DNA of 64,000 nucleotides from Spinacia oleracea (Eukaryota > Streptophyta > Magnoliopsida > Caryophyllales > Amaranthaceae): assembly GCF_020520425.1 (NCBI RefSeq), contig NC_079490.1:682001-746000 (forward strand), read 5' to 3'. Below are positions 1-64,000 of this stretch, in pieces (the first letter of the stretch is position 1; each line of letters opens with the position of its first letter). Both the position numbers and the translations under genes were made by a program. A model generated the notes under the pieces. That model was not told where the DNA came from. It saw only the letters and a list, made by a program, of their open reading frames with translations, and did no database searches.

Positions 1-113
1 TGGTTTTTTATATACGGAGAATTAACTTCTTTTTATCAATTGCCTGCTGACTGCTGTTGTATTTTCTTATTTGAATCTTCTTTTAATGACATTTGATGCT
101 GAAAACATTGTAG

Positions 114-3100
114 GAGTGGATCATGGAACAATGGGAGAAGAATTATTACATCAGTTCTGTTGCTGGTGCTACGAATGGTAGCTCCCTTGTGGTCATGTCC
201 AAAGGTTGGTTCCTATTTCTTTAGTTATGATGGATGTTCAGGATTGTTTAAACAACATTTTCGTGCTGTGTGCATTTTATTGGACTCATGTTGTTTCCTC
301 AAGGTTTATGTGTTTGCGTTATGGTTCCTTCACCTTTGAGTTCCCCAGTCCTTTTGCTATATGGTGTAGTCTGTGCTCCATACTTGTATCGTTTGGAGTG
401 ACAGGATTGAAGTCTTTTATTGATGGACGAGGCTTATTCACAATTTCTAACCATTAGTATAGCTGTTGTTCTGCTTGCAAATGCCACTTATCCCCTTTCT
501 TGGCTTGAAGGGACGCCCCCCACCTCTCGCTTTTGGTTGTCTAAATTTTATTCAAGTGGTTTTATGATTGGTGCTTGGTTTGGTAGGCTTGGTGATGTTA
601 TGTTTACATGATAAACTATTTGGGTTAAATTTTTTATTGGATTCTATTATCTTAGAGGCTTTTGGAAGAATGTTTAGCCATTGCCTCTTTCAGCCGCGGT
701 CTGGTTTTTCACGTGGCAGTTCTTTGTGTTAACAATTTTCTTTTGAATCAAGTTTGGTGTGAGTGTGTGACTCTATACTTCCTCCGCTTCACTAAAATTT
801 CAACACCTGTTACTCTAGGATGTTTCAAAAAGTTGCAACACTTACCTTTTGACAACTATTACAACTTCACCCTAAATAACAAACTATGACTCTTTTTTTG
901 GGGGAATCAAAGTGGGGTCTTTGTATAATGTAACTACTTCTTTCTCTCTTCTCTGGTGTGAAGTACTTTTACTCTTTGTATAATTGTAACGGTTAGCAAT
1001 CCATTTGCATGGTCTCCCATTATTCCCAAAATAATGTGCTAATTGCAAGTGTTTCAATTTTACTGAAACATAGGAAGTATTAAGGGACATTGTGAACTTC
1101 TTCTAAACTATTCTACTGTTAAGAAACATCAACATCTTTTTGTTCATTGATTTAGAATGATAACCCTAGAACAGTCCTTTTGCTATATGGTGTATTCTGT
1201 GCTCCATACTTTCATCTTTTCGAGTGACAGGATTGAAGTCTTTTATTGATTGATGCTTATCCCCTTTCTTGTCTTGAAGGGACGCCCCCCCACCCCTCGC
1301 TTTTGGTTATCCAACTTTCTATTTAAGTGGTTTTATGGTTGGTGCTTGGTTTGGTAGGCTTGGTGATGTTATGTTCACATGATAAACTCTTAAATAAATA
1401 CGGCCCGAAAAGGCAAGTGTATCCCTTAAATAAATACAGAGGGAGTATTATGTTACTTTTGGAAGAATATTTAGGGTGCGTTATCTTCAACTTAATTTAG
1501 GTCCAATAAGGTCATATAATTTCTGGTTAGTTCTAATAAGGTTTAATAAGGTTTAATTATTAATTTAAGAAGTAAATAATAATTTCTTTATTAATTTGTA
1601 GTTATTAATATTGGTTTCGCAATTAGCTATTATAAATATTCTAATGGCTAAAAGTTTGGAAATCATTTAATGAACTTTAAATGAGGTCTAATAAGGTCCA
1701 GTAAGGTCAAGTTCAGATAAATTTAGGACTTCTAAGTAAAAGAGAACACACCCTTAACTTGGAGGTTTTTAGAAGAATATTGATGTTAGAAGCTTTGGGA
1801 AGAACATTGATTTCTTGTCACTCTTTAGTGGTTCTCTCTCTCCCATTGATGTTGGTACGTAGAATTGCATTGCATAGTTTGATTGCGATTCCTAGAACCA
1901 TATTATGTCATACGTTGAATACAATAAATAACGACTTTTTTCACAGGCACTCAATACACGCAGCAATCTTACAAAGTAAGTGATGCTTTCCCCTTCAAGT
2001 GGATAAATAAGAAATGGAGAGAAGGATTTCATGTCACCTCAATGGCTACTGCTGGAACAAGATGGGGTGTTGTCATGTCCCGTAATGCTGGTTTTAGTGA
2101 TCAGGTACAATTTTTGGAACTGGATAATGATATTTTGTACATTATGCTGGTTTTGTCGATCTCCAGTATCTATTCCTCCTCTATGCGTGTGTCTGCATTT
2201 TTCTGATGGTTGAGCTTGAAGCATATAGCCATTTACGGTGACCTATATCTCCTCCAGGGGAAATGCAGCTCATGTTCCTTTATTATTAATTCTGACTGCT
2301 GATAAATAGCAGTTGAAGTAATTGTTTTATTCTTGAACTGTGTTAGTTTGGAAGGACAACTTCTGTAGAACTATTATACAATATAGTTACTCTGCCTTCA
2401 ACAAAAACTCAACTAGGATGGGTGGGGATAAACTGCTTCAGAGTGTTGCCCAAAATTTTAAATTCTCAGTGGTTTTTTTCTTATATTAATGCGGCATTCT
2501 GTTGCCGCTCTTTGACTATTTCAAGTTGCCCTTTGTTATTGCCATTTAGTATTTTTTGTTGATGTTTGTTGCTGTTATTTATTTTATTTCTTATATCTGT
2601 CAGTTGCCTGTCTTTTTGTTGATAGACTTTGCGAGTCTGAGTTTGTTAGGGTCAAACAGCATGTACACCGGTCCTCCTTAAGGCTTAGAAATTTCTGGTT
2701 TATTGCAAAGACCCACTCTAACAGTTGCACCATCTATCCATTGTGCCATTCCTAGGAGTAAGATGACTTTGGTTGATTGAGAAATCCATTTTCTTGTTGG
2801 AGTTGGGACATCTTTGGTTGTTTAACTTTTCATTTTCTCATAGTAATATAGTTGTTGTCCTTTGTTGAGTACTACCATGGTGCCATTCCACCGAATGTAG
2901 GATGCTTTGATAAGTTATCCATTTCAGTCAATCACATTATTCCAACCTACCTATCACATGAAGGACTCATTATGATTTTGCCAAAATAGACTTTATTTTG
3001 AAGTTGTCTCTCCCTCTTTTTCTTTGTTCCAAATTAATGGGGATACATGGGAAATTTAATCTGCTTTAGGAACGGTGACGGCTATGGCTGTGCTGTGGTT

Positions 3101-4415
3101 GTATCCAGTAATTTCTAACCGTATGTGACTGTTGTTTATGGACGAAGGGAGTTTATCATATTTAATGATTGTGCTATCATGTCTGAGATGTAATATTTTG
3201 ATAAGAGTCGTAGGACAGTATCGTAGGACAATATTTTGTGATGTAATATTTCTCTTTTGGTCTTTCCGTTCTTTTTCCAGGTTGTGGAGCTAGATTTTTT
3301 GTACCCAAGTGAAGGCATTCACAAGCGCTGGGACAGTGGTTATCGAATAACATCGACAGCTGCTAATATTGATCAATCTGCACTTGTTTTGAGTGTGCCA
3401 AAGCGCAGGCCAGGTGATGAAACTCAAGAAACATTGAGGACCTCCCAATTTCCAAGCACACACGTTAAGGTAGGAGTTAATTCAACATTATAAAATCATT
3501 ATTGTCCGTCTTCCTGCCTCTGTTGGAATTTAAAAGAAAGTAAACAGACCCATCTGATCTCCAAGCACTGATCTTGACCTCAAAAGGCTAATTTCTGTCT
3601 GAAGAATATTATGAAATCTCCTTAAAAGGCGTAGGCTTTTTTTCCAATTTTGTACGAGTGGAGTTTGTTGTATTCAAGTGGAGTAATTAGTAGGTAGATT
3701 TTTCTTTTAGTTAGATTAAATAATGGTGTGTGAGGAGAGACAAGTGGGGACCACATGTCAAATAAGGTATGGATCAAACAAATAGGGACATCAATTTATG
3801 GCATATGTATATGTGAGTACAGTACCGACTGGAATCACAGCACGATGGTTTCGCCATGGACCTCTAACATTACTGATTTTTATTCTGAGACTATATTATA
3901 GGGAAGTCTTATGCATACATGATACAAGGTCTTAGTATTAGACTTTAATTGAGGTAAATCTAAATATATGTGACTGGAAACAGAGCATTATAGTTTCGTG
4001 ATGGACCTCTTAACGTTACTGTTTAGTATTCTGAGACTATATTATAGGGAAGTCTTTTGTTTACGTGATACAAAGTCTTAGTATTAGCACTTAATTGAGG
4101 TAAATTTACATACTATACGTGAGTGAGTTCAATGCCGAGTGGAAACACAGATGGTTTCGTGATGGACCTTAACGTTACTGATTATTATTCTGAGACTATA
4201 TTATAGGAAAGTCTTATGTATACGTGGTACAAGGTCTTAGTATTAACACTTAATTTTAGGTAAAAAACTAAATATATGTGACTATGTAAGTAGCATGATG
4301 GTTTCGTGATGGACCTCTAACGTTACTGATTATTATTCTTTGTCATAATTTGCAGGATAAATGGGCAAAGAATCTGTATCTTGCATGCCTATGTTATGGA
4401 AGAACCGTGTCATGA
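114..4415 (+). CDS. Casein kinase 1-like protein HD16 / MUT9-like kinase (PPK/MLK family), C-terminal exons only
   Basis: The 3' part of a nuclear Ser/Thr kinase gene of the plant MLK/PPK/HD16 family (CK1-related kinases acting in flowering time, light signalling and histone phosphorylation). The kinase domain lies left of the window. Four exons join in frame: 114-204, 1947-2104, 3281-3469 and 4356-4415, each with AG acceptors and GT donors, giving 165 visible residues. Recognisable stretches are EWIMEQWEKNYYISSVAGA, KWINKKWREGFHVTSMATAG, VVMSRNAGFSDQVVELDFLY and the C-terminus KNLYLACLCYGRTVS. This tail is the conserved domain after the kinase in the family. I recognise the family but cannot assign the paralogue. 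The introns carry a Harbinger MITE and several local duplications. Confidence 0.85.
340..1400. repeat. Direct duplication inside the kinase-gene intron (about 340-612 and 1171-1385)
   Basis: Two direct copies of a roughly 215-270 bp segment begin with CAGTCCTTTTGCTATATGGT. Both run through GACAGGATTGAAGTCTTTTA and end in GGCTTGGTGATGTTATGTT. The second copy lacks about 55 bp around its GATTGATGCTTATCCCC junction. No coding capacity is supported. The short frames over this region start at TTG, not ATG. Confidence 0.75.
1474..1753. mobile_element. PIF/Harbinger-type (Tourist-like) MITE in the kinase-gene intron
   Basis: A 280-bp non-autonomous element. Its terminal inverted repeats are GGGTGCGTTATCTT (left) and GGGTGTGTTCTCTT (right end, reverse complement). 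It is flanked by the 3-bp target duplication TTA at 1471-1473 and 1754-1756, as expected for PIF/Harbinger. The interior is AT-rich with repeated AATAAGGT motifs and no open frame. Confidence 0.7.
3800..4345. repeat. Tandem repeat of about 150-160 bp, four copies, running up to the last kinase exon
   Basis: Four imperfect direct copies are marked by the motif GTTTCGTGATGGACCT (or GTTTCGCCATGGACCT) near 3848, 3991, 4154 and 4298. Between motifs they share TTCTGAGACTATATTATAGG and AAGTCTTAGTATTA. The last copy is truncated and its end lies about 20 bp before the splice acceptor of the final kinase exon at 4356. Confidence 0.75.
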
Positions 4416-4911
4416 TATCCTTGTAAGTAGCGAGAGTTGTAACAGAAAATATGAACGAAAAACAGAATATGGGCCCTTCTCATCAGTCGATCGTTATGTT
4501 ATGTAAGGGATGGAATTTGGCAGCCAAAGTTGGGGAACTTTCTTTCCTACGCAAGTACGTGTGAAAAACAGATCCCTGTAATGTTGTATTGCTATTTGTC
4601 ACCACTGGTGGCCTCCTTTGTCAATTATTACTATCGATAAAGTGGTGCTATTTATGTTCATTCCGTTCCCCTATGTGCCTGTTTTACAATTATGCTAATG
4701 GTTGATTGATGTAGTTATGTAGCTCATTCAACAATGACTTTATTCTTATAAAATGCAAAGAACACCACACTATGGAGTTGGTTAGCTCAGATTATATTAG
4801 TTAACTCGTTTTTCGTGTACTTGAAAACTCGTTCGTTTAGGGAAAGCTATGGAAAACTGATTGAATGGTCAGGTCAAGGTCACTGATGTTGATGGAAGTT
4901 CTTAAATTGTG

Positions 4912-5075
4912 CAGGAATAGAGTTTGATTCGCATGGATTCTTTGTCTAAACTGTGCAGGGGTAAAGAGTTTTTTTGGTATGGATTCTTTGTCTAAACTGT
5001 GCAGGGGTAAAGAGGTTTTTTGGTATGGATTCTTTGTCTAAATTGTGCAGGGATAAAGAGTTTTTTTTTTTTTTT
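4912..5075. repeat. Short tandem repeat of about 54 bp, three copies
   Basis: Three consecutive copies share ATGGATTCTTTGTCTAAACT followed by GTGCAGGGGTAAAGAG and a T-run. They lie in the intergenic DNA downstream of the kinase gene, and the last T-run has expanded to about 17 T. A frame crosses the repeat but starts at GTG and has no homology that I can see. The rest of 4416-4911 shows nothing recognisable. Confidence 0.75.
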
Positions 5076-5283
5076 GTATGGATCAATTGTTACTGGTATG
5101 AAGCAGCAAGTTTGTTTTCACGACTTGAACATGAGTGTAGAACATGGATGAGGAATTTCATTCGAATATATCAACAAGAAGATTTGAAACCACAACAATA
5201 ACTTGTGAATTCAAAGATGAAAGATCAATCAAATCACATCTTACTACTACAAAGGTTGTAATTCCTTGAATGTTGAACTTGAT

Positions 5284-5765
5284 AAAAACCATATTGGTCT
5301 TTAAAAGCACTCACAAATATTTTTTGGGTTCATTATCACCTTGTTATCTGTAATCCCGACTAAAAACAACTCATTTCTATATTGTTCTTGCCTGGATCAT
5401 ACTGCCTAATGACGCGGTGATCTTGAACTACCTAATATTTTCACCAAAACGATATTGGTCAATAAAACTCACAAGTACTTTCTTTTTTTAGGCCATGTTA
5501 TCTACAATCTAGACCCATCGTTATAGTCTTCCCGCCTTTATTTGGTAGTCAAATTGGTCAGGATTGCAAATGACGCGGTGATCTTAAACCACCCAACAAT
5601 TCATCAAAACCATGTTGATCATCATGTTATCTACAATCCCGACAAAAAATACTCATTATTACAGTCCTCTCGCCTTTAATTATTGCGGAGTAGTCAAGTT
5701 GGTCAGAATTACAAAATGACGTGGTGAACTTAAACCACCAATATTTTCTCTAAAGCATTGATAGA
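5284..5765. repeat. Three diverged direct repeats of about 130-180 bp upstream of the PSA2-like gene
   Basis: Each copy contains TTATCTACAATC (or TTATCTGTAATCCCGAC), an ACGCGGTGATCTT or ACGTGGTGAACTT core, and an AACCACC(C)AA..TTTTC tail. The copies are near 5340-5460, 5500-5630 and 5635-5760. Function is unknown. They lie 240-700 bp upstream of the next start codon, so they may overlap its promoter region. Confidence 0.55.
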
Positions 5766-5998
5766 TTAGCCTCAAATTCAATCAAAAATCAAACCCGCCT
5801 GAGCTCAATCCAAGGCCCGAACCCATCTCGTTATCCAGACCGATTGACCGTAACCCGACCCGACCAGCCACTATGAATCATTCCATCTCTAGTTCTCTAC
5901 CATCACGGCATCACTTTACCAAGTAAAGTAAGCTGGGGCTGAAATTTACAAAATCAATCTGAGAATCACAGAGCAAAGAGAGAAACGGGTGGTAAAGA

Positions 5999-8167
<2,169 letters not shown>

Positions 8168-8218
8168 GTAAGTTTCCTTCGCTTCACTTCCCATTGTTTT
8201 TCTCCTGGTAGTTGTATA

Positions 8219-8441
8219 CTCCCTCTCTCCCTATTTGTTTGCCCCGTATTCTATTTTAGTATGTCCCTTAAAGACTTCCCCATTTCCTTATATAGTAATA
8301 GGTCCCCACTATTTCCCCCACTTGCATACACTCATAAATGTTAAAAAGACAATATTACCTCAATTTCCTTGCAAAATGTTGCCCCAATCTCTTAATAAAT
8401 CACATTTTATCTACGGGGCAAACAAATAGGGACGGGGGGAG
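8219..8441. mobile_element. Stowaway-type (Tc1/mariner) MITE just 3' of the PSA2-like stop codon
   Basis: A 223-bp element with inverted ends CTCCCTCTCTCCCTATTTG and its partner CAAATAGGGACGGGGGGAG, extended by complementary GTTTGCCCCGT / ACGGGGCAAAC. It is flanked by TA at 8217-8218 and 8442-8443. It starts about 50 bp after the stop codon and holds an AATAAAT, so it may supply part of the 3' UTR or a polyadenylation signal (inference). Confidence 0.85.
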
Positions 8442-8519
8442 TATTTTTCATGGTCATATATTAAATCAGGTGTTCTGAGTTCTCAAATATACGTACAGTT
8501 TTCCCTTTGACAGAATTAG

Positions 8520-9684
8520 TTGTCACATTGTCTCGACTCCATTAAAAAAGATACAACAATATGACATGATATTTTGGCAATTAAAGATATGTATTACCAA
8601 GAATAACAAAGAAATACAAGGCAACAGCCCAAACAAACTGTACCACAGTGCCCCAACAGCCAACAAAACCAACAAAAAAACAAAAAAAAAAATCAGTATC
8701 TCATAAGCCTCCACTTTCTAGGAAGGGTGGGACTTATATATACACCCATCACATGCTTAGTTTCTTAGTAGTAAACTACATATCTTATCTGTAAACCTGT
8801 ATAGGAGACTTACATCATGTAAGTTACATGTGCCATTTAAATTTGAAAACAATTGCATTAGGAAAACTTTATGTTTATCCCTTCTTTCTTCGCTGATTAA
8901 ATAGCCCAAGCCTTCTGCATCAAACCCCTCTGGTTGTCTGTTGAACTGAATCAACCGTAGCAATTCAGATCATACATGTTTAGAGTATGAACATAAAAAG
9001 AACAAGTGCTCTACTGTTTCAGCACAATTCCCACACAATCAGCATGAATCATTAACAACCACATTCCGCCGTAAAAGTCTGACTGCAGTTGGTAATCTAT
9101 CCCAAATAGTCAACCAAAGAATAAAATGCTCTTTGGTGAAGCAAGGTTGTTACACACAATGACACAACCCTCCTCCATGCCACTTTAAAGAAGCCTACCT
9201 TTTAGTGTTGATACATCTTTTTAATAGAGTATTTCTCACCATTCTGAACCTATGTTACTCCGACTCTTCATTTTACCTCAAGTACCCGTGTTGGATCCTC
9301 GATACTCCAAAATTGGTACGGACCCTCCGACACTTCATTTTTGACAAATTTTTCACAATTTAGCCGAGTCGGACACATAGACACGTACCCGTGTATGACA
9401 CTAGTATCTGAGTCCAAGTAACATAAATCTGAACATTATCCCAGCCATTAGCATCCTCCACATACCGTACACTTCCAATATTTTCCTAAGCATCCATGAC
9501 ATAGGTTTCACATTAACCCATGCCCCCAACCGCTCGGTTCTTCAAGTGGTAGCTGTTAACCCACTTGAGCCAGTGTTTTGTCTTTTTTGTTGTTTATATA
9601 GCCCATAACAGTTTCGTGACAGCCGCTATGTTCCAAGCTATCATATCCATAACATTCAACCCTCCTGCCGACTGCAATATGACA
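8520..9684 (-). pseudogene. Decayed LINE (non-LTR retrotransposon) fragment: reverse-transcriptase C-terminus plus zf-RVT domain
   Basis: The minus strand translates with in-frame stops to LINE-like protein. About 9684-9540 gives GGLNVMDMIAWNIAA followed by a KLLWAI-type motif (end of the RT domain). About 9180-8960 gives a zf-RVT domain with LPTAVRLLRRN, a cysteine pair (CxLCGNC-like, interrupted by a stop) and ETVEHLFFLCSYSKHV. The 8520-8714 portion, reading toward decreasing coordinates, may be the 3' untranslated end. A MITE at 9250-9425 interrupts the element. It is clearly non-functional. Confidence 0.75.
9250..9425. mobile_element. Mutator-like MITE nested in the LINE fragment
   Basis: A roughly 176-bp element with inverted ends TATGTTACTCCGACTC and GAGTCCAAGTAACATA. 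Flanks ATTCTGAAC (9241-9249) and AATCTGAAC (9426-9434) look like a 9-bp target duplication with one mismatch, which fits the Mutator superfamily. The interior contains ACCCGTGT-type motifs common in plant repeats. Confidence 0.65.
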
Positions 9685-9689
9685 TGATT

Positions 9690-10457
9690 GTTTAACAGAG
9701 TTTCTAAATGCGGAGAAATTTTTTGAAGTGGTAATTGGAATGTATTAGGAAAGGAGACCAAACTTTTTTTGTGGACATTCGATAGAAGTAATGTGACTAT
9801 TATTTCCAGATGGAGGGCTTATTTAGTACAAAGTATTTATATGTGTAGAGTTGATAGATCAATAGATAATTAGATATCCATTAACATATTCTGTATGTTT
9901 GGAGAGATGCCTGAAAACTTTTCGGCTTGGTGCAGATTCTCATATGCAACCCGTATACAGCAGAGGAACACCGCAAAACCTGAAATCTCAGTTGTAGTAG
10001 TTTATAAATATTATACCATGGTATGATTATCTTCATTGTATGATCTTCATAGTATGATTATCTTCTTCATACTTGTGTTAATTGTTGGCGGCAAAGCAAC
10101 TTGAGTTTAGAGAAAGAGGAGACCCTGATTAGCATTCACACCAGATTTGTATGTGAAATGTGAAATATGAGCTCTTTCAGCTGTAAGTGTGAAATAAGAT
10201 TGGCCTATAAGTGTGTAGCATACTTTTCCCCTGTATTTATAATTTTGTAACTGGATAACTTGAGGTTGGTTTCAATGTTACAAGTCTCTCATGATATTAT
10301 TCAAAGAGTTTATCCTTTCCTAAATTATGCAATCTGAAAGTCGTTTTGAATGATTGTAATTTGTATCAGAAACAGCAGCTATGAATGAATCAGTAGTACT
10401 TTGATGCTTAGAATTCATGCATACATTGTTATCTTTATGTGTTGAAATATAGTACTA
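9690..10457. other. Intergenic DNA without a recognisable gene
   Basis: AT-rich, with no long ATG-initiated frame, RNA gene or clear transposon end on either strand. There is a short local duplication, ATGATTATCTTC, near 10024-10065. Confidence 0.5.
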
Positions 10458-11070
10458 CTATATAACAGTAAGAGTAATCATAATCATAATCCGGCACCCT
10501 CCTAGGCCAAGTATCAAGTCCTCTGATAAAACGGCACGAAAATCCCTCGGGACCGCTTCAAAGATGACTATGTTTTGATCGGTAGTAACACCATAGTTTG
10601 TTAACCAATCTGCCACCCGATTAGCTTCTCCATAGCAATGTGTGATTGTAATTTCCAATCTGCCACCCGATTAGGTTCTCTATAGCAGTGTCCGATGGTA
10701 ATTTCCCACTCGCGTTTAACGATTAGGGACTGACATTTTTTCGATAATGTGAATGAAAGGAGAGTTAGATGGTGTAAGATCCATAAGCATCCGTACAAGT
10801 ACAAGCACAAGCACAAACACCTCTGAGTCAACCGTTAGTTGAACCCGTCTATGACCACCGTTCCAAGCTATAGCTAACCCACGTTGCACCACTAATAACT
10901 CAGCTTTGGGTGCTGGTTACAAACACCACACCTCAGGGAAAATAACTCGTATAATTCCCCACGATGACCTCGAATAACACCGCCGACACCAGCTTGTCCC
11001 GGATTTCAATCTGTATTGAGCCGAACCCAACTAACAAATTCATTCTTGGGAACTCCCACCTAACAAAAAT
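10458..11070 (-). pseudogene. LINE-type RNase H domain remnant
   Basis: On the minus strand, from about 11070 down, frameshifted translation gives an RNase H fold: a GQAGVGGVIRGHRGELY-like segment, then PKAELLVVQRGLAIAWNGG (the catalytic-Glu region), QLTVDSEV (the Asp region), and finally HCYGEANRVADWLTNYGV with the usual C-terminal tail. The HCYxExNRVADW segment is duplicated: 10599-10656 and 10655-10712 both carry it. Several frame breaks show decay. The strand matches the 8.5-9.7 kb LINE fragment, but the domain order is wrong for one continuous element, so it is probably a separate insertion. Confidence 0.7.
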
Positions 11071-11499
11071 GTAAGTACGAAATTCCTTGTAGTACTACCA
11101 AACTCATTCTTTTCTACTGCTCTTCTAATTTCTCCAACTCTAGCTAGCTAGTATAAAGGCTAGTCGGTCTACTTGTAAATTGAGCTCCCTATTAGAACTT
11201 AGCTCATTCCTCCAACGCCAAAGCCACCAACAAGTTGTAGCATAAACTAGTGGCCACTCCTCTTGTCCGTCAGCCTCCTATTAGTCTCGGTATTACCCAA
11301 TACTCACTCCTTAAACGGAGTCCTATACCACGAGATTTTTTTGTCAATGTCATCACAAACACTACGAGGAAGTCTCGTAGTTTGCATTGTATAATATGGG
11401 ATAGCGGATAGGTATTTCAGAAGGATGCCTGGTTTCCTATGCTTTAATTAAGATTTCTTTGTCTGAAAACCCTAGAAAATTGATTCTCAAACTCCACAA

Positions 11500-11709
11500 T
11501 TGAAGAAGAATCCTACACAAATCTGTTTCCTAGGTCTTCTTCTTGCAGTGTTGCTACAGTTGCCACTCAGTCACAATGGTTCTGGTTCTGATTCATCATC
11601 ATCTGATGATGAATCACCTACTGAATTATCATATAAAGACCTAAACTTCTCTTTACCTAAATTTCCTCATTCTTCAAACCTATCAGAAGTTGAAGTTGCA
11701 GTTGCATAG
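11500..11709 (+). other. Possible small secreted peptide frame without an ATG start
   Basis: An open frame of 69 codons reads KKNPTQICFLGLLLAVLLQL at its N-terminus (a good signal-peptide profile), followed by a Ser/Asp-rich segment with a run of serines around residues 32-36 and an acidic, hydrophilic tail ending EVEVAVA. The only initiator is TTG at 11500, which plants do not normally use. The local sequence ACAATTGAAGAAG would become a normal ACA-ATG-AAG start by losing one T. A TAG stop lies in frame 8 codons upstream. A telo-box (AAACCCTA, 11467-11474) sits just upstream. I do not recognise a family. It could be a gene with a damaged start, a downstream exon, or chance. Confidence 0.3.
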
Positions 11710-11879
11710 ATTATGTTGGAAGAATCTCAGAACAAGAAAGCATTGACCCTGAAAATATCAGTCTGTAACACTGTTCCAAACCAGTTTTTGCTACAAAAAC
11801 AGAACCCAGTATGTACAAACCAACATCAACAAATTGAAGTTACTCGAAATCATGAAAAGAAAATGAAATATGACATTCC

Positions 11880-12660
11880 AACCATAATATGAAAGGATAA
11901 TCTGTGATTCTAAGAGCATCAATCAAATCCTTGTCCTCTAACCAAATCCTTTTAATCACACCACTTTCTAAGGCTCAAAAACCTTAAACTGTACCAAAAA
12001 GATCAGCTAATGAAACTCTAGAATAGTGTTGATTCCAAAATCAAACTACAAAGACATGACATTTTAACAAAGGATAATCTGTGATTCTAAGAGCATCAAA
12101 CCCTTGTCCTCTAACCAAATCCTTTTAATCACGGCTCAAAACCCTTAAACTGTACCTAAACGATCAGCTAATTAAACCCTAGAATAGTGTTGATTCCAAA
12201 ATCAAACTGAATTGTTCAATTCAGCAAAGAACTAAACCACAAAAAGACATGACATTTTAACATTCAACAAACAATCAAAATTAAGAGCAACATAAATAAT
12301 AACGATTAAATCAAAAGGAACAATTAATTAATCTCTTATAATATGATTCAAAATTGGAGATGATCCAACATTCCCAGAAACCAAAATAGTAACAGAATCT
12401 TCAACAGACTAAGATAAAGTTTTGATTCATAAATTAAGCTACATATTCAAACTAGAGAGATAAAAACGAACAAACTAAGAACAGGAATCAATCCCGCAAA
12501 AATTAAGAGCAACGATTAAAACAAAAGGGGTAATTAATTAATCAATCTCTTATAACATGATTCAAAATTGCAGATGATCCAACATTCCCAGAAACCAAAA
12601 TACTAAAAGAATCTTCAACAGACTAAGATGAAGTTCTGATTCATAAATTAAGCTACATAT
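11880..12660. repeat. Two pairs of local duplications downstream of the ubiquitin gene
   Basis: Pair one shares AGGATAATCTGTGATTCTAA and CCTTGTCCTCTAACCAAATC, at about 11893-12030 and 12069-12215. Pair two shares TCTTATAA.ATGATTCAAAATTG and GATGATCCAACATTCCCAGA, at about 12270-12465 and 12495-12670. All lie on the 3' side of the minus-strand ubiquitin fusion gene. No frame is supported in 11710-12689. Confidence 0.7.
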
Positions 12661-12689
12661 TCAAACTAAAAACGAACTGGAAACGGAAA

Positions 12690-13190
<501 letters not shown>

Positions 13191-13290
13191 CTATTCTCTG
13201 TATTTGTGATTTTGTGGATGGTATTATTCGGATTATTCGTATGGATATCATATCAAAGTCGTTGGATCAAGCCCACTAATCCAATATTAA

Positions 13291-13518
13291 GGCCTTGTTT
13301 AGTTCACCTTATTTTAAAACCTCATTATTTACGAATTTCAGATTTAATTAGATCATATCAGATCAAAAAAAATAAGTTCAGATCATATTATATCAGATCA
13401 GAAAAAATAAATTCAGATCAGAAAAAATAAGTTCAGATCAAATCAGATCAAAAAAATAAGTGCAGATCAGATCTGGTCAGATCAGATAACGAGAAATAAG
13501 GTGAACTAAACGGGGCCT
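13291..13518. mobile_element. MITE-like element with internal GATCAGAT repeats
   Basis: The ends are inverted repeats: GGCCTTGTTTAGTTCACCTT at the left and AAGGTGAACTAAACGGGGCC at the right. The interior is an irregular tandem of AGATCAGATCA / AAAAAATAAGTTCAGATCA motifs. No convincing target duplication was found, so the superfamily is unassigned. It begins about 130 bp upstream of the ubiquitin fusion start, so it sits in the gene's promoter-proximal DNA. Confidence 0.65.
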
Positions 13519-13556
13519 CGGTATTTTAACAGGAAATATTTGTTGGATTGTGCGAC

Positions 13557-14195
13557 TATGGATGTCAACGAGCCGAGTATTTGGATGTTCGAGCTAGGGT
13601 TGATAAGAAATTTTGAGCTCGAATGACCGAGCTTTCATTTTCCATGTTTGAGCTTGGCTCATTTAAGTCTTTCACTGTTCGAGCTTGGCTCGTTTAAGTT
13701 TTTTCATTGTTCGAGCTTAGCTCACGAGTAGCTCGTTTAAATTCAAGCTCGAGCCGAGCTAAGATATATCAATATTAACGAGCTTTTAAAAAAGAGCCTT
13801 GATAAGCGAGCAAGATCGGATTTAAACGCACATATTAGTAAACGTAATATTATTTAATTTTTTTCAAAAATATCTGATTCAAATAAATATTTTGTACAAT
13901 ATACATACTAATACTGCTTCATAATCTCGTAAAATAAAAATACACTAAATATCGAAGTCTAACAAAATAATTGCAACTTAGTTCTAACTTAAAATTCGAG
14001 CAAGGACGAGCTTGTAAACGAACACGGACGAGCTTGTAAACGAACCTAGACGAGCTATTCGCGAGCCTAAACAAGCTGAACACCAAGTTGTTCAAGCTAG
14101 TATCATTTATTAAACGAGTTTCAAAACTTTTTTCGGACTCGTTTATTATTAATGAACGAGTTTTTCACAGACGTATCAGCCCATTTACATCCCTA
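13557..14195. mobile_element. Non-autonomous hAT element, 639 bp
   Basis: The ends TATGGATGTCAACGAGCC and (reverse complement of the right end) TAGGGATGTAAATGGGCT are imperfect inverted repeats. Flanks TGTGCGAC (13549-13556) and TGCGCGAC (14196-14203) form an 8-bp target duplication with one mismatch, diagnostic of hAT. The subterminal regions are dense in GAGCTCG / GAGCTTGGCTCGTTTAA repeats, the clustered motifs to which hAT transposases are known to bind. No coding frame is present. Confidence 0.8.
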
Positions 14196-14530
14196 TGCGC
14201 GACCCTGGAATTAAGAGATGTTAACTGTATGATTCTAATGCGATAAATATTGATCAATTTATCAAAGTAAGCTCCTTTGGAGTGGATCATCACCACCTGA
14301 AATCGATTTGCAAGACTCATTACTCCAATATTTGATCCACCTCTATTTCACTTGAACCAAACACAGAAAGATTAAAGGGAGTATTAATTAGTATCAGATA
14401 CATACCAGGAACAAAACTGCAAACTTGTGACTTGTTATTCAAAGAATTAACCTTTCCTAAATTATAAATTAGTAATCCACAACAGTAGCTTGGATATATA
14501 TGTAGGCTTGTTCACTCAAACACATAATAA

Positions 14531-17500
14531 TCAAGGTTCAGTATTAGGCAGCTTGCTTAAAACAGTGTGCTCTGGTTTATGTTCACATTCAAAATCTAAA
14601 TGGACGAATGCTCGTTCGACTTCAGGGAGTTTCTCTAGCTTAATCTGTAGTGTCTCTCCGATTGCATGTGCTTCTTTCAAAGGAATATCCTCGGGAAGTT
14701 CAATGTCAACCTAAATTCAGCAAAACCGGGAAAATATCCTGATTAGTTTTTTTTTTTTTAATAAGTAAGAAGAAGGGACCCTACTGAACCAACACCTAGC
14801 ACGGGTTAGCTAGCCCAGTTACGCAGGTCTTCGCTTGAGCCAGTCCCAAGCATTTCACAGCTGATGGGGCTCGACCCTGTGACCTCCAAGTCACAAGGAG
14901 TCGTAAATTATAGAGAGATTACAGTACAAATATCTGAAAATTGATCTTACCTCCACAAAGTAAAGCACGCCAAAAGTGTAAGCACGGACAGTGTCAATAC
15001 GCTTAACTTTAGGGTGCCTTATAACTAGGTATGTGAACTTTTGCAAGACTTCAGGAGGTGCTGTCTGTCCTATTAGTGAAACTGCAGAAGAAATTTACAT
15101 TAATTGGATTATAATGCAGCAAGAAGTAGTACAGTTATAACTGTCAGTATAGATTAAAAGACATGATTAACAAGCCAGCTCAAGCTTAGGGTCGCTTGGC
15201 TCTGCCCATAACACTAACAACGGAGCTCAGCTTTTTCGAATTCAGCTAAGCTTTAAACTACATTCGTTTCTTGTAGAGGTGATCAAAATTCGGGCCGGAC
15301 CGGGCTTGGCTTTAACACAAAAATTAATGCCCACACCCATAAATTTGGTGCGGGGTTTTCGGGCCAAGCTCGGGTTTTGGTCTAAAAATGCGTATTTGAG
15401 GAATTGAGGTTCCCACCAAACCCACACTTTTTTCGGGCAGGATCGGTTCAGGCCAGCGGGCAGGGCTATTGTTGATCAGGTCTAGTTTCTTGCATACGAG
15501 ATCTAACTGGCTGAGGAGGATAATGCTGCAAGTTGTATCTCGCATGCAGCAGATCCCTTTTTCCCATTATCAACCATTTTGTCATTTATGTATGCTTCTA
15601 CCTTACTGATGAAAAGTTTGTTCCAAGAAACATTATAGAAAATGAAACAGAAACGAAAACAACAGTACTAATATGGACTGAAAGGAAAACTCGAAGCTAG
15701 AAGCTACCTGCATTCTCTAAAACAGTTCCTGACCAATTTGCAATTGTATATATTGCAAGGAGAATAGCGCCAGCAGGGTCTATCCACCAGAAAAACTTGT
15801 CACCAAGAATTGCAGCAACTAAACCAACCACATTTGTAACCACATCAAAGTAGTGATCCTATGCATATGAGGGGAAAAAAAAGGTTATTTATTAAGTGGC
15901 AAAATTCAGCGCCAACTGAATGGAAACAGAATATAAATATGACTATAAAGAACATGTACCATTTTCTGTTTTTTGTATTATGTATCATATTTTTCTGTAT
16001 TTTACCTGAGAATAACCTACTGCTATAAAGAATAAACAAGAAAATACTGAGTATTCAGTATTCACTAAGGCGTAGCTTAGCATGTTTTCTGTATATCAAT
16101 AGACTGATCCTTCATTCAAAGACATCAACAATCCAAAATTTAGAGGTGATCAAAATTCGGGTCGGGTCGGGCTTTAACACAAAAAAATCATGCCCAAACC
16201 CATAAATTTGGTGTGGGTTTTCCGGGCCGAAATGTGTTTTTTCAGGGATTTCTCGGGCCGGGTTCAGGATTTGGTCTAAAAATGCGTATTTTGGGGTTGC
16301 CCAAACCCGTACTTTTTCGGGTCAGTGGGCCGGGCCATGGATGATCAGGTCTACCAAAATTAAGAGTATTACGAGCCAGACAAAGGCAAAAATATAAATA
16401 CAATACATAATACAAAAAACAGAAAATGGTTGATATCCTTCATTCATTTTTCGTGTGTATAACGAGCCAGACAAAGGCAAAAATATAAATATGATTATAA
16501 AGAGCATGTACCTTGGCATAAGCACGGACAATTTCATTTCCAGAGCTTCTGCAGTAAAGGAACAAGACAAGTTTTACAACTGTAGCTGATATCATGATCG
16601 CGCAGAGCCAAATATATTGTTCAGATGTCATTTTATCAGCACCTTCATTCTTGATTAGTTGTTCAACAGCCTGTATGAGAACTTGAAATCCTGGAATGCA
16701 ATGTTAAAGCTTGGTGACTTCATTCGTCTCTTCCGAACTAAGGCGCTGTTTGGTATGGCGTAAAACATTTTCAGAGAAAAATGATTTTTCATGGAAAACA
16801 ATTTCCAAAGAAAAACACAATTTCAAAGTAGTTTTCCTTTGTTTGGTTCCTTACAAGAGAATTAATAGGAAAAAAAAAAGGAAAATGGAAGAAAAATGGT
16901 GAAGATTGATGGGAAAAAGGAAGAGGGACGTAAGGAGAACAAAGTGGACAAGTGGTTTCCCTTCCTTTCAAGTGGAAAATGTTTTTCCACCTTTGAGGGA
17001 GTTATGGAAAATTGTTTTCCATCCATTGCCATACCAAACAATGTAAAATTGATTGAAAAGAGGAAAATCATTTTCCATGAAAACGTTTTACACCAAACCA
17101 AACGGAGCCCAATCAGCAATTGGTCTGAACTCTGAAGGGTGAAATGGTCAAACACGTACCTAAGGTAGCCATGATAGCAGCAAAAATGATGATTCCTACT
17201 GGCTGGACTCTTAGTTTCCCAATAGGGTACTTGTAGATATTGATGTTTTTCATTGAAAGATGAGTAAACCAAAGTATACCACCAGCCATAAGGTCAAGCA
17301 AAGAATCCAACGTCGATGCAGCAATGGCTAATGATCCAGTCATTACGGTAGCATAAATCTAAGCAAAAACCAGAGACTAGTTCAGGACACAATTAAACAC
17401 TTAAAACCATCTTCTGTTTTGTATTATGTATCATGTTTTTCTGTATTTTACCTGATAATAATCTACTGCTACAAAGAGTAAACAAGAAAGTACTGAGTTT

Positions 17501-19670
17501 TCAGTATTCACTAAGGCGTAGCTTAGCATGTTTTCTGTATATCAAGTCTTAAAATCAAGCAAAAACCAGAGACTAGTTCAGGGCATAAATAAACAATTAA
17601 CACCATCTTCTTTTTTGTAATTATGTGTCATATTTTTCTGTATTTACCTGATAATAACCTACTGTTATAAGCATAAACAAGAAAGTACTGAGTTTTCAGT
17701 ATTCACTAAGGTGTGTAGCTTAGCATGTTTTCTGTATATCAATAGATTGATCCTTCATTCAAAGACATCAATAATCCAAAATTGAGAGAACTAATTAGAT
17801 ACTTAGATTCATCACAAAGCATAGGATAGAACTAATTGAAGCAGAAACAAGTCTTAGCATAGCTTAACTAGAGACTACTACTAGTTCAGGACATAATTTA
17901 AACACTTAAAACCATCTTCTGTTTTGTATTATGTATCATATTTTTCCATATTTTACCTGATATTCTGATAATAATCTACTGCTATGAAGAATAAACAAGA
18001 AAGTACTGAGTATTCAGTATTCACTAAGGCGTAGCTTAGCATGTTTTCTGTATATCAATAGATTGATCCTTCATTCAAAAACATCAGTAATCCAAAATTG
18101 AGAGTATTAATTAGATACTTAGATTCATCACAAAGCATAGGATAGAACTAATTGAAGCAGAAACAAGTCTTAGCATAGCTTAATCGCGTTACCTTGAATG
18201 CCAAAAGCACAACATTAGCGTAATTTGAGATCCTCATTGCTCGTTCGTGTTGAGCTTGTTCATCATCATCCTCTTCCGGTGAACCTGATTGGACTACATG
18301 ATCAACCTCCTCAAATGATTTCAAGGTAGAAAATTGTCTTTCATAGTACTCCTTTTCTCCTGAGTGAGAACAACATAGCCGATCAACCAAAGAACAACAA
18401 TCAGAAACCAAAGATGCATAACATCATCCTCAATCAAAACCATAACTAACAAATTTTGATGTGCACATAAATAGGTCAATCATCCAATTCAATTAATTTC
18501 GGATTTCCATCTTCGAAAGTCAGTGTTCCATCTTTTAACCTTGCAAAAATGTTGTATTGCATATCATTGAAAGATGAAACAATTCAATTAAGCTTAGATT
18601 ATGAAATGGCAATTGAAGGGGAAAAACCCCACTACCATAATGTGATCAAACAAAGAACAAGCTCAAATTGGCATATCCCACTAAAATAATGTGATCAAAC
18701 AAAGAACAAGCTCAAATTGGCATATCCCACTTAAATAATGTGATTCAAAAAAGAACAAGCTACAAATCATTGAAACCATCCAATTAAGTTCAGATTACAA
18801 TAACATGGAAATTAATTGAAGGGGAAAACTCCACACAAAACAAAGAACAAGCTCAAATTGGCATATCCAACGAAAATAATGTGATCAAACAAAGAACAAG
18901 CTCAAATTGGCATATCCCACTAAAATAATGTGATCAAATAAAGAACAAGCTCAAATTGGCATATCCCACTAAAATAATGTGATTGAACAAAGAACAAGCT
19001 CAAATTGGCATATCCCACTAAAATAATGTGATCAAACAAAGAACAAGCTCAAATTGTCATATCCCAATAAAGAAAATTGAGCTTCAATAGTTACAAGTTC
19101 ATAATCATTCAATGTCATTTTTCGTGTGTATAGAGTGAGCCACGCAAAGGCAAAAATGTAGACGGGATTCAATACCACGTGTATTGTGTACACCAAAGTT
19201 AATAGGTACACCATATCCACATAATAATTCAATGTCACCCAAATAGCAATAAAAAGAATATCTCCTTTCCACTAAAGACTAGCACAAAAGCAACACAAAT
19301 TAATTGCAATAAAAATGAAACAAAAAAGCTTCACTTTAGCAAGAATTTAAGCCCCTTTTTCTGACAAACTTTTATGATATAATCAACAAATTAATTAACA
19401 AAGGACATAATTTAATCAAACTGGAAATAATATAACATTTGAAAAAATGAAACCTTGAGTTAAACTATGAGTTTTAGAGAAATTAACATCATAGCGAGAC
19501 TCATCATCAACCCCAGAACGAAGCTTATCAGGCAACCTGGATATGAAATCGTCTCTCAACGAGTTAACCGAGTTACGTCGGTGCAGCAGTTGTTGACGGT
19601 CGTTTTGACTCAGTCTCCGGCGAGGGCTCCCCAGTAATGGCGAGTCTTGTTCAGATGAATTTGGCTCCAT
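14531..19670 (-). CDS. Metal tolerance protein of the MTP9/MTP10 type (Mn-CDF cation efflux transporter)
   Basis: A 407-residue cation diffusion facilitator of the plant manganese group, a membrane H+/metal antiporter. The minus-strand exons are 19670-19454, 18359-18193, 17358-17160, 16690-16512, 15858-15708, 15081-14951 and 14710-14531. All phases agree and the last exon ends in TGA. Residues 1-75 are a Ser/Arg-rich cytosolic N-terminus. The metal-site motifs DxxxD occur twice: DSLLD at 146-150 (TM2) and DHYFD at 255-259 (TM5). Family blocks include [25 protein letters not shown] and [19 protein letters not shown], with [14 protein letters not shown] in the cytosolic C-terminal domain. The introns hold two hAT MITEs, one larger MITE and several tandem repeats, yet the coding frame is intact. 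MTP8 or MTP11 are less likely from the KLRVQPVGI wording. Confidence 0.92.
14741..14905 (-). mobile_element. SINE-like tRNA-derived retroposon fragment in the last MTP intron
   Basis: On the minus strand a tRNA B-box-like motif, GGTCACAGGGTCGAGCCCC, is followed by about 120 bp ending in an A-run (seen as T13 near 14747-14759 on the plus strand). No clear A box or target duplication is seen, so the copy is probably 5'-truncated. It lies between the sixth and seventh coding exons of the MTP gene. Confidence 0.5.
15274..15484. mobile_element. hAT-type MITE, copy 1, 211 bp (MTP intron)
   Basis: The ends are TAGAGGTGATCAAAATTCGG and GATCAGGTCTA, forming a short inverted repeat TAGA(G/C)(G/C)TGATCA. 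Perfect 8-bp target duplications GTTTCTTG lie at 15266-15273 and 15485-15492. The interior is rich in CGGGCCGG / TTTCGGGCC motifs. It is a sister of the element at 16141-16353 in the neighbouring intron. Confidence 0.88.
15957..16132. repeat. MTP intronic repeat, member 1
   Basis: This starts with ATTTTCTGTTTTTTGTATTA, runs through AAGGCGTAGCTTAGCATG, and ends in AGACTGATCCTTCATTCAAA and GACATCAACAATCC. Three further members lie in tandem in another intron of the same gene (17403-18110). One or more may have been spread by intragenic duplication. Confidence 0.7.
16141..16353. mobile_element. hAT-type MITE, copy 2, 213 bp (MTP intron)
   Basis: It has the same ends as copy 1 (TAGAGGTGATCAAAATTCGG and GATCAGGTCTA), with perfect 8-bp target duplications CCAAAATT at 16133-16140 and 16354-16361. 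It lies in the same orientation as copy 1 and inserted at the edge of an intronic repeat. The following 16365-16500 contains two copies of ACGAGCCAGACAAAGGCAAA (16372 and 16461), with a related piece near 19134. Confidence 0.88.
16741..17111. mobile_element. MITE with long inverted ends in an MTP intron
   Basis: The left end GGCGCTGTTTGGTATGGCGT pairs with GGGCTCCGTTTGGTTTGGTG (reverse complement of the right end). Complementarity continues inward through GTAAAAC.TTTTC and ATGATTTTTCATGGAAAAC / GAAAATCATTTTCCATG. It is about 370 bp. The Harbinger-like GGxxCTGTTTGG terminus suggests that superfamily, but no clean TWA duplication is visible. Confidence 0.65.
17395..18175. repeat. Tandem repeat in MTP intron 2, three copies of variable length
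   Basis: Copies start near 17403, 17599 and 17908 with ACCATCTTCT.TTTTGTA. Each carries the cores AAGTACTGAGT and AGCTTAGCATGTTTTCTGTA. The second and third also share the extension AATAGATTGATCCTTCATTC, TTAGATACTTAGATTCATCA and AATTGAAGCAGAAACAAGTC. The last copy abuts the splice donor of the second coding exon (18193). Confidence 0.8.
18630..19070. repeat. Minisatellite of about 49 bp in MTP intron 1
   Basis: About eight copies share AACAAAGAACAAGCTCAAAT, then TGGCATATCCCACTAAAATA and ATGTGATCA. Regular copies occupy about 18850-19070 and more diverged or interrupted ones 18635-18850. No protein coding is supported. Confidence 0.85.
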
Positions 19671-20811
19671 TTTTCAGACGACCCCACAAAAAAAAATACT
19701 GTAGCTGGGATTTGATCTTTAAAACTGAATTTTAAGGCCAAAATTGTTGTTTGTTTTGGACAGGTGGGCCCAATAATACAAGAAGTGATGGGGTTTTTCT
19801 GGTGATCTGTGATAACAATGGCTGTTTAAATCTGTGATTAGGGTGATAATCAATTTGCTTTTATAGTATTAATACATTGACTTGAAATTATAAGCATCAA
19901 ATCTTTAGTGTACACATAATTTTGACGGAACTTGATTTGAATTAAAAAAATCAGTAGCTCGTTCTTCGTTGCGAAAAAATGAAAAATACACATTTATGGA
20001 CCAAATAGATTTTAAGTATTGTTTTTGGGAATGATTTGGTGAAGCATGCTGTCCAAAGTCAAAACCTTAGGTCCAAATCCAACCTATTAAAATAGTTATC
20101 AAAAAAATATATTCAAAGTCAAATTTGAGATTGATTAATTTAGTGTATAATTTACGACATATTACCTTATGGACATGTTTGGCAGTAGCGTTTAAGGTAG
20201 TGGATATCGTTTTCACCTACTCAATATGCTATAATGTAACAATTAAGGTAGAAGTTAGCAATAGAACTAACGGTTGAGTAGCTTTTCTCAAACATTAATA
20301 TATCAGCGTTCAAAGATAACATATAGCTTTTAATAGAACTATAGGTTTAAACATAATATATAGCTTTAGAAGCGTCTTTCTTATACCAAATGTCTCATAG
20401 AATCAGCTACTCTAGAGGATGGTATGAAGCGCTCCACTAGCCCCAATGAGAATTCATCTTTTAATTGCACATCGTTGCCTGTTCTTTTTGGACTACCTAT
20501 TAGCTTTAGTTGGCGGTGTGACGAGTTATGAGAGATTAACCCTTTGGATATTGAATGACGATTCAAACCAATTTATAAATCGAGCGAGGTACCTTTGCGC
20601 GCAAGGATGTGGTGGTGAACCTCTCATTCAAATTGGACTTCATAAAGCATTTGCTAACCACAAATATCGATCAAAAGCTATTAAAAATGAAGGGTCATAA
20701 AACTAAATTTCGATGATTTTACATATAAAGCCAACTTCTTACAAAAAAAGTTACACTTACTAATTACATAGTTATATAATGTATGATCAAACCATTATTA
20801 GAAAGCATAAT
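19671..20811. other. Divergent intergenic region between the MTP gene and the synthetase gene
   Basis: This should hold the minus-strand MTP promoter. I see no certain TATA box. At 20165-20399 the ends GGACATGTTTGGCAGTAGCG and GAGACATTTGGTATAAG (reverse complement) suggest a decayed MITE. A weak frame at 20446-20700 has no recognised relatives. Nothing else is supported. Confidence 0.4.
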
Positions 20812-21380
20812 ACGCTGGAAAGCTCCACCTTACTCATGGTTTGCCTTGAACACAGATGGGGCTGCTCGAGGTAGTCCAGGACCTGCTAGTGGAGGAGGGC
20901 TAATAAGGGACGATTATGGTGTCCTACATTATGCTTTCACAGCTAACTTTGGGTCATGCATTGCATTTAAAGCTGAACTAAAAGCTCTAGAAATAGGTCT
21001 TGATCTAGCACTACGAATGGGAGTGCAAAAACTCATGGTTCAGTTGGATAACCAGGCTGCAATTCAAGCTTTATAAAAACTCTGAACCATACGGGGGTGA
21101 TTGTGTTCACATTGTTAATAATTATCGTACCATGATAAACAACAACAATTGGGAGGTTTCCTTTTTTCATGTGTATCGGGAAGGTAATAGAGCGGCGGAC
21201 TGGCTTGCTAATGTTGGTGTTTATCAAACAACAAAGATAGAGATGATTCAAGTACCACCATTGGAGCTTGGGAGGATCCTTCATGAAGACATTATAGGAG
21301 TGGCGTGGCCACGTTTTATTTATAATACTTAGTTTCTTTCTTTTGTTGGGGCTTGCCCCTCATTTGCATAAAAAAAAAAA
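20812..21380 (+). mobile_element. 5'-truncated LINE copy carrying an RNase H domain and poly(A) tail
   Basis: The translation begins RWKAPPYSWFALNTDGAARG, the classic RNase H start of plant L1-like elements, with catalytic Asp in NTDGA, Glu in FKAELKALEIG and Asp in VQLDNQAA. After a stop at about 21075 the domain continues in another frame as FFHVYREGNRAADWLANVGV. The element ends in an A-run (21370-21380). A matching 10-bp flank AAAGCATAAT (20802-20811 and 21378-21387) is a probable target duplication. The frame break and 5' truncation make it a dead copy. Confidence 0.8.
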
Positions 21381-21828
21381 GCATAATTACTTCACTAATT
21401 AAAAGTTACATTTTATAATTGTAAATGAGTGAAAATAACTATGCTTTCTAATAAAAAAAATTATACTCCGTACTGTCTAATTAAATAGTTACACTTTGTC
21501 ATCATATAATTATACGAATTAATTTGTGTTAACGACATCAACAATTTTAAGCATATGATATGACACCTATCCATTAGAAAAAAATCCAAACAATAATTTC
21601 ATACCCATGCTTCATGATTGAAAGTCATGAAAAGTTTCCACCTCACATTTGCACATAGGAATTGATAGGATAAAGAACACACACATGACACATCACTTAA
21701 ATAATTTCCATGTCCAAATAATTGCAAAATACTTTAATAATTCTACAAACTTTGAATCAAAAGAATATACGAATACTCAAAAAGTAAGAATCACCAACAA
21801 CAAACATTCTATTGGATTAACCAAAAAA

Positions 21829-24093
21829 ATGGGAGGTTCATCGAAAACGGTGAGGAAGTTAGAGGTGGCGACACCGGTACCGGCGGACATTGACATAGCA
21901 AATGCGGTGGAGCCGCTTCATATCGCTGATATTGCCGCCGATCTCAATCTCTCTCCTCGTCACTACGACCTTTATGGCAAATACAAGGCCAAGGTTTTTT
22001 CTTTTCTCTCACTCTCCTTTGACTTTTTAATTGACTCGCTTATCCACTTCACTTTACTGTCACTTTGAGTATCGAAAATGATTGAATTATTGATCCTTAT
22101 TTGATTGATTGATTATGCTGAGGAATTTGATTAATTGATTGCAAATTTTTAAGGGTTCATTTCGCTTTTCCCCCAAGAGTTTTGGTATTAAATTACTATA
22201 AATTAGTATTTATTTGTATTTTGTGCTTTGATTCTTGATTAATGTGTGTCTAATTTAGTACTAATTCAATTTTTTGTCATGTTGAGATTCGGACTTTAGG
22301 GTAGTGTGACTTGCTACTTTTTTTTCAATTCAATGGTTAAAGTGGTATTTTCCTTGATTCCCTTAACTGCATACATGTTGCACTTTTGGGTGGCAATTTG
22401 CAATTTTGCTCAATCAACTCAACTATCTTTGTTTATGCATTATTCTTTTCCAGGTTTAGTAATCTTTCCCATTAAAGATACTATAGGCTTTTAGTTTTGG
22501 TTCCTGATTCGCTTCCAGTTATAGCAATGTTTTTATTTGATGTGGGTGTTGTTGTTAGTTTGTTACTTTTGGATGGCAATTTGCAATTTTTCTCAATGAA
22601 CCTCATCTTAATTTATGCATGTTCCTTTCCAAGTTTAATAACCTTTCTCATTTGAGATACTATAGGCTTTCAGTCTCGGTTCCTGATTCGCTTCCACTTA
22701 TATCAATGTTTTTATTTGATGTGGCTGTTGTTTGTTACTTATCGATGGCAATTTGCAATTTTAATCAATCACCCCATCTTAATTTATGCATTGTTCTTTT
22801 CCAAGTTTTGTAATCTTTCTCATTAAAGATACTTTAGACTTTTAGTTTTGGTTGTTGATTCACGTCCACTTATAGCAAGGGTTTTATTTGATGTGGGTGT
22901 TGTTGCTTTTTTGGACACCTTAATTAGTTGATTGTATGCGATATAGGTTTTGCTGTCTGTGTTGGATGAAGTTCAAGAAACCCAGGATGGATATTACGTC
23001 GTGGTTGGTGGAATTACTCCTACTCCTCTCGGGGAAGGCAAATCTACCACCACTGTTGGTCTTTGTCAAGCCTTGGGAGCTTTCCTTGATAAGAAGGTAA
23101 CTAAGTTTGTTTTAAGTTAAAAGTGATGTTTTATATACTCAAGTTGTATGTAACATTATTTCTTGTTTTATTTCGGTAAGAAATGATATTTAGCTAGTTT
23201 ATTACTCCCTCTATAGGCGGAAACAAGGGGGCTGGGTGTGGGTGGCCGCCCCCCAACTATTTAAAAACAAACTTATATATAGTATTAAATACCAAAATAT
23301 ATCACTAAGTACTCCTTTATACTACAATATATCAATGCCCTTTTTTTTTTTCTCGCCCCCAAACATTAAATTCCTAGCTCCGCCATTGATTCCTCCCATT
23401 CCTATATACACGTGTTTTTTGAGGTTATGCTCACAAAATTTAAGGAGTATTTATTTGTGGCATTGGTATACAAAACCGTCAAGTTATTTTGCATGATTAG
23501 TTAAAATTGTCAAGTAAAAGTGTATTGCTACTTTTTGAAATATGGAATAGAGAAGGTTAATTAAGTAGTCAAATATTATGGTATGGAGGGGGTATTACTT
23601 TGGTGTTTTGTAGTCTTATGCATTGTGTGTGTTGTAATGTTCTTGTAACTCCTCTGATGTACTCCATAACTAAAATATTTGAATATACCGGTTAGGTCAA
23701 GTCCTTATTTCACGAGCATACGCCATGGCTTAGTTGTCTGGTGCTTGCAAGTTTGGCTATTATATGGTCGGTAGAAAATAATGGGTACATTAAGGGGATT
23801 GGCAAGTATGTAAAGTTTGAACATGAGATGAAAAGGATTCGAAAGTTTATTCGTCTCTACATTTCAATATTTCTGTAATTAGATGCTGTTAGTCATCAGA
23901 AACTTCACAAAACTATTAGTATTATGAGATTGAACTTTCCTCTAGACACTTGCTGTGTGGATTTAATGGAATACTGATTCACGAGGGTGGTAAAATATTC
24001 ATTTTAGTAAAATGACGCAAAGTAAAATAAGTTGTTTATTGAGCCAACAAATATTCCTGTTTTATTGGATTAGTAAGTGGACTTTACCTCTTT

Positions 24094-24129
<36 letters not shown>

Positions 24130-27100
24130 CCCGATAGCAATGCAAATAACAAACTAAACAACCAGCCCTCGTCGAACTTTAGAGGCAAGATCATGGGCAG
24201 GTTTAACAGTTAACCTACTAGCTTTAATACAAACAACATAGTCAAATGTGATTGCGTATTGCGGTATTCCGAATTTCCTTGACAATGTGCGAGATTCTGA
24301 AATCAGCCTTGGATTCCCAATTGCTAGAATTGCTTCATGACAATCTGATTTGATGATGATATTGGGAGACACCCCCATCGCTTCCTTTAGACCATGGAGA
24401 ATGGCCAAGCCTTTCACCCGAAGAGGAGTCTCTGCAAATTCTTCTACCCCGTTCTATGCAATCATTCTCTGCCCGCTCTCCTTTCCAAGCCATGACAACA
24501 CTCTATTCCTTTGAGATTCTCTTTTCGAATTGCTTCCAAGCTGCATCTACCACAATCGAAACAAAATCCAAAGAGTTCGGCCTTCAAAAACACAACCCAT
24601 ATAACCTTTTATTTTCACAGCGACACATGGTCGTGTGTGATCCTCTACTTGGTGGTCTGCCATACACCCGAAGCAACGTTCCTGCCATTTGTTGTCAACA
24701 ACATGATTCAACTGGCGAACAACTTTTTTTTCCTAAATACCACTTTGTTCCTATATAAACAAGGAGCCCACAAAGTCGAGATAAGCTCAAGTGCTCTCAC
24801 ATCTTCCTTTTCTTATCTTGATTAAACAAGAGAAATAGGAAATTTATAACCCATGTACCAATAATGACTTAATGAGCATTAACATAGAAGTAATCACAAT
24901 AGCAAGCCCTCACGGCCTCTAAGTATGTGCACTAATTGAGCCGTCCCTAACGATGTGCTCGGCCGATTCTTGCACATTATTACACAACAAACACACATTC
25001 TCCATGCACCTTCTTAAATTGCATCTAGTAGGAAGAGCGTATTTAATGATTTTCCAACAGAATAATTTCCACTTCAGGAAATATTTCTTCTTATAAAATT
25101 GCTTCCGAAAATTCGGGATAACAATCGGAACCCAATGTGGCTAATTAAGATGCCAATAAGCAAACTGTCCAACGTATTCAACGGTTATATAAGGAATTTT
25201 GGGACCATAAAACCCAATAGTTGGACAATTAAAGGCTCGGAATTACCTTGATTCATCAAAATGAGTTTTGAATGAAATCAACTAATATGTCATTTAAGAG
25301 CCAAAGTAGATGGTTCTAACCACCTAATATGTCTCTCGGAGCCCCGTGAGGTATATGGGAAACATCTGGACCTCTAACCTTTCGGGGTCCGAAAAAGTGC
25401 AAATTGTCTAAAAGTAATGGATAATCCATCGTTTTTGACCAAATTTGGAGTTTCCAGGACCCGGTTTCCGAAACTCGCAAGATTTTGGGGAATGTATCAA
25501 GCGGTTATATAAGGAATTTTGGGACCATAATACAAAATAGTTGGATATTTAAAAGATTGAAATTACCTCGATTCATCAAAATGGGTTTTGTGAGAAATCA
25601 ACCAAATATCATTTAAGAGCCAAAGTAGATGGTTCTAACCACCTAATATGTCTCTCGGGACCTCGTGGGGTATATGAGAAGCATCTAGATTCTAGACTGA
25701 GATGAACTCAGTACCTACCTACACACACTACAGCAAACACAACAACACACACAAATAGAGGAAGGATGATTGTTGATTGATATAAAGCAAAAAAATAGAG
25801 AACGTTCAAGAGGTTCTCTTCTCTCAAAGAATTCCACACTATACTCTGAAGATGATTCTAATGTTTCTTCCCTCCCCCTTTTAATTACGAACTTTACTAG
25901 CAGACAAATGTAATTAACCAAAAAGTACAAGGACAACAAAAGTGGCGGTAATATGACAACATTCTTTAATTGCTCTTAACCGTTGCCACCACTATGTTGG
26001 GTGTTGGTTGCTACTGCTGTTTTTCTGCTAAAGTTGTTGTTGCTGCTTTCTCGTCTGCTTGTTCGTTGTGTTTCCTCCTTCTTGCATATATACGGATCAA
26101 GGGTGTGGCATAGGTGAGTTCATTGTAATACCCCGCCCCCCAAAACGCACCTTGTCCTCAAGGTGGAAGGTTGGAAAGCGTTCCTTGATCATGCATGCAC
26201 CTCCTTAAATTGCATCTAGTAGGAAGAGCGCATTTACTGATTTTCCAATAGAATAATTTTCACTTTGGGAAATATTTCTTCTTACAAATTTTCTTCCGAA
26301 ACTTCGGGTTATAAATCAGAACCCAATGTGGCTAATTAAGATGCCAATAAGAGGACTCTGTACAATAATGGCCCAATTTCTTTCGGGCACCGATACCCAT
26401 CCTTTTGATTTTCCTATGGTTTTTTTGTTAACTCCCCCTAATGATGGTCATATCCCATTGTTTCGTGTGGTTACAAGATCAACAACCCACTTGATGTTGC
26501 CCTATACCGATGTAAGGATGCTTAAGCTTAACCAAATTGTCTCCCTCCCACACTTCATCGCAAATATTTGTAGACTTACCATAACTAATATCCCTTCTAA
26601 ACCCCCCTTTCAAGTGTACTATACCCTTACAAAATTTTCTAGCTTCACACGAAACTTAATCAATCTAACGATTACCACAACCAACGTATTCAACGGTTAT
26701 ATAAGGAATTTTGGGATCATAGAACCCAATAGTTGGACAACTAAAGGCTCAGAATTACCTTGATTCAACAAAATGGGTTTTGAATGAAATCAGCTAATAT
26801 GTCATTTAAGAGCCGAAGTAGATGGTTCTAACCACCTAATATGTCTCTCGGAGCCCCGTGGGGTATATGGGAAGCAATTGGACCTCTAACCTTTTGGGGT
26901 ACGAAAAAGTGCAAATTGTCTAAAAGTGATGGATAATCCATCATTTTTGACTAAATTTGGTGATTCCGGGACCCAGTTTCCGAAACTTGCAAGATTTTGG
27001 GGAATGTATCAAGCGGTTATATGAGGAATTTTGGGACCATAATACCAAATAGTTGGATATTTAAAGGATTGAAATTACCTTGATTCATCAAAATGGGTTT

Positions 27101-30100
27101 TGTGAGAAATGAACCAAATATCATTTAAGAGCCAAAGTAGATGGTTCTATCCACCTAATAGTCTCTCGGGACCTCGTGGGGTATATGAGAAGCATCTAGA
27201 TTCTAGACTGAGATGAACTGAGTACCTACCTACCTGCACACACTACAACAAAAACAGCAACACACACAAATAGAGGAAGGATGATTGTTAATTGATGTAA
27301 AGCACAAATAGAGAACGTTCAAGAGGTTATCTTCTCTGAAAGAATTCCACACTATACTTTGAAGATGATTCTAATGTTTCTTCCCTCCCCCTTTTAATTA
27401 CGAACTTTACTAGCAAACAAATGTAATTAACCAAAAAGTACAAGGACAACAAAAGTGGCGGTAATATGACAACATTCTTTAATTGCTCTTAACCGTTGCC
27501 ACCACTATGTTGGGTGTTGGTTGCTACTGCTGTTTTTCTGATAAAGTTGTTGTTGCTGCTTTCTCGTCTGCTTGTTCGTTGTGTTTCCTCCTTCTTGCAT
27601 ATATACGGATCAAGGGTGTGGAGTAGGTGAGTTCATTGTAATACCCCGCCCCCCAAAACGCACCTTGTTCTCAAGGTGGAAGGTTGGAAAGCGTTCCTTG
27701 ATCATGCATGCACCTCCTTAAATTGCATCTAGTAGGAAGAGCACATTTACTTATTTTCCAATAGAATAATTTTCACTTTGGGAAATATTTCTTCTTACAA
27801 ATTTTCTTCCGAAACTTCAGGTTATAAATCAGAACCCAATGTGGCTAATTAAGATGCCAATAAGAGGACTCTGTACAATAATGGCCCAATTTCTTTCGGG
27901 CACCGATACCCATCCTTTTGATTTTCCTATGGTTTTTTTGTTAACTCCCCCTAATGATGGTCATATCCCATTGTTTCGTGTGGTTACAAGATCAACAACC
28001 CACTTGATGATGCCCTATACCGATGTAAGGATGCTTAAGCTTAACCAAATTGTCTCCCTCCCACACTTCATCGCAAATACTTGTAGACTTACCATAACTA
28101 ATATCCCTTCTAAACCCCCCTTTCAAGTGTACTATACCCTTACAAAACTTTCTAGCTTCACATGAAACTTAATCAATCTAACGATTACCACAACCAACGT
28201 ATTCAACGGTTATATAAGGAATTTTGGGATCATAGAACCCAATAGTTGGACAACTAAAGGCTCAGAATTACCTTGATTCAACAAAATGGGTTTTGAATGA
28301 AATCAGCTAATATGTCATTTAAGAGCCGAAGTAGATGGTTCTAACCACCTAATATGTCTCTCGGAGCCCCGTGGGGTATATGGGAAGCAATTGGACCTCT
28401 AACCTTTCGGAGTACGAAAAAGTGCAAATTGTCTAAAAGTGATGGATAATCCATCATTTTTGACCAAATTTGGAGATTCCGGGACCCAGTTTCCGAAACT
28501 TGTAAGATTTTGGGGTATGTATCAAGCGGTTATATGAGAAATTTTGGGACCATAATACCAAATAGTTGGATATTTAAAGGATTGAAATTACCTTGATTTA
28601 TCAAAATGGGTTTTGTGAGAAATCAACTATATATCATTTAAGAGGCAAAGTTGATGGTTCTAACCACCTAATATGTTTCTGAGGACCTCGTGGGGTATAT
28701 GAGAAGCATCTAGATTCTAGATTGAGATGAACTTAGTACCTACCTACCTCCACATACTACAACAAACACAGCAACACACACAAATAGAGGAAGGATGATT
28801 GTTGATTGATAGAAAGCTTAAGACTGATACAATTAGAAGGTTCAAGAGGTTCTCTTCTCTCAAAGAATTCCACACTATAATCTCAAGATGATTATACTGC
28901 TTCTTCCCTCCCCTTTTAATTACGAACTTCACTAGCAGACAAATGTAATTAACCAAAGTACAAGGTCAACAAAAGTGCGGTAATAAGACAATATTCTTTA
29001 ATTGCTCCAAACCATTGCTACCACTATGTTGGGTTTTGGTTGCTACTGGTGTTTTTGTGGTAAAGCTGCTGTTGCTTTCTTGTTTGCTTGTTGGTTGTGT
29101 TTCCTCCTTTTGCATATGTACGGATCAAGGGTGTGGAGCAGGTGAGTTCATTGTAATACCCCGCCACCCAAAACGCACCTTGTCCTCAAGGTGGAAGGTT
29201 GGATAGCGTTCCTTGATCATGCATTCAACTCCTTAAATTGCATCTAGTCGGAAGAGCGCATATAGCGATTTTCCAATAGAATAATTTCCACTTCAGGAAA
29301 ATATATCTCCTTTCAAATTTGCTTCCGAAAATCCGGGTTAACAATCGGAACCCAATGTGGCTAATTAAGATGCCAATAAGCAGACTCTGTAAAATAATGG
29401 CCCAATTTCTTTTGGCCACCAATACCCATCCTTTTAATTGCTCCAAACCGTTGCCACCATTATGTTGGGTGTTGGTTGCTACTGCTGTTTTTCTCCTAAA
29501 GTTGCTGTTGTTGCTTTCTTGTCTGCTTGTTCGTTGTGTTTCCTCCTTCTTGCATATGTACGGATCAAGGGTGAGGAGCAGGTGAGTTCATTGTAATACT
29601 CCGCCCCCAAAACGTACCTTGTCCTCAAGGTGGAAGGTTGGAGAGCGTTCCTTGATCATGCATGCACCTCCTTAAATTGCATCTAGTAGGAAGAGGGCAT
29701 TTACTGATTTTCCAATAGAATAATTTTCACTTCGGAAAATATTTCTTCTTACAAATTTTCTTCTGAAAATTTGGGTTAAAAATCAGAACCCAATGTGGCT
29801 ATTTAAGATGCCAATAAGCAGACTCTGTACAATAATGGCCCAATTTCTTTCGGCCACCAATACCCATCCTTTTGATTTTCCTATGGTTTTTTTGTTGCAA
29901 GGAGCTCCGCCAGTTCTCTAACAAACTCCCCCTAATGATGGTCATATCCCATTGTTTCGTGGGGTTACAAGATCAACAACCCAATTGATGTTGCCCTATA
30001 CCGATGTAAGAATGCTTAAGCTTAACCAAATTGTCTCCATCCCACACTTCATCGCAAATATTTGTAGACTTACCATAACTAATATCCCTTCTAAACCCCT

Positions 30101-33100
30101 CTTTCAAGTGAGCTATACGCTTTCAAAATTTTCTAGCTTCACACGAAACTTGATTAATATAACGATTACCATAACCAACGTATTCAACGGTTATATAAGG
30201 AATTTTGGGACCATAGAACCCAATAGTTGGACAATTAAAGGCTCGGAATTACCTTGATTCATCAAAATGGGTTTTGAATGAAATCAGCTAATATGTCATT
30301 TAAGAGCCGAAGTAGATGGTTCTAACCACCTAATATGTCTCTCGGAGCCTCGTGGGGCATAAGGGAAGCAATTGGACCTCTAACCTTTCGGGGTTCGAAA
30401 AAGTGCAAATTGTCTAAAAGTGATGGATAATCCATCATTTTTGACCAAATTTGGAGATTCCGGGACCCAGTTTCCGAAACTTGCAAGATTTTGGGGAATG
30501 TATCAAGCGGTTATATGAGGAATTTTGGGACCATAATACCAAATAGTTGGATATTTAAAGGATTGAAATTACCTTGATTCATCAAAATGGGTTTTGTGAG
30601 AAATGAACCAAATATCATTTAAGAGCCAAAGTAGATGGTTCTATCCACCTAATAGTCTCTCGGGACCTCGTGGGGTATATGAGAAGCATCTAGATTCTAG
30701 ACTGAGATGAACTGAGTACCTACCTACCTGCACACACTACAACAAACACAGCAACACACATAAATTGAGGAAGGATGATTGTTGATTGATGTAAAGCACA
30801 AATAAAGAACGTTCAAGAGGTTCTCTTCTCTCAAAGAGTTCCACACTATACTCTCAAGATGATTCTAATGTTTCTTCCCTCCCCCTTTTAATTATGAACT
30901 TCACTAGCAAACAAATGTAATTAACCAAAAAGTACAAGGACAAAAAAAGTGGCGGTAATATGACAACATTCTTTAATTGCTCCAAACCGTTGCCACCATT
31001 ATGTTGGGTGTTGGTTGCTACTGCTGTTTTTCTCCTAAAGTTGCTGTTGTTGCTTTCTTGTCTGCTTGTTCGTTGTGTTTCCTCCTCCTTGCATATGTAC
31101 GGATCAAGGGTGAGGAGCGGGTGAGTTCATTGTAATACCCCGCCCCCAAAACGTACCTTGTCTTCAAGGTGGAAGGTTGGAGAGCGTTCCTTGATCATGC
31201 ATGCACCTCCTTAAATTGCATCTAGTAGGAAGAGCGCATTTACTGATTTTCCAATAGAATAATTTTCACTTCGGAAAATATTTCTTCTTACAAATTTTCT
31301 TCCGAAAATTTGGGTTAAAAATCAGAACCCAATGTGGCTATTTAAGATGCCAATAAGCAGACTCTGTACAATAATGGCCTAATTTCTTTCGGCCACCAAT
31401 ACCCATCCTTTTGATTTTCCTATGGTTTTTTTGTTGCAAGGAGCTCCGCCAATTCTCTAACAAACTCCCCCTAATGATGGTCATAACCCATTGTTTCGTG
31501 GGGTTACAAGATCAACAACCCAATTGATTTTGCCCTATACCGATGTAAGGATGCTTAAGCTTAACCAAATTGTCTCCATCCCACACTTCATCGCAAATAT
31601 TTGTAGACTTACCATAACTAATATCCCTTCTAAACCCCCCTTTAAAGTGAGCTATACGCTTTCAAAATTTTCTAGCTTCACACGAAACTTAATTAATATA
31701 ACGATTACCATAACCAACGTATTCAACGGTTATATAAGGAATTTTGGGACCATAGAACCCAATAGTTGGACAATTAAAGGCTCGGAATTACATTGATTCA
31801 TCAAAATGGGTTTTGGATGAAATCAATTAATGTGTCATTTAAGAGCCGAAGTCGATGGTTCTAACCACTTAATATGTCTCTCGGAGCCCCGTGGGGTATA
31901 TGGGAAACATTTGGACATCTAACCTTCCGGGGTCCCAAAAAGTGCAAATTGTCTAAAATTGATGGATAATCCATCATTTTTGACCAAATTTGGAGATTCC
32001 GGGACCCAGTTTCCGAAACTTGTAAGATTTTGGGGAATATATCAAGCGGTTATATGAGGAATTTTGGGACCATAATACCAAATAGTTGGATATTTAAAGG
32101 ATTGAAATTACCTTGATTTATCAAAATGGGTTTTGTGAGAAATCAACTATATATCATTTAAGAGGCAAAGTTGATGGTTCTAACCACCTAATATGTCTCT
32201 CAGGACCTCGTGGGGTATATGAGAAGCATCTAGATTCTAGACTGAGATGAACTTAGTACCTACCTACCTCCACACACTACAACAAACACAGCAACACACA
32301 CAAATAGAGGAAGGATGATTGTTGATTGATAGAAAGCTTAAGACTGATACAATTAGAAGGTTCAAGAGGTTCTCTTCCCTCAAAGAATTCCACATTATAA
32401 TCTCAAGATGATTATACTGTTTCTTCCCTCCCCCTTTTAATTACGAACTTCACTAGCAGACAAATGTAATTAACCAAAGTACAAGGTCAACAAAAGTGAC
32501 GGTAATAAGACAATATTCTTTAATTGCTCGAAACCATTGCTACCACTATGTTGGGTGTTGGTTGCTACTGGTGTTTTTGTGCTAAAGCTGCTGTTGCTTT
32601 CTTGTTTGCTTGTTGGTTGTGTTTCCTCCTTCTTGCATATGTACGGATCAAGGGTGTGGAGCAGGTGAGTTCATTGTAATACCCCGCCACCCAAAACGCA
32701 CCTTGTCCTCAAGGTGGAAGGTTGGATAGCGTTCCTTGATCATGCATGCAACTCCTTAAATTGCATCTAGTCGGAAGAGCGCATATAGTGATTTTCCAAT
32801 AGAATAATTTCCACTTCAGGAAATATTTCTCCTTACAAATTTGCTTCTGAAAATCTGGGTTAACAATCGGAACCCAATGTGGCTAATGAAGATGCCAATA
32901 AGCAGACTCTGTATAATAATGGCCCAATTTCTTTTGGCCACCAATACCCATCCTTTTAGTTTTTCTATGGTTTTTGCGTTGCAAGGAGCTCCGCTAGTTC
33001 TCTAACAAACTCCCCCTAATGATGGTCATATCCCATTGTTTCGTGGGGTTACAAGATCAACAACCCATTTGATGTTTCCCTATACCGTTGTAAGGATGCT

Positions 33101-36100
33101 TGAGATTTACCAAATTGTCTCCCTCCCACACTTCATCGCAAATATTTGTAGACTTACCATAACTAATATCCCTTCTAAACCCCCCTTTCAAGTGTGCTAT
33201 ACGCTTACAAAAGCTTATAGCTTCACACGAAACTTGATTAATCTAACGATTACCATAACCAACGTATTCAACGGTTATATAAGGAATTTTGGGACCATAG
33301 AACCCAATAGTTGGACAATTAAAGGCTTGGAATTACCTTGATTCATCAAAATGGGTTTTGAATGAAATCAGCTAATATGTCAATTAAGAGCCAAAGTAGA
33401 TGGTTCTAACCACCTAATATGTCTCTCGGAGCCCCGTGGGGTATGTGGGAAGCATTTTGACCTCTAACCTTTCGGGGTCCGAAAAAATGCAAATTGTCTA
33501 AAAGTGATGGATAATCCATCATTTTTGACCAAATTTGGAGATTTCGGGACCCAGTTTCCGAAACTTGCAAGATTTTGGGGAATGTATCTAGCGGTTATAT
33601 GAGGAATTTTGGGATCATAATACCCAATAGTTGGATATTTAAAGGATTGAAATTACCTCGATTCATCAAAATGGGTTTTGTGACGAATCAACCAAATATC
33701 ATTTAAGAGGCAAAGTAGATGGTTCTAACCACCTAATATGTCTCTTGGTACCTCGTGGGGTATATGAGAAGCAACTAGATTCTATACTGAGATGAACTGA
33801 GTACCTACCTACCTGCACACACTACAACAAACACAACAACACAAAAAAATAGAGGAAGGATGATTGTTGATTGATGTAAAGCACAAATAGAGAACATTCA
33901 AGAGGTTCTCTTCTCTGAAAGAAATCCACACTATACTCTGAAGATGATTCTAATGTTTCTTCCCTCCCCCTTTTAATTTCGAACTTCACTAGGAGACTAA
34001 TGTAATTAACCAAAAAGTACAAGGACAACAAAAGTGGCAGTAATATGACAACATTCTTTATGTGCTCTAAACCGTTGCCACCACTATGTTGGGTGTTGGT
34101 TGCTACTGCTATTTTTCTGCTAAAGTTGTTGTTGTTGCTTTCTTGTCTGCTTGTTCGTTGTGTTTCCTCCTTCTTGCATATGTACGGATCAAGGGTGTGG
34201 AGCAGGTGAGTTCATTGTAATACCCCGCCCCCAAAACGTACCTTGTCCTCAAGGTGGAAGGTTGGAAAGCGTTCCTTGATCATGCATGCACCTCCTTAAA
34301 TTGCATCTAGTAGGAAGAGCACATTTATTGATTTTCCAATAGAATAATTTTCATTTCGGAAAATATATCTTTTTACAAATTTTCTTCCAAAAATTCGGGT
34401 TAAAACCCAGAACCCAATGTGGGTATTTAAGATGCCAATAAGCATACTCTGTACAATAATGGCCCAATTTCTTTCGGCCACCAATACCCATCATTTTGAT
34501 TTTCCTGTGGTTTTTTTGTTGCAAGGAGCTCCGCCAGTTATCTAACAAACTCCCCCTAATGATGGTCATATCCCATTGTTTCGTGGGGTTACAAGATCAA
34601 CAACCCATTTGATGTTGCCCTATACCGATGTAAGGATGGTTAAGCTTAACCAAATTGTCTCCCTCCCACACTTCATCGCAAATATTTGTAGACTTACCAT
34701 AGCTAATATCCCTTTTAAACCCCCCTTTCAAGTGAGCTATACGCTTTCAAAATTTTCTAGCTTCACACGAAACTTAATTAATATAACAATTACCATAACC
34801 AACGTATTCAACGGTTATATAAGGAATTTTAGGACCATAGAACCCAATAGTTGGACAATTAAAGGCTCGGAATTACCTTGATTCATCAAAATGGGTTTTG
34901 AATGAAATAAGCCAATATGTCATTTAATCGCCGAAGTAGTTGGTTCTAACCACCTAATATGTATCTCGGAGCCCCGTGGGGTATATGGGAAACATTTGGA
35001 CGTCTAATCTTTCGGGGTCTGGAAAAGTGCAAATTGTCTAAAATTGATGGATAATTCGTCATTTTTGACCAAATTTGGAGATTCCGGGACCCAGTTTCCG
35101 TAACTCGCCAGATTTTGGGGAATGTATCAAGCGGTTATATGAGGAATTTTGGGACCATAATACCAAATAGTTCGATATTTAAAGTATTGAAATTACCTCG
35201 ATTCATCGAAATGGGTTTTGTGAGAAATCAACCAAATATCATTTGAGAGCCAAAGTAGATGGTTCTAACCACCTAAAATGTCTTTGGGACCTCGTGGGGT
35301 ATATGAGAAGCATCTAAATTCTTGACTGAGATGAACTCAGTACCTACCTATCTGCACACACTACAACAAACACAGCAACACACATAAATTGAGGAAGGAT
35401 GATTGTTGGTTGATGTAAAGCACAAATAAAGAACGTTCAAGAGGTTCTCTTCTCTCAAAGAATTCCACACTATTCTCTCAAGATGATTCTAATGTTTCTT
35501 CCCTCCCCCTTTTAATTATGAACTTCACTACCAGACAAATGTAATTAACCAAAAAGTACAAGGACAAAAAAAGTGGCGGTAATATGACAACATTCTTTAA
35601 TTGCTCCAAACCGTTGCCACCATTATGTTGGGCGTTGGTTGCTACTGCTGTTTTTCTCCTAAAGTTGCTGTTGTTGCTTTCTTGTCTGCTTGTTCGTTGT
35701 GTTTCCTCCTCCTTGCATATGTACGGATCAAGGGTGAGGAGCGGGTGAGTTCATTGTAATACCCCGCCCCCAAAACGTACCTTGTCTTCAAGGTGGAAGG
35801 TTGGAGAGCGTTCCTTGATCATGCATGCACCTCCTTAAATTGCATCTAGTAGGAAGAGCGCATTTACTGATTTTCCAATAGAATAATTTTCACTTCGGAA
35901 AATTTTTCTTCTTACAAATTTTCTTCCGAAAATTTGGGTTAAAAATCAGAACCCAATGTGGCTATTTAAGATGCCAATAAGCAGACTCTGTACAATAATG
36001 GCCTAATTTCTTTCGGCCACCAATACCCATCCTTTTGATTTTCCTATGGTTTTTTTTGTTGCAAGGAGCTCCGCCAGTTCTCTAACAAACTCCCCCTAAT

Positions 36101-39100
36101 GATGGTCATAACCCATTGTTTCGTGGGGTTACAAGATCAACAACCCAATTGATGTTGCCTTATACCGATGTAAGGATGCTTAAGCTTAACCAAATTGTCT
36201 CCATCCCACACTTCATCGCAAATATTTGTAGACTTACCATAACTAATATCCCTTCTAAACCCCCCTTTAAAGTGAGCTATACGCTTTCAAAATTTTCTAG
36301 CTTCACACGAAACTTAATTAATATAACGATTACCATAACCAACGTATTCAACGGTTATATAAGGAATTTTGGGACCATAGAACCCAATAGTTGGACAATT
36401 AAAGGCTCGGAATTACCTTGATTCATCAAAATGGGTTTTGGATGAAATCAATTAATGTGTCATTTAAGATCCGAAGTCGATGGTTCTAACCATTTAATAT
36501 GTCTCTCGGAGCCCCGTGGGGTATATGGGAAACATTTGGACATGTAACCTTCCGGGGTCCCAAAAAGTGCAAATTGTCTAAAATTGATGGATAATCCATC
36601 ATTTTTGACCAAATTTGGAGATTCCGGGACCCAGTTTCCGAAACTTGTAAGATTTTGGGGAATATATCAAGCGGTTATATGAGGAATTTTGGGACCATAA
36701 TACCAAATAGTTGGATATTTAAAGGATTGAAATTACCTTGATTTATCAAAATGGGTTTTGTGAGAAATCAACTATATATCATTTAAGAGGCAAAGTTGAT
36801 GGTTCTAACCACCTAATATGTCTCTCAGGACCTCGTGGGGTATATGAGAAGCATCTAGATTCTAGACTGAGATGAACTTAGTACCTACCTACCTCCACAC
36901 ACTACAGCAAACACAACAACACACACAAATAGAAGAAGGATGATTGTTGATTGATAAAAAGCTTAAGACTGATACAATTAGAAGGTTCAAGAGGTTCTCT
37001 TCTCTCAAAGAATTCCACACTATAATCTCAAGATGATTATACTGTTTCTTCCCTCCCCCTTTTAATTACGAACTTCACTAGCAGACAAATGTAATTAACC
37101 AAAGTACAAGGTCAACAAAAGTGACGGTAATAAGACAATATTCTTTAATTGCTCCAAACCATTGCTACCACTATGTTGGGTGTTGGTTGCTACTGGTGTT
37201 TTTGTGCTAAAGCTGCTGTTGCTTTCTTGTTTGCTTGTTGGTTGTGTTTCCTCCTTCTTGCATATGTACGGATCAAGGGTGTGGAGCAGGTGAGTTCATT
37301 GTAATACCCCCGCCCCCCAAAACGCACCTTGTCCTCAAGGTGGAAGGTTGGAAAGCGTTCCTTGATCATGCATGCACCTCCTTAAATTGCATCTAGTACG
37401 AAGAGCGCATTTACTGATTTTCCAATAGAATAATTTCCACTCCGGGAAATATTTCTTCTTACAAATTTTCTTCCGAAAATTCGGGTTAAAAATCAGAACC
37501 CAATGTGGCTAATTAAGATGCCAATAAGCAGATTCTGTACAATAATGGCCCAATTTCTTTTGGCCACCAATACCCATCCTTTTGATTTTCCTAAGGTTTT
37601 TTTTTGTTACAAGGAGCTCCGCCAGTTCTCTAACAAACTCCCCCTAATGATGGTCATATCCCATTGTTTCCTGGGGTTACAAGATCAACAACCCACTTGA
37701 TGTTGCCCTATACCAATGTAAGGATGCTTAAGCTTAACCAAATTGTCTCCCTCCCACACTTCATCGCAAATATTTAAAGACTTACCATAACTAATATCCC
37801 TTCTAAACCCCCCCTTTCAAGTGTACTATACCCTTACAAAACTTTCTAGCTTCACACGAAACTTAATCAACTAACGATTACCACAACCAACGTATTCAAC
37901 GGTTATATAAGGAATTTTGGGATCATAGAACCCAATAGTTGGACAACTAAAGGCTCAGAGTTACCTTGATTCATCAAAATGGGTTTTGAATGAAATCAGC
38001 TAATATGTCATTTAAGAGCCGAAGTAGATGGTTCTAACCACCTAATATGTCTCTCGGAGCCCCGTGGGGTATATGGGAAGCAATTGGACCTCTAACCTTT
38101 TGGGGTACGAAAAAGTGCAAATTCGGGTTAAAAATCAGAACCCAAAGTGGCTAATTAAGATGCCAATAAGTAGATTCTGTACAATAATGACCCAATTTCT
38201 TTTGGCCACCAATACCCATCCTTTTGATTTTCCTGTGGTTTTTTTGTTGCAAGGAGCTCCGCCAGTTATCTAACAAACTCCCCCTAATGATGGTCATATC
38301 CCATTGTTTCGTGGGGTTACAAGATCAACAACCCACTTGATGTTGCCCTATACCGATGTAAGGATGGTTAAGCTTAACCAAATTGTCTCCCTCCCACACT
38401 TCATCGCAAATATTTGTAGACTTACCATAGCTAATATCCCTTTTAAACCCCCCTTTCAAGTGAGCTATACGCTTTCAAAATTTTCTAGCTTCACACGAAA
38501 CTTAATTAATATAACAATTACCATAACCAACGTATTCAACGGTTATATAAGGAATTTTAGGACCATAGAACCCAATAGTTGGACAATTAAAGGCTCGGAA
38601 TTACCTTGATTCATCAAAATGGGTTTTGAATGAAATAAGCCAATATGTCATTTAATCGCCGAAGTAGTTGGTTCTAACCACCTAATATGTATCTCGGAGC
38701 CCCGTGGGGTATATGGGAAACATTTGGACGTCTAATCTTTCGGGGTCTGGAAAAGTGCAAATTGTCTAAAATTGATGGATAATTCATCATTTTTGACCAA
38801 ATTTGGAGATTCCGGGACCCAGTTTCCGTAACTCGCCAGATTTTGGGGAATGTATCAAGCGGTTATATGAGGAATTTTGGGACCATAATACCAAATAGTT
38901 CGATATTTAAAGGATTGAAATTACCTCGATTTATCGAAATGGGTTTTGTGAGAAATCAACCAAATATCATTTGAGAGCCAAAGTAGATGGTTCTAACCAC
39001 CTAAAATGTCTTTGGGACCTCGTGGGGTATATGAGAAGCATCTAAATTCTTGACTGAGATGAACTCAGTACCTACCTATCTGCACACACTACAACAAACA

Positions 39101-42100
39101 CAACAACACACATAAATTGAGGAAGGATGATTGTTGGTTGATGTAAAGCACAAATAAAGAACGTTCAAGAGGTTCTCTTCTCTCAAAGAATTCCACACTA
39201 TACTCTCAAGATGATTCTAATGTTTCTTCCCTCCCCCTTTTAATTATGAACTTCACTAGCAGACAAATGTAATTAACCAAAAAGTACAAGGACAAAAAAA
39301 GTGGCGGTAATATGACAACATTCTTTAATTGCTCCAAACCGTTGCCACCATTATGTTGGGTGTTGGTTGCTACTGCTGTTTTTCTCCTGAAGTTGCTGTT
39401 GTTGCTTTCTTGTCTGCTTGTTCGTTGTGTTTCCTCCTCCTTGCATATGTACGGATCAAGGCTGAGGAGCGGGTGAGTTCATTGTAATACCCCGCCCCCA
39501 AAACGTACCTTGTCTTCAAGGTGGAAGGTTGGAGAGCGTTCCTTGATCATGCATGCACCTCCTTAAATTGCATCTAGTAGGAAGAGCGCATTTACTGATT
39601 TTCCAATAGAATAATTTTCACTTCGGAAAATATTTCTTCTTACAAATTTTCTTCCGAAAATTTGGGTTAAAAATCAGAACCCAATGTGGCTATTTAAGAT
39701 GCCAATAAGCAGACTCTGTACAATAATGGCCTAATTTCTTTCGGCCACCAATACCCATCCTTTTGATTTTCCTATGGTTTTTTTTGTTGCAAGGAGCTCC
39801 GCCAGTTCTCTAACAAACTCCCCCTAATGATGGTCATAACCCACTGTTTCGTGGGGTTACAAGATCAACAACCCAATTGATGTTGCCCTATACCGATGTA
39901 AGGATGCTTAAGCTTAACCAAATTGTCTCCCTCCCACACTTCATCGCAAATATTTGTAGACTTACCATAACTAATATCCCTTCTAAACCCCCCTTTCAAG
40001 TGTACTATACCCTTACAAAACTTTCTAGCTTCACACGAAACTTGATCAATCTAACGATTACCACAACCAACGTATTCAACGGTTATATAAGGAATTTTGG
40101 GATCATAGAACCCAATAGTTGGACAACTAACGGCTCAGAATTACCTTGATTCAACAAAATGGGTTTTGAATGAAATCAGCTAATATGTCATTTAAGAGCC
40201 GAAGTAGATGGTTCTAACCACCTAATATGTCTCTCGGAGCCCCGTGGGGTATATGGGAAGCAATTGGACCTCTAACCTTTCGGGGTACGAAAAAGTGCAA
40301 ATTGTCTAAAAGTGATGGATAATCCATCATTTTTGACCAAATTTGGAGATTCCGGGACCCAGTTTCCGAAACTTGTAAGATTTTGGGGAATGTATCAAGC
40401 GGTTATATGAGGAATTTTGGGACCATAATACCAAATAGTTGGATATTTAAAGGATTGAAATTACCTTGATTTATCAAAATGGGTTTTGTGAGAAATCAAC
40501 TATATATCATTTAAGAGGCAAAGTTGATGGTTCTAACCACCTAATATGTCTCTCAGGACCTCGTGGGGTATATGAGAAGCATCTAGATTCTAGATTGAGA
40601 TGAACTTAGTACCTACCTACCTCCACACACTACAACAAACACAGCAACACACACAAATAGAGGAAGGATGATTGTTGATTGATAGAAAGCTTAAGACTGA
40701 TACAATTAGAAGGTTCAAGAGGTTCTCTTCTCTCAAAGAATTCCACACTATAATCTCAAGATGATTATACTGTTTCTTCCCTCCCCCTTTTAATTACGAA
40801 CTTCACTAGCAGACAAATGTAATTAACCAAAGTACAAGGTCAACAAAAGTGACGGTAATAAGACAATATTCTTTAATTGCTCCAAACCATTGCTACCACT
40901 ATGTTGGGTTTTGGTTGCTACTGGTGTTTTTGTGGTAAAGCTGCTGTTGCTTTCTTGTTTGCTTGTTGGTTGTGTTTCCTCCTTTTGCATATGTACGGAT
41001 CAAGGGTGTGGAGCAGGTGAGTTCATTGTAATACCCCGCCACCCAAAACGCACCTTGTCCTCAAGGTGGAAGGTTGGATAGCGTTCCTTGATCATGCATG
41101 CAACTCCTTAAATTGCATCTAGTCGGAAGAGCGCATATAGCGATTTTCCAATAGAATAATTTCCACTTCAGGAAATATTTCTCCTTTCAAATTTGCTTCC
41201 GAAAATCCGGGTTAACAATCGGAACCCAATGTGGCTAATTAAGATGTCAATAAGCAGACTCTGTAAAATAATGGCCCAATTTCTTTTGGCCACCAATACC
41301 CATCCTTTTAATTTTTCTATGGTTTTAGGGTTGCAAGGAGCTCCGCCAGTTCTCTAACAAACTCCCCCTAATGATGGTCATAACCCATTGTTTCGTGGGG
41401 TTACAAGATCAATAACCCATTTGATGTTTCCCTATACCGTTGTAAGGATGCTTGAGATTTACCAAATTGTCTCCCTCCCTCACTTCATCGCAAATATTTG
41501 TAGACTTACCATAACTAATATCCCTTCTAAACCCCCCTTTCAAGTGTGCTATACGCTTACAAAAGCTTCTAGCTTCACACGAAACTTAATTAATCTAACG
41601 ATTACCATAACCAACGTATTCAACGGTTATATAAGGAATTTTGGGACCATAGAACCCAATAGTTGGACAATTAAAGGCTCGGAATTACCTTGATTCATCA
41701 AAATGGGTTTTGAATGAAATCAGCTAATATGTCATTTAAGAGCCGAAGTAGATGGTTCTAACCACCTAATATGTCTCTCGGAGCCCTGTGGGGGTATATG
41801 GGAAGCATTTGGACCTCTAACCTTTCGGGGTCCGAAAAAGTGCAAATTTTCTAAAAGTGATGGATAATCCATCATTTTTGACCAAATTTGGAGATTTCGG
41901 GACCCAGTTTCCGAAACTTGCAAAATTTTGAGGAATGTATCAAGCGGTAATATGAGGAATTTTGGGATCATAATACCCAATAGTTGGATATTTAAAGGAT
42001 TGAAATTACCTCGGTTCATCAAAATGGGTTTTGTGAGAAATCAACCAAATATTATTTGAGAGCCAAAGTAGATGGTTCTAACCACCTAAAATGTCTTTGG

Positions 42101-45100
42101 GACCTCGTGGGGTATATGAGAAGCATCTAAATTCTAGACTGAGATGAACTCAGTACCTACCTATCTGCACACACTACAACAAACACAGCAACACACACAA
42201 ATAGAGGAAGGATGATTGTTGATTGATGTAAAGCACAAATAGAGAACGTTCAAGAGGTTCTCTTCCCTCAAAATATTCCACACTGTACTATGAAGATGAT
42301 TCTAATGTTTCTTCCCTCCTCCCTTTTAATTACGAACTTCACTAGGAGACAAATGTAATTAACCAAAAAGTACAAGGACAACAAAAGTGGCAGTAATATG
42401 ACAACATTCTTTAATTGCTCTAAATCGTTGCCACCACTATGTTGGGTGTTGGTTGCTACTGCTGTTTTTCTGCTAAAGTTGTTGTTGTTGCTTTCTTGTC
42501 TGCTTGTTCGTTGTGTTTCCTCCTTGCATATGTACGAATCAAGGGTGTGGAGCAGGTGAGTTCATTGTAATACCCCGCCCCCAGAACGTACCTTGTCCTC
42601 AAGGTGGAAGGTGGGAAAGAGTTTCTTGATCACGCATGCACCTCCTTAAATTGCATCTAGTAGGAAGAGCGCATTTACTGATTTTCCAATAGAATAATTT
42701 TCACTTCGGAAAATATATCTTCTTACAAATTTTCTTCCAAAAATTCGGGTTAAAAATCAGAACCCAATGTGGCTATTTAAGATGCCAATAAGCATACTCT
42801 GTACAATAATGGCCCAATTTCTTTCGGCCACCAATACCCATCCTTTTGATTTTCCTATGGTTTTTTTGTTGCAAGGAGCTCCGCCAGTTCTCTAACAAAC
42901 TCCCCCTAATGATGGTCATATCCCATTGTTTCGTGGGGTTACAAGATCAACAACCCAATTGATGTTGCCCTATACCGATGTAAGGATGCTTAAGCTTAAC
43001 CAAATTGTCTCCCTCCCACACTTCATCGCAAATATTTGTAGACTTACCATAACTAATATCCCTTCTAAACCCCCCTTTCAAGTGAGCTATACGCTTTCAA
43101 AATTTTCTAGCTTCACACGAAACTTAATTATTATAACGATTACTATAGCCAACGTGTTCAACGGTTATATAAAGAATTTTAGGACCATAGAACCCAATAG
43201 TTGGACAATTAAAGGCTCGGAATTACCTTGATTCATCAAAATGGGTTTTGAATGAAATCAGCTAATATGTCATTTAATCGCCGAAGTAGATGGTTCTAAC
43301 CACCTAATATGTATCTCGGTTCCCCGTGGGGTATATGGGAAACATTTGGACATCTAATCTTTCGGGGTCCGGAAAAGTGCAAATTGTCTAAAATTGATGG
43401 ATAATCCATCATTTTTAACCAAATTTGGAGATTCGGGACCCAATTTCTGAAACTCGCCAGATTTTGGGGAATGTATCAAGCGGTTATATGAGGAATTTTG
43501 GGACCATAATACCAAATAGTTCGATATTTAAAGGATTAAAATTACCTCGATTCATCAAAATGGGTTTTGTGAGAAATCAACCAAATATTATTTGAGAGCC
43601 AAAGTAGATGGTTCTAACCACCTAAAATGTCTTTGGGACCTCGTGGGGTATATGAGAAGCATCTAAATTCTAGACTGAGATGAACTCAGTACCTACCTAT
43701 CTGCACACACTACAACAAACACAGCAACACACATAAATTGAGGAAGGATGATTGTTGATTGATGTAAAGCACAAATAGAGAACGTTCAAGAGGTTCTCTT
43801 CTCTTAAAGAATTCCACACTATACTCTCAAGATGATTCTAATGTTTCTTCCCTCCCCCTTTTAATTATGAACTTCACTAGCAGACAAATGTAATTAACCA
43901 AAAAGTACAAGGACAAAAAAAGTGGCGGTAATATGACAACATTCTTTAATTGCTCCAAACCGTTGCCACCACTATGTTGGGTGTTGGTTGCTACTGTTGT
44001 TTTTCTCCTAAAGTTGCTGTTGTTGCTTTCTTGTCTGCTTGTTCGTTGTGTTTCCTCCTTCTTGCATATGTACGTATCAAGGGTGAGAAGCAGGTGTGTT
44101 TATTGTAATACCCCGCCCCCAAAACGTACCTTGTCCTCAAGGTGGAAGGTTGGAAAGCGTTCCTTGATCATGCATGCACCTCCTTAAATTGCATCTAGTA
44201 GGAAGAGCGCATTTACTGATTTTCCAATAGAATAATTTTCACTTCGGAAAATATTTCTTCTTAAAAATTTTCTTCCGAAAATTTGGGTTAAAAATCAGAA
44301 CCCAATGTGGCTATTTAAGATTCCAATAAGCAAACTCTGTACAATAATGGCCCAATTTCTTTCGGCCACCAATACCCATCCTTTTGATTTTCCTATGGTT
44401 TTTTTGTTGCAAGGAGCTCCGCAAGTTCTCTAACAAACTCCCCCTAATGATGGTCATATCCCATTGTTTCGTGGGGTTACAAGATCAACAACCCAATTGA
44501 TGTTGCCCTATACCGATGTAAGGATGCTTAAGCTTAACCAAATTGTCTCAATCCCACACTTCATCGCAAATATTTGTATACTTACCATAACTAATATCCC
44601 TTCTAAACCCCCTTTCAAGTGAGCTATACGCTTTCAAAGTTTTCTAGCTTCACACGAAACTTAATTAATATAACGATTACCATAACCAACGTATTCAACG
44701 GTTATATAAGGAATTTTGGGACCATAGAACCCAATAGTTGGACAATTAAAGGCTCGGAATTACCTTGATTCATCAAAATGGGTTTTGGATGAAATCAACT
44801 AATGTGTCATTTAAGAGCCGAAGTCGATGGTTCTAACCACTTAATATGTCTCTCGGAGCCCCATGGGGTATATGGGAAACATTTGGACATCTAACCATCC
44901 GGGGTCCGAAAAAGTGCAAATTGTGTAAAATTGATGGATAATCCATCATTTTTTACCAAATTTGGAGATTCCGGGACCCAGTTTCCGAAACTTGTAAATT
45001 TTGGGGAATGTATCAAGCGGTTATATGAGGAATTTTGGGACCATAATTCCAAATAGTTGGATATTTAAAGGATTGAAATTACCTTGATTTATCAAAATGG

Positions 45101-48100
45101 GTTTTGTGGGAAATCAACTATATATCATTTAAGAGGCAAAGTTGATGGTTCTAACCACCTAATATGTCTCTCAGGACCTCGTGGGGTATATGAGAAGCAT
45201 CTAGATTCTAGACTGAGATGAACTTAGTACCTACCTACCTCCACACACTACCACAAACACAGCAACACACACAAATAGAGGAAGGATGATTGTTGATTGA
45301 TAGAAAGCTTAATACTGATACAATTAGAACGTTCAAGAGGTTCTCTTCTCTCAAAGAATTCCACACTATAATCTCAAGATGATTATACTGTTTCTTCCCT
45401 CCCCCTTTTAATTCCGAACTTCACCAGCAGACAAATGTAATTAACCAAAGTACAAGGTCAACAAAAGTGACGGTAATAAGACAATATTCTTTAATTGCTC
45501 CAAACCATTGCTACCACTATGTTGGGTGTTGGTTGCTACTGGTGTTTTTGTGCTAAAGCTGCTGTTGCTTTCTTGTTTGCTTGTTGGTTGTGTTTCCTCC
45601 TTCTTGCATATGTACGGATCAAGGGTGTGGAGCAGGTGAGTTCATTGTAATACCCCGCCCCCCAAAACGCACCTTGTCCTCAAGGTGGAAGGTTGGAAAG
45701 CGTTCCTTGATCATGCATGCACCTCCTTAAATTGCATCTAGTAGGAAGAGCGCATTTACTGATTTTCCAATAGAATAATTTTCACTTTGGGAAATATTTC
45801 TTACAAATTTTCTTCCGAAACTTCGGGTTATAAATCAAAACCCAATGTGGCTAATTAAGATGCCAATAAGCAGACTCTGTACAATAATGGCCCAATTTCT
45901 TTCGGGCACCGATGCCCATCCTTTTGATTTTCCTATGGTTTTTTTGTTAACTCCCCCTAATGATGGTCATATCCCATTGTTTCGTGGGTTATAAGATCAA
46001 CAACCCACTTGATGTTGCCCTATACCGATGTAAGGATGCTTAAGCTTAACCAAATTGTCTCCCTCCCACACTTCATCCCAAATATTTATAGACTTACCAT
46101 AACTAATATCCCTTCTAAACCCCCCCTTTCAGGTGTGCTATACGCTTACAAAACTTTCTAGCTTCACACAAAACTTAACTTAATCTAACGATTACCATAA
46201 CCAACGTATTCAACGGTTATATATATGGAATTTTGGGACCATAGAACCCAATAGTTGGACAATTAAAGGCTCGGAATTACCTTGATTAATCAAAATGGGT
46301 TTTGAATGAAATCAGCTAATATGTCATTTAAGAGCCGAAGTAGATGGTTCTAACCACCTAATATGTCTCTCGGAGCCCCGTGGGGGTATATGGGAAGCAT
46401 TTGGACCTCTAACCTTTCGGGGTTTGAAAAAGTGCAAATTGTCTAAAAGTGATAGATAATCCATCATTTTTGACCAAATTTGGAGATTCCGGAACCCAGT
46501 TTCCGAAACTTGCATGATTTTGGGGAATGTATCAAGCGGTTATATGAGGAATTTTGGGACCATAATACACAATAGTTGGATATTTAAAGGATTGAAATTA
46601 CCTCGATTTATCAAAATGGGTTTTGTGAGAAATCAACCAAATATCATTTAAGAGCCAAAGTAGATGGTTCTAAACACCTAATATGTCTCTCGCGACCTTG
46701 TGGGGTATATGAGAAGCATCTAGATTCTAGGCTGAGATGAACTGAGTACCAACCTACCTGCACACACAACAACAAACACAGCAACACACACAAATAGAGG
46801 AAGGATGATTGTTGATTGATGTAAAGCACAAATAGAGAACGTTCAAGAGGTTCTCTTCTCTCAAAGAATTCCACACTACACTCTCAAGATGATTATAATG
46901 TTTCTTCCCTCCCCCTTTTAATTATGAACTTCACTAGCTAACAAATGCAATTAACCAAAAAGTACAAGGACAAAAAAAGTGGCGGTAATATGACAACATT
47001 CTTTAATTGCTCCAAACCGTTGCCACCACTATGTTGGGTGTTGGTTGCTACTGCTGTTTTTCTCCTTAAGATGCTGTTGTTGCTTTCTTGTCTGCTTGTT
47101 CGTTGTGTTTCCTCCTTCTTGCATATGTACGGATCAAGGGTGTGGAGCAGGTGAGTTCATTGTAATACCCCGCCCCCCAAAATGCACCTTGTCCTCAAGG
47201 TGGAAGGTTAGAAAGCGTTCCTTGATCATGCATGCACCTCCTTAAATGCATCTAGTAGGAAGAGCGCATTTACTGATTTTGCAATAGAATAATTTCCACT
47301 TCGGAAATATTTCTTACAAATTTTGTTCTGAAAATTCGGGTTAAAAATCAGAACCCAATGTGGCTAATTAAGATGCCAATAAGCAGATTCTGTATAAAAA
47401 TGGCCCAATTTCTTTTGGCCACCAATACCCATCCTTTTGATTTTCCTAAGGTTTTTTTGTTGGAAGGAGCTCCGCCAGTTCTCTAACAAACTCCCCCTAA
47501 TGATGGTCATATCCCATTGTTTCGTGGGGTTACAAGATCAACAACCCAATTGATGTTGCCCTATACCGATGTAAGGATGCTTAAGCTTAACTATATTGTC
47601 TCCCTCCCACACTTCATCGCAAATATTTGTAGACTTACCATAACTAATATCCCTTCTAAACCCCCCTTTTAAGTGTGCTATACGCTTACAAAACTTTCTA
47701 GCTTCACACGAAACTGAATTAATCTAACGATTACCACAACCAACGTATTCAACGGTTATATATGGAATTTTGGGACCATAGAACCCAATAGTTGGACAAC
47801 TAAAGGCTCGGAATTACCTTGATTCATCAAAATGGGTTTTGAATGAAATCAGCTAATATGTCATTTAAGAGCCGAAGTAGATGGTTCTAACCACCTAATA
47901 TGTCTCTCGGAGCCTCGTGGGGCATAAGGGAAGCAATTGGACCTTTAACCTTTCGGGGTCCGAAAAAGTGCAAATTGTCTAAAAGTGATGGATAATCCAT
48001 CATTTTTGACCAAATTTGGAGATTCCGGGAATTGGTTCCCCAAACTCCCAAGGATTTTGGGGAATGTATCAAGCGGTTATATGAGGAATTTTGGGACCAT

Positions 48101-51100
48101 AATTCCAAATAGTTGGATATTTAAAGGATTGAAATTACCTTGATTTATCAAAATGGGTTTTGTGGGAAATCAACTATATATCATTTAAGAGGCAAAGTTG
48201 ATGGTTCTAACCACCTAATATGTCTCTCAGGACCTCGTGGGGTATATGAGAAGCATCTAGATTCTAGACTGAGATGAACTTAGTACCTACCTACCTCCAC
48301 ACACTACAACAAAGACAGCAACACACACAAATAGAGGAAGGATGATTGTTGATTGATAGAAAGCTTAATACTTATACAATTAGAACGTTCAAGAGGTTCT
48401 CTTCTCTCAAAGAATTCCACACTATAATCTCAAGATGATTATACTGTTTCTTCCCTCCCCCTTTTAATTCCGAACTTCACCAGCAGACAAATGTAATTAA
48501 CCAAAGTACAAGGTCAACAAAAGTGACGGTAATAAGACAATATTCTTTAATTGCTCCAAACCATTGCTACCACTATGTTGGGTGTTGGTTGCTACTGGTG
48601 TTTTTGTGCTAAAGCTGCTGTTGCTTTCTTGTTTGCTTGTTGGTTGTGTTTCCTCCTTCTTGCATATGTACGGATCAAGGGTGTGGAGCAGGTGAGTTCA
48701 TTGTAATACCCCGCCCCCCAAAACGCACCTTGTCCTCAAGGTGGAAGGTTGGAAAGCGTTCCTTGATCATGCATGCACCTCCTTAAATTGCATCTAGTAG
48801 GAAGAGCGCATTTACTGATTTTCCAATAGAATAATTTTCACTTGGGAAATATTTCTTCTTACAAATTTTCTTCCGAAACTTCGGGTTATAAATCAAAACC
48901 CAATGTGGCTAATTAAGATGCCAATAAGCAGACTCTGTACAATAATGGCCCAATTTCTTTCGGGCACCGATGCCCATCCTTTTGATTTTCCTATGGTTTT
49001 TTTGTTAACTCCCCCTAATGATGGTCATATCCCATTGTTTCGTGGGTTATAAGATCAACAACCCACTTGATGTTGCCCTATACCGATGTAAGGATGTTTA
49101 AGCTTAACCAAATTGTCTCCCTCCCACACTTCATCGCAAATATTTATAGACTTACCATAACTAATATCCCTTCTAAACCCCCCCTTTCAGGTGTGCTATA
49201 CGCTTACAAAACTTTCTAGCTTCACACAAAACTTAACTTAATCTAACGATTACCATAACCAACGTATTCAACGGTTATATATGGAATTTTGGGACCATAG
49301 AACCCAATAGTTGGACAATTAAAGGCTCGGAATTACCTTGATTAATCAAAATGGGTTTTGAATGAAATCAGCTAATATGTCATTTAAGAGCCGAAGTAGA
49401 TGGTTCTAACCACCTAATATGTCTCTCGGAGCCCCGTGGGGGTATATGGGAAGCATTTGGACCTCTAACCTTTCGGGGTCCGAAAAAGTGCAAATTGTCT
49501 AAAAGTGATGGATAATCCATTATTTTTTACCAAATTTGGAGATTTCGGGACCCAGTTTCCGAAACTTGCAAGATTTTGGGTAATGTATCAAGCGGTTATA
49601 TGAGGAATTTTGGGATCATAATACCCAATAGTTGGATATTTAAAGGATTGAAATTACCTCGATTCATCAAAATGGGTTTTGTGAGGAATCAACCAAATAT
49701 CATTTAAGAGGCAAAGTAGATGGTTCTAACCACCTAATATGTCTCTCGGTACCTCGTGGGGTATATGAGAAGCAACTAGATTCTATACTGAGATGAACTG
49801 AGTATACCTACCTACCTTCACACACTACAACAAACACAGCAACACACACAAATAGAGGAAGGATGATTGTTGATTGATGTAAAGCACAAATAGAGAACAT
49901 TCAAGAGGTTCTCTTCTCTCAAAGAAATCCACACTATACTCTGAAGATGATTCTAATGTTTCTTCCCTCCCCCTTTTAATTACGAACTTCACTAGGAGAC
50001 AAATGTAATTAACCAAAAAGTACAAGGACAAAAAAAGTGGCGGTAATATGACAACATTCTTTAATTGCTCTAAACCGTTGCCACCACTATATGTTGGGTG
50101 TTGGTTGCTACTGCTGTTTTTCTGCTAAAGTTGTTGTTGCTTTCTTGTCTGCTTGTTCGTTGTGTTTCCTCCTTCTTGCATATGTACGGATCAAGGGTAT
50201 GGAGCAGGTGAGTTCATTGTATTACCCCGCCCCCCAAAACGCACCTTGTTCTCAAGGTGGAAGGTTGGAAAGCGTTCCTTGATAATGCATGCACCTCCTT
50301 AAATTGCATCTAGTAGATTTACTGATTTTCCAATAGAATAATTTCCACTTCGGGAAATATTTCTTATTATAAATTTTCTTCCGAAAATTCGGGTTAAAAA
50401 TCAGAACCCAAAGTGGCTAATTAAGATGCCAATAAGTAGATTCTGTACAATAATGACCCAATTTCTTTTGGCCACCAATACCCATCCTTTTGATTTTCCT
50501 ATGGTTTCTTTGTTGCAAGGAGCTCCGCCAGTTCTCTAACAAACTCCCCCTAATGATGGTCATATCCCATTGTTTCGTGGGGTTACAAGATCAACAACCC
50601 ACTTGATGTTGCCCTATACCGATTTAAGGATGCTTAAGCTTAACCAAATTGTCTCCCTCCCACACTTCATCGCAAATATTTGTAGACTTACCATAACTAA
50701 TATCCCTTTTAAACCCCCCTTTCAAGTGAGCTATACGCTTTCAAAATTTTCTAGCTTCACACGAAACTTAATTAATATAACGATTACCATAACCAACGTA
50801 TTCAACGGTTATATAAGGAATTTTAGGACCATAGAACCCAATAGTTGGACAATTAAAGGCTCGGAATTACCTTGATTCATCAAAATGGGTTTTGAATGAA
50901 ATCAGCTAATATGTCATTTAATCGCCGAAGTAGATGGTTTTAACCACCTAATATGTATCTCGGAGCCCCGTGGGGTATATGGGAAAGATTTGGACATCTA
51001 ATCTTTCGGGGTCCGGAAAAGTGCAAATTGTCTAAAATTGATGGATAATCCATCATTTTTGACCAAATTTGGAGATTTCGGGACCCAGTTTCCGAAACTC

Positions 51101-54100
51101 GCCAGATTTTGGGGAATGTATCAAGCGGTTATATGAGGAATTTTGGGACCATAATACCAAATAGTTCGATATTTAAAGGATTGAAATTACCTCGATTCAT
51201 CAAAATGGGTTTTGTGAGAAATCAACCAAATATCATTTGAGAGCCAAAGTAGATGGTTCTAACCACCTAAAATGTCTTTGGGACCTCGCGGGGTATATGA
51301 GAAGCATCTAAATTCTAGACTGAGATGAACTCGGTACCTACCTATCTGCACACACTACAACAAACACAGCTGCACACATAAATTGAGGAAGGATGATTGT
51401 TGATTGATGTAAAGGTTAACCAAATTGTCTTTCAAAACTTGCTAGCTTCACACGAAACTTAATTAATATAACTATTAACATAACCAACATATTCAACGGT
51501 TATATAAGGAATTTTGGGACCATAGAACCCAATAGTTGGACAATTAAAGGATCGGAATTACCTTAATTCATCAAAATGGGTTTTGAATGAAATCAGCTAA
51601 TATGTACCTTTTGGAGCCGAAGTAGATGGTTCTAACCACCTAATATGTCGCTCGGATCCCCCTGGGGTATATGGGAAACATTTGGACCTCTAACCTTTTG
51701 GGGTCCGAAAAAGTGCAAATTGTCTAAAATTGATGGATAATCCATCATTTTTTACCAAATTTGGAGATTCCGGGACCCAGTTACCATAACTTGCAAGATT
51801 TTGGGGAATGTATCAAGCGGTTATATGAGGAATTTTGTGATCATAATACCCAATGGTTGGATATTTAAAGGATTGAAATTACCTCGATTCATCAAAATGG
51901 GTTTTGTGAGAAATCAACCAAATATCATTTAAGAGGCAAAGTAGATGGTTCTAACCACCTAATATGTCTCTCGGTACCTCGTGGGGTATATGAGAAGCAA
52001 CTAGATTCTATACTGAGATGAATTGAGTACCTACCTACCTGCACACACACTACAACAAACACAGCTACACACACAAATAGAGGAAGGATGATTGTTGATT
52101 GATGTAAAGCACAAATAGAGAACGTTCAAGAGGTTCTCTTCCCTCAAAGAATTCCACACGATACTATGAAGATGATTCTAATGTTTCTTCCCTCCCCTTT
52201 TTAATTACGAACTTCACTAGGAGACAAATGTAATTAACCAAAAAGTACAAGGACAACAAAAGTGGCGGTAATATGACAACATTCTTTAATTGCTCTAAAC
52301 CGTTGCCACCACTATGTTGGGTGTTGGTTGCTACTGCTGTTTTTCTGCTAAAGTTGTTGTTGTTGCTTTCTTGTCTGCTTGTTCGTTGTGTTTCCTCCTT
52401 GCATATGTACGGATCAAGGGTATGGAGCAGGTGAGTTCATTGTATTACCCCGCCCCCCAAAACGCACCTTGTTCTCAAGGTGGAAGGTTGGAAAGCGTTC
52501 CTTGATAATGCATGCACCTCCTTAAATTGCATCTAGTAGATTTACTGATTTTCCAATAGAATAATTTCCACATCGGGAAATATTTCTTCTTACAAATTTT
52601 CTTCCGAAAATTCGGGTTAAAAATCAGAACCCAAAGTGGCTAATTAAGATGCCAATAAGTAGATTCTGTACAATAATGACCCAATTTCTTTTGGCCACCA
52701 ATACCCATCCTTTTGATTTTCCTATGGTTTCTTTGTTGCAAGGAGCTCCGCTAGTTCTCTAACAAACTCCCCCTAATGATGGTCATATCCCATTGTTTCG
52801 TGGGGTTACAAGATCAACAACCCACTTGATGTTGCCCTATACCGATGTAAGGATGCTTAAGCTTAACCAAATTGTCTCCCTCCCACACATCATCGCAAAT
52901 ATTTGTAGACTTACCATAACTAATATCCCTTCTAAACTCCCCTTTCAAGTGTATACGCTTTCAAAACTTTCTAGCTTCACAAGAAACTTAATTAATATAA
53001 CGATTACCATAACCAACATATTCAACGGTTATATAAGGAATTTTGGGACCATAGAACCCAATAGTTGGACAATTAAAGGATCGGAATTACCTTAATTCAT
53101 CAAAATGGGTTTTGAATGAAATCAGCTAATATGTCTTTTTAGAGCCGAAGTAGATGGTTCTAACCACCTAATATGTCGCTCGGAGCCCCCTGGGGTATAT
53201 GGGAAACATTTGGACATCTAACCTTTTGGGTCCGAAAAAGTGCAAATTGTCTAAAATTGATGGATAATCCATCATTTTTTACCAAATTTGGAGATTCCGG
53301 ACCCAGTTTCCATAACTTGCAAGATTTTGGGGAATGTATCAAGCGATTATATGAGGAATTTTGGGATCATAATACCCACTAGTTGGATATTTAAAGGATT
53401 GAAATTACCTCGATTCATCAAAATGGGTTTTGTGAGAAATCAACCAAATATCATTTAAGAGGCAAAGTAGATGGTTCTAACCACCTAATATGTCGCTCGG
53501 ATTCCCCTGGGGTATATGAGAAGCAACTAGATTCTATACTGAGATGAATTGAGTACCTACCTACCTGCACACACTACAACAAACACAACAACACACACAA
53601 ATAGAGGAAGGATGATTGTTGATTGATGTAAAGCACAAATAGAGAACGTTCAAGAGGTTCTCTTCCCTCAAAGAATTCCACACTATACTATGAAGATGAT
53701 TCTAATGTTTCTTCCCTCCCCCTTTTAATTACGAACTTCACTAGGAGACAAATGTAATTAACCAAAATGTACAAGGACAACAAAAGTGGCGGTAATATGA
53801 CAACATTCTTTAATTGCTCTAAACCGTTGCCACCACTATGTTGGGTGTTGGTTGCTACTGCTGTTTTTCTGCTAAAGTTGTTGTTGCTTTCTTGTCTGCT
53901 TGTTCGTTGTGTTTCCTCCTTCTTGCATATGTACGGATCAAGGGTGTGGAGCAGGTGAGTTCATTGTAATACCCCGCCCCCCAAAAGCACCTTGTTCTCA
54001 AGGTGGAAGGTTGGAAAGCGTTCCTTGATAATGCATGCACCTCCTTAAATTGCATCTAGTAGGAAGAGCTCATTTACTGATTTTCCAATAGAATAATTTC

Positions 54101-57100
54101 CACTTCGGGAAATATTTCTTCTTACAAATTTTCTTCCGAAAATTCGGGTTAAAAATCAGAACCCAATGTGGCTAAGTAAGATGCCAATAAGCAGATTCTG
54201 TACAATAATGACCCAATTTCTTTTGGCCACCAATACCCATCCTTTTGATTTTCCTATGGTTTATTTGTTGCAAGGAGCTCCGCCGGTTCTCTAACAAACT
54301 CCCCCTAATGATGGTCATATCCCATTGTTTCGTAGGGTTACAAGATCAACAACCCACTTGATGTTGCCCTATACCGATGTAAGGATGCTGAAGCTTAACC
54401 AAATTGTCTCCCTTCCACACTTCATCGCAAATATTTGTAGACTTACCATAAGTAATATCCCTTCTAAACCCCCTTTCATGTGTGGTATACGCTTACAAAA
54501 CTTTCTAGCTTCACACGAAACTTATTTAATCTAACGATTACCACAACCAACGTATTCAACGGTTATATAAGGAATTTTGGGACCATAGAACCCAATAGTT
54601 GGACAACTAAAGGCTCGGAATTACCTTGATTCATCAAAATGGGTTTTGAATGAAATCAGCTAATATGTCATTTAAGAGCCGAAGTAGATGGTTCTAACCA
54701 CCTAATATGTCTCTTGGAGCCCCGTGGGGTATATGGGAAGCAATTAGACCTCTAACCTTTCGGGGTCCGAAAAAGTGCAAATTGTCTAAAAGTGATGGAT
54801 AATCCATCATTTTTGACCAAATTTGGAGATTCTGGGACCCGGTTCCCCAAACTCCCAAGGATTTTGGGGAATGTATCAAGCGGTTATATGAGGAATTTTG
54901 GGACCATTATACCAAATAGTTGGATAGTTAAAGGATTGAAATTACATCGATTCATCAAAATCGGTTTTGTGACAAATAAACTAAATATCATTTAAGAGGC
55001 AAAGTAGATGGTTCTAACCACCTAATATGTCTCTCGGGACCTCGTGGGGTATATGAGAAGCATCTAGATTCTAGACTGAGATGAACTCAGTACCTACCTT
55101 CCTGCACACACTACAACAAACACAGCAACACACACAAATAGAGGAAGGATGATTGTTGATTGATAGAAAGCTTAAGACTTTGGATACAATTACTGAGAAC
55201 GTTCAAGAGGTTCTCTTCTCTCAAAGAATTCCACACTATACTCTCGAGATGATTATACTGTTTCTTCCCTTCCCCTTTTAATTACGAACTTCACTAGCAG
55301 ACAAATGTAATTAACCAAAGTACAAGGTTAACAAAAGTGACGGTAATAAGACAACATTCTTTAATTGCTCCAAACCGTTGCTACCACTATGTTGGGTGTT
55401 GGTTGCTACTGCTGTTTTTGTGCTAAAGCTGTTGTTGCTTTCTTGTTTGCTTGTTGGTTGTGTTTCCTCCTTCTTGCATATGTACGGATCAAGGGCGTGG
55501 AGCAGGTGAGTTCATTGTAATACCCCGCCACCCAAAACGCACCTTGTCCTCAAGGTGGAAGGTTGGATAGCATTCCTTGATCATGCATGCACCTCCTTAA
55601 GTTGCATCTAGTTGGAAGAGCGCATATAGTGATTTTCCAATCATGTCCCCCACCGTATACTGCCCATCGTGCTGCACCCTAATGATATCAGGAGGTTCCC
55701 TTCCATTAACCACCTTGAATGGCGACATCTTGGTGGAGGTATGGGTTGTAGAGTTATATGAGAACTTAGCTAAAGCAGCCACCAAGCCCAAGACTTGGTT
55801 GTCCCGTTGCGAAACACCTCAAATAGTTTCGTATTGACTACCTCCGTTTGGCCATCCGTTTGGGGGTGATATGCTGTGCTTCATTTGAGGGATGTGCCTT
55901 GGATTCGAAACAACTCTTTCTAGAAAATGCTAAAGAACACTCTATCACGATCAGAAATAATAGATGAGGGAAACCCATGTAGACGTACCGCCTCCTTAGT
56001 GAAAGCCTCGGCCACATAAATGGCGCTAAAGGGATGGCGTAGACCGATGAAATGGGTATATTTTGAGAGATGATCCACCGCCACAAAAACGGTATTAATC
56101 CCCTTAGACACCGGCAACCCCTCTATGAATTCCATAAAGATCTCGTCCCACACTTGGGTAGGCACTGGTAAGGGCTGTAGCAAACCGCAGGGCATTGTTG
56201 AGAGGACTTGTTCCTTTGGAAAACTTCACATTGTCACACGTACTCAACCACTTGTTTTTGCATTCCGGGCCAAACCACTCTTGTGCTATGCGTAGGAAGG
56301 TCTTGACATCGGCCCCATATCCCCCTCATTGCTGTCATGATTTTCACACAAAAGGGATTGTATTACCGTAGCTGATTTGGGAATCACATACCTCCCCTTC
56401 CACTTCCTTTTCCAGCTTCTCCCATTATATGCCTTGTGATGTCAAAATCGCCCCTAGCTCAACCTTACCCACAAACTTAAGAGATAAAGCATCAGCTTAG
56501 CGGTTGGAAGAACCAGGCTGGTAATGGACCTCAATGTCGAACCCCATTAATTTACTCACCATTTTTTATAATCCGCGCCTATTTCAGTTTCCTGAGTAAT
56601 AAACCGCAAACTTTGTTGATCGGATCGCACGACAAACTTCCTTCCAAATAAATAATGCTTCCATTTGAGTACGGAGAAGCAAACCGCCATCAACTCCTTC
56701 TCATACACGGACTTGCATTGAGCTCTCGACCCCAACAACCGACTGTGAAAAGCAATAGGTCACCCTACGCCTTGAAGGCCTAATGGGGTATATGGAAAGC
56801 ATTCGGACGTCCAAAAGAGTCCAAATTATCCAAAAATGAAGTTTATAATATACTGTTTTGATTTGTCCCTACGTATCCTGAATGGCCTAGGTCACCCTAC
56901 GCCTTCAACGCCTAATGGGGTATATGGAAAGCATTCGGATGTCCAAAAGAGTCCAAATTATCCAAAAATGAAGTTTATAATATACTGTTTTGATTTGTCC
57001 CTACGTATCCTGAATGGCCTAGAGCCTACAATACAGTTTGATTTGACTCTCCAGTTTTATGGTAAAGGATAAATGGGTATAGTTTAAACACCCCCTCCTT

Positions 57101-60100
57101 TCCAAAGATATTGTCCCCCTTTCTATTTTGTTTGTCCCATGTTATTGTCTCTTTCGTCTCTTTGGTTAGTTAATGTATATTCACCCAATTAAATTTCTCT
57201 GTTTTCAATATATTCATACTATTGGTGAAAAGTCGTTGGTCTGTATATTTAGGGACTTAATGCCCTCTCATTTATTGTTTTTCTTAACATTTGTGAAAAG
57301 TAGTTGGTCAGTATATTTGGGATGAAGGAAGTAAACTGCTCCATTGCTTGGTTACTTTGGGTTTATGGACGTTTCATAGATTGAGCATTTTCCTTAAACA
57401 GTGTGGTCATGAGTGATTTGTGTGTTTGGTTGTTGCTTTTAAATTCACTAATCAGGTTTTTATGTTCCTCCAGGTTGTCACTTGCCTTCGTCAACCATCA
57501 CAAGGGCCAACTTTTGGAATAAAAGGTGGTGCAGCTGGTGGTGGTTATAGTCAAGTGATTCCAATGGATGAGTTCAACCTTCACTTAACTGGGGATATAC
57601 ATGCTATAACAGCTTCAAACAATCTTCTCGCTGCTGCCATAGACACCAGAATGTTCCATGAGTCCACCCAGTCAGATAAAGCTCTCTTTAACCGTTTGTG
57701 CCCCCCTAACAAAGAAGGTAAAAGAACCTTTTGTAACATTATGCACAGGCGTTTGAAAAAGCTTGGTATTGATAAGACTAATCCAGACGACCTTACACCG
57801 GAAGAGGTCACAAAATTTGCTAGGCTTGATATTGACCCCGATTCCATTACATGGAGAAGAGTTATGGATGTGAATGACCGGTTTTTGAGGAAAATTAGTG
57901 TTGGTCAGGGGCCTGATGAGAAGGGGATGGTAAGAGAAACTGGATTTGATATTTCCGTTGCTAGTGAGATAATGGCAGTTCTGGCTCTAACAACTTCTCT
58001 GGCTGATATGAGGGAGAGACTTGGGAAAATGGTGATTGGAAATAGCAAGGCTGGAGAACCGATTACTGCTGATGATCTTGGCTTAGGTGGTGCTTTGACT
58101 GTATTAATGAAGGATGCAATCAACCCCACGCTGATGCAGACTCTGGAAGGAACACCTGTGCTTGTTCATGCTGGTCCTTTTGCAAATATTGCTCATGGTA
58201 ATTCCTCTATTGTTGCTGACAAGATTGCCCTGAAGCTGGTTGGACCTGGTGGGTTTGTGGTTACTGAAGCAGGGTTTGGTTCTGATATCGGAACTGAGAA
58301 GTTCATGAACATAAAGTGCCGATATAGTGGTTTGACTCCACAGTGTGCTATTGTTGTTGCGACAGTGAGGGCTTTGAAAATGCATGGTGGTGGACCACAA
58401 GTAGTGGCTGGCAAGCCTCTTGATCGTGCATACTTAACAGAGAATGTGGGTCTTGTTGAGGCTGGCTGTGTTAATCTTGCCAGGCATATTATAAATACGA
58501 AGGCCTATGGTTCAAATGTCGTGGTTGCCATCAACATGTTTTCTTCTGACACAGAAGCAGAGCTGAATGCTGTTAAAAAAGCAGCAATGGATGCTGGAGC
58601 GTTTGACGCAGTTATTTGTACCCATCACGCCCATGGTGGAAAAGGAGCGGTTAGTACTGAATTCTTTTAAACAATTTGTCTAAGTGGGTATCAGGCTATT
58701 TGATCCTCGTCTTTTCTTCTTATTTGTGTTTCTGAAGACAAGAAACAGTCTTAAACTCTTAGTTTCCTATATCATGGATGTGATGCAAGACTGGGTAGAC
58801 TTTCTATTTCTATGTTGGTTAATAAACTGTTAGAGGGTATACATTTCTTTGTTTGCAAATTAGACTTCACTGGTTATCAGTGTAGCAATCTTATGTTTCT
58901 GTTGATGTTTGATTTTACTTAAGGTACGGAATCAATGTATACTATCTGTTGGAACTCTTAAATTGCCAATCAAGTGAGAGGAATTCACATGGATCTGAAT
59001 GCAATTTTGATATGTTTTAGGTGGATCTTGGCATAGCTGTTCAGAAAGCATGTGAGAACGTAACGCAGCCTTTGAGGTTCTTATATCCTCTGGATATTAG
59101 CATCAAAGAGAAAATAGAGGCAATTGCAAAGTCTTATGGTGCTGCTGGCGTCGAATACTCAGAACAGGTAAGACAATTCGTTGATTTGGTCTAATAGTAT
59201 TTGGGTGGTGAATATGCTTTGATTTCCTTCCATCGTGATTACGTATATCTAAGATTATTGTCTGCTACACCCTCGGCCTCCTAAAAATAAAATTTTTGTC
59301 TATTCGTGCAAGTTTACATTATAGTGTCATTTTCTAGACTTGCTCAGTACTTTCATTTACTTGGTTATATTTTGAAGTAGATTTTTTCCGGTAGTAAATG
59401 ATACTACGTATAATTTTCATTTACTCTCCATTTTCCCCGAGACTCTTTTGAATATTAAGAAATTGCTTGTCCATAATATCATCTTCTGTAGAACAGTGGC
59501 CCTGGAGCCCAAGCGCCTTGAATGTTTTGGGTGAGGTATTTTCAATGAGGTGCACCTAAGGCCCATTAAGCTGTCTTTATGGCTGCAACCTGTTAATACA
59601 CACATAACCTTTATTTTAAGAATCTTGCCTCACACCTGCACTTTGTACTTTGGCTCTATTATCCTTATTGCCCTAGTTTGTCTTAAGTGTTTTGGAATAC
59701 TGCTTTAGATATTTCATGGTACAGTTTTCATGTTCAGTAACTATTGCAAATCATAACATTTGATGGTGTAGCTTCTTGCCTTATTATTAGCTCACATTAT
59801 AGTAATAGTTCACTGGCATCTCCATTTTTCTTTGGAGTCTCTGTTTTGGGAAATTGCCTTGATATACTGTTGCCTTGCTAGTAGCTCTTGTTTTTGGTAA
59901 TACACCTTACTAAACTAATAATCACATATACTATAGCAGGATAGATTGTAAGAGTTGTCACCTTTCCGAACTTAGTAATGGTTAATGACTGGATTTCCCA
60001 ATATGCCGTCACCAAGTCCATTCATAATAATGTTAATTAATGCTCTAATCACAGCCATGATGTTAGCCTTTTAAAATGAGTCGTCCCTTTTTCTTTTTTT

Positions 60101-60381
60101 TTTAGGCTGAGAAAAAGATTGAGATGTACAGCAAGCAAGGGTTCTCCAATCTTCCAATATGCATGGCAAAAACGCAATATTCATTTTCCCACAATGCTGC
60201 TGAAAAGGGAGCTCCAAGCGGATTTATCTTGCCTATTCGGGATGTTAGAGGTAGCATCGGAGCTGGATTCATTTACCCGTTGGTAGGAACCATGAGTACA
60301 ATGCCTGGGCTCCCAACAAGGCCGTGCTTCTTTGATATTGATCTCGACACTACAACAGGGAAGGTTATCGGTCTTTCTTAG
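21829..60381 (+). CDS. THFS: 10-formyltetrahydrofolate synthetase (formate-tetrahydrofolate ligase) with a 34-kb intron
   Basis: ATP-dependent ligation of formate to tetrahydrofolate in one-carbon metabolism (EC 6.3.4.3). The plant enzyme is monofunctional. Exons are 21829-21993, 22947-23096, 57474-58649, 59021-59167 and 60106-60381. All junctions are phase 0 and total 637 codons plus TAG, the expected family length. Visible motifs are the nucleotide-binding TPLGEGKST (81-89), the family signature [11 protein letters not shown] (120-130) and the second signature [12 protein letters not shown]. The C-terminus is [20 protein letters not shown] then KVIGLS. The start ATG gives [20 protein letters not shown], in line with known plant proteins. 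Introns 1, 3 and 4 are about 0.4-1 kb. Intron 2 (23097-57473) is about 34.4 kb and filled with a satellite-like array. The coding sequence is intact. Confidence 0.97.
22370..22910. repeat. Tandem repeat of about 165-180 bp, three copies, in synthetase intron 1
   Basis: Copies begin near 22386, 22567 and 22738 with TGG(G/A)TGGCAATTTGCAATTT or close variants. They continue through TTATGCAT..TTCTTTTCCA and end in CTTATAGCAATGTTTTTATT and TGATGTGGGTGTTGTTG. No frame or RNA gene is supported. Confidence 0.8.
23205..23592. mobile_element. Stowaway-like MITE with a probable nested element
   Basis: The outer ends CTCCCTCTATAGG and GGTATGGAGGGGG, flanked by TA, resemble Stowaway termini. Inside, AGGCGGAAACAAGG (about 23216) and TGGCGGAGCTAGGA (reverse complement, about 23387) look like the inverted ends of a second element inserted after position 23215. 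After that insert, CCTCCCATTCCTATATACAC resumes as a second Stowaway-like terminus. The boundaries are approximate. Confidence 0.45.
23600..24095. other. Intron 2 DNA left of the LINE, no recognised feature
   Basis: AT-rich intronic sequence with no supported frame or repeat. Confidence 0.4.
24096..25167 (-). pseudogene. LINE fragment (zf-RVT and RNase H) with a long poly(A) tail, at the left edge of the array
   Basis: The minus strand reads [20 protein letters not shown], then [19 protein letters not shown] (the zf-RVT zinc knuckle) near 25075-24960. An RNase H-like segment follows with [29 protein letters not shown] and [13 protein letters not shown] (24417-24154). A pure T-run of about 35 bases (24096-24129) is the poly(A) tail of a minus-strand insertion. 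The frame is broken by stops. The first part of this LINE (about 25006-25167) is the same sequence that recurs in every array monomer, so this copy may preserve the source. Confidence 0.75.
26129..26190 (-). pseudogene. Gypsy polyprotein C-terminal tail, representative copy in an array monomer
   Basis: The minus strand translates [20 protein letters not shown], the typical end of Ty3/gypsy pol (FPxFHLEDKV followed by a GG-rich tail). The same stretch recurs once per monomer just right of the LTR-like segment. It is separated from any integrase core except at the right edge of the array. It is a fragment with no start. Confidence 0.7.
29229..29667. repeat. Truncated array unit of 439 bp
   Basis: The unit runs normally from the LINE piece to AATACCCATCCTTTT and then jumps directly to TTTAATTGCTCCAAACCGTT, which normally lies about 1.1 kb further on. 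The shared CTTTTAATT-like bases at the junction point to a microhomology-mediated deletion. Confidence 0.85.
30188..30700. repeat. 320-bp internal direct duplication within each monomer (representative copy)
   Basis: Within one monomer two related blocks start at 30188 and 30508 with CGGTTATATAAGG or CGGTTATATGAGG. They share GAATTTTGGGACCATA, ATAGTTGGA, TCATCAAAATGGGTTTTG, GTAGATGGTTCTA.CCACC and CGTGGGG(T/C)ATA. The first block has CTCGGAGCCTCG-type ends and the second CTCGGGACCTCG-type ends. The same pair is seen in nearly every unit, for example 25182 and 25502. Confidence 0.85.
37378..39558. repeat. Composite array unit with an extra partial copy
   Basis: The unit proceeds to about 38123 (AAAAAGTGCAAATT) and then re-enters an earlier point of the monomer (CGGGTTAAAAATCAGAACCC). 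This repeats about 640 bp before it continues. Breakpoint bases AAATT are common to both partners. Confidence 0.85.
50295..52517. repeat. Composite array unit with a second rearranged junction
   Basis: At about 51415 the sequence switches from TTGATTGATGTAAAG (LTR-like part) to GTTAACCAAATTGTCTTTCA (upstream part of the monomer). This lengthens the marker spacing to 2223 bp. A small deletion in the re-entered part removes about 100 bp between the TTGTC and TTTCAAAAC motifs. Confidence 0.8.
55642..56757 (-). pseudogene. Ty3/gypsy retrotransposon pol fragment (RNase H and integrase)
   Basis: The minus strand, from right to left, gives an RT/RNase H piece ([36 protein letters not shown]; 56738-56556). 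An integrase zinc-binding and core region follows (56195-55920, with [47 protein letters not shown]), then the integrase C-terminal side (55791-55642, with [30 protein letters not shown]). Stops and frameshifts break it. Its missing C-terminus matches the pol tail found in each monomer to the left, so the array probably grew from this element or a sibling. Confidence 0.85.
56758..57021. repeat. Tandem duplication of a 132-bp unit, distantly related to the array subunit
   Basis: Two copies, 56758-56889 and 56890-57021, begin GGTCACCCTACGCCTT and end AATGGCCTA. Their centre AATGGGGTATATGGAAAGCA followed by GTCCAAAAGAGTCCAAATT resembles the array block GTGGGGTATATGGGAAGCA..GTCCGAAAAAGTGCAAATT. 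A diverged relative of the 320-bp subunit is therefore likely. Confidence 0.75.
57085..57340. mobile_element. Possible degenerate Stowaway-like element
   Basis: The left end CACCCCCTCCTTTCCAAAG and right end TTTGGGATGAAGGAAGTA are weakly complementary. A short direct repeat, GTGAAAAGT.GTTGGTC.GTATATTT, occurs at about 57226 and 57293. It is only 130-390 bp left of the exon 3 acceptor at 57474. Confidence 0.4.
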
Positions 60382-60490
60382 GAAAAAAATTGAGTTAGTT
60401 TCCCTTTTCCAGCCAAACTTCTTGGACCTTTTTTATTTTTTGTATGAACTTCTGTATTTCTTATGAGCCATTATTTCCCATTGCTTCACT

Positions 60491-60496
60491 AATAAA
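60491..60496 (+). promoter_or_regulatory. Candidate polyadenylation signal of the synthetase gene
   Basis: AATAAA lies 110 bp after the TAG stop in T-rich DNA. This is the usual position for a plant near-upstream element. It is based on motif and distance only. Confidence 0.45.
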
Positions 60497-60499
60497 TAG

Positions 60500-61658
60500 A
60501 AGCTAATAAGTCTTGCCCTTTGTTCGGTCTGTGTACCCCTCGGCCTTTCTATACTAGATGTGTGCATCAATGTTGGATCTTATTTGTAATCATCAAATTT
60601 ATAGATTATACAAGTAATCTGAAGATGGTTATTTTACCATCATTTTCTCTGTTATTCTTCTAAAAACTTGTTTATGTTATCCTTATTCATCTATATCTAT
60701 TACTCCCACTTTATGTTAATAAAGATGTGGGGAAAGTGAGATCTGCACATTAGAAAACATCTTATTTCTTTGAAGCATCAGTAGGAGGTCTGAAAGTACC
60801 TTCAGGAGCGAGGAAGAACGTCCGTGGTTCATACGATGTGGTGCCTTTCATCGGTTTTAGTTTTCTTTTTCACATTCAGGGGAAATAGAGAGGATGAAGT
60901 ACACCCCTATTTACATAAATGATGCCTTTGATCTGGGTTGTTGAGACTTGAGTAGAGACCTTTCCTACAAAATGTATTAGAAATTAAGTGTATGTGTAAT
61001 GTGTCCAATGTTCAACTCCCTTCCTTCAGACCCTAAAGTATTTTTTTTTGTGTGCTAAATAATAGGTTAAACTCAAAATTTATACCATGTAATCCGTTTT
61101 AGTTTTGCTCCGGTTACTCCTACAAATAGGTTAGAACTGAGACCTATCGTACACAGGTCATCAGTCTTAGGCCAAAACCTTCTCGGTTGGTGTATCTTTT
61201 ATCATTGTTTGTAGTTCATCATAAACATGTCAAAAATAAAATAAAATTAACAAATGCGACAAAAATTGACATATTATAACTGCCCCTAAATAAAACTTTA
61301 CAACATGTCATGAACTCATGATACACATAATACATCTATTGTGAATCTAAATGTGCAACAAATAAGGTTACTAATTTAGGCAATTAATAACTTTTATATA
61401 TCCTACATTCAAAATCAGATGAGATCCTTAAACTCGACTTATTAGTTTTTCCCCCAAGAGGAGCAAGTTTTCCTAATAATCCCCCACACCAATTTTAAAC
61501 TAAACCCAAACAATCATTAGTCATTAATCATTAATCCCTTTCCATGATTAGTATGCATTCAGAGGCGATTATTACCACTTTTAATTCTCACTCTGCATTA
61601 ACTAATCCATCTGGGTAAATCCCCTGTTCATCTTTTCACCTAAAACAAAAAATTACAA
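60500..61658. other. Intergenic region before the TBL gene
   Basis: AT-rich with no supported frame, RNA gene or clear transposon ends. It should contain the TBL promoter, but I see no unambiguous TATA box. Confidence 0.4.
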
Positions 61659-64000
61659 ATGCCAGATCAATCAAAACCCAGTTTTTTACCAGTAAAATCA
61701 CCAAATCTATCTGTAATTTCAGATACCAGAAAATCCATGTTCTGTGTTTATGTGTTTATGTTAACGTTCATCCTTTGCACTTTTTTCATTCTATTCAACA
61801 ACCCATCTTCATCATCTTTGAAATACATTGCTAACTTCAAAGACTTCTCTCATTTCTCTTCCTTTTTCTCTCATTTCTTCCCCAATTCTTCTTCAAATTC
61901 TACTTTTCAATTAGGGAATAATTACACTAATTATAATAATATTAATAATGTGTCATTATCATCAAATTACACCAAAATTTCCCCACGAGAAACGGTGGGT
62001 GATGAATTGTATGAATCAATGTTGCATTGTGATTTATTTGATGGGAAATGGGTAAAAGATGATTCATACCCATTATATTTACCAGGGTCTTGTCCACATA
62101 TTGATGAACCCTTCAATTGTTTTCTCAATGGTAGGCCTGATAATACCTATGAGAGGTATAAATGGCAGCCTCATGGGTGCAACATCCCTAGGTAATTAAG
62201 CTACACTTTTATTTTATTTTTTTAATTGTGTTATTTAATGTTGATACTACATTACGTGGTACTCCCTTCGTCCCTGAAAGACCGTGAAAAATTAAGTGCA
62301 ATAAAATCTTTAAGGGACGAAGGGAGTATACAGTTTTGCTTCTGAATTTGTGTTGTTTAATGTAGTATGAGTATACAATTAGTTGCTTCTTAATTTGTGT
62401 TATTTAATGTCGATACTACATCACGTGGCACTCCCTCTGCCCCTTAAAGACCGTGAAAAAGTCAAGTGGAGTATTATGTTTAAGAGATGAAGGGAGTATT
62501 TAATTAGTTGCTTCTTAATTTGTGTTATTTAATGTCGATACTATTACATTGCATGGTACTTCCTCCGTCCCTTAAAGACCGTCAAGTGGAATATAATCTT
62601 TTAAGGGACAAAGGGAGTAAACAACTAGTTGCTTCTTAATTTGTGTTATTTAATGTCTATACTACATTGCATGGCACTGAATATATAATCTTTAAGGGAC
62701 AAAGGGGAGTATAGTTTAGTATAGTCTCTATGTATAATGCAAATCAAAATGTGTGCTTTTGTTCGTAACTCATTTTGAAATAAATTTGTTGTTTATGATA
62801 GATTGAATGGGACACATATGTTGGAATTGCTGAGAGGGAAACGTCTGGTTTATGTTGGTGATTCATTGAATAGGAATATGTGGGAATCTCTTGTATGCAT
62901 ACTCAGAAATTCAGTGCAGAATAAAAGCAGGGTTTTTGAAGCTTCTGGAAGAGAAGATTTTCGTACCGAGGGCTCTTATGCATTTATATTCGAAGTATGA
63001 TTGCTTTTTCTGAGAGAAATGCTAGTTTATATTGTCTGGATTTAAGCTTCCTTGTTACATCATCAGTAATTTGTTGTATGATTGTGTTTGAATTATTAGG
63101 ATTACAACTGTTCTGTGGAGTTCTTTAGGTCCCCATTCTTGGTTCGAGAATGGGAAATTCCTGACAAAAATGGGTCGAAGAAGGAGACATTGAGGCTTGA
63201 TTTAGTTGAGAGGGCATCTGATAGATACAAGGATGCAGAATTTCTGATCTTCAACACTGGACATTGGTGGAGTCATGAGAAAACTTCGAGAGGGTAAATC
63301 CTGCAAGTTTTACTACTTCCATGCATTGTGTTTTTACTGTTTCAGGATAGAAACTGATGGATAAAATCAAAATCTGTGCAGGGAGGGTTACTATCAAGAA
63401 GGTACCCATGTCTACAGTCAATTAGAGGTTAATGAGGCTTTTCGACGAGCACTTACAACTTGGGGAAGATGGCTGGAGGCTAATGTTGATCCCATGAAAA
63501 CACAAGTTTTCTTCAGGGGATATTCGAATTCTCACTTTGGGTAAGTTGGAAAGTAGAAGAACTCTAATATGCTTTCAACATACTGCAGGAATTTCTGAAT
63601 CTCAATGTACTAGATTGTTTCGTGACTTGAGTATGATTTTCTCACAAAGAAGCTTAAACATTCCTAGCAAATTGTTGTCTGAAATCGTTACCATTAAGGG
63701 CATGTTTGGTATAGAGTTTTCAAGTGATGGAAATGGAATCAAGTAACTATTCCATTACCTAATGTTTGGTATGAGAGGAGTGGTAACACAATCCATTTCC
63801 TAAGGGTAACCATTACCGCCATTTGTTACCTCTCCCAATCCTATGGTTACAACATTGTTACCCTCCTTAATCCCCAATTTGGTACAAGTGATTCCTTTCC
63901 TAAGTTATACCAAACAACTAATATTGGTAATAGTTAACACTACCCTTTCCCCTTCTTATTTATTTTCTTTCCATTTCCTTTCCCAAGACATAAATGCAAA
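61659..64000 (+). CDS. Trichome birefringence-like (TBR/TBL1/TBL2 clade) wall-polysaccharide O-acetyltransferase, 3' end beyond the window
   Basis: A Golgi type II membrane protein of the TBL/DUF231 family, whose members O-acetylate or otherwise affect wall polysaccharides. Exons visible: 61659-62191, 62802-62994, 63100-63293 and 63382-63540, giving 359 complete codons in phase. The next exon is outside. A TM anchor lies at about residues 27-46 ([19 protein letters not shown]). A Ser/Asn-rich stem at about 50-110 follows. The TBL domain begins [17 protein letters not shown] and [18 protein letters not shown]. The catalytic GDS motif is at 197-199 in [16 protein letters not shown]. Clade-typical segments are [20 protein letters not shown] and [15 protein letters not shown]. 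The DxxH motif lies in the unseen last exon. Position 63541 onward is intron. Confidence 0.9.
62250..62715. repeat. Tandemly repeated mini-Stowaway cassette in TBL intron 1
   Basis: Four related units of about 120-145 bp each contain TTTGTGTTATTTAATGT, GATACTACAT and a hairpin-forming core. The cores start ACTCCCTTCGTCCCTGAAAG, ACTCCCTCTGCCCCTTAAAG or ACTTCCTCCGTCCCTTAAAG and end GGGACGAAGGGAGTA, GAGATGAAGGGAGTA or GGGACAAAGGGAGTA. Each core is about 70 bp and looks like a very small Stowaway MITE bounded by TA. The whole cassette, MITE plus flank, was then amplified. Confidence 0.75.
63699..64000. mobile_element. Harbinger-like MITE, same family as 7379-7664, cut by the window edge
   Basis: It begins GGGCATGTTTGGTATAGAGT after TTAA and follows the 7379 element closely: GTAACCATTACC, TTTGTTACCTCTCC, TTATACCAAACAA and CCATTTCCTTTCCC. 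The right terminal repeat is not reached. It sits in TBL intron 4. Confidence 0.75.

Follow-up and report, generated by a model that had tools for sequence, protein, structure and literature searches.

Heterochromatic introns have been described in rice and Arabidopsis, for instance in IBM1 (intron 7), RPP7, PPD7 and the targets of IBM2 and EDM2. In rice, these introns were themselves called by CHG methylation (PMC7145194). The transposable element (TE) lists of the rice and Arabidopsis studies leave out satellite DNA (PMC7145194, PMC4417168), and satellite-bearing introns may therefore be under-described. Introns that are filled by satellite DNA and transcribed through occur in Y-linked giant genes of Drosophila, namely kl-3, kl-5 and ORY/ks-1 (PMC6508621); in Lathyrus, the Ogre-derived FabTR satellites are tandem arrays that have grown from pieces of retrotransposons (PMC7004042). 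The locus described here is a formate–tetrahydrofolate ligase (FTHFS) gene of spinach, with a tandem array in its second intron.

FTHFS feeds formate into 10-formyl-tetrahydrofolate (10-formyl-THF), and there is a link between one-carbon metabolism and DNA methylation. The window analysed, a stretch of 64,000 nucleotides of Spinacia oleracea DNA, contains the FTHFS gene on its plus strand (coding span 21829..60381). Its five exons (21829–21993, 22947–23096, 57474–58649, 59021–59167 and 60106–60381) join in frame in a spliced translation of 637 amino acids. The protein covers positions 2–556 of the 556 in the Pfam FTHFS profile (PF01268, E 4e-248), indicating a full-length ligase domain, and also matches formate–tetrahydrofolate ligases in the PDB. 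All four introns are GT..AG. Introns 1, 3 and 4 measure 953, 371 and 938 bp; intron 2 (23097..57473, plus strand; donor GTAACT, acceptor TTCCTCCAG) follows codon 105 in phase 0 and measures 34,377 bp. The first-pass annotation had placed intron 2 between the same ends (~34.4 kb), had put the remaining introns at 0.4–1 kb and had called all five exons intact and in phase; the measured lengths and the spliced translation bear this out. It had also named another complete FTHFS copy as a finding that would speak against it, and a family-profile search of the 894-Mb assembly found no second FTHFS gene. A single gene is likewise reported across the algae and land plants examined, with two in soybean, flax and poplar (PMC6451014). 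The first-pass annotation had called the gene essential; against this, a second route to 10-formyl-THF leads via MTHFD/MTHFC (PMC5372827). Judged from the gene model, a full FTHFS transcript would have to cross the ~34-kb array-bearing intron.

The array (25169..55641) is 30,473 bp long. Self-comparison of the window resolves it into direct, head-to-tail repeats with a period of ~1539 bp, and shows no inverted matches within the window at E 1e-10. A 36-base diagnostic junction occurs at 19 sites with up to two mismatches in an ungapped pattern search, a number reached in none of 100 shuffles; a 20th copy at ~47222, hidden from the ungapped pattern by a one-base deletion, was found by eye. These 20 copies agree with the earlier count of about 19 monomers of ~1.54 kb, and self-comparison together with spliced translation confirms that a satellite-like array sits within a single intron of an intact one-carbon gene. 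The array is not uniform internally. Truncation points lie at 29439, 38118 and 51428; they correspond to an internally deleted unit (29329..29766), a truncated unit (37477..38118) and two truncated units that are joined at ~51428 (50385..52607).

The units form a three-unit A-B-C higher-order repeat of ~4.62 kb. Units three apart are on average 94.87% identical, as against 93.5% for adjacent units and 93.2–93.7% across lags 1, 2, 4 and 5. Over the whole array, 2 of 5000 shuffles reached this contrast; within units m02–m14, a core that was picked after looking, none of 5000 did. The lag test used unit pairs with more than 300 shared bases, and for clustering the other pairs were set to 93%; the two unit trees are in conflict over m09 and m15. 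The array thus combines two features of satellite DNA with higher-order repeats: it is a long array of one unit, and its multi-unit blocks are more alike than neighbouring units. The truncation points, the three-unit pattern and the transposon origin of the unit go beyond the first-pass annotation.

Read from its sequence, the unit is chimeric and combines a LINE piece with a dispersed ~320-bp repeat and with the tail plus long terminal repeat (LTR) of a Ty3/gypsy element. In a representative complete unit (31306..32850), the LINE piece occupies unit positions ~1437–1540 and 1–~400, where positions ~70–400 are read as LINE by frame continuity. The ~320-bp repeat follows with ~1.6 copies (~411–929), and the gypsy part, comprising LTR and polyprotein tail, takes up 967–~1437. 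In a genome search, the ~320-bp repeat has matches on C1–C6. Both parent elements can still be recognised at the edges of the array. The left flank carries a minus-strand LINE remnant (24154..25166) with a zf-RVT domain (E 4e-9, within ~24922–25164) and a weak RVT_3-like piece (24154–24453; E 0.04, below the cut-off); its stretch 25003–25166 is common to the array units. A T-run at 24091..24129 may represent the poly(A) tail of this minus-strand LINE. The 17 bases preceding the T-run, looked for as a target-site duplication, recur nowhere in the window at up to three mismatches. The right flank carries a minus-strand Ty3/gypsy remnant (55641..56765) with an integrase region (Ty3 7q5b, E 1e-19), which is 81–83% identical to an element at C4:97.08 Mb. 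It is followed by a 2 × 132-bp tandem repeat (56756..57022) with ~31 bp in common with the ~320-bp repeat. Within the gypsy copy sits a minus-strand patch of ~50 bp of LINE sequence (55586..55640), and at each of its joins a few bases are shared; the patch is 89% identical to the resident minus-strand LINE stretch at 25003..25057, and the stretch that it replaces is present in the gypsy relative L026. Coding or RNA-gene content of the unit was rejected. The six frames, checked by eye and, for one piece of a minus-strand frame, by a Pfam search, hold only broken transposon pieces; across the window, Rfam gave no matches at gathering thresholds and ARAGORN no tRNAs.

The pattern of mutations between units suggests that the array carries marks of past CG and CHG DNA methylation; the suggestion draws on an excess of C-to-T changes at CG and CHG sites and on depletion of CWG. 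In the unit alignment, from which monomer columns of fewer than 12 sequences were excluded, C>T/G>A variable columns account for 35 of 70 at CG, 25 of 58 at CHG and 103 of 485 at CHH. The excess was reached by none of 20,000 label shuffles for CG and by 60 of 20,000 for CHG; for variants confined to one unit, p is only 0.09 (CG) and 0.10 (CHG). The observed/expected ratio of CWG is 0.47 in the array, 0.97 in the exons and 0.96 in introns 3 and 4. Transversions at CHG are also raised (4.9% of cells versus 2.1% at CHH), their column count being reached by 1623 of 20,000 shuffles, and CpG depletion does not set the array apart from the gene (0.55, versus 0.37 in exon 3).

The array is probably a local satellite, born in intron 2 from resident transposon remnants, duplicated in place, and later multiplied, methylated and tolerated. 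Unequal exchange between two LINE copies is the most likely way in which it arose in situ. From the joins, a LINE, the ~320-bp repeat and a gypsy element would have been neighbours in the intron, with LINE and gypsy both on the minus strand. The gypsy copy may then have been broken and repaired with a loss of ~330 bp, the gap being patched by ~50 bp copied from the nearby LINE. This would have left two LINE copies in direct orientation, separated by ~1.5 kb, and unequal exchange between them would have duplicated the intervening DNA to give the founding unit. Later exchanges of three-unit blocks, visible as a pattern, would account for the A-B-C repeat and for some of the units being truncated. 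The mutation pattern supports an array that was, and probably still is, CG- and CHG-methylated. Polymerase presumably crosses it, intron 2 being spliced out whole, and the array would persist through being tolerated rather than selected. Rough ages from divergence, which depend on assumed rates, were set aside.

Founding in place is supported by the single LINE–gypsy join common to 20 unit boundaries. In addition, the LINE is continued outwards by the left flank only and the gypsy element by the right flank only, as in-place duplication predicts. These same outward continuations of both parents speak against a satellite that arose elsewhere and entered the intron as a block by transposition, circular DNA or ectopic exchange. 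Such an insertion is unlikely but carries some weight, as the ~320-bp part is dispersed on C1–C6 and the same LINE–gypsy join recurs in a short relative (L025 4729–5150; best piece 93%) at C4:421.7 kb; the join may have formed at another site or been copied out. Also against an insertion, the 64 places listed include no other near-full unit, in a search that leaves aside very frequent words, scored 39 of 132 candidates and did not list the array itself. At the right edge, the gypsy copy is also short of another ~130 bp present in L026, an absence that the LINE patch does not account for and that sits awkwardly with the in-place scheme. Misassembly, with copies added or lost and a true array of different length, is very improbable. 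Three abrupt unit junctions inside the array would fit it, as would the use of PacBio CLR reads polished with short reads if the assembly is that of Monoe-Viroflay spinach (PMC8668906); on the other side stand the regular A-B-C order and the absence of identical long units. False duplication appears unlikely, since no pair of long units exceeds 98.6% identity (one 111-bp fragment pair reaches 99.1%) and the longest exact repeat, at 470 bp, is short for long reads; some copy-number error is possible. That the array has disabled FTHFS and is making it a pseudogene is barely credible: the intron is very long and filled with repeats, but the exons are all intact, the introns are GT–AG, the assembly yielded no second FTHFS, and the gene is single in most of the plants examined.

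A rival reading is a more specific dependence, in which cryptic poly(A) sites in the methylated array would need masking by IBM2/ASI1–EDM2 for full-length FTHFS mRNA to form. Without masking, transcripts would stop within intron 2, and no more than the first 105 amino acids of the enzyme would be encoded ahead of intron sequence. This is a tentative reading, and rather doubtful. The methylation-type mutation pattern is in its favour, as is the position of the array in the second of four introns, given that heterochromatic introns of rice are of greater length and lie preferentially near promoters and that dozens of rice loci need OsIBM2 for proper mRNA through such introns (PMC7145194). Proximal poly(A) sites in intragenic TEs are likely suppressed by IBM2 and EDM2 (PMC10241880). 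Against it, most Arabidopsis genes with intronic mCHG keep full-length transcripts in suvh456, with IBM1 and PPD7 as notable exceptions, a comparison that concerns loss of methylation and not of IBM2 (PMC11265718). AATAAA is moreover absent from the unit consensus on both strands, and strong cryptic poly(A) sites may hence be few; the array has 4 in sense (31 expected) and 3 in antisense (30 expected, 60 first-order simulations). Selected avoidance of poly(A) signals is not claimed, because the antisense strand is equally poor in AATAAA and the units are not independent. Recursive-splice-like sites at 46120 and 49178 occupy the same place in two units and were judged to be chance.

A far more speculative idea, to which we attach very little credence, is that the array serves as a methylation gauge for one-carbon supply, with feedback gain set by array copy number. 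Its premise would be that, just as IBM1 depends on methylation of its intron 7, the formation of full-length FTHFS mRNA requires intron 2 to be methylated. If so, low methyl supply would demethylate the array and change FTHFS output, closing a feedback loop; in Arabidopsis, MTHFD1 is reported to control DNA methylation (PMC4909953). The 305 resequenced spinach accessions (PMC8668906) could be used to estimate array copy number and relate it to FTHFS expression or folate where these have been measured. Apart from any such role, the locus offers a natural case of a higher-order satellite apparently born and grown inside a metabolic gene. The gene is intact and both parent elements persist at the array edges, so that the stages of this birth may be followed one by one. 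The locus would also allow a clean test of the way in which transcription and splicing in plants deal with apparently methylated tandem repeats over tens of kilobases, no backup gene copy having been found.

In titles and abstract openings, within a limited library and set of search words, neither a satellite array in a plant gene intron nor an FTHFS gene with such an intron was found. Among spinach satellites (Spsat1–3), Spsat3 has a monomer of ~325 bp, close in length to the ~320-bp repeat; Spsat2 and Spsat3 map to one end of the sex chromosomes (PMC6337768), whereas the ~320-bp repeat has its matches on C1–C6. The FabTR satellites of Lathyrus derive from short tandem repeats in Ogre 3′UTRs and expand mainly at primary constrictions (PMC7004042); the FTHFS array, in contrast, starts from a LINE–repeat–gypsy chimera within a gene. 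The Drosophila Y-linked genes are spermatocyte genes whose megabase introns carry 5-bp satellites, whereas here 30 kb of 1.54-kb units lie in a plant metabolic gene. With the heterochromatic introns of rice and Arabidopsis, intron 2 of FTHFS shares TE-derived content, length, an early position, an intact host gene and an apparent CG/CHG-type methylation pattern, here read from mutations. Those introns hold TE copies or, in the case of IBM1, inserted organelle sequence, whereas this one holds a ~30-kb higher-order tandem array. Known kinds, the heterochromatic intron and the TE-derived satellite, are found here in an unusual combination.

The formate-tetrahydrofolate ligase gene (FTHFS; coding span 21829-60381) has five exons that join in frame, and its spliced translation gives 637 amino acids. 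Residues 19-637 are matched by Pfam FTHFS (E 4e-248), and formate-tetrahydrofolate ligases in the PDB also match. Its introns, all GT..AG, measure 953, 34,377, 371 and 938 bp; the second follows codon 105. The first-pass annotation, which had described exons intact and in phase beside an intron 2 of about 34.4 kb, is thus borne out. It had also held that a second complete gene copy elsewhere, with this one not transcribed, would count against it. None was found: the assembly search (894,210,420 bases, 242 contigs; the window is C4:682001-746000) scored five candidates, and all four matches are exons 2-5 of this same gene; exon 1 gave no match in that search. Apart from soybean, flax and poplar, every species covered by one survey is reported to have a single FTHFS gene (PMC6451014).

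A ~172-bp tandem repeat, present three times (22382-22913; 81% matches), takes up over half of FTHFS intron 1; therefore, repeat growth is not confined to intron 2. Elsewhere in the window lie a ubiquitin-S27a ribosomal fusion gene (12690-13190, minus strand), a PMR5N-domain exon (61644-62195, plus strand) of a trichome-birefringence-like gene, and tandem repeats of 49 bp (18628-19071, 9 copies) and 121 bp (62369-62678, 2.5 copies).

By self-comparison, 25169-55641 of intron 2 is a head-to-tail array. Its unit of about 1.54 kb exceeds the longest period set for TRF (500) and so falls beyond the TRF listing. The array was divided into 23 pieces, 17 of at least 1,500 bases, and truncated units meet at three points inside it. 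At up to two mismatches there are 19 copies of the diagnostic LINE-gypsy join, and a twentieth, near 47222, carries a one-base deletion. Across 22 ordered slots, mean unit identity at lags 1 to 6 is 93.5, 93.5, 94.9, 93.2, 93.7 and 94.7%; the lag-3 contrast over the whole array was matched by 2 of 5000 shuffles. Within the core m02-m14, picked after the identity matrix had been viewed, lags 3, 6 and 9 give 95.9, 96.4 and 96.7%, a contrast equalled by 0 of 5000 shuffles. This high lag-3 identity indicates that A-B-C blocks of ~4.62 kb were duplicated blockwise. A 7.8-kb stretch is repeated at 96.4% identity, and the placement of truncated unit m09 and of m15 differs between two trees. The array is real and well ordered, and the gene is intact.

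The unit is a chimera. A LINE zf-RVT domain in its minus-strand frame is below cut-off (E 0.011), and is clear in the array's left flank (E 4e-9). In the middle (411-929) a ~320-bp repeat is present about 1.6 times, its copies being 86% identical to each other. Relatives of ~310-325 bp are dispersed over C1-C6 (L006-L024 and L027) and often form short tandem groups, from two to several copies each; in the longer alignments their identity is roughly 65-82%. Positions 967-1444 are 81% identical to a copy at C4:97.08 Mb, and the unit contains the end of a Ty3/gypsy polyprotein, recognised by its motif. The wider stretch at C4:97.08 Mb (L026) matches the right flank (56765-55670) at 81-83%; for the integrase piece in that flank, the PDB search gives a Ty3 match (E 1e-19), and the match to Pfam rve is weak (E 0.05).

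Both ends run on past the unit: LINE sequence in the left flank towards a T-run (24091-24129), read as the LINE's poly(A) end, and gypsy sequence in the right flank. The right-edge gypsy copy lacks about 330 bp present in L026 and, slightly further on, about 130 bp more. The first gap is filled by ~50 bp of LINE that match the resident copy at 25003-25057 at 89% identity, and each join shows a few shared bases. Two direct LINE copies would thus have flanked ~1.5 kb, a substrate for unequal exchange, which would yield this unit with the observed edges. Among the 64 places listed in the assembly search with the unit (39 of 132 candidates scored), none is a near-full unit; the array itself is missing from that list, presumably because common words were skipped. 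Against birth in place stands a short solo relative about 290 kb away (L025 4729-5150, C4:421.7 kb), which has internal deletions and shares the array-type LINE-gypsy join, its best piece being 93% identical; the join may have arisen outside the array or have been copied from it.

Mutation patterns point to methylation. C>T or G>A variant columns among units number 35/70 at CG, 25/58 at CHG and 103/485 at CHH, equalled by 0 (CG) and 60 (CHG) of 20000 label shuffles; the transversion control (15/70, 15/58 and 81/485) was equalled by 5372 (CG) and 1623 (CHG) of 20000. By cells, transitions reach 7.1% at CG, 5.4% at CHG, 2.6% at CHH and 1.0% at A/T; transversions are likewise raised at CHG (4.9% vs 2.1% at CHH). 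For variants confined to one or two units, Fisher p is 0.0008 (CG) and 0.006 (CHG); for those confined to a single unit it is 0.09 and 0.10. The evidence is stronger for CG than for CHG. The array has a CWG observed/expected ratio of 0.47 and the intron flanks have 0.56 and 0.67; the ratio is 0.97 for exons, 0.96 for introns 3 and 4, 0.83-1.06 for four 5-kb upstream blocks and 0.83 downstream. The CpG ratio does not discriminate the array. A LINE-bearing stretch at 20-21.8 kb has CWG at 0.48 of expectation; within it, 0.75 kb upstream of the start codon, lies an RVT_3 (LINE RNase H-like) remnant (20780-21076, plus strand, E 7e-11). CWG loss may be older than the array; variants among units should not predate it. 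Judged by anatomy and mutation pattern, the array is most likely a transposon-born satellite that arose in place, was or is methylated, and is tolerated by the gene; any role beyond this is hypothetical.

Related systems are reported elsewhere. In a rice study, 4,227 gene models were counted as carrying heterochromatic introns, 5,809 in all, which are described as longer and concentrated near promoters (PMC7145194). For Arabidopsis, IBM2 and EDM2 are reported as likely repressors of proximal poly(A) sites of intragenic transposons (PMC10241880), full-length mRNA of most genes with mCHG introns as unaffected by methylation loss (PMC11265718), and DNA methylation as controlled by MTHFD1 of one-carbon metabolism (PMC4909953). 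Giant Y genes of Drosophila are described as containing satellite introns (PMC6508621). In spinach itself, the published Spsat3 monomer (~325 bp) is close in length to the dispersed ~310-325-bp repeat.
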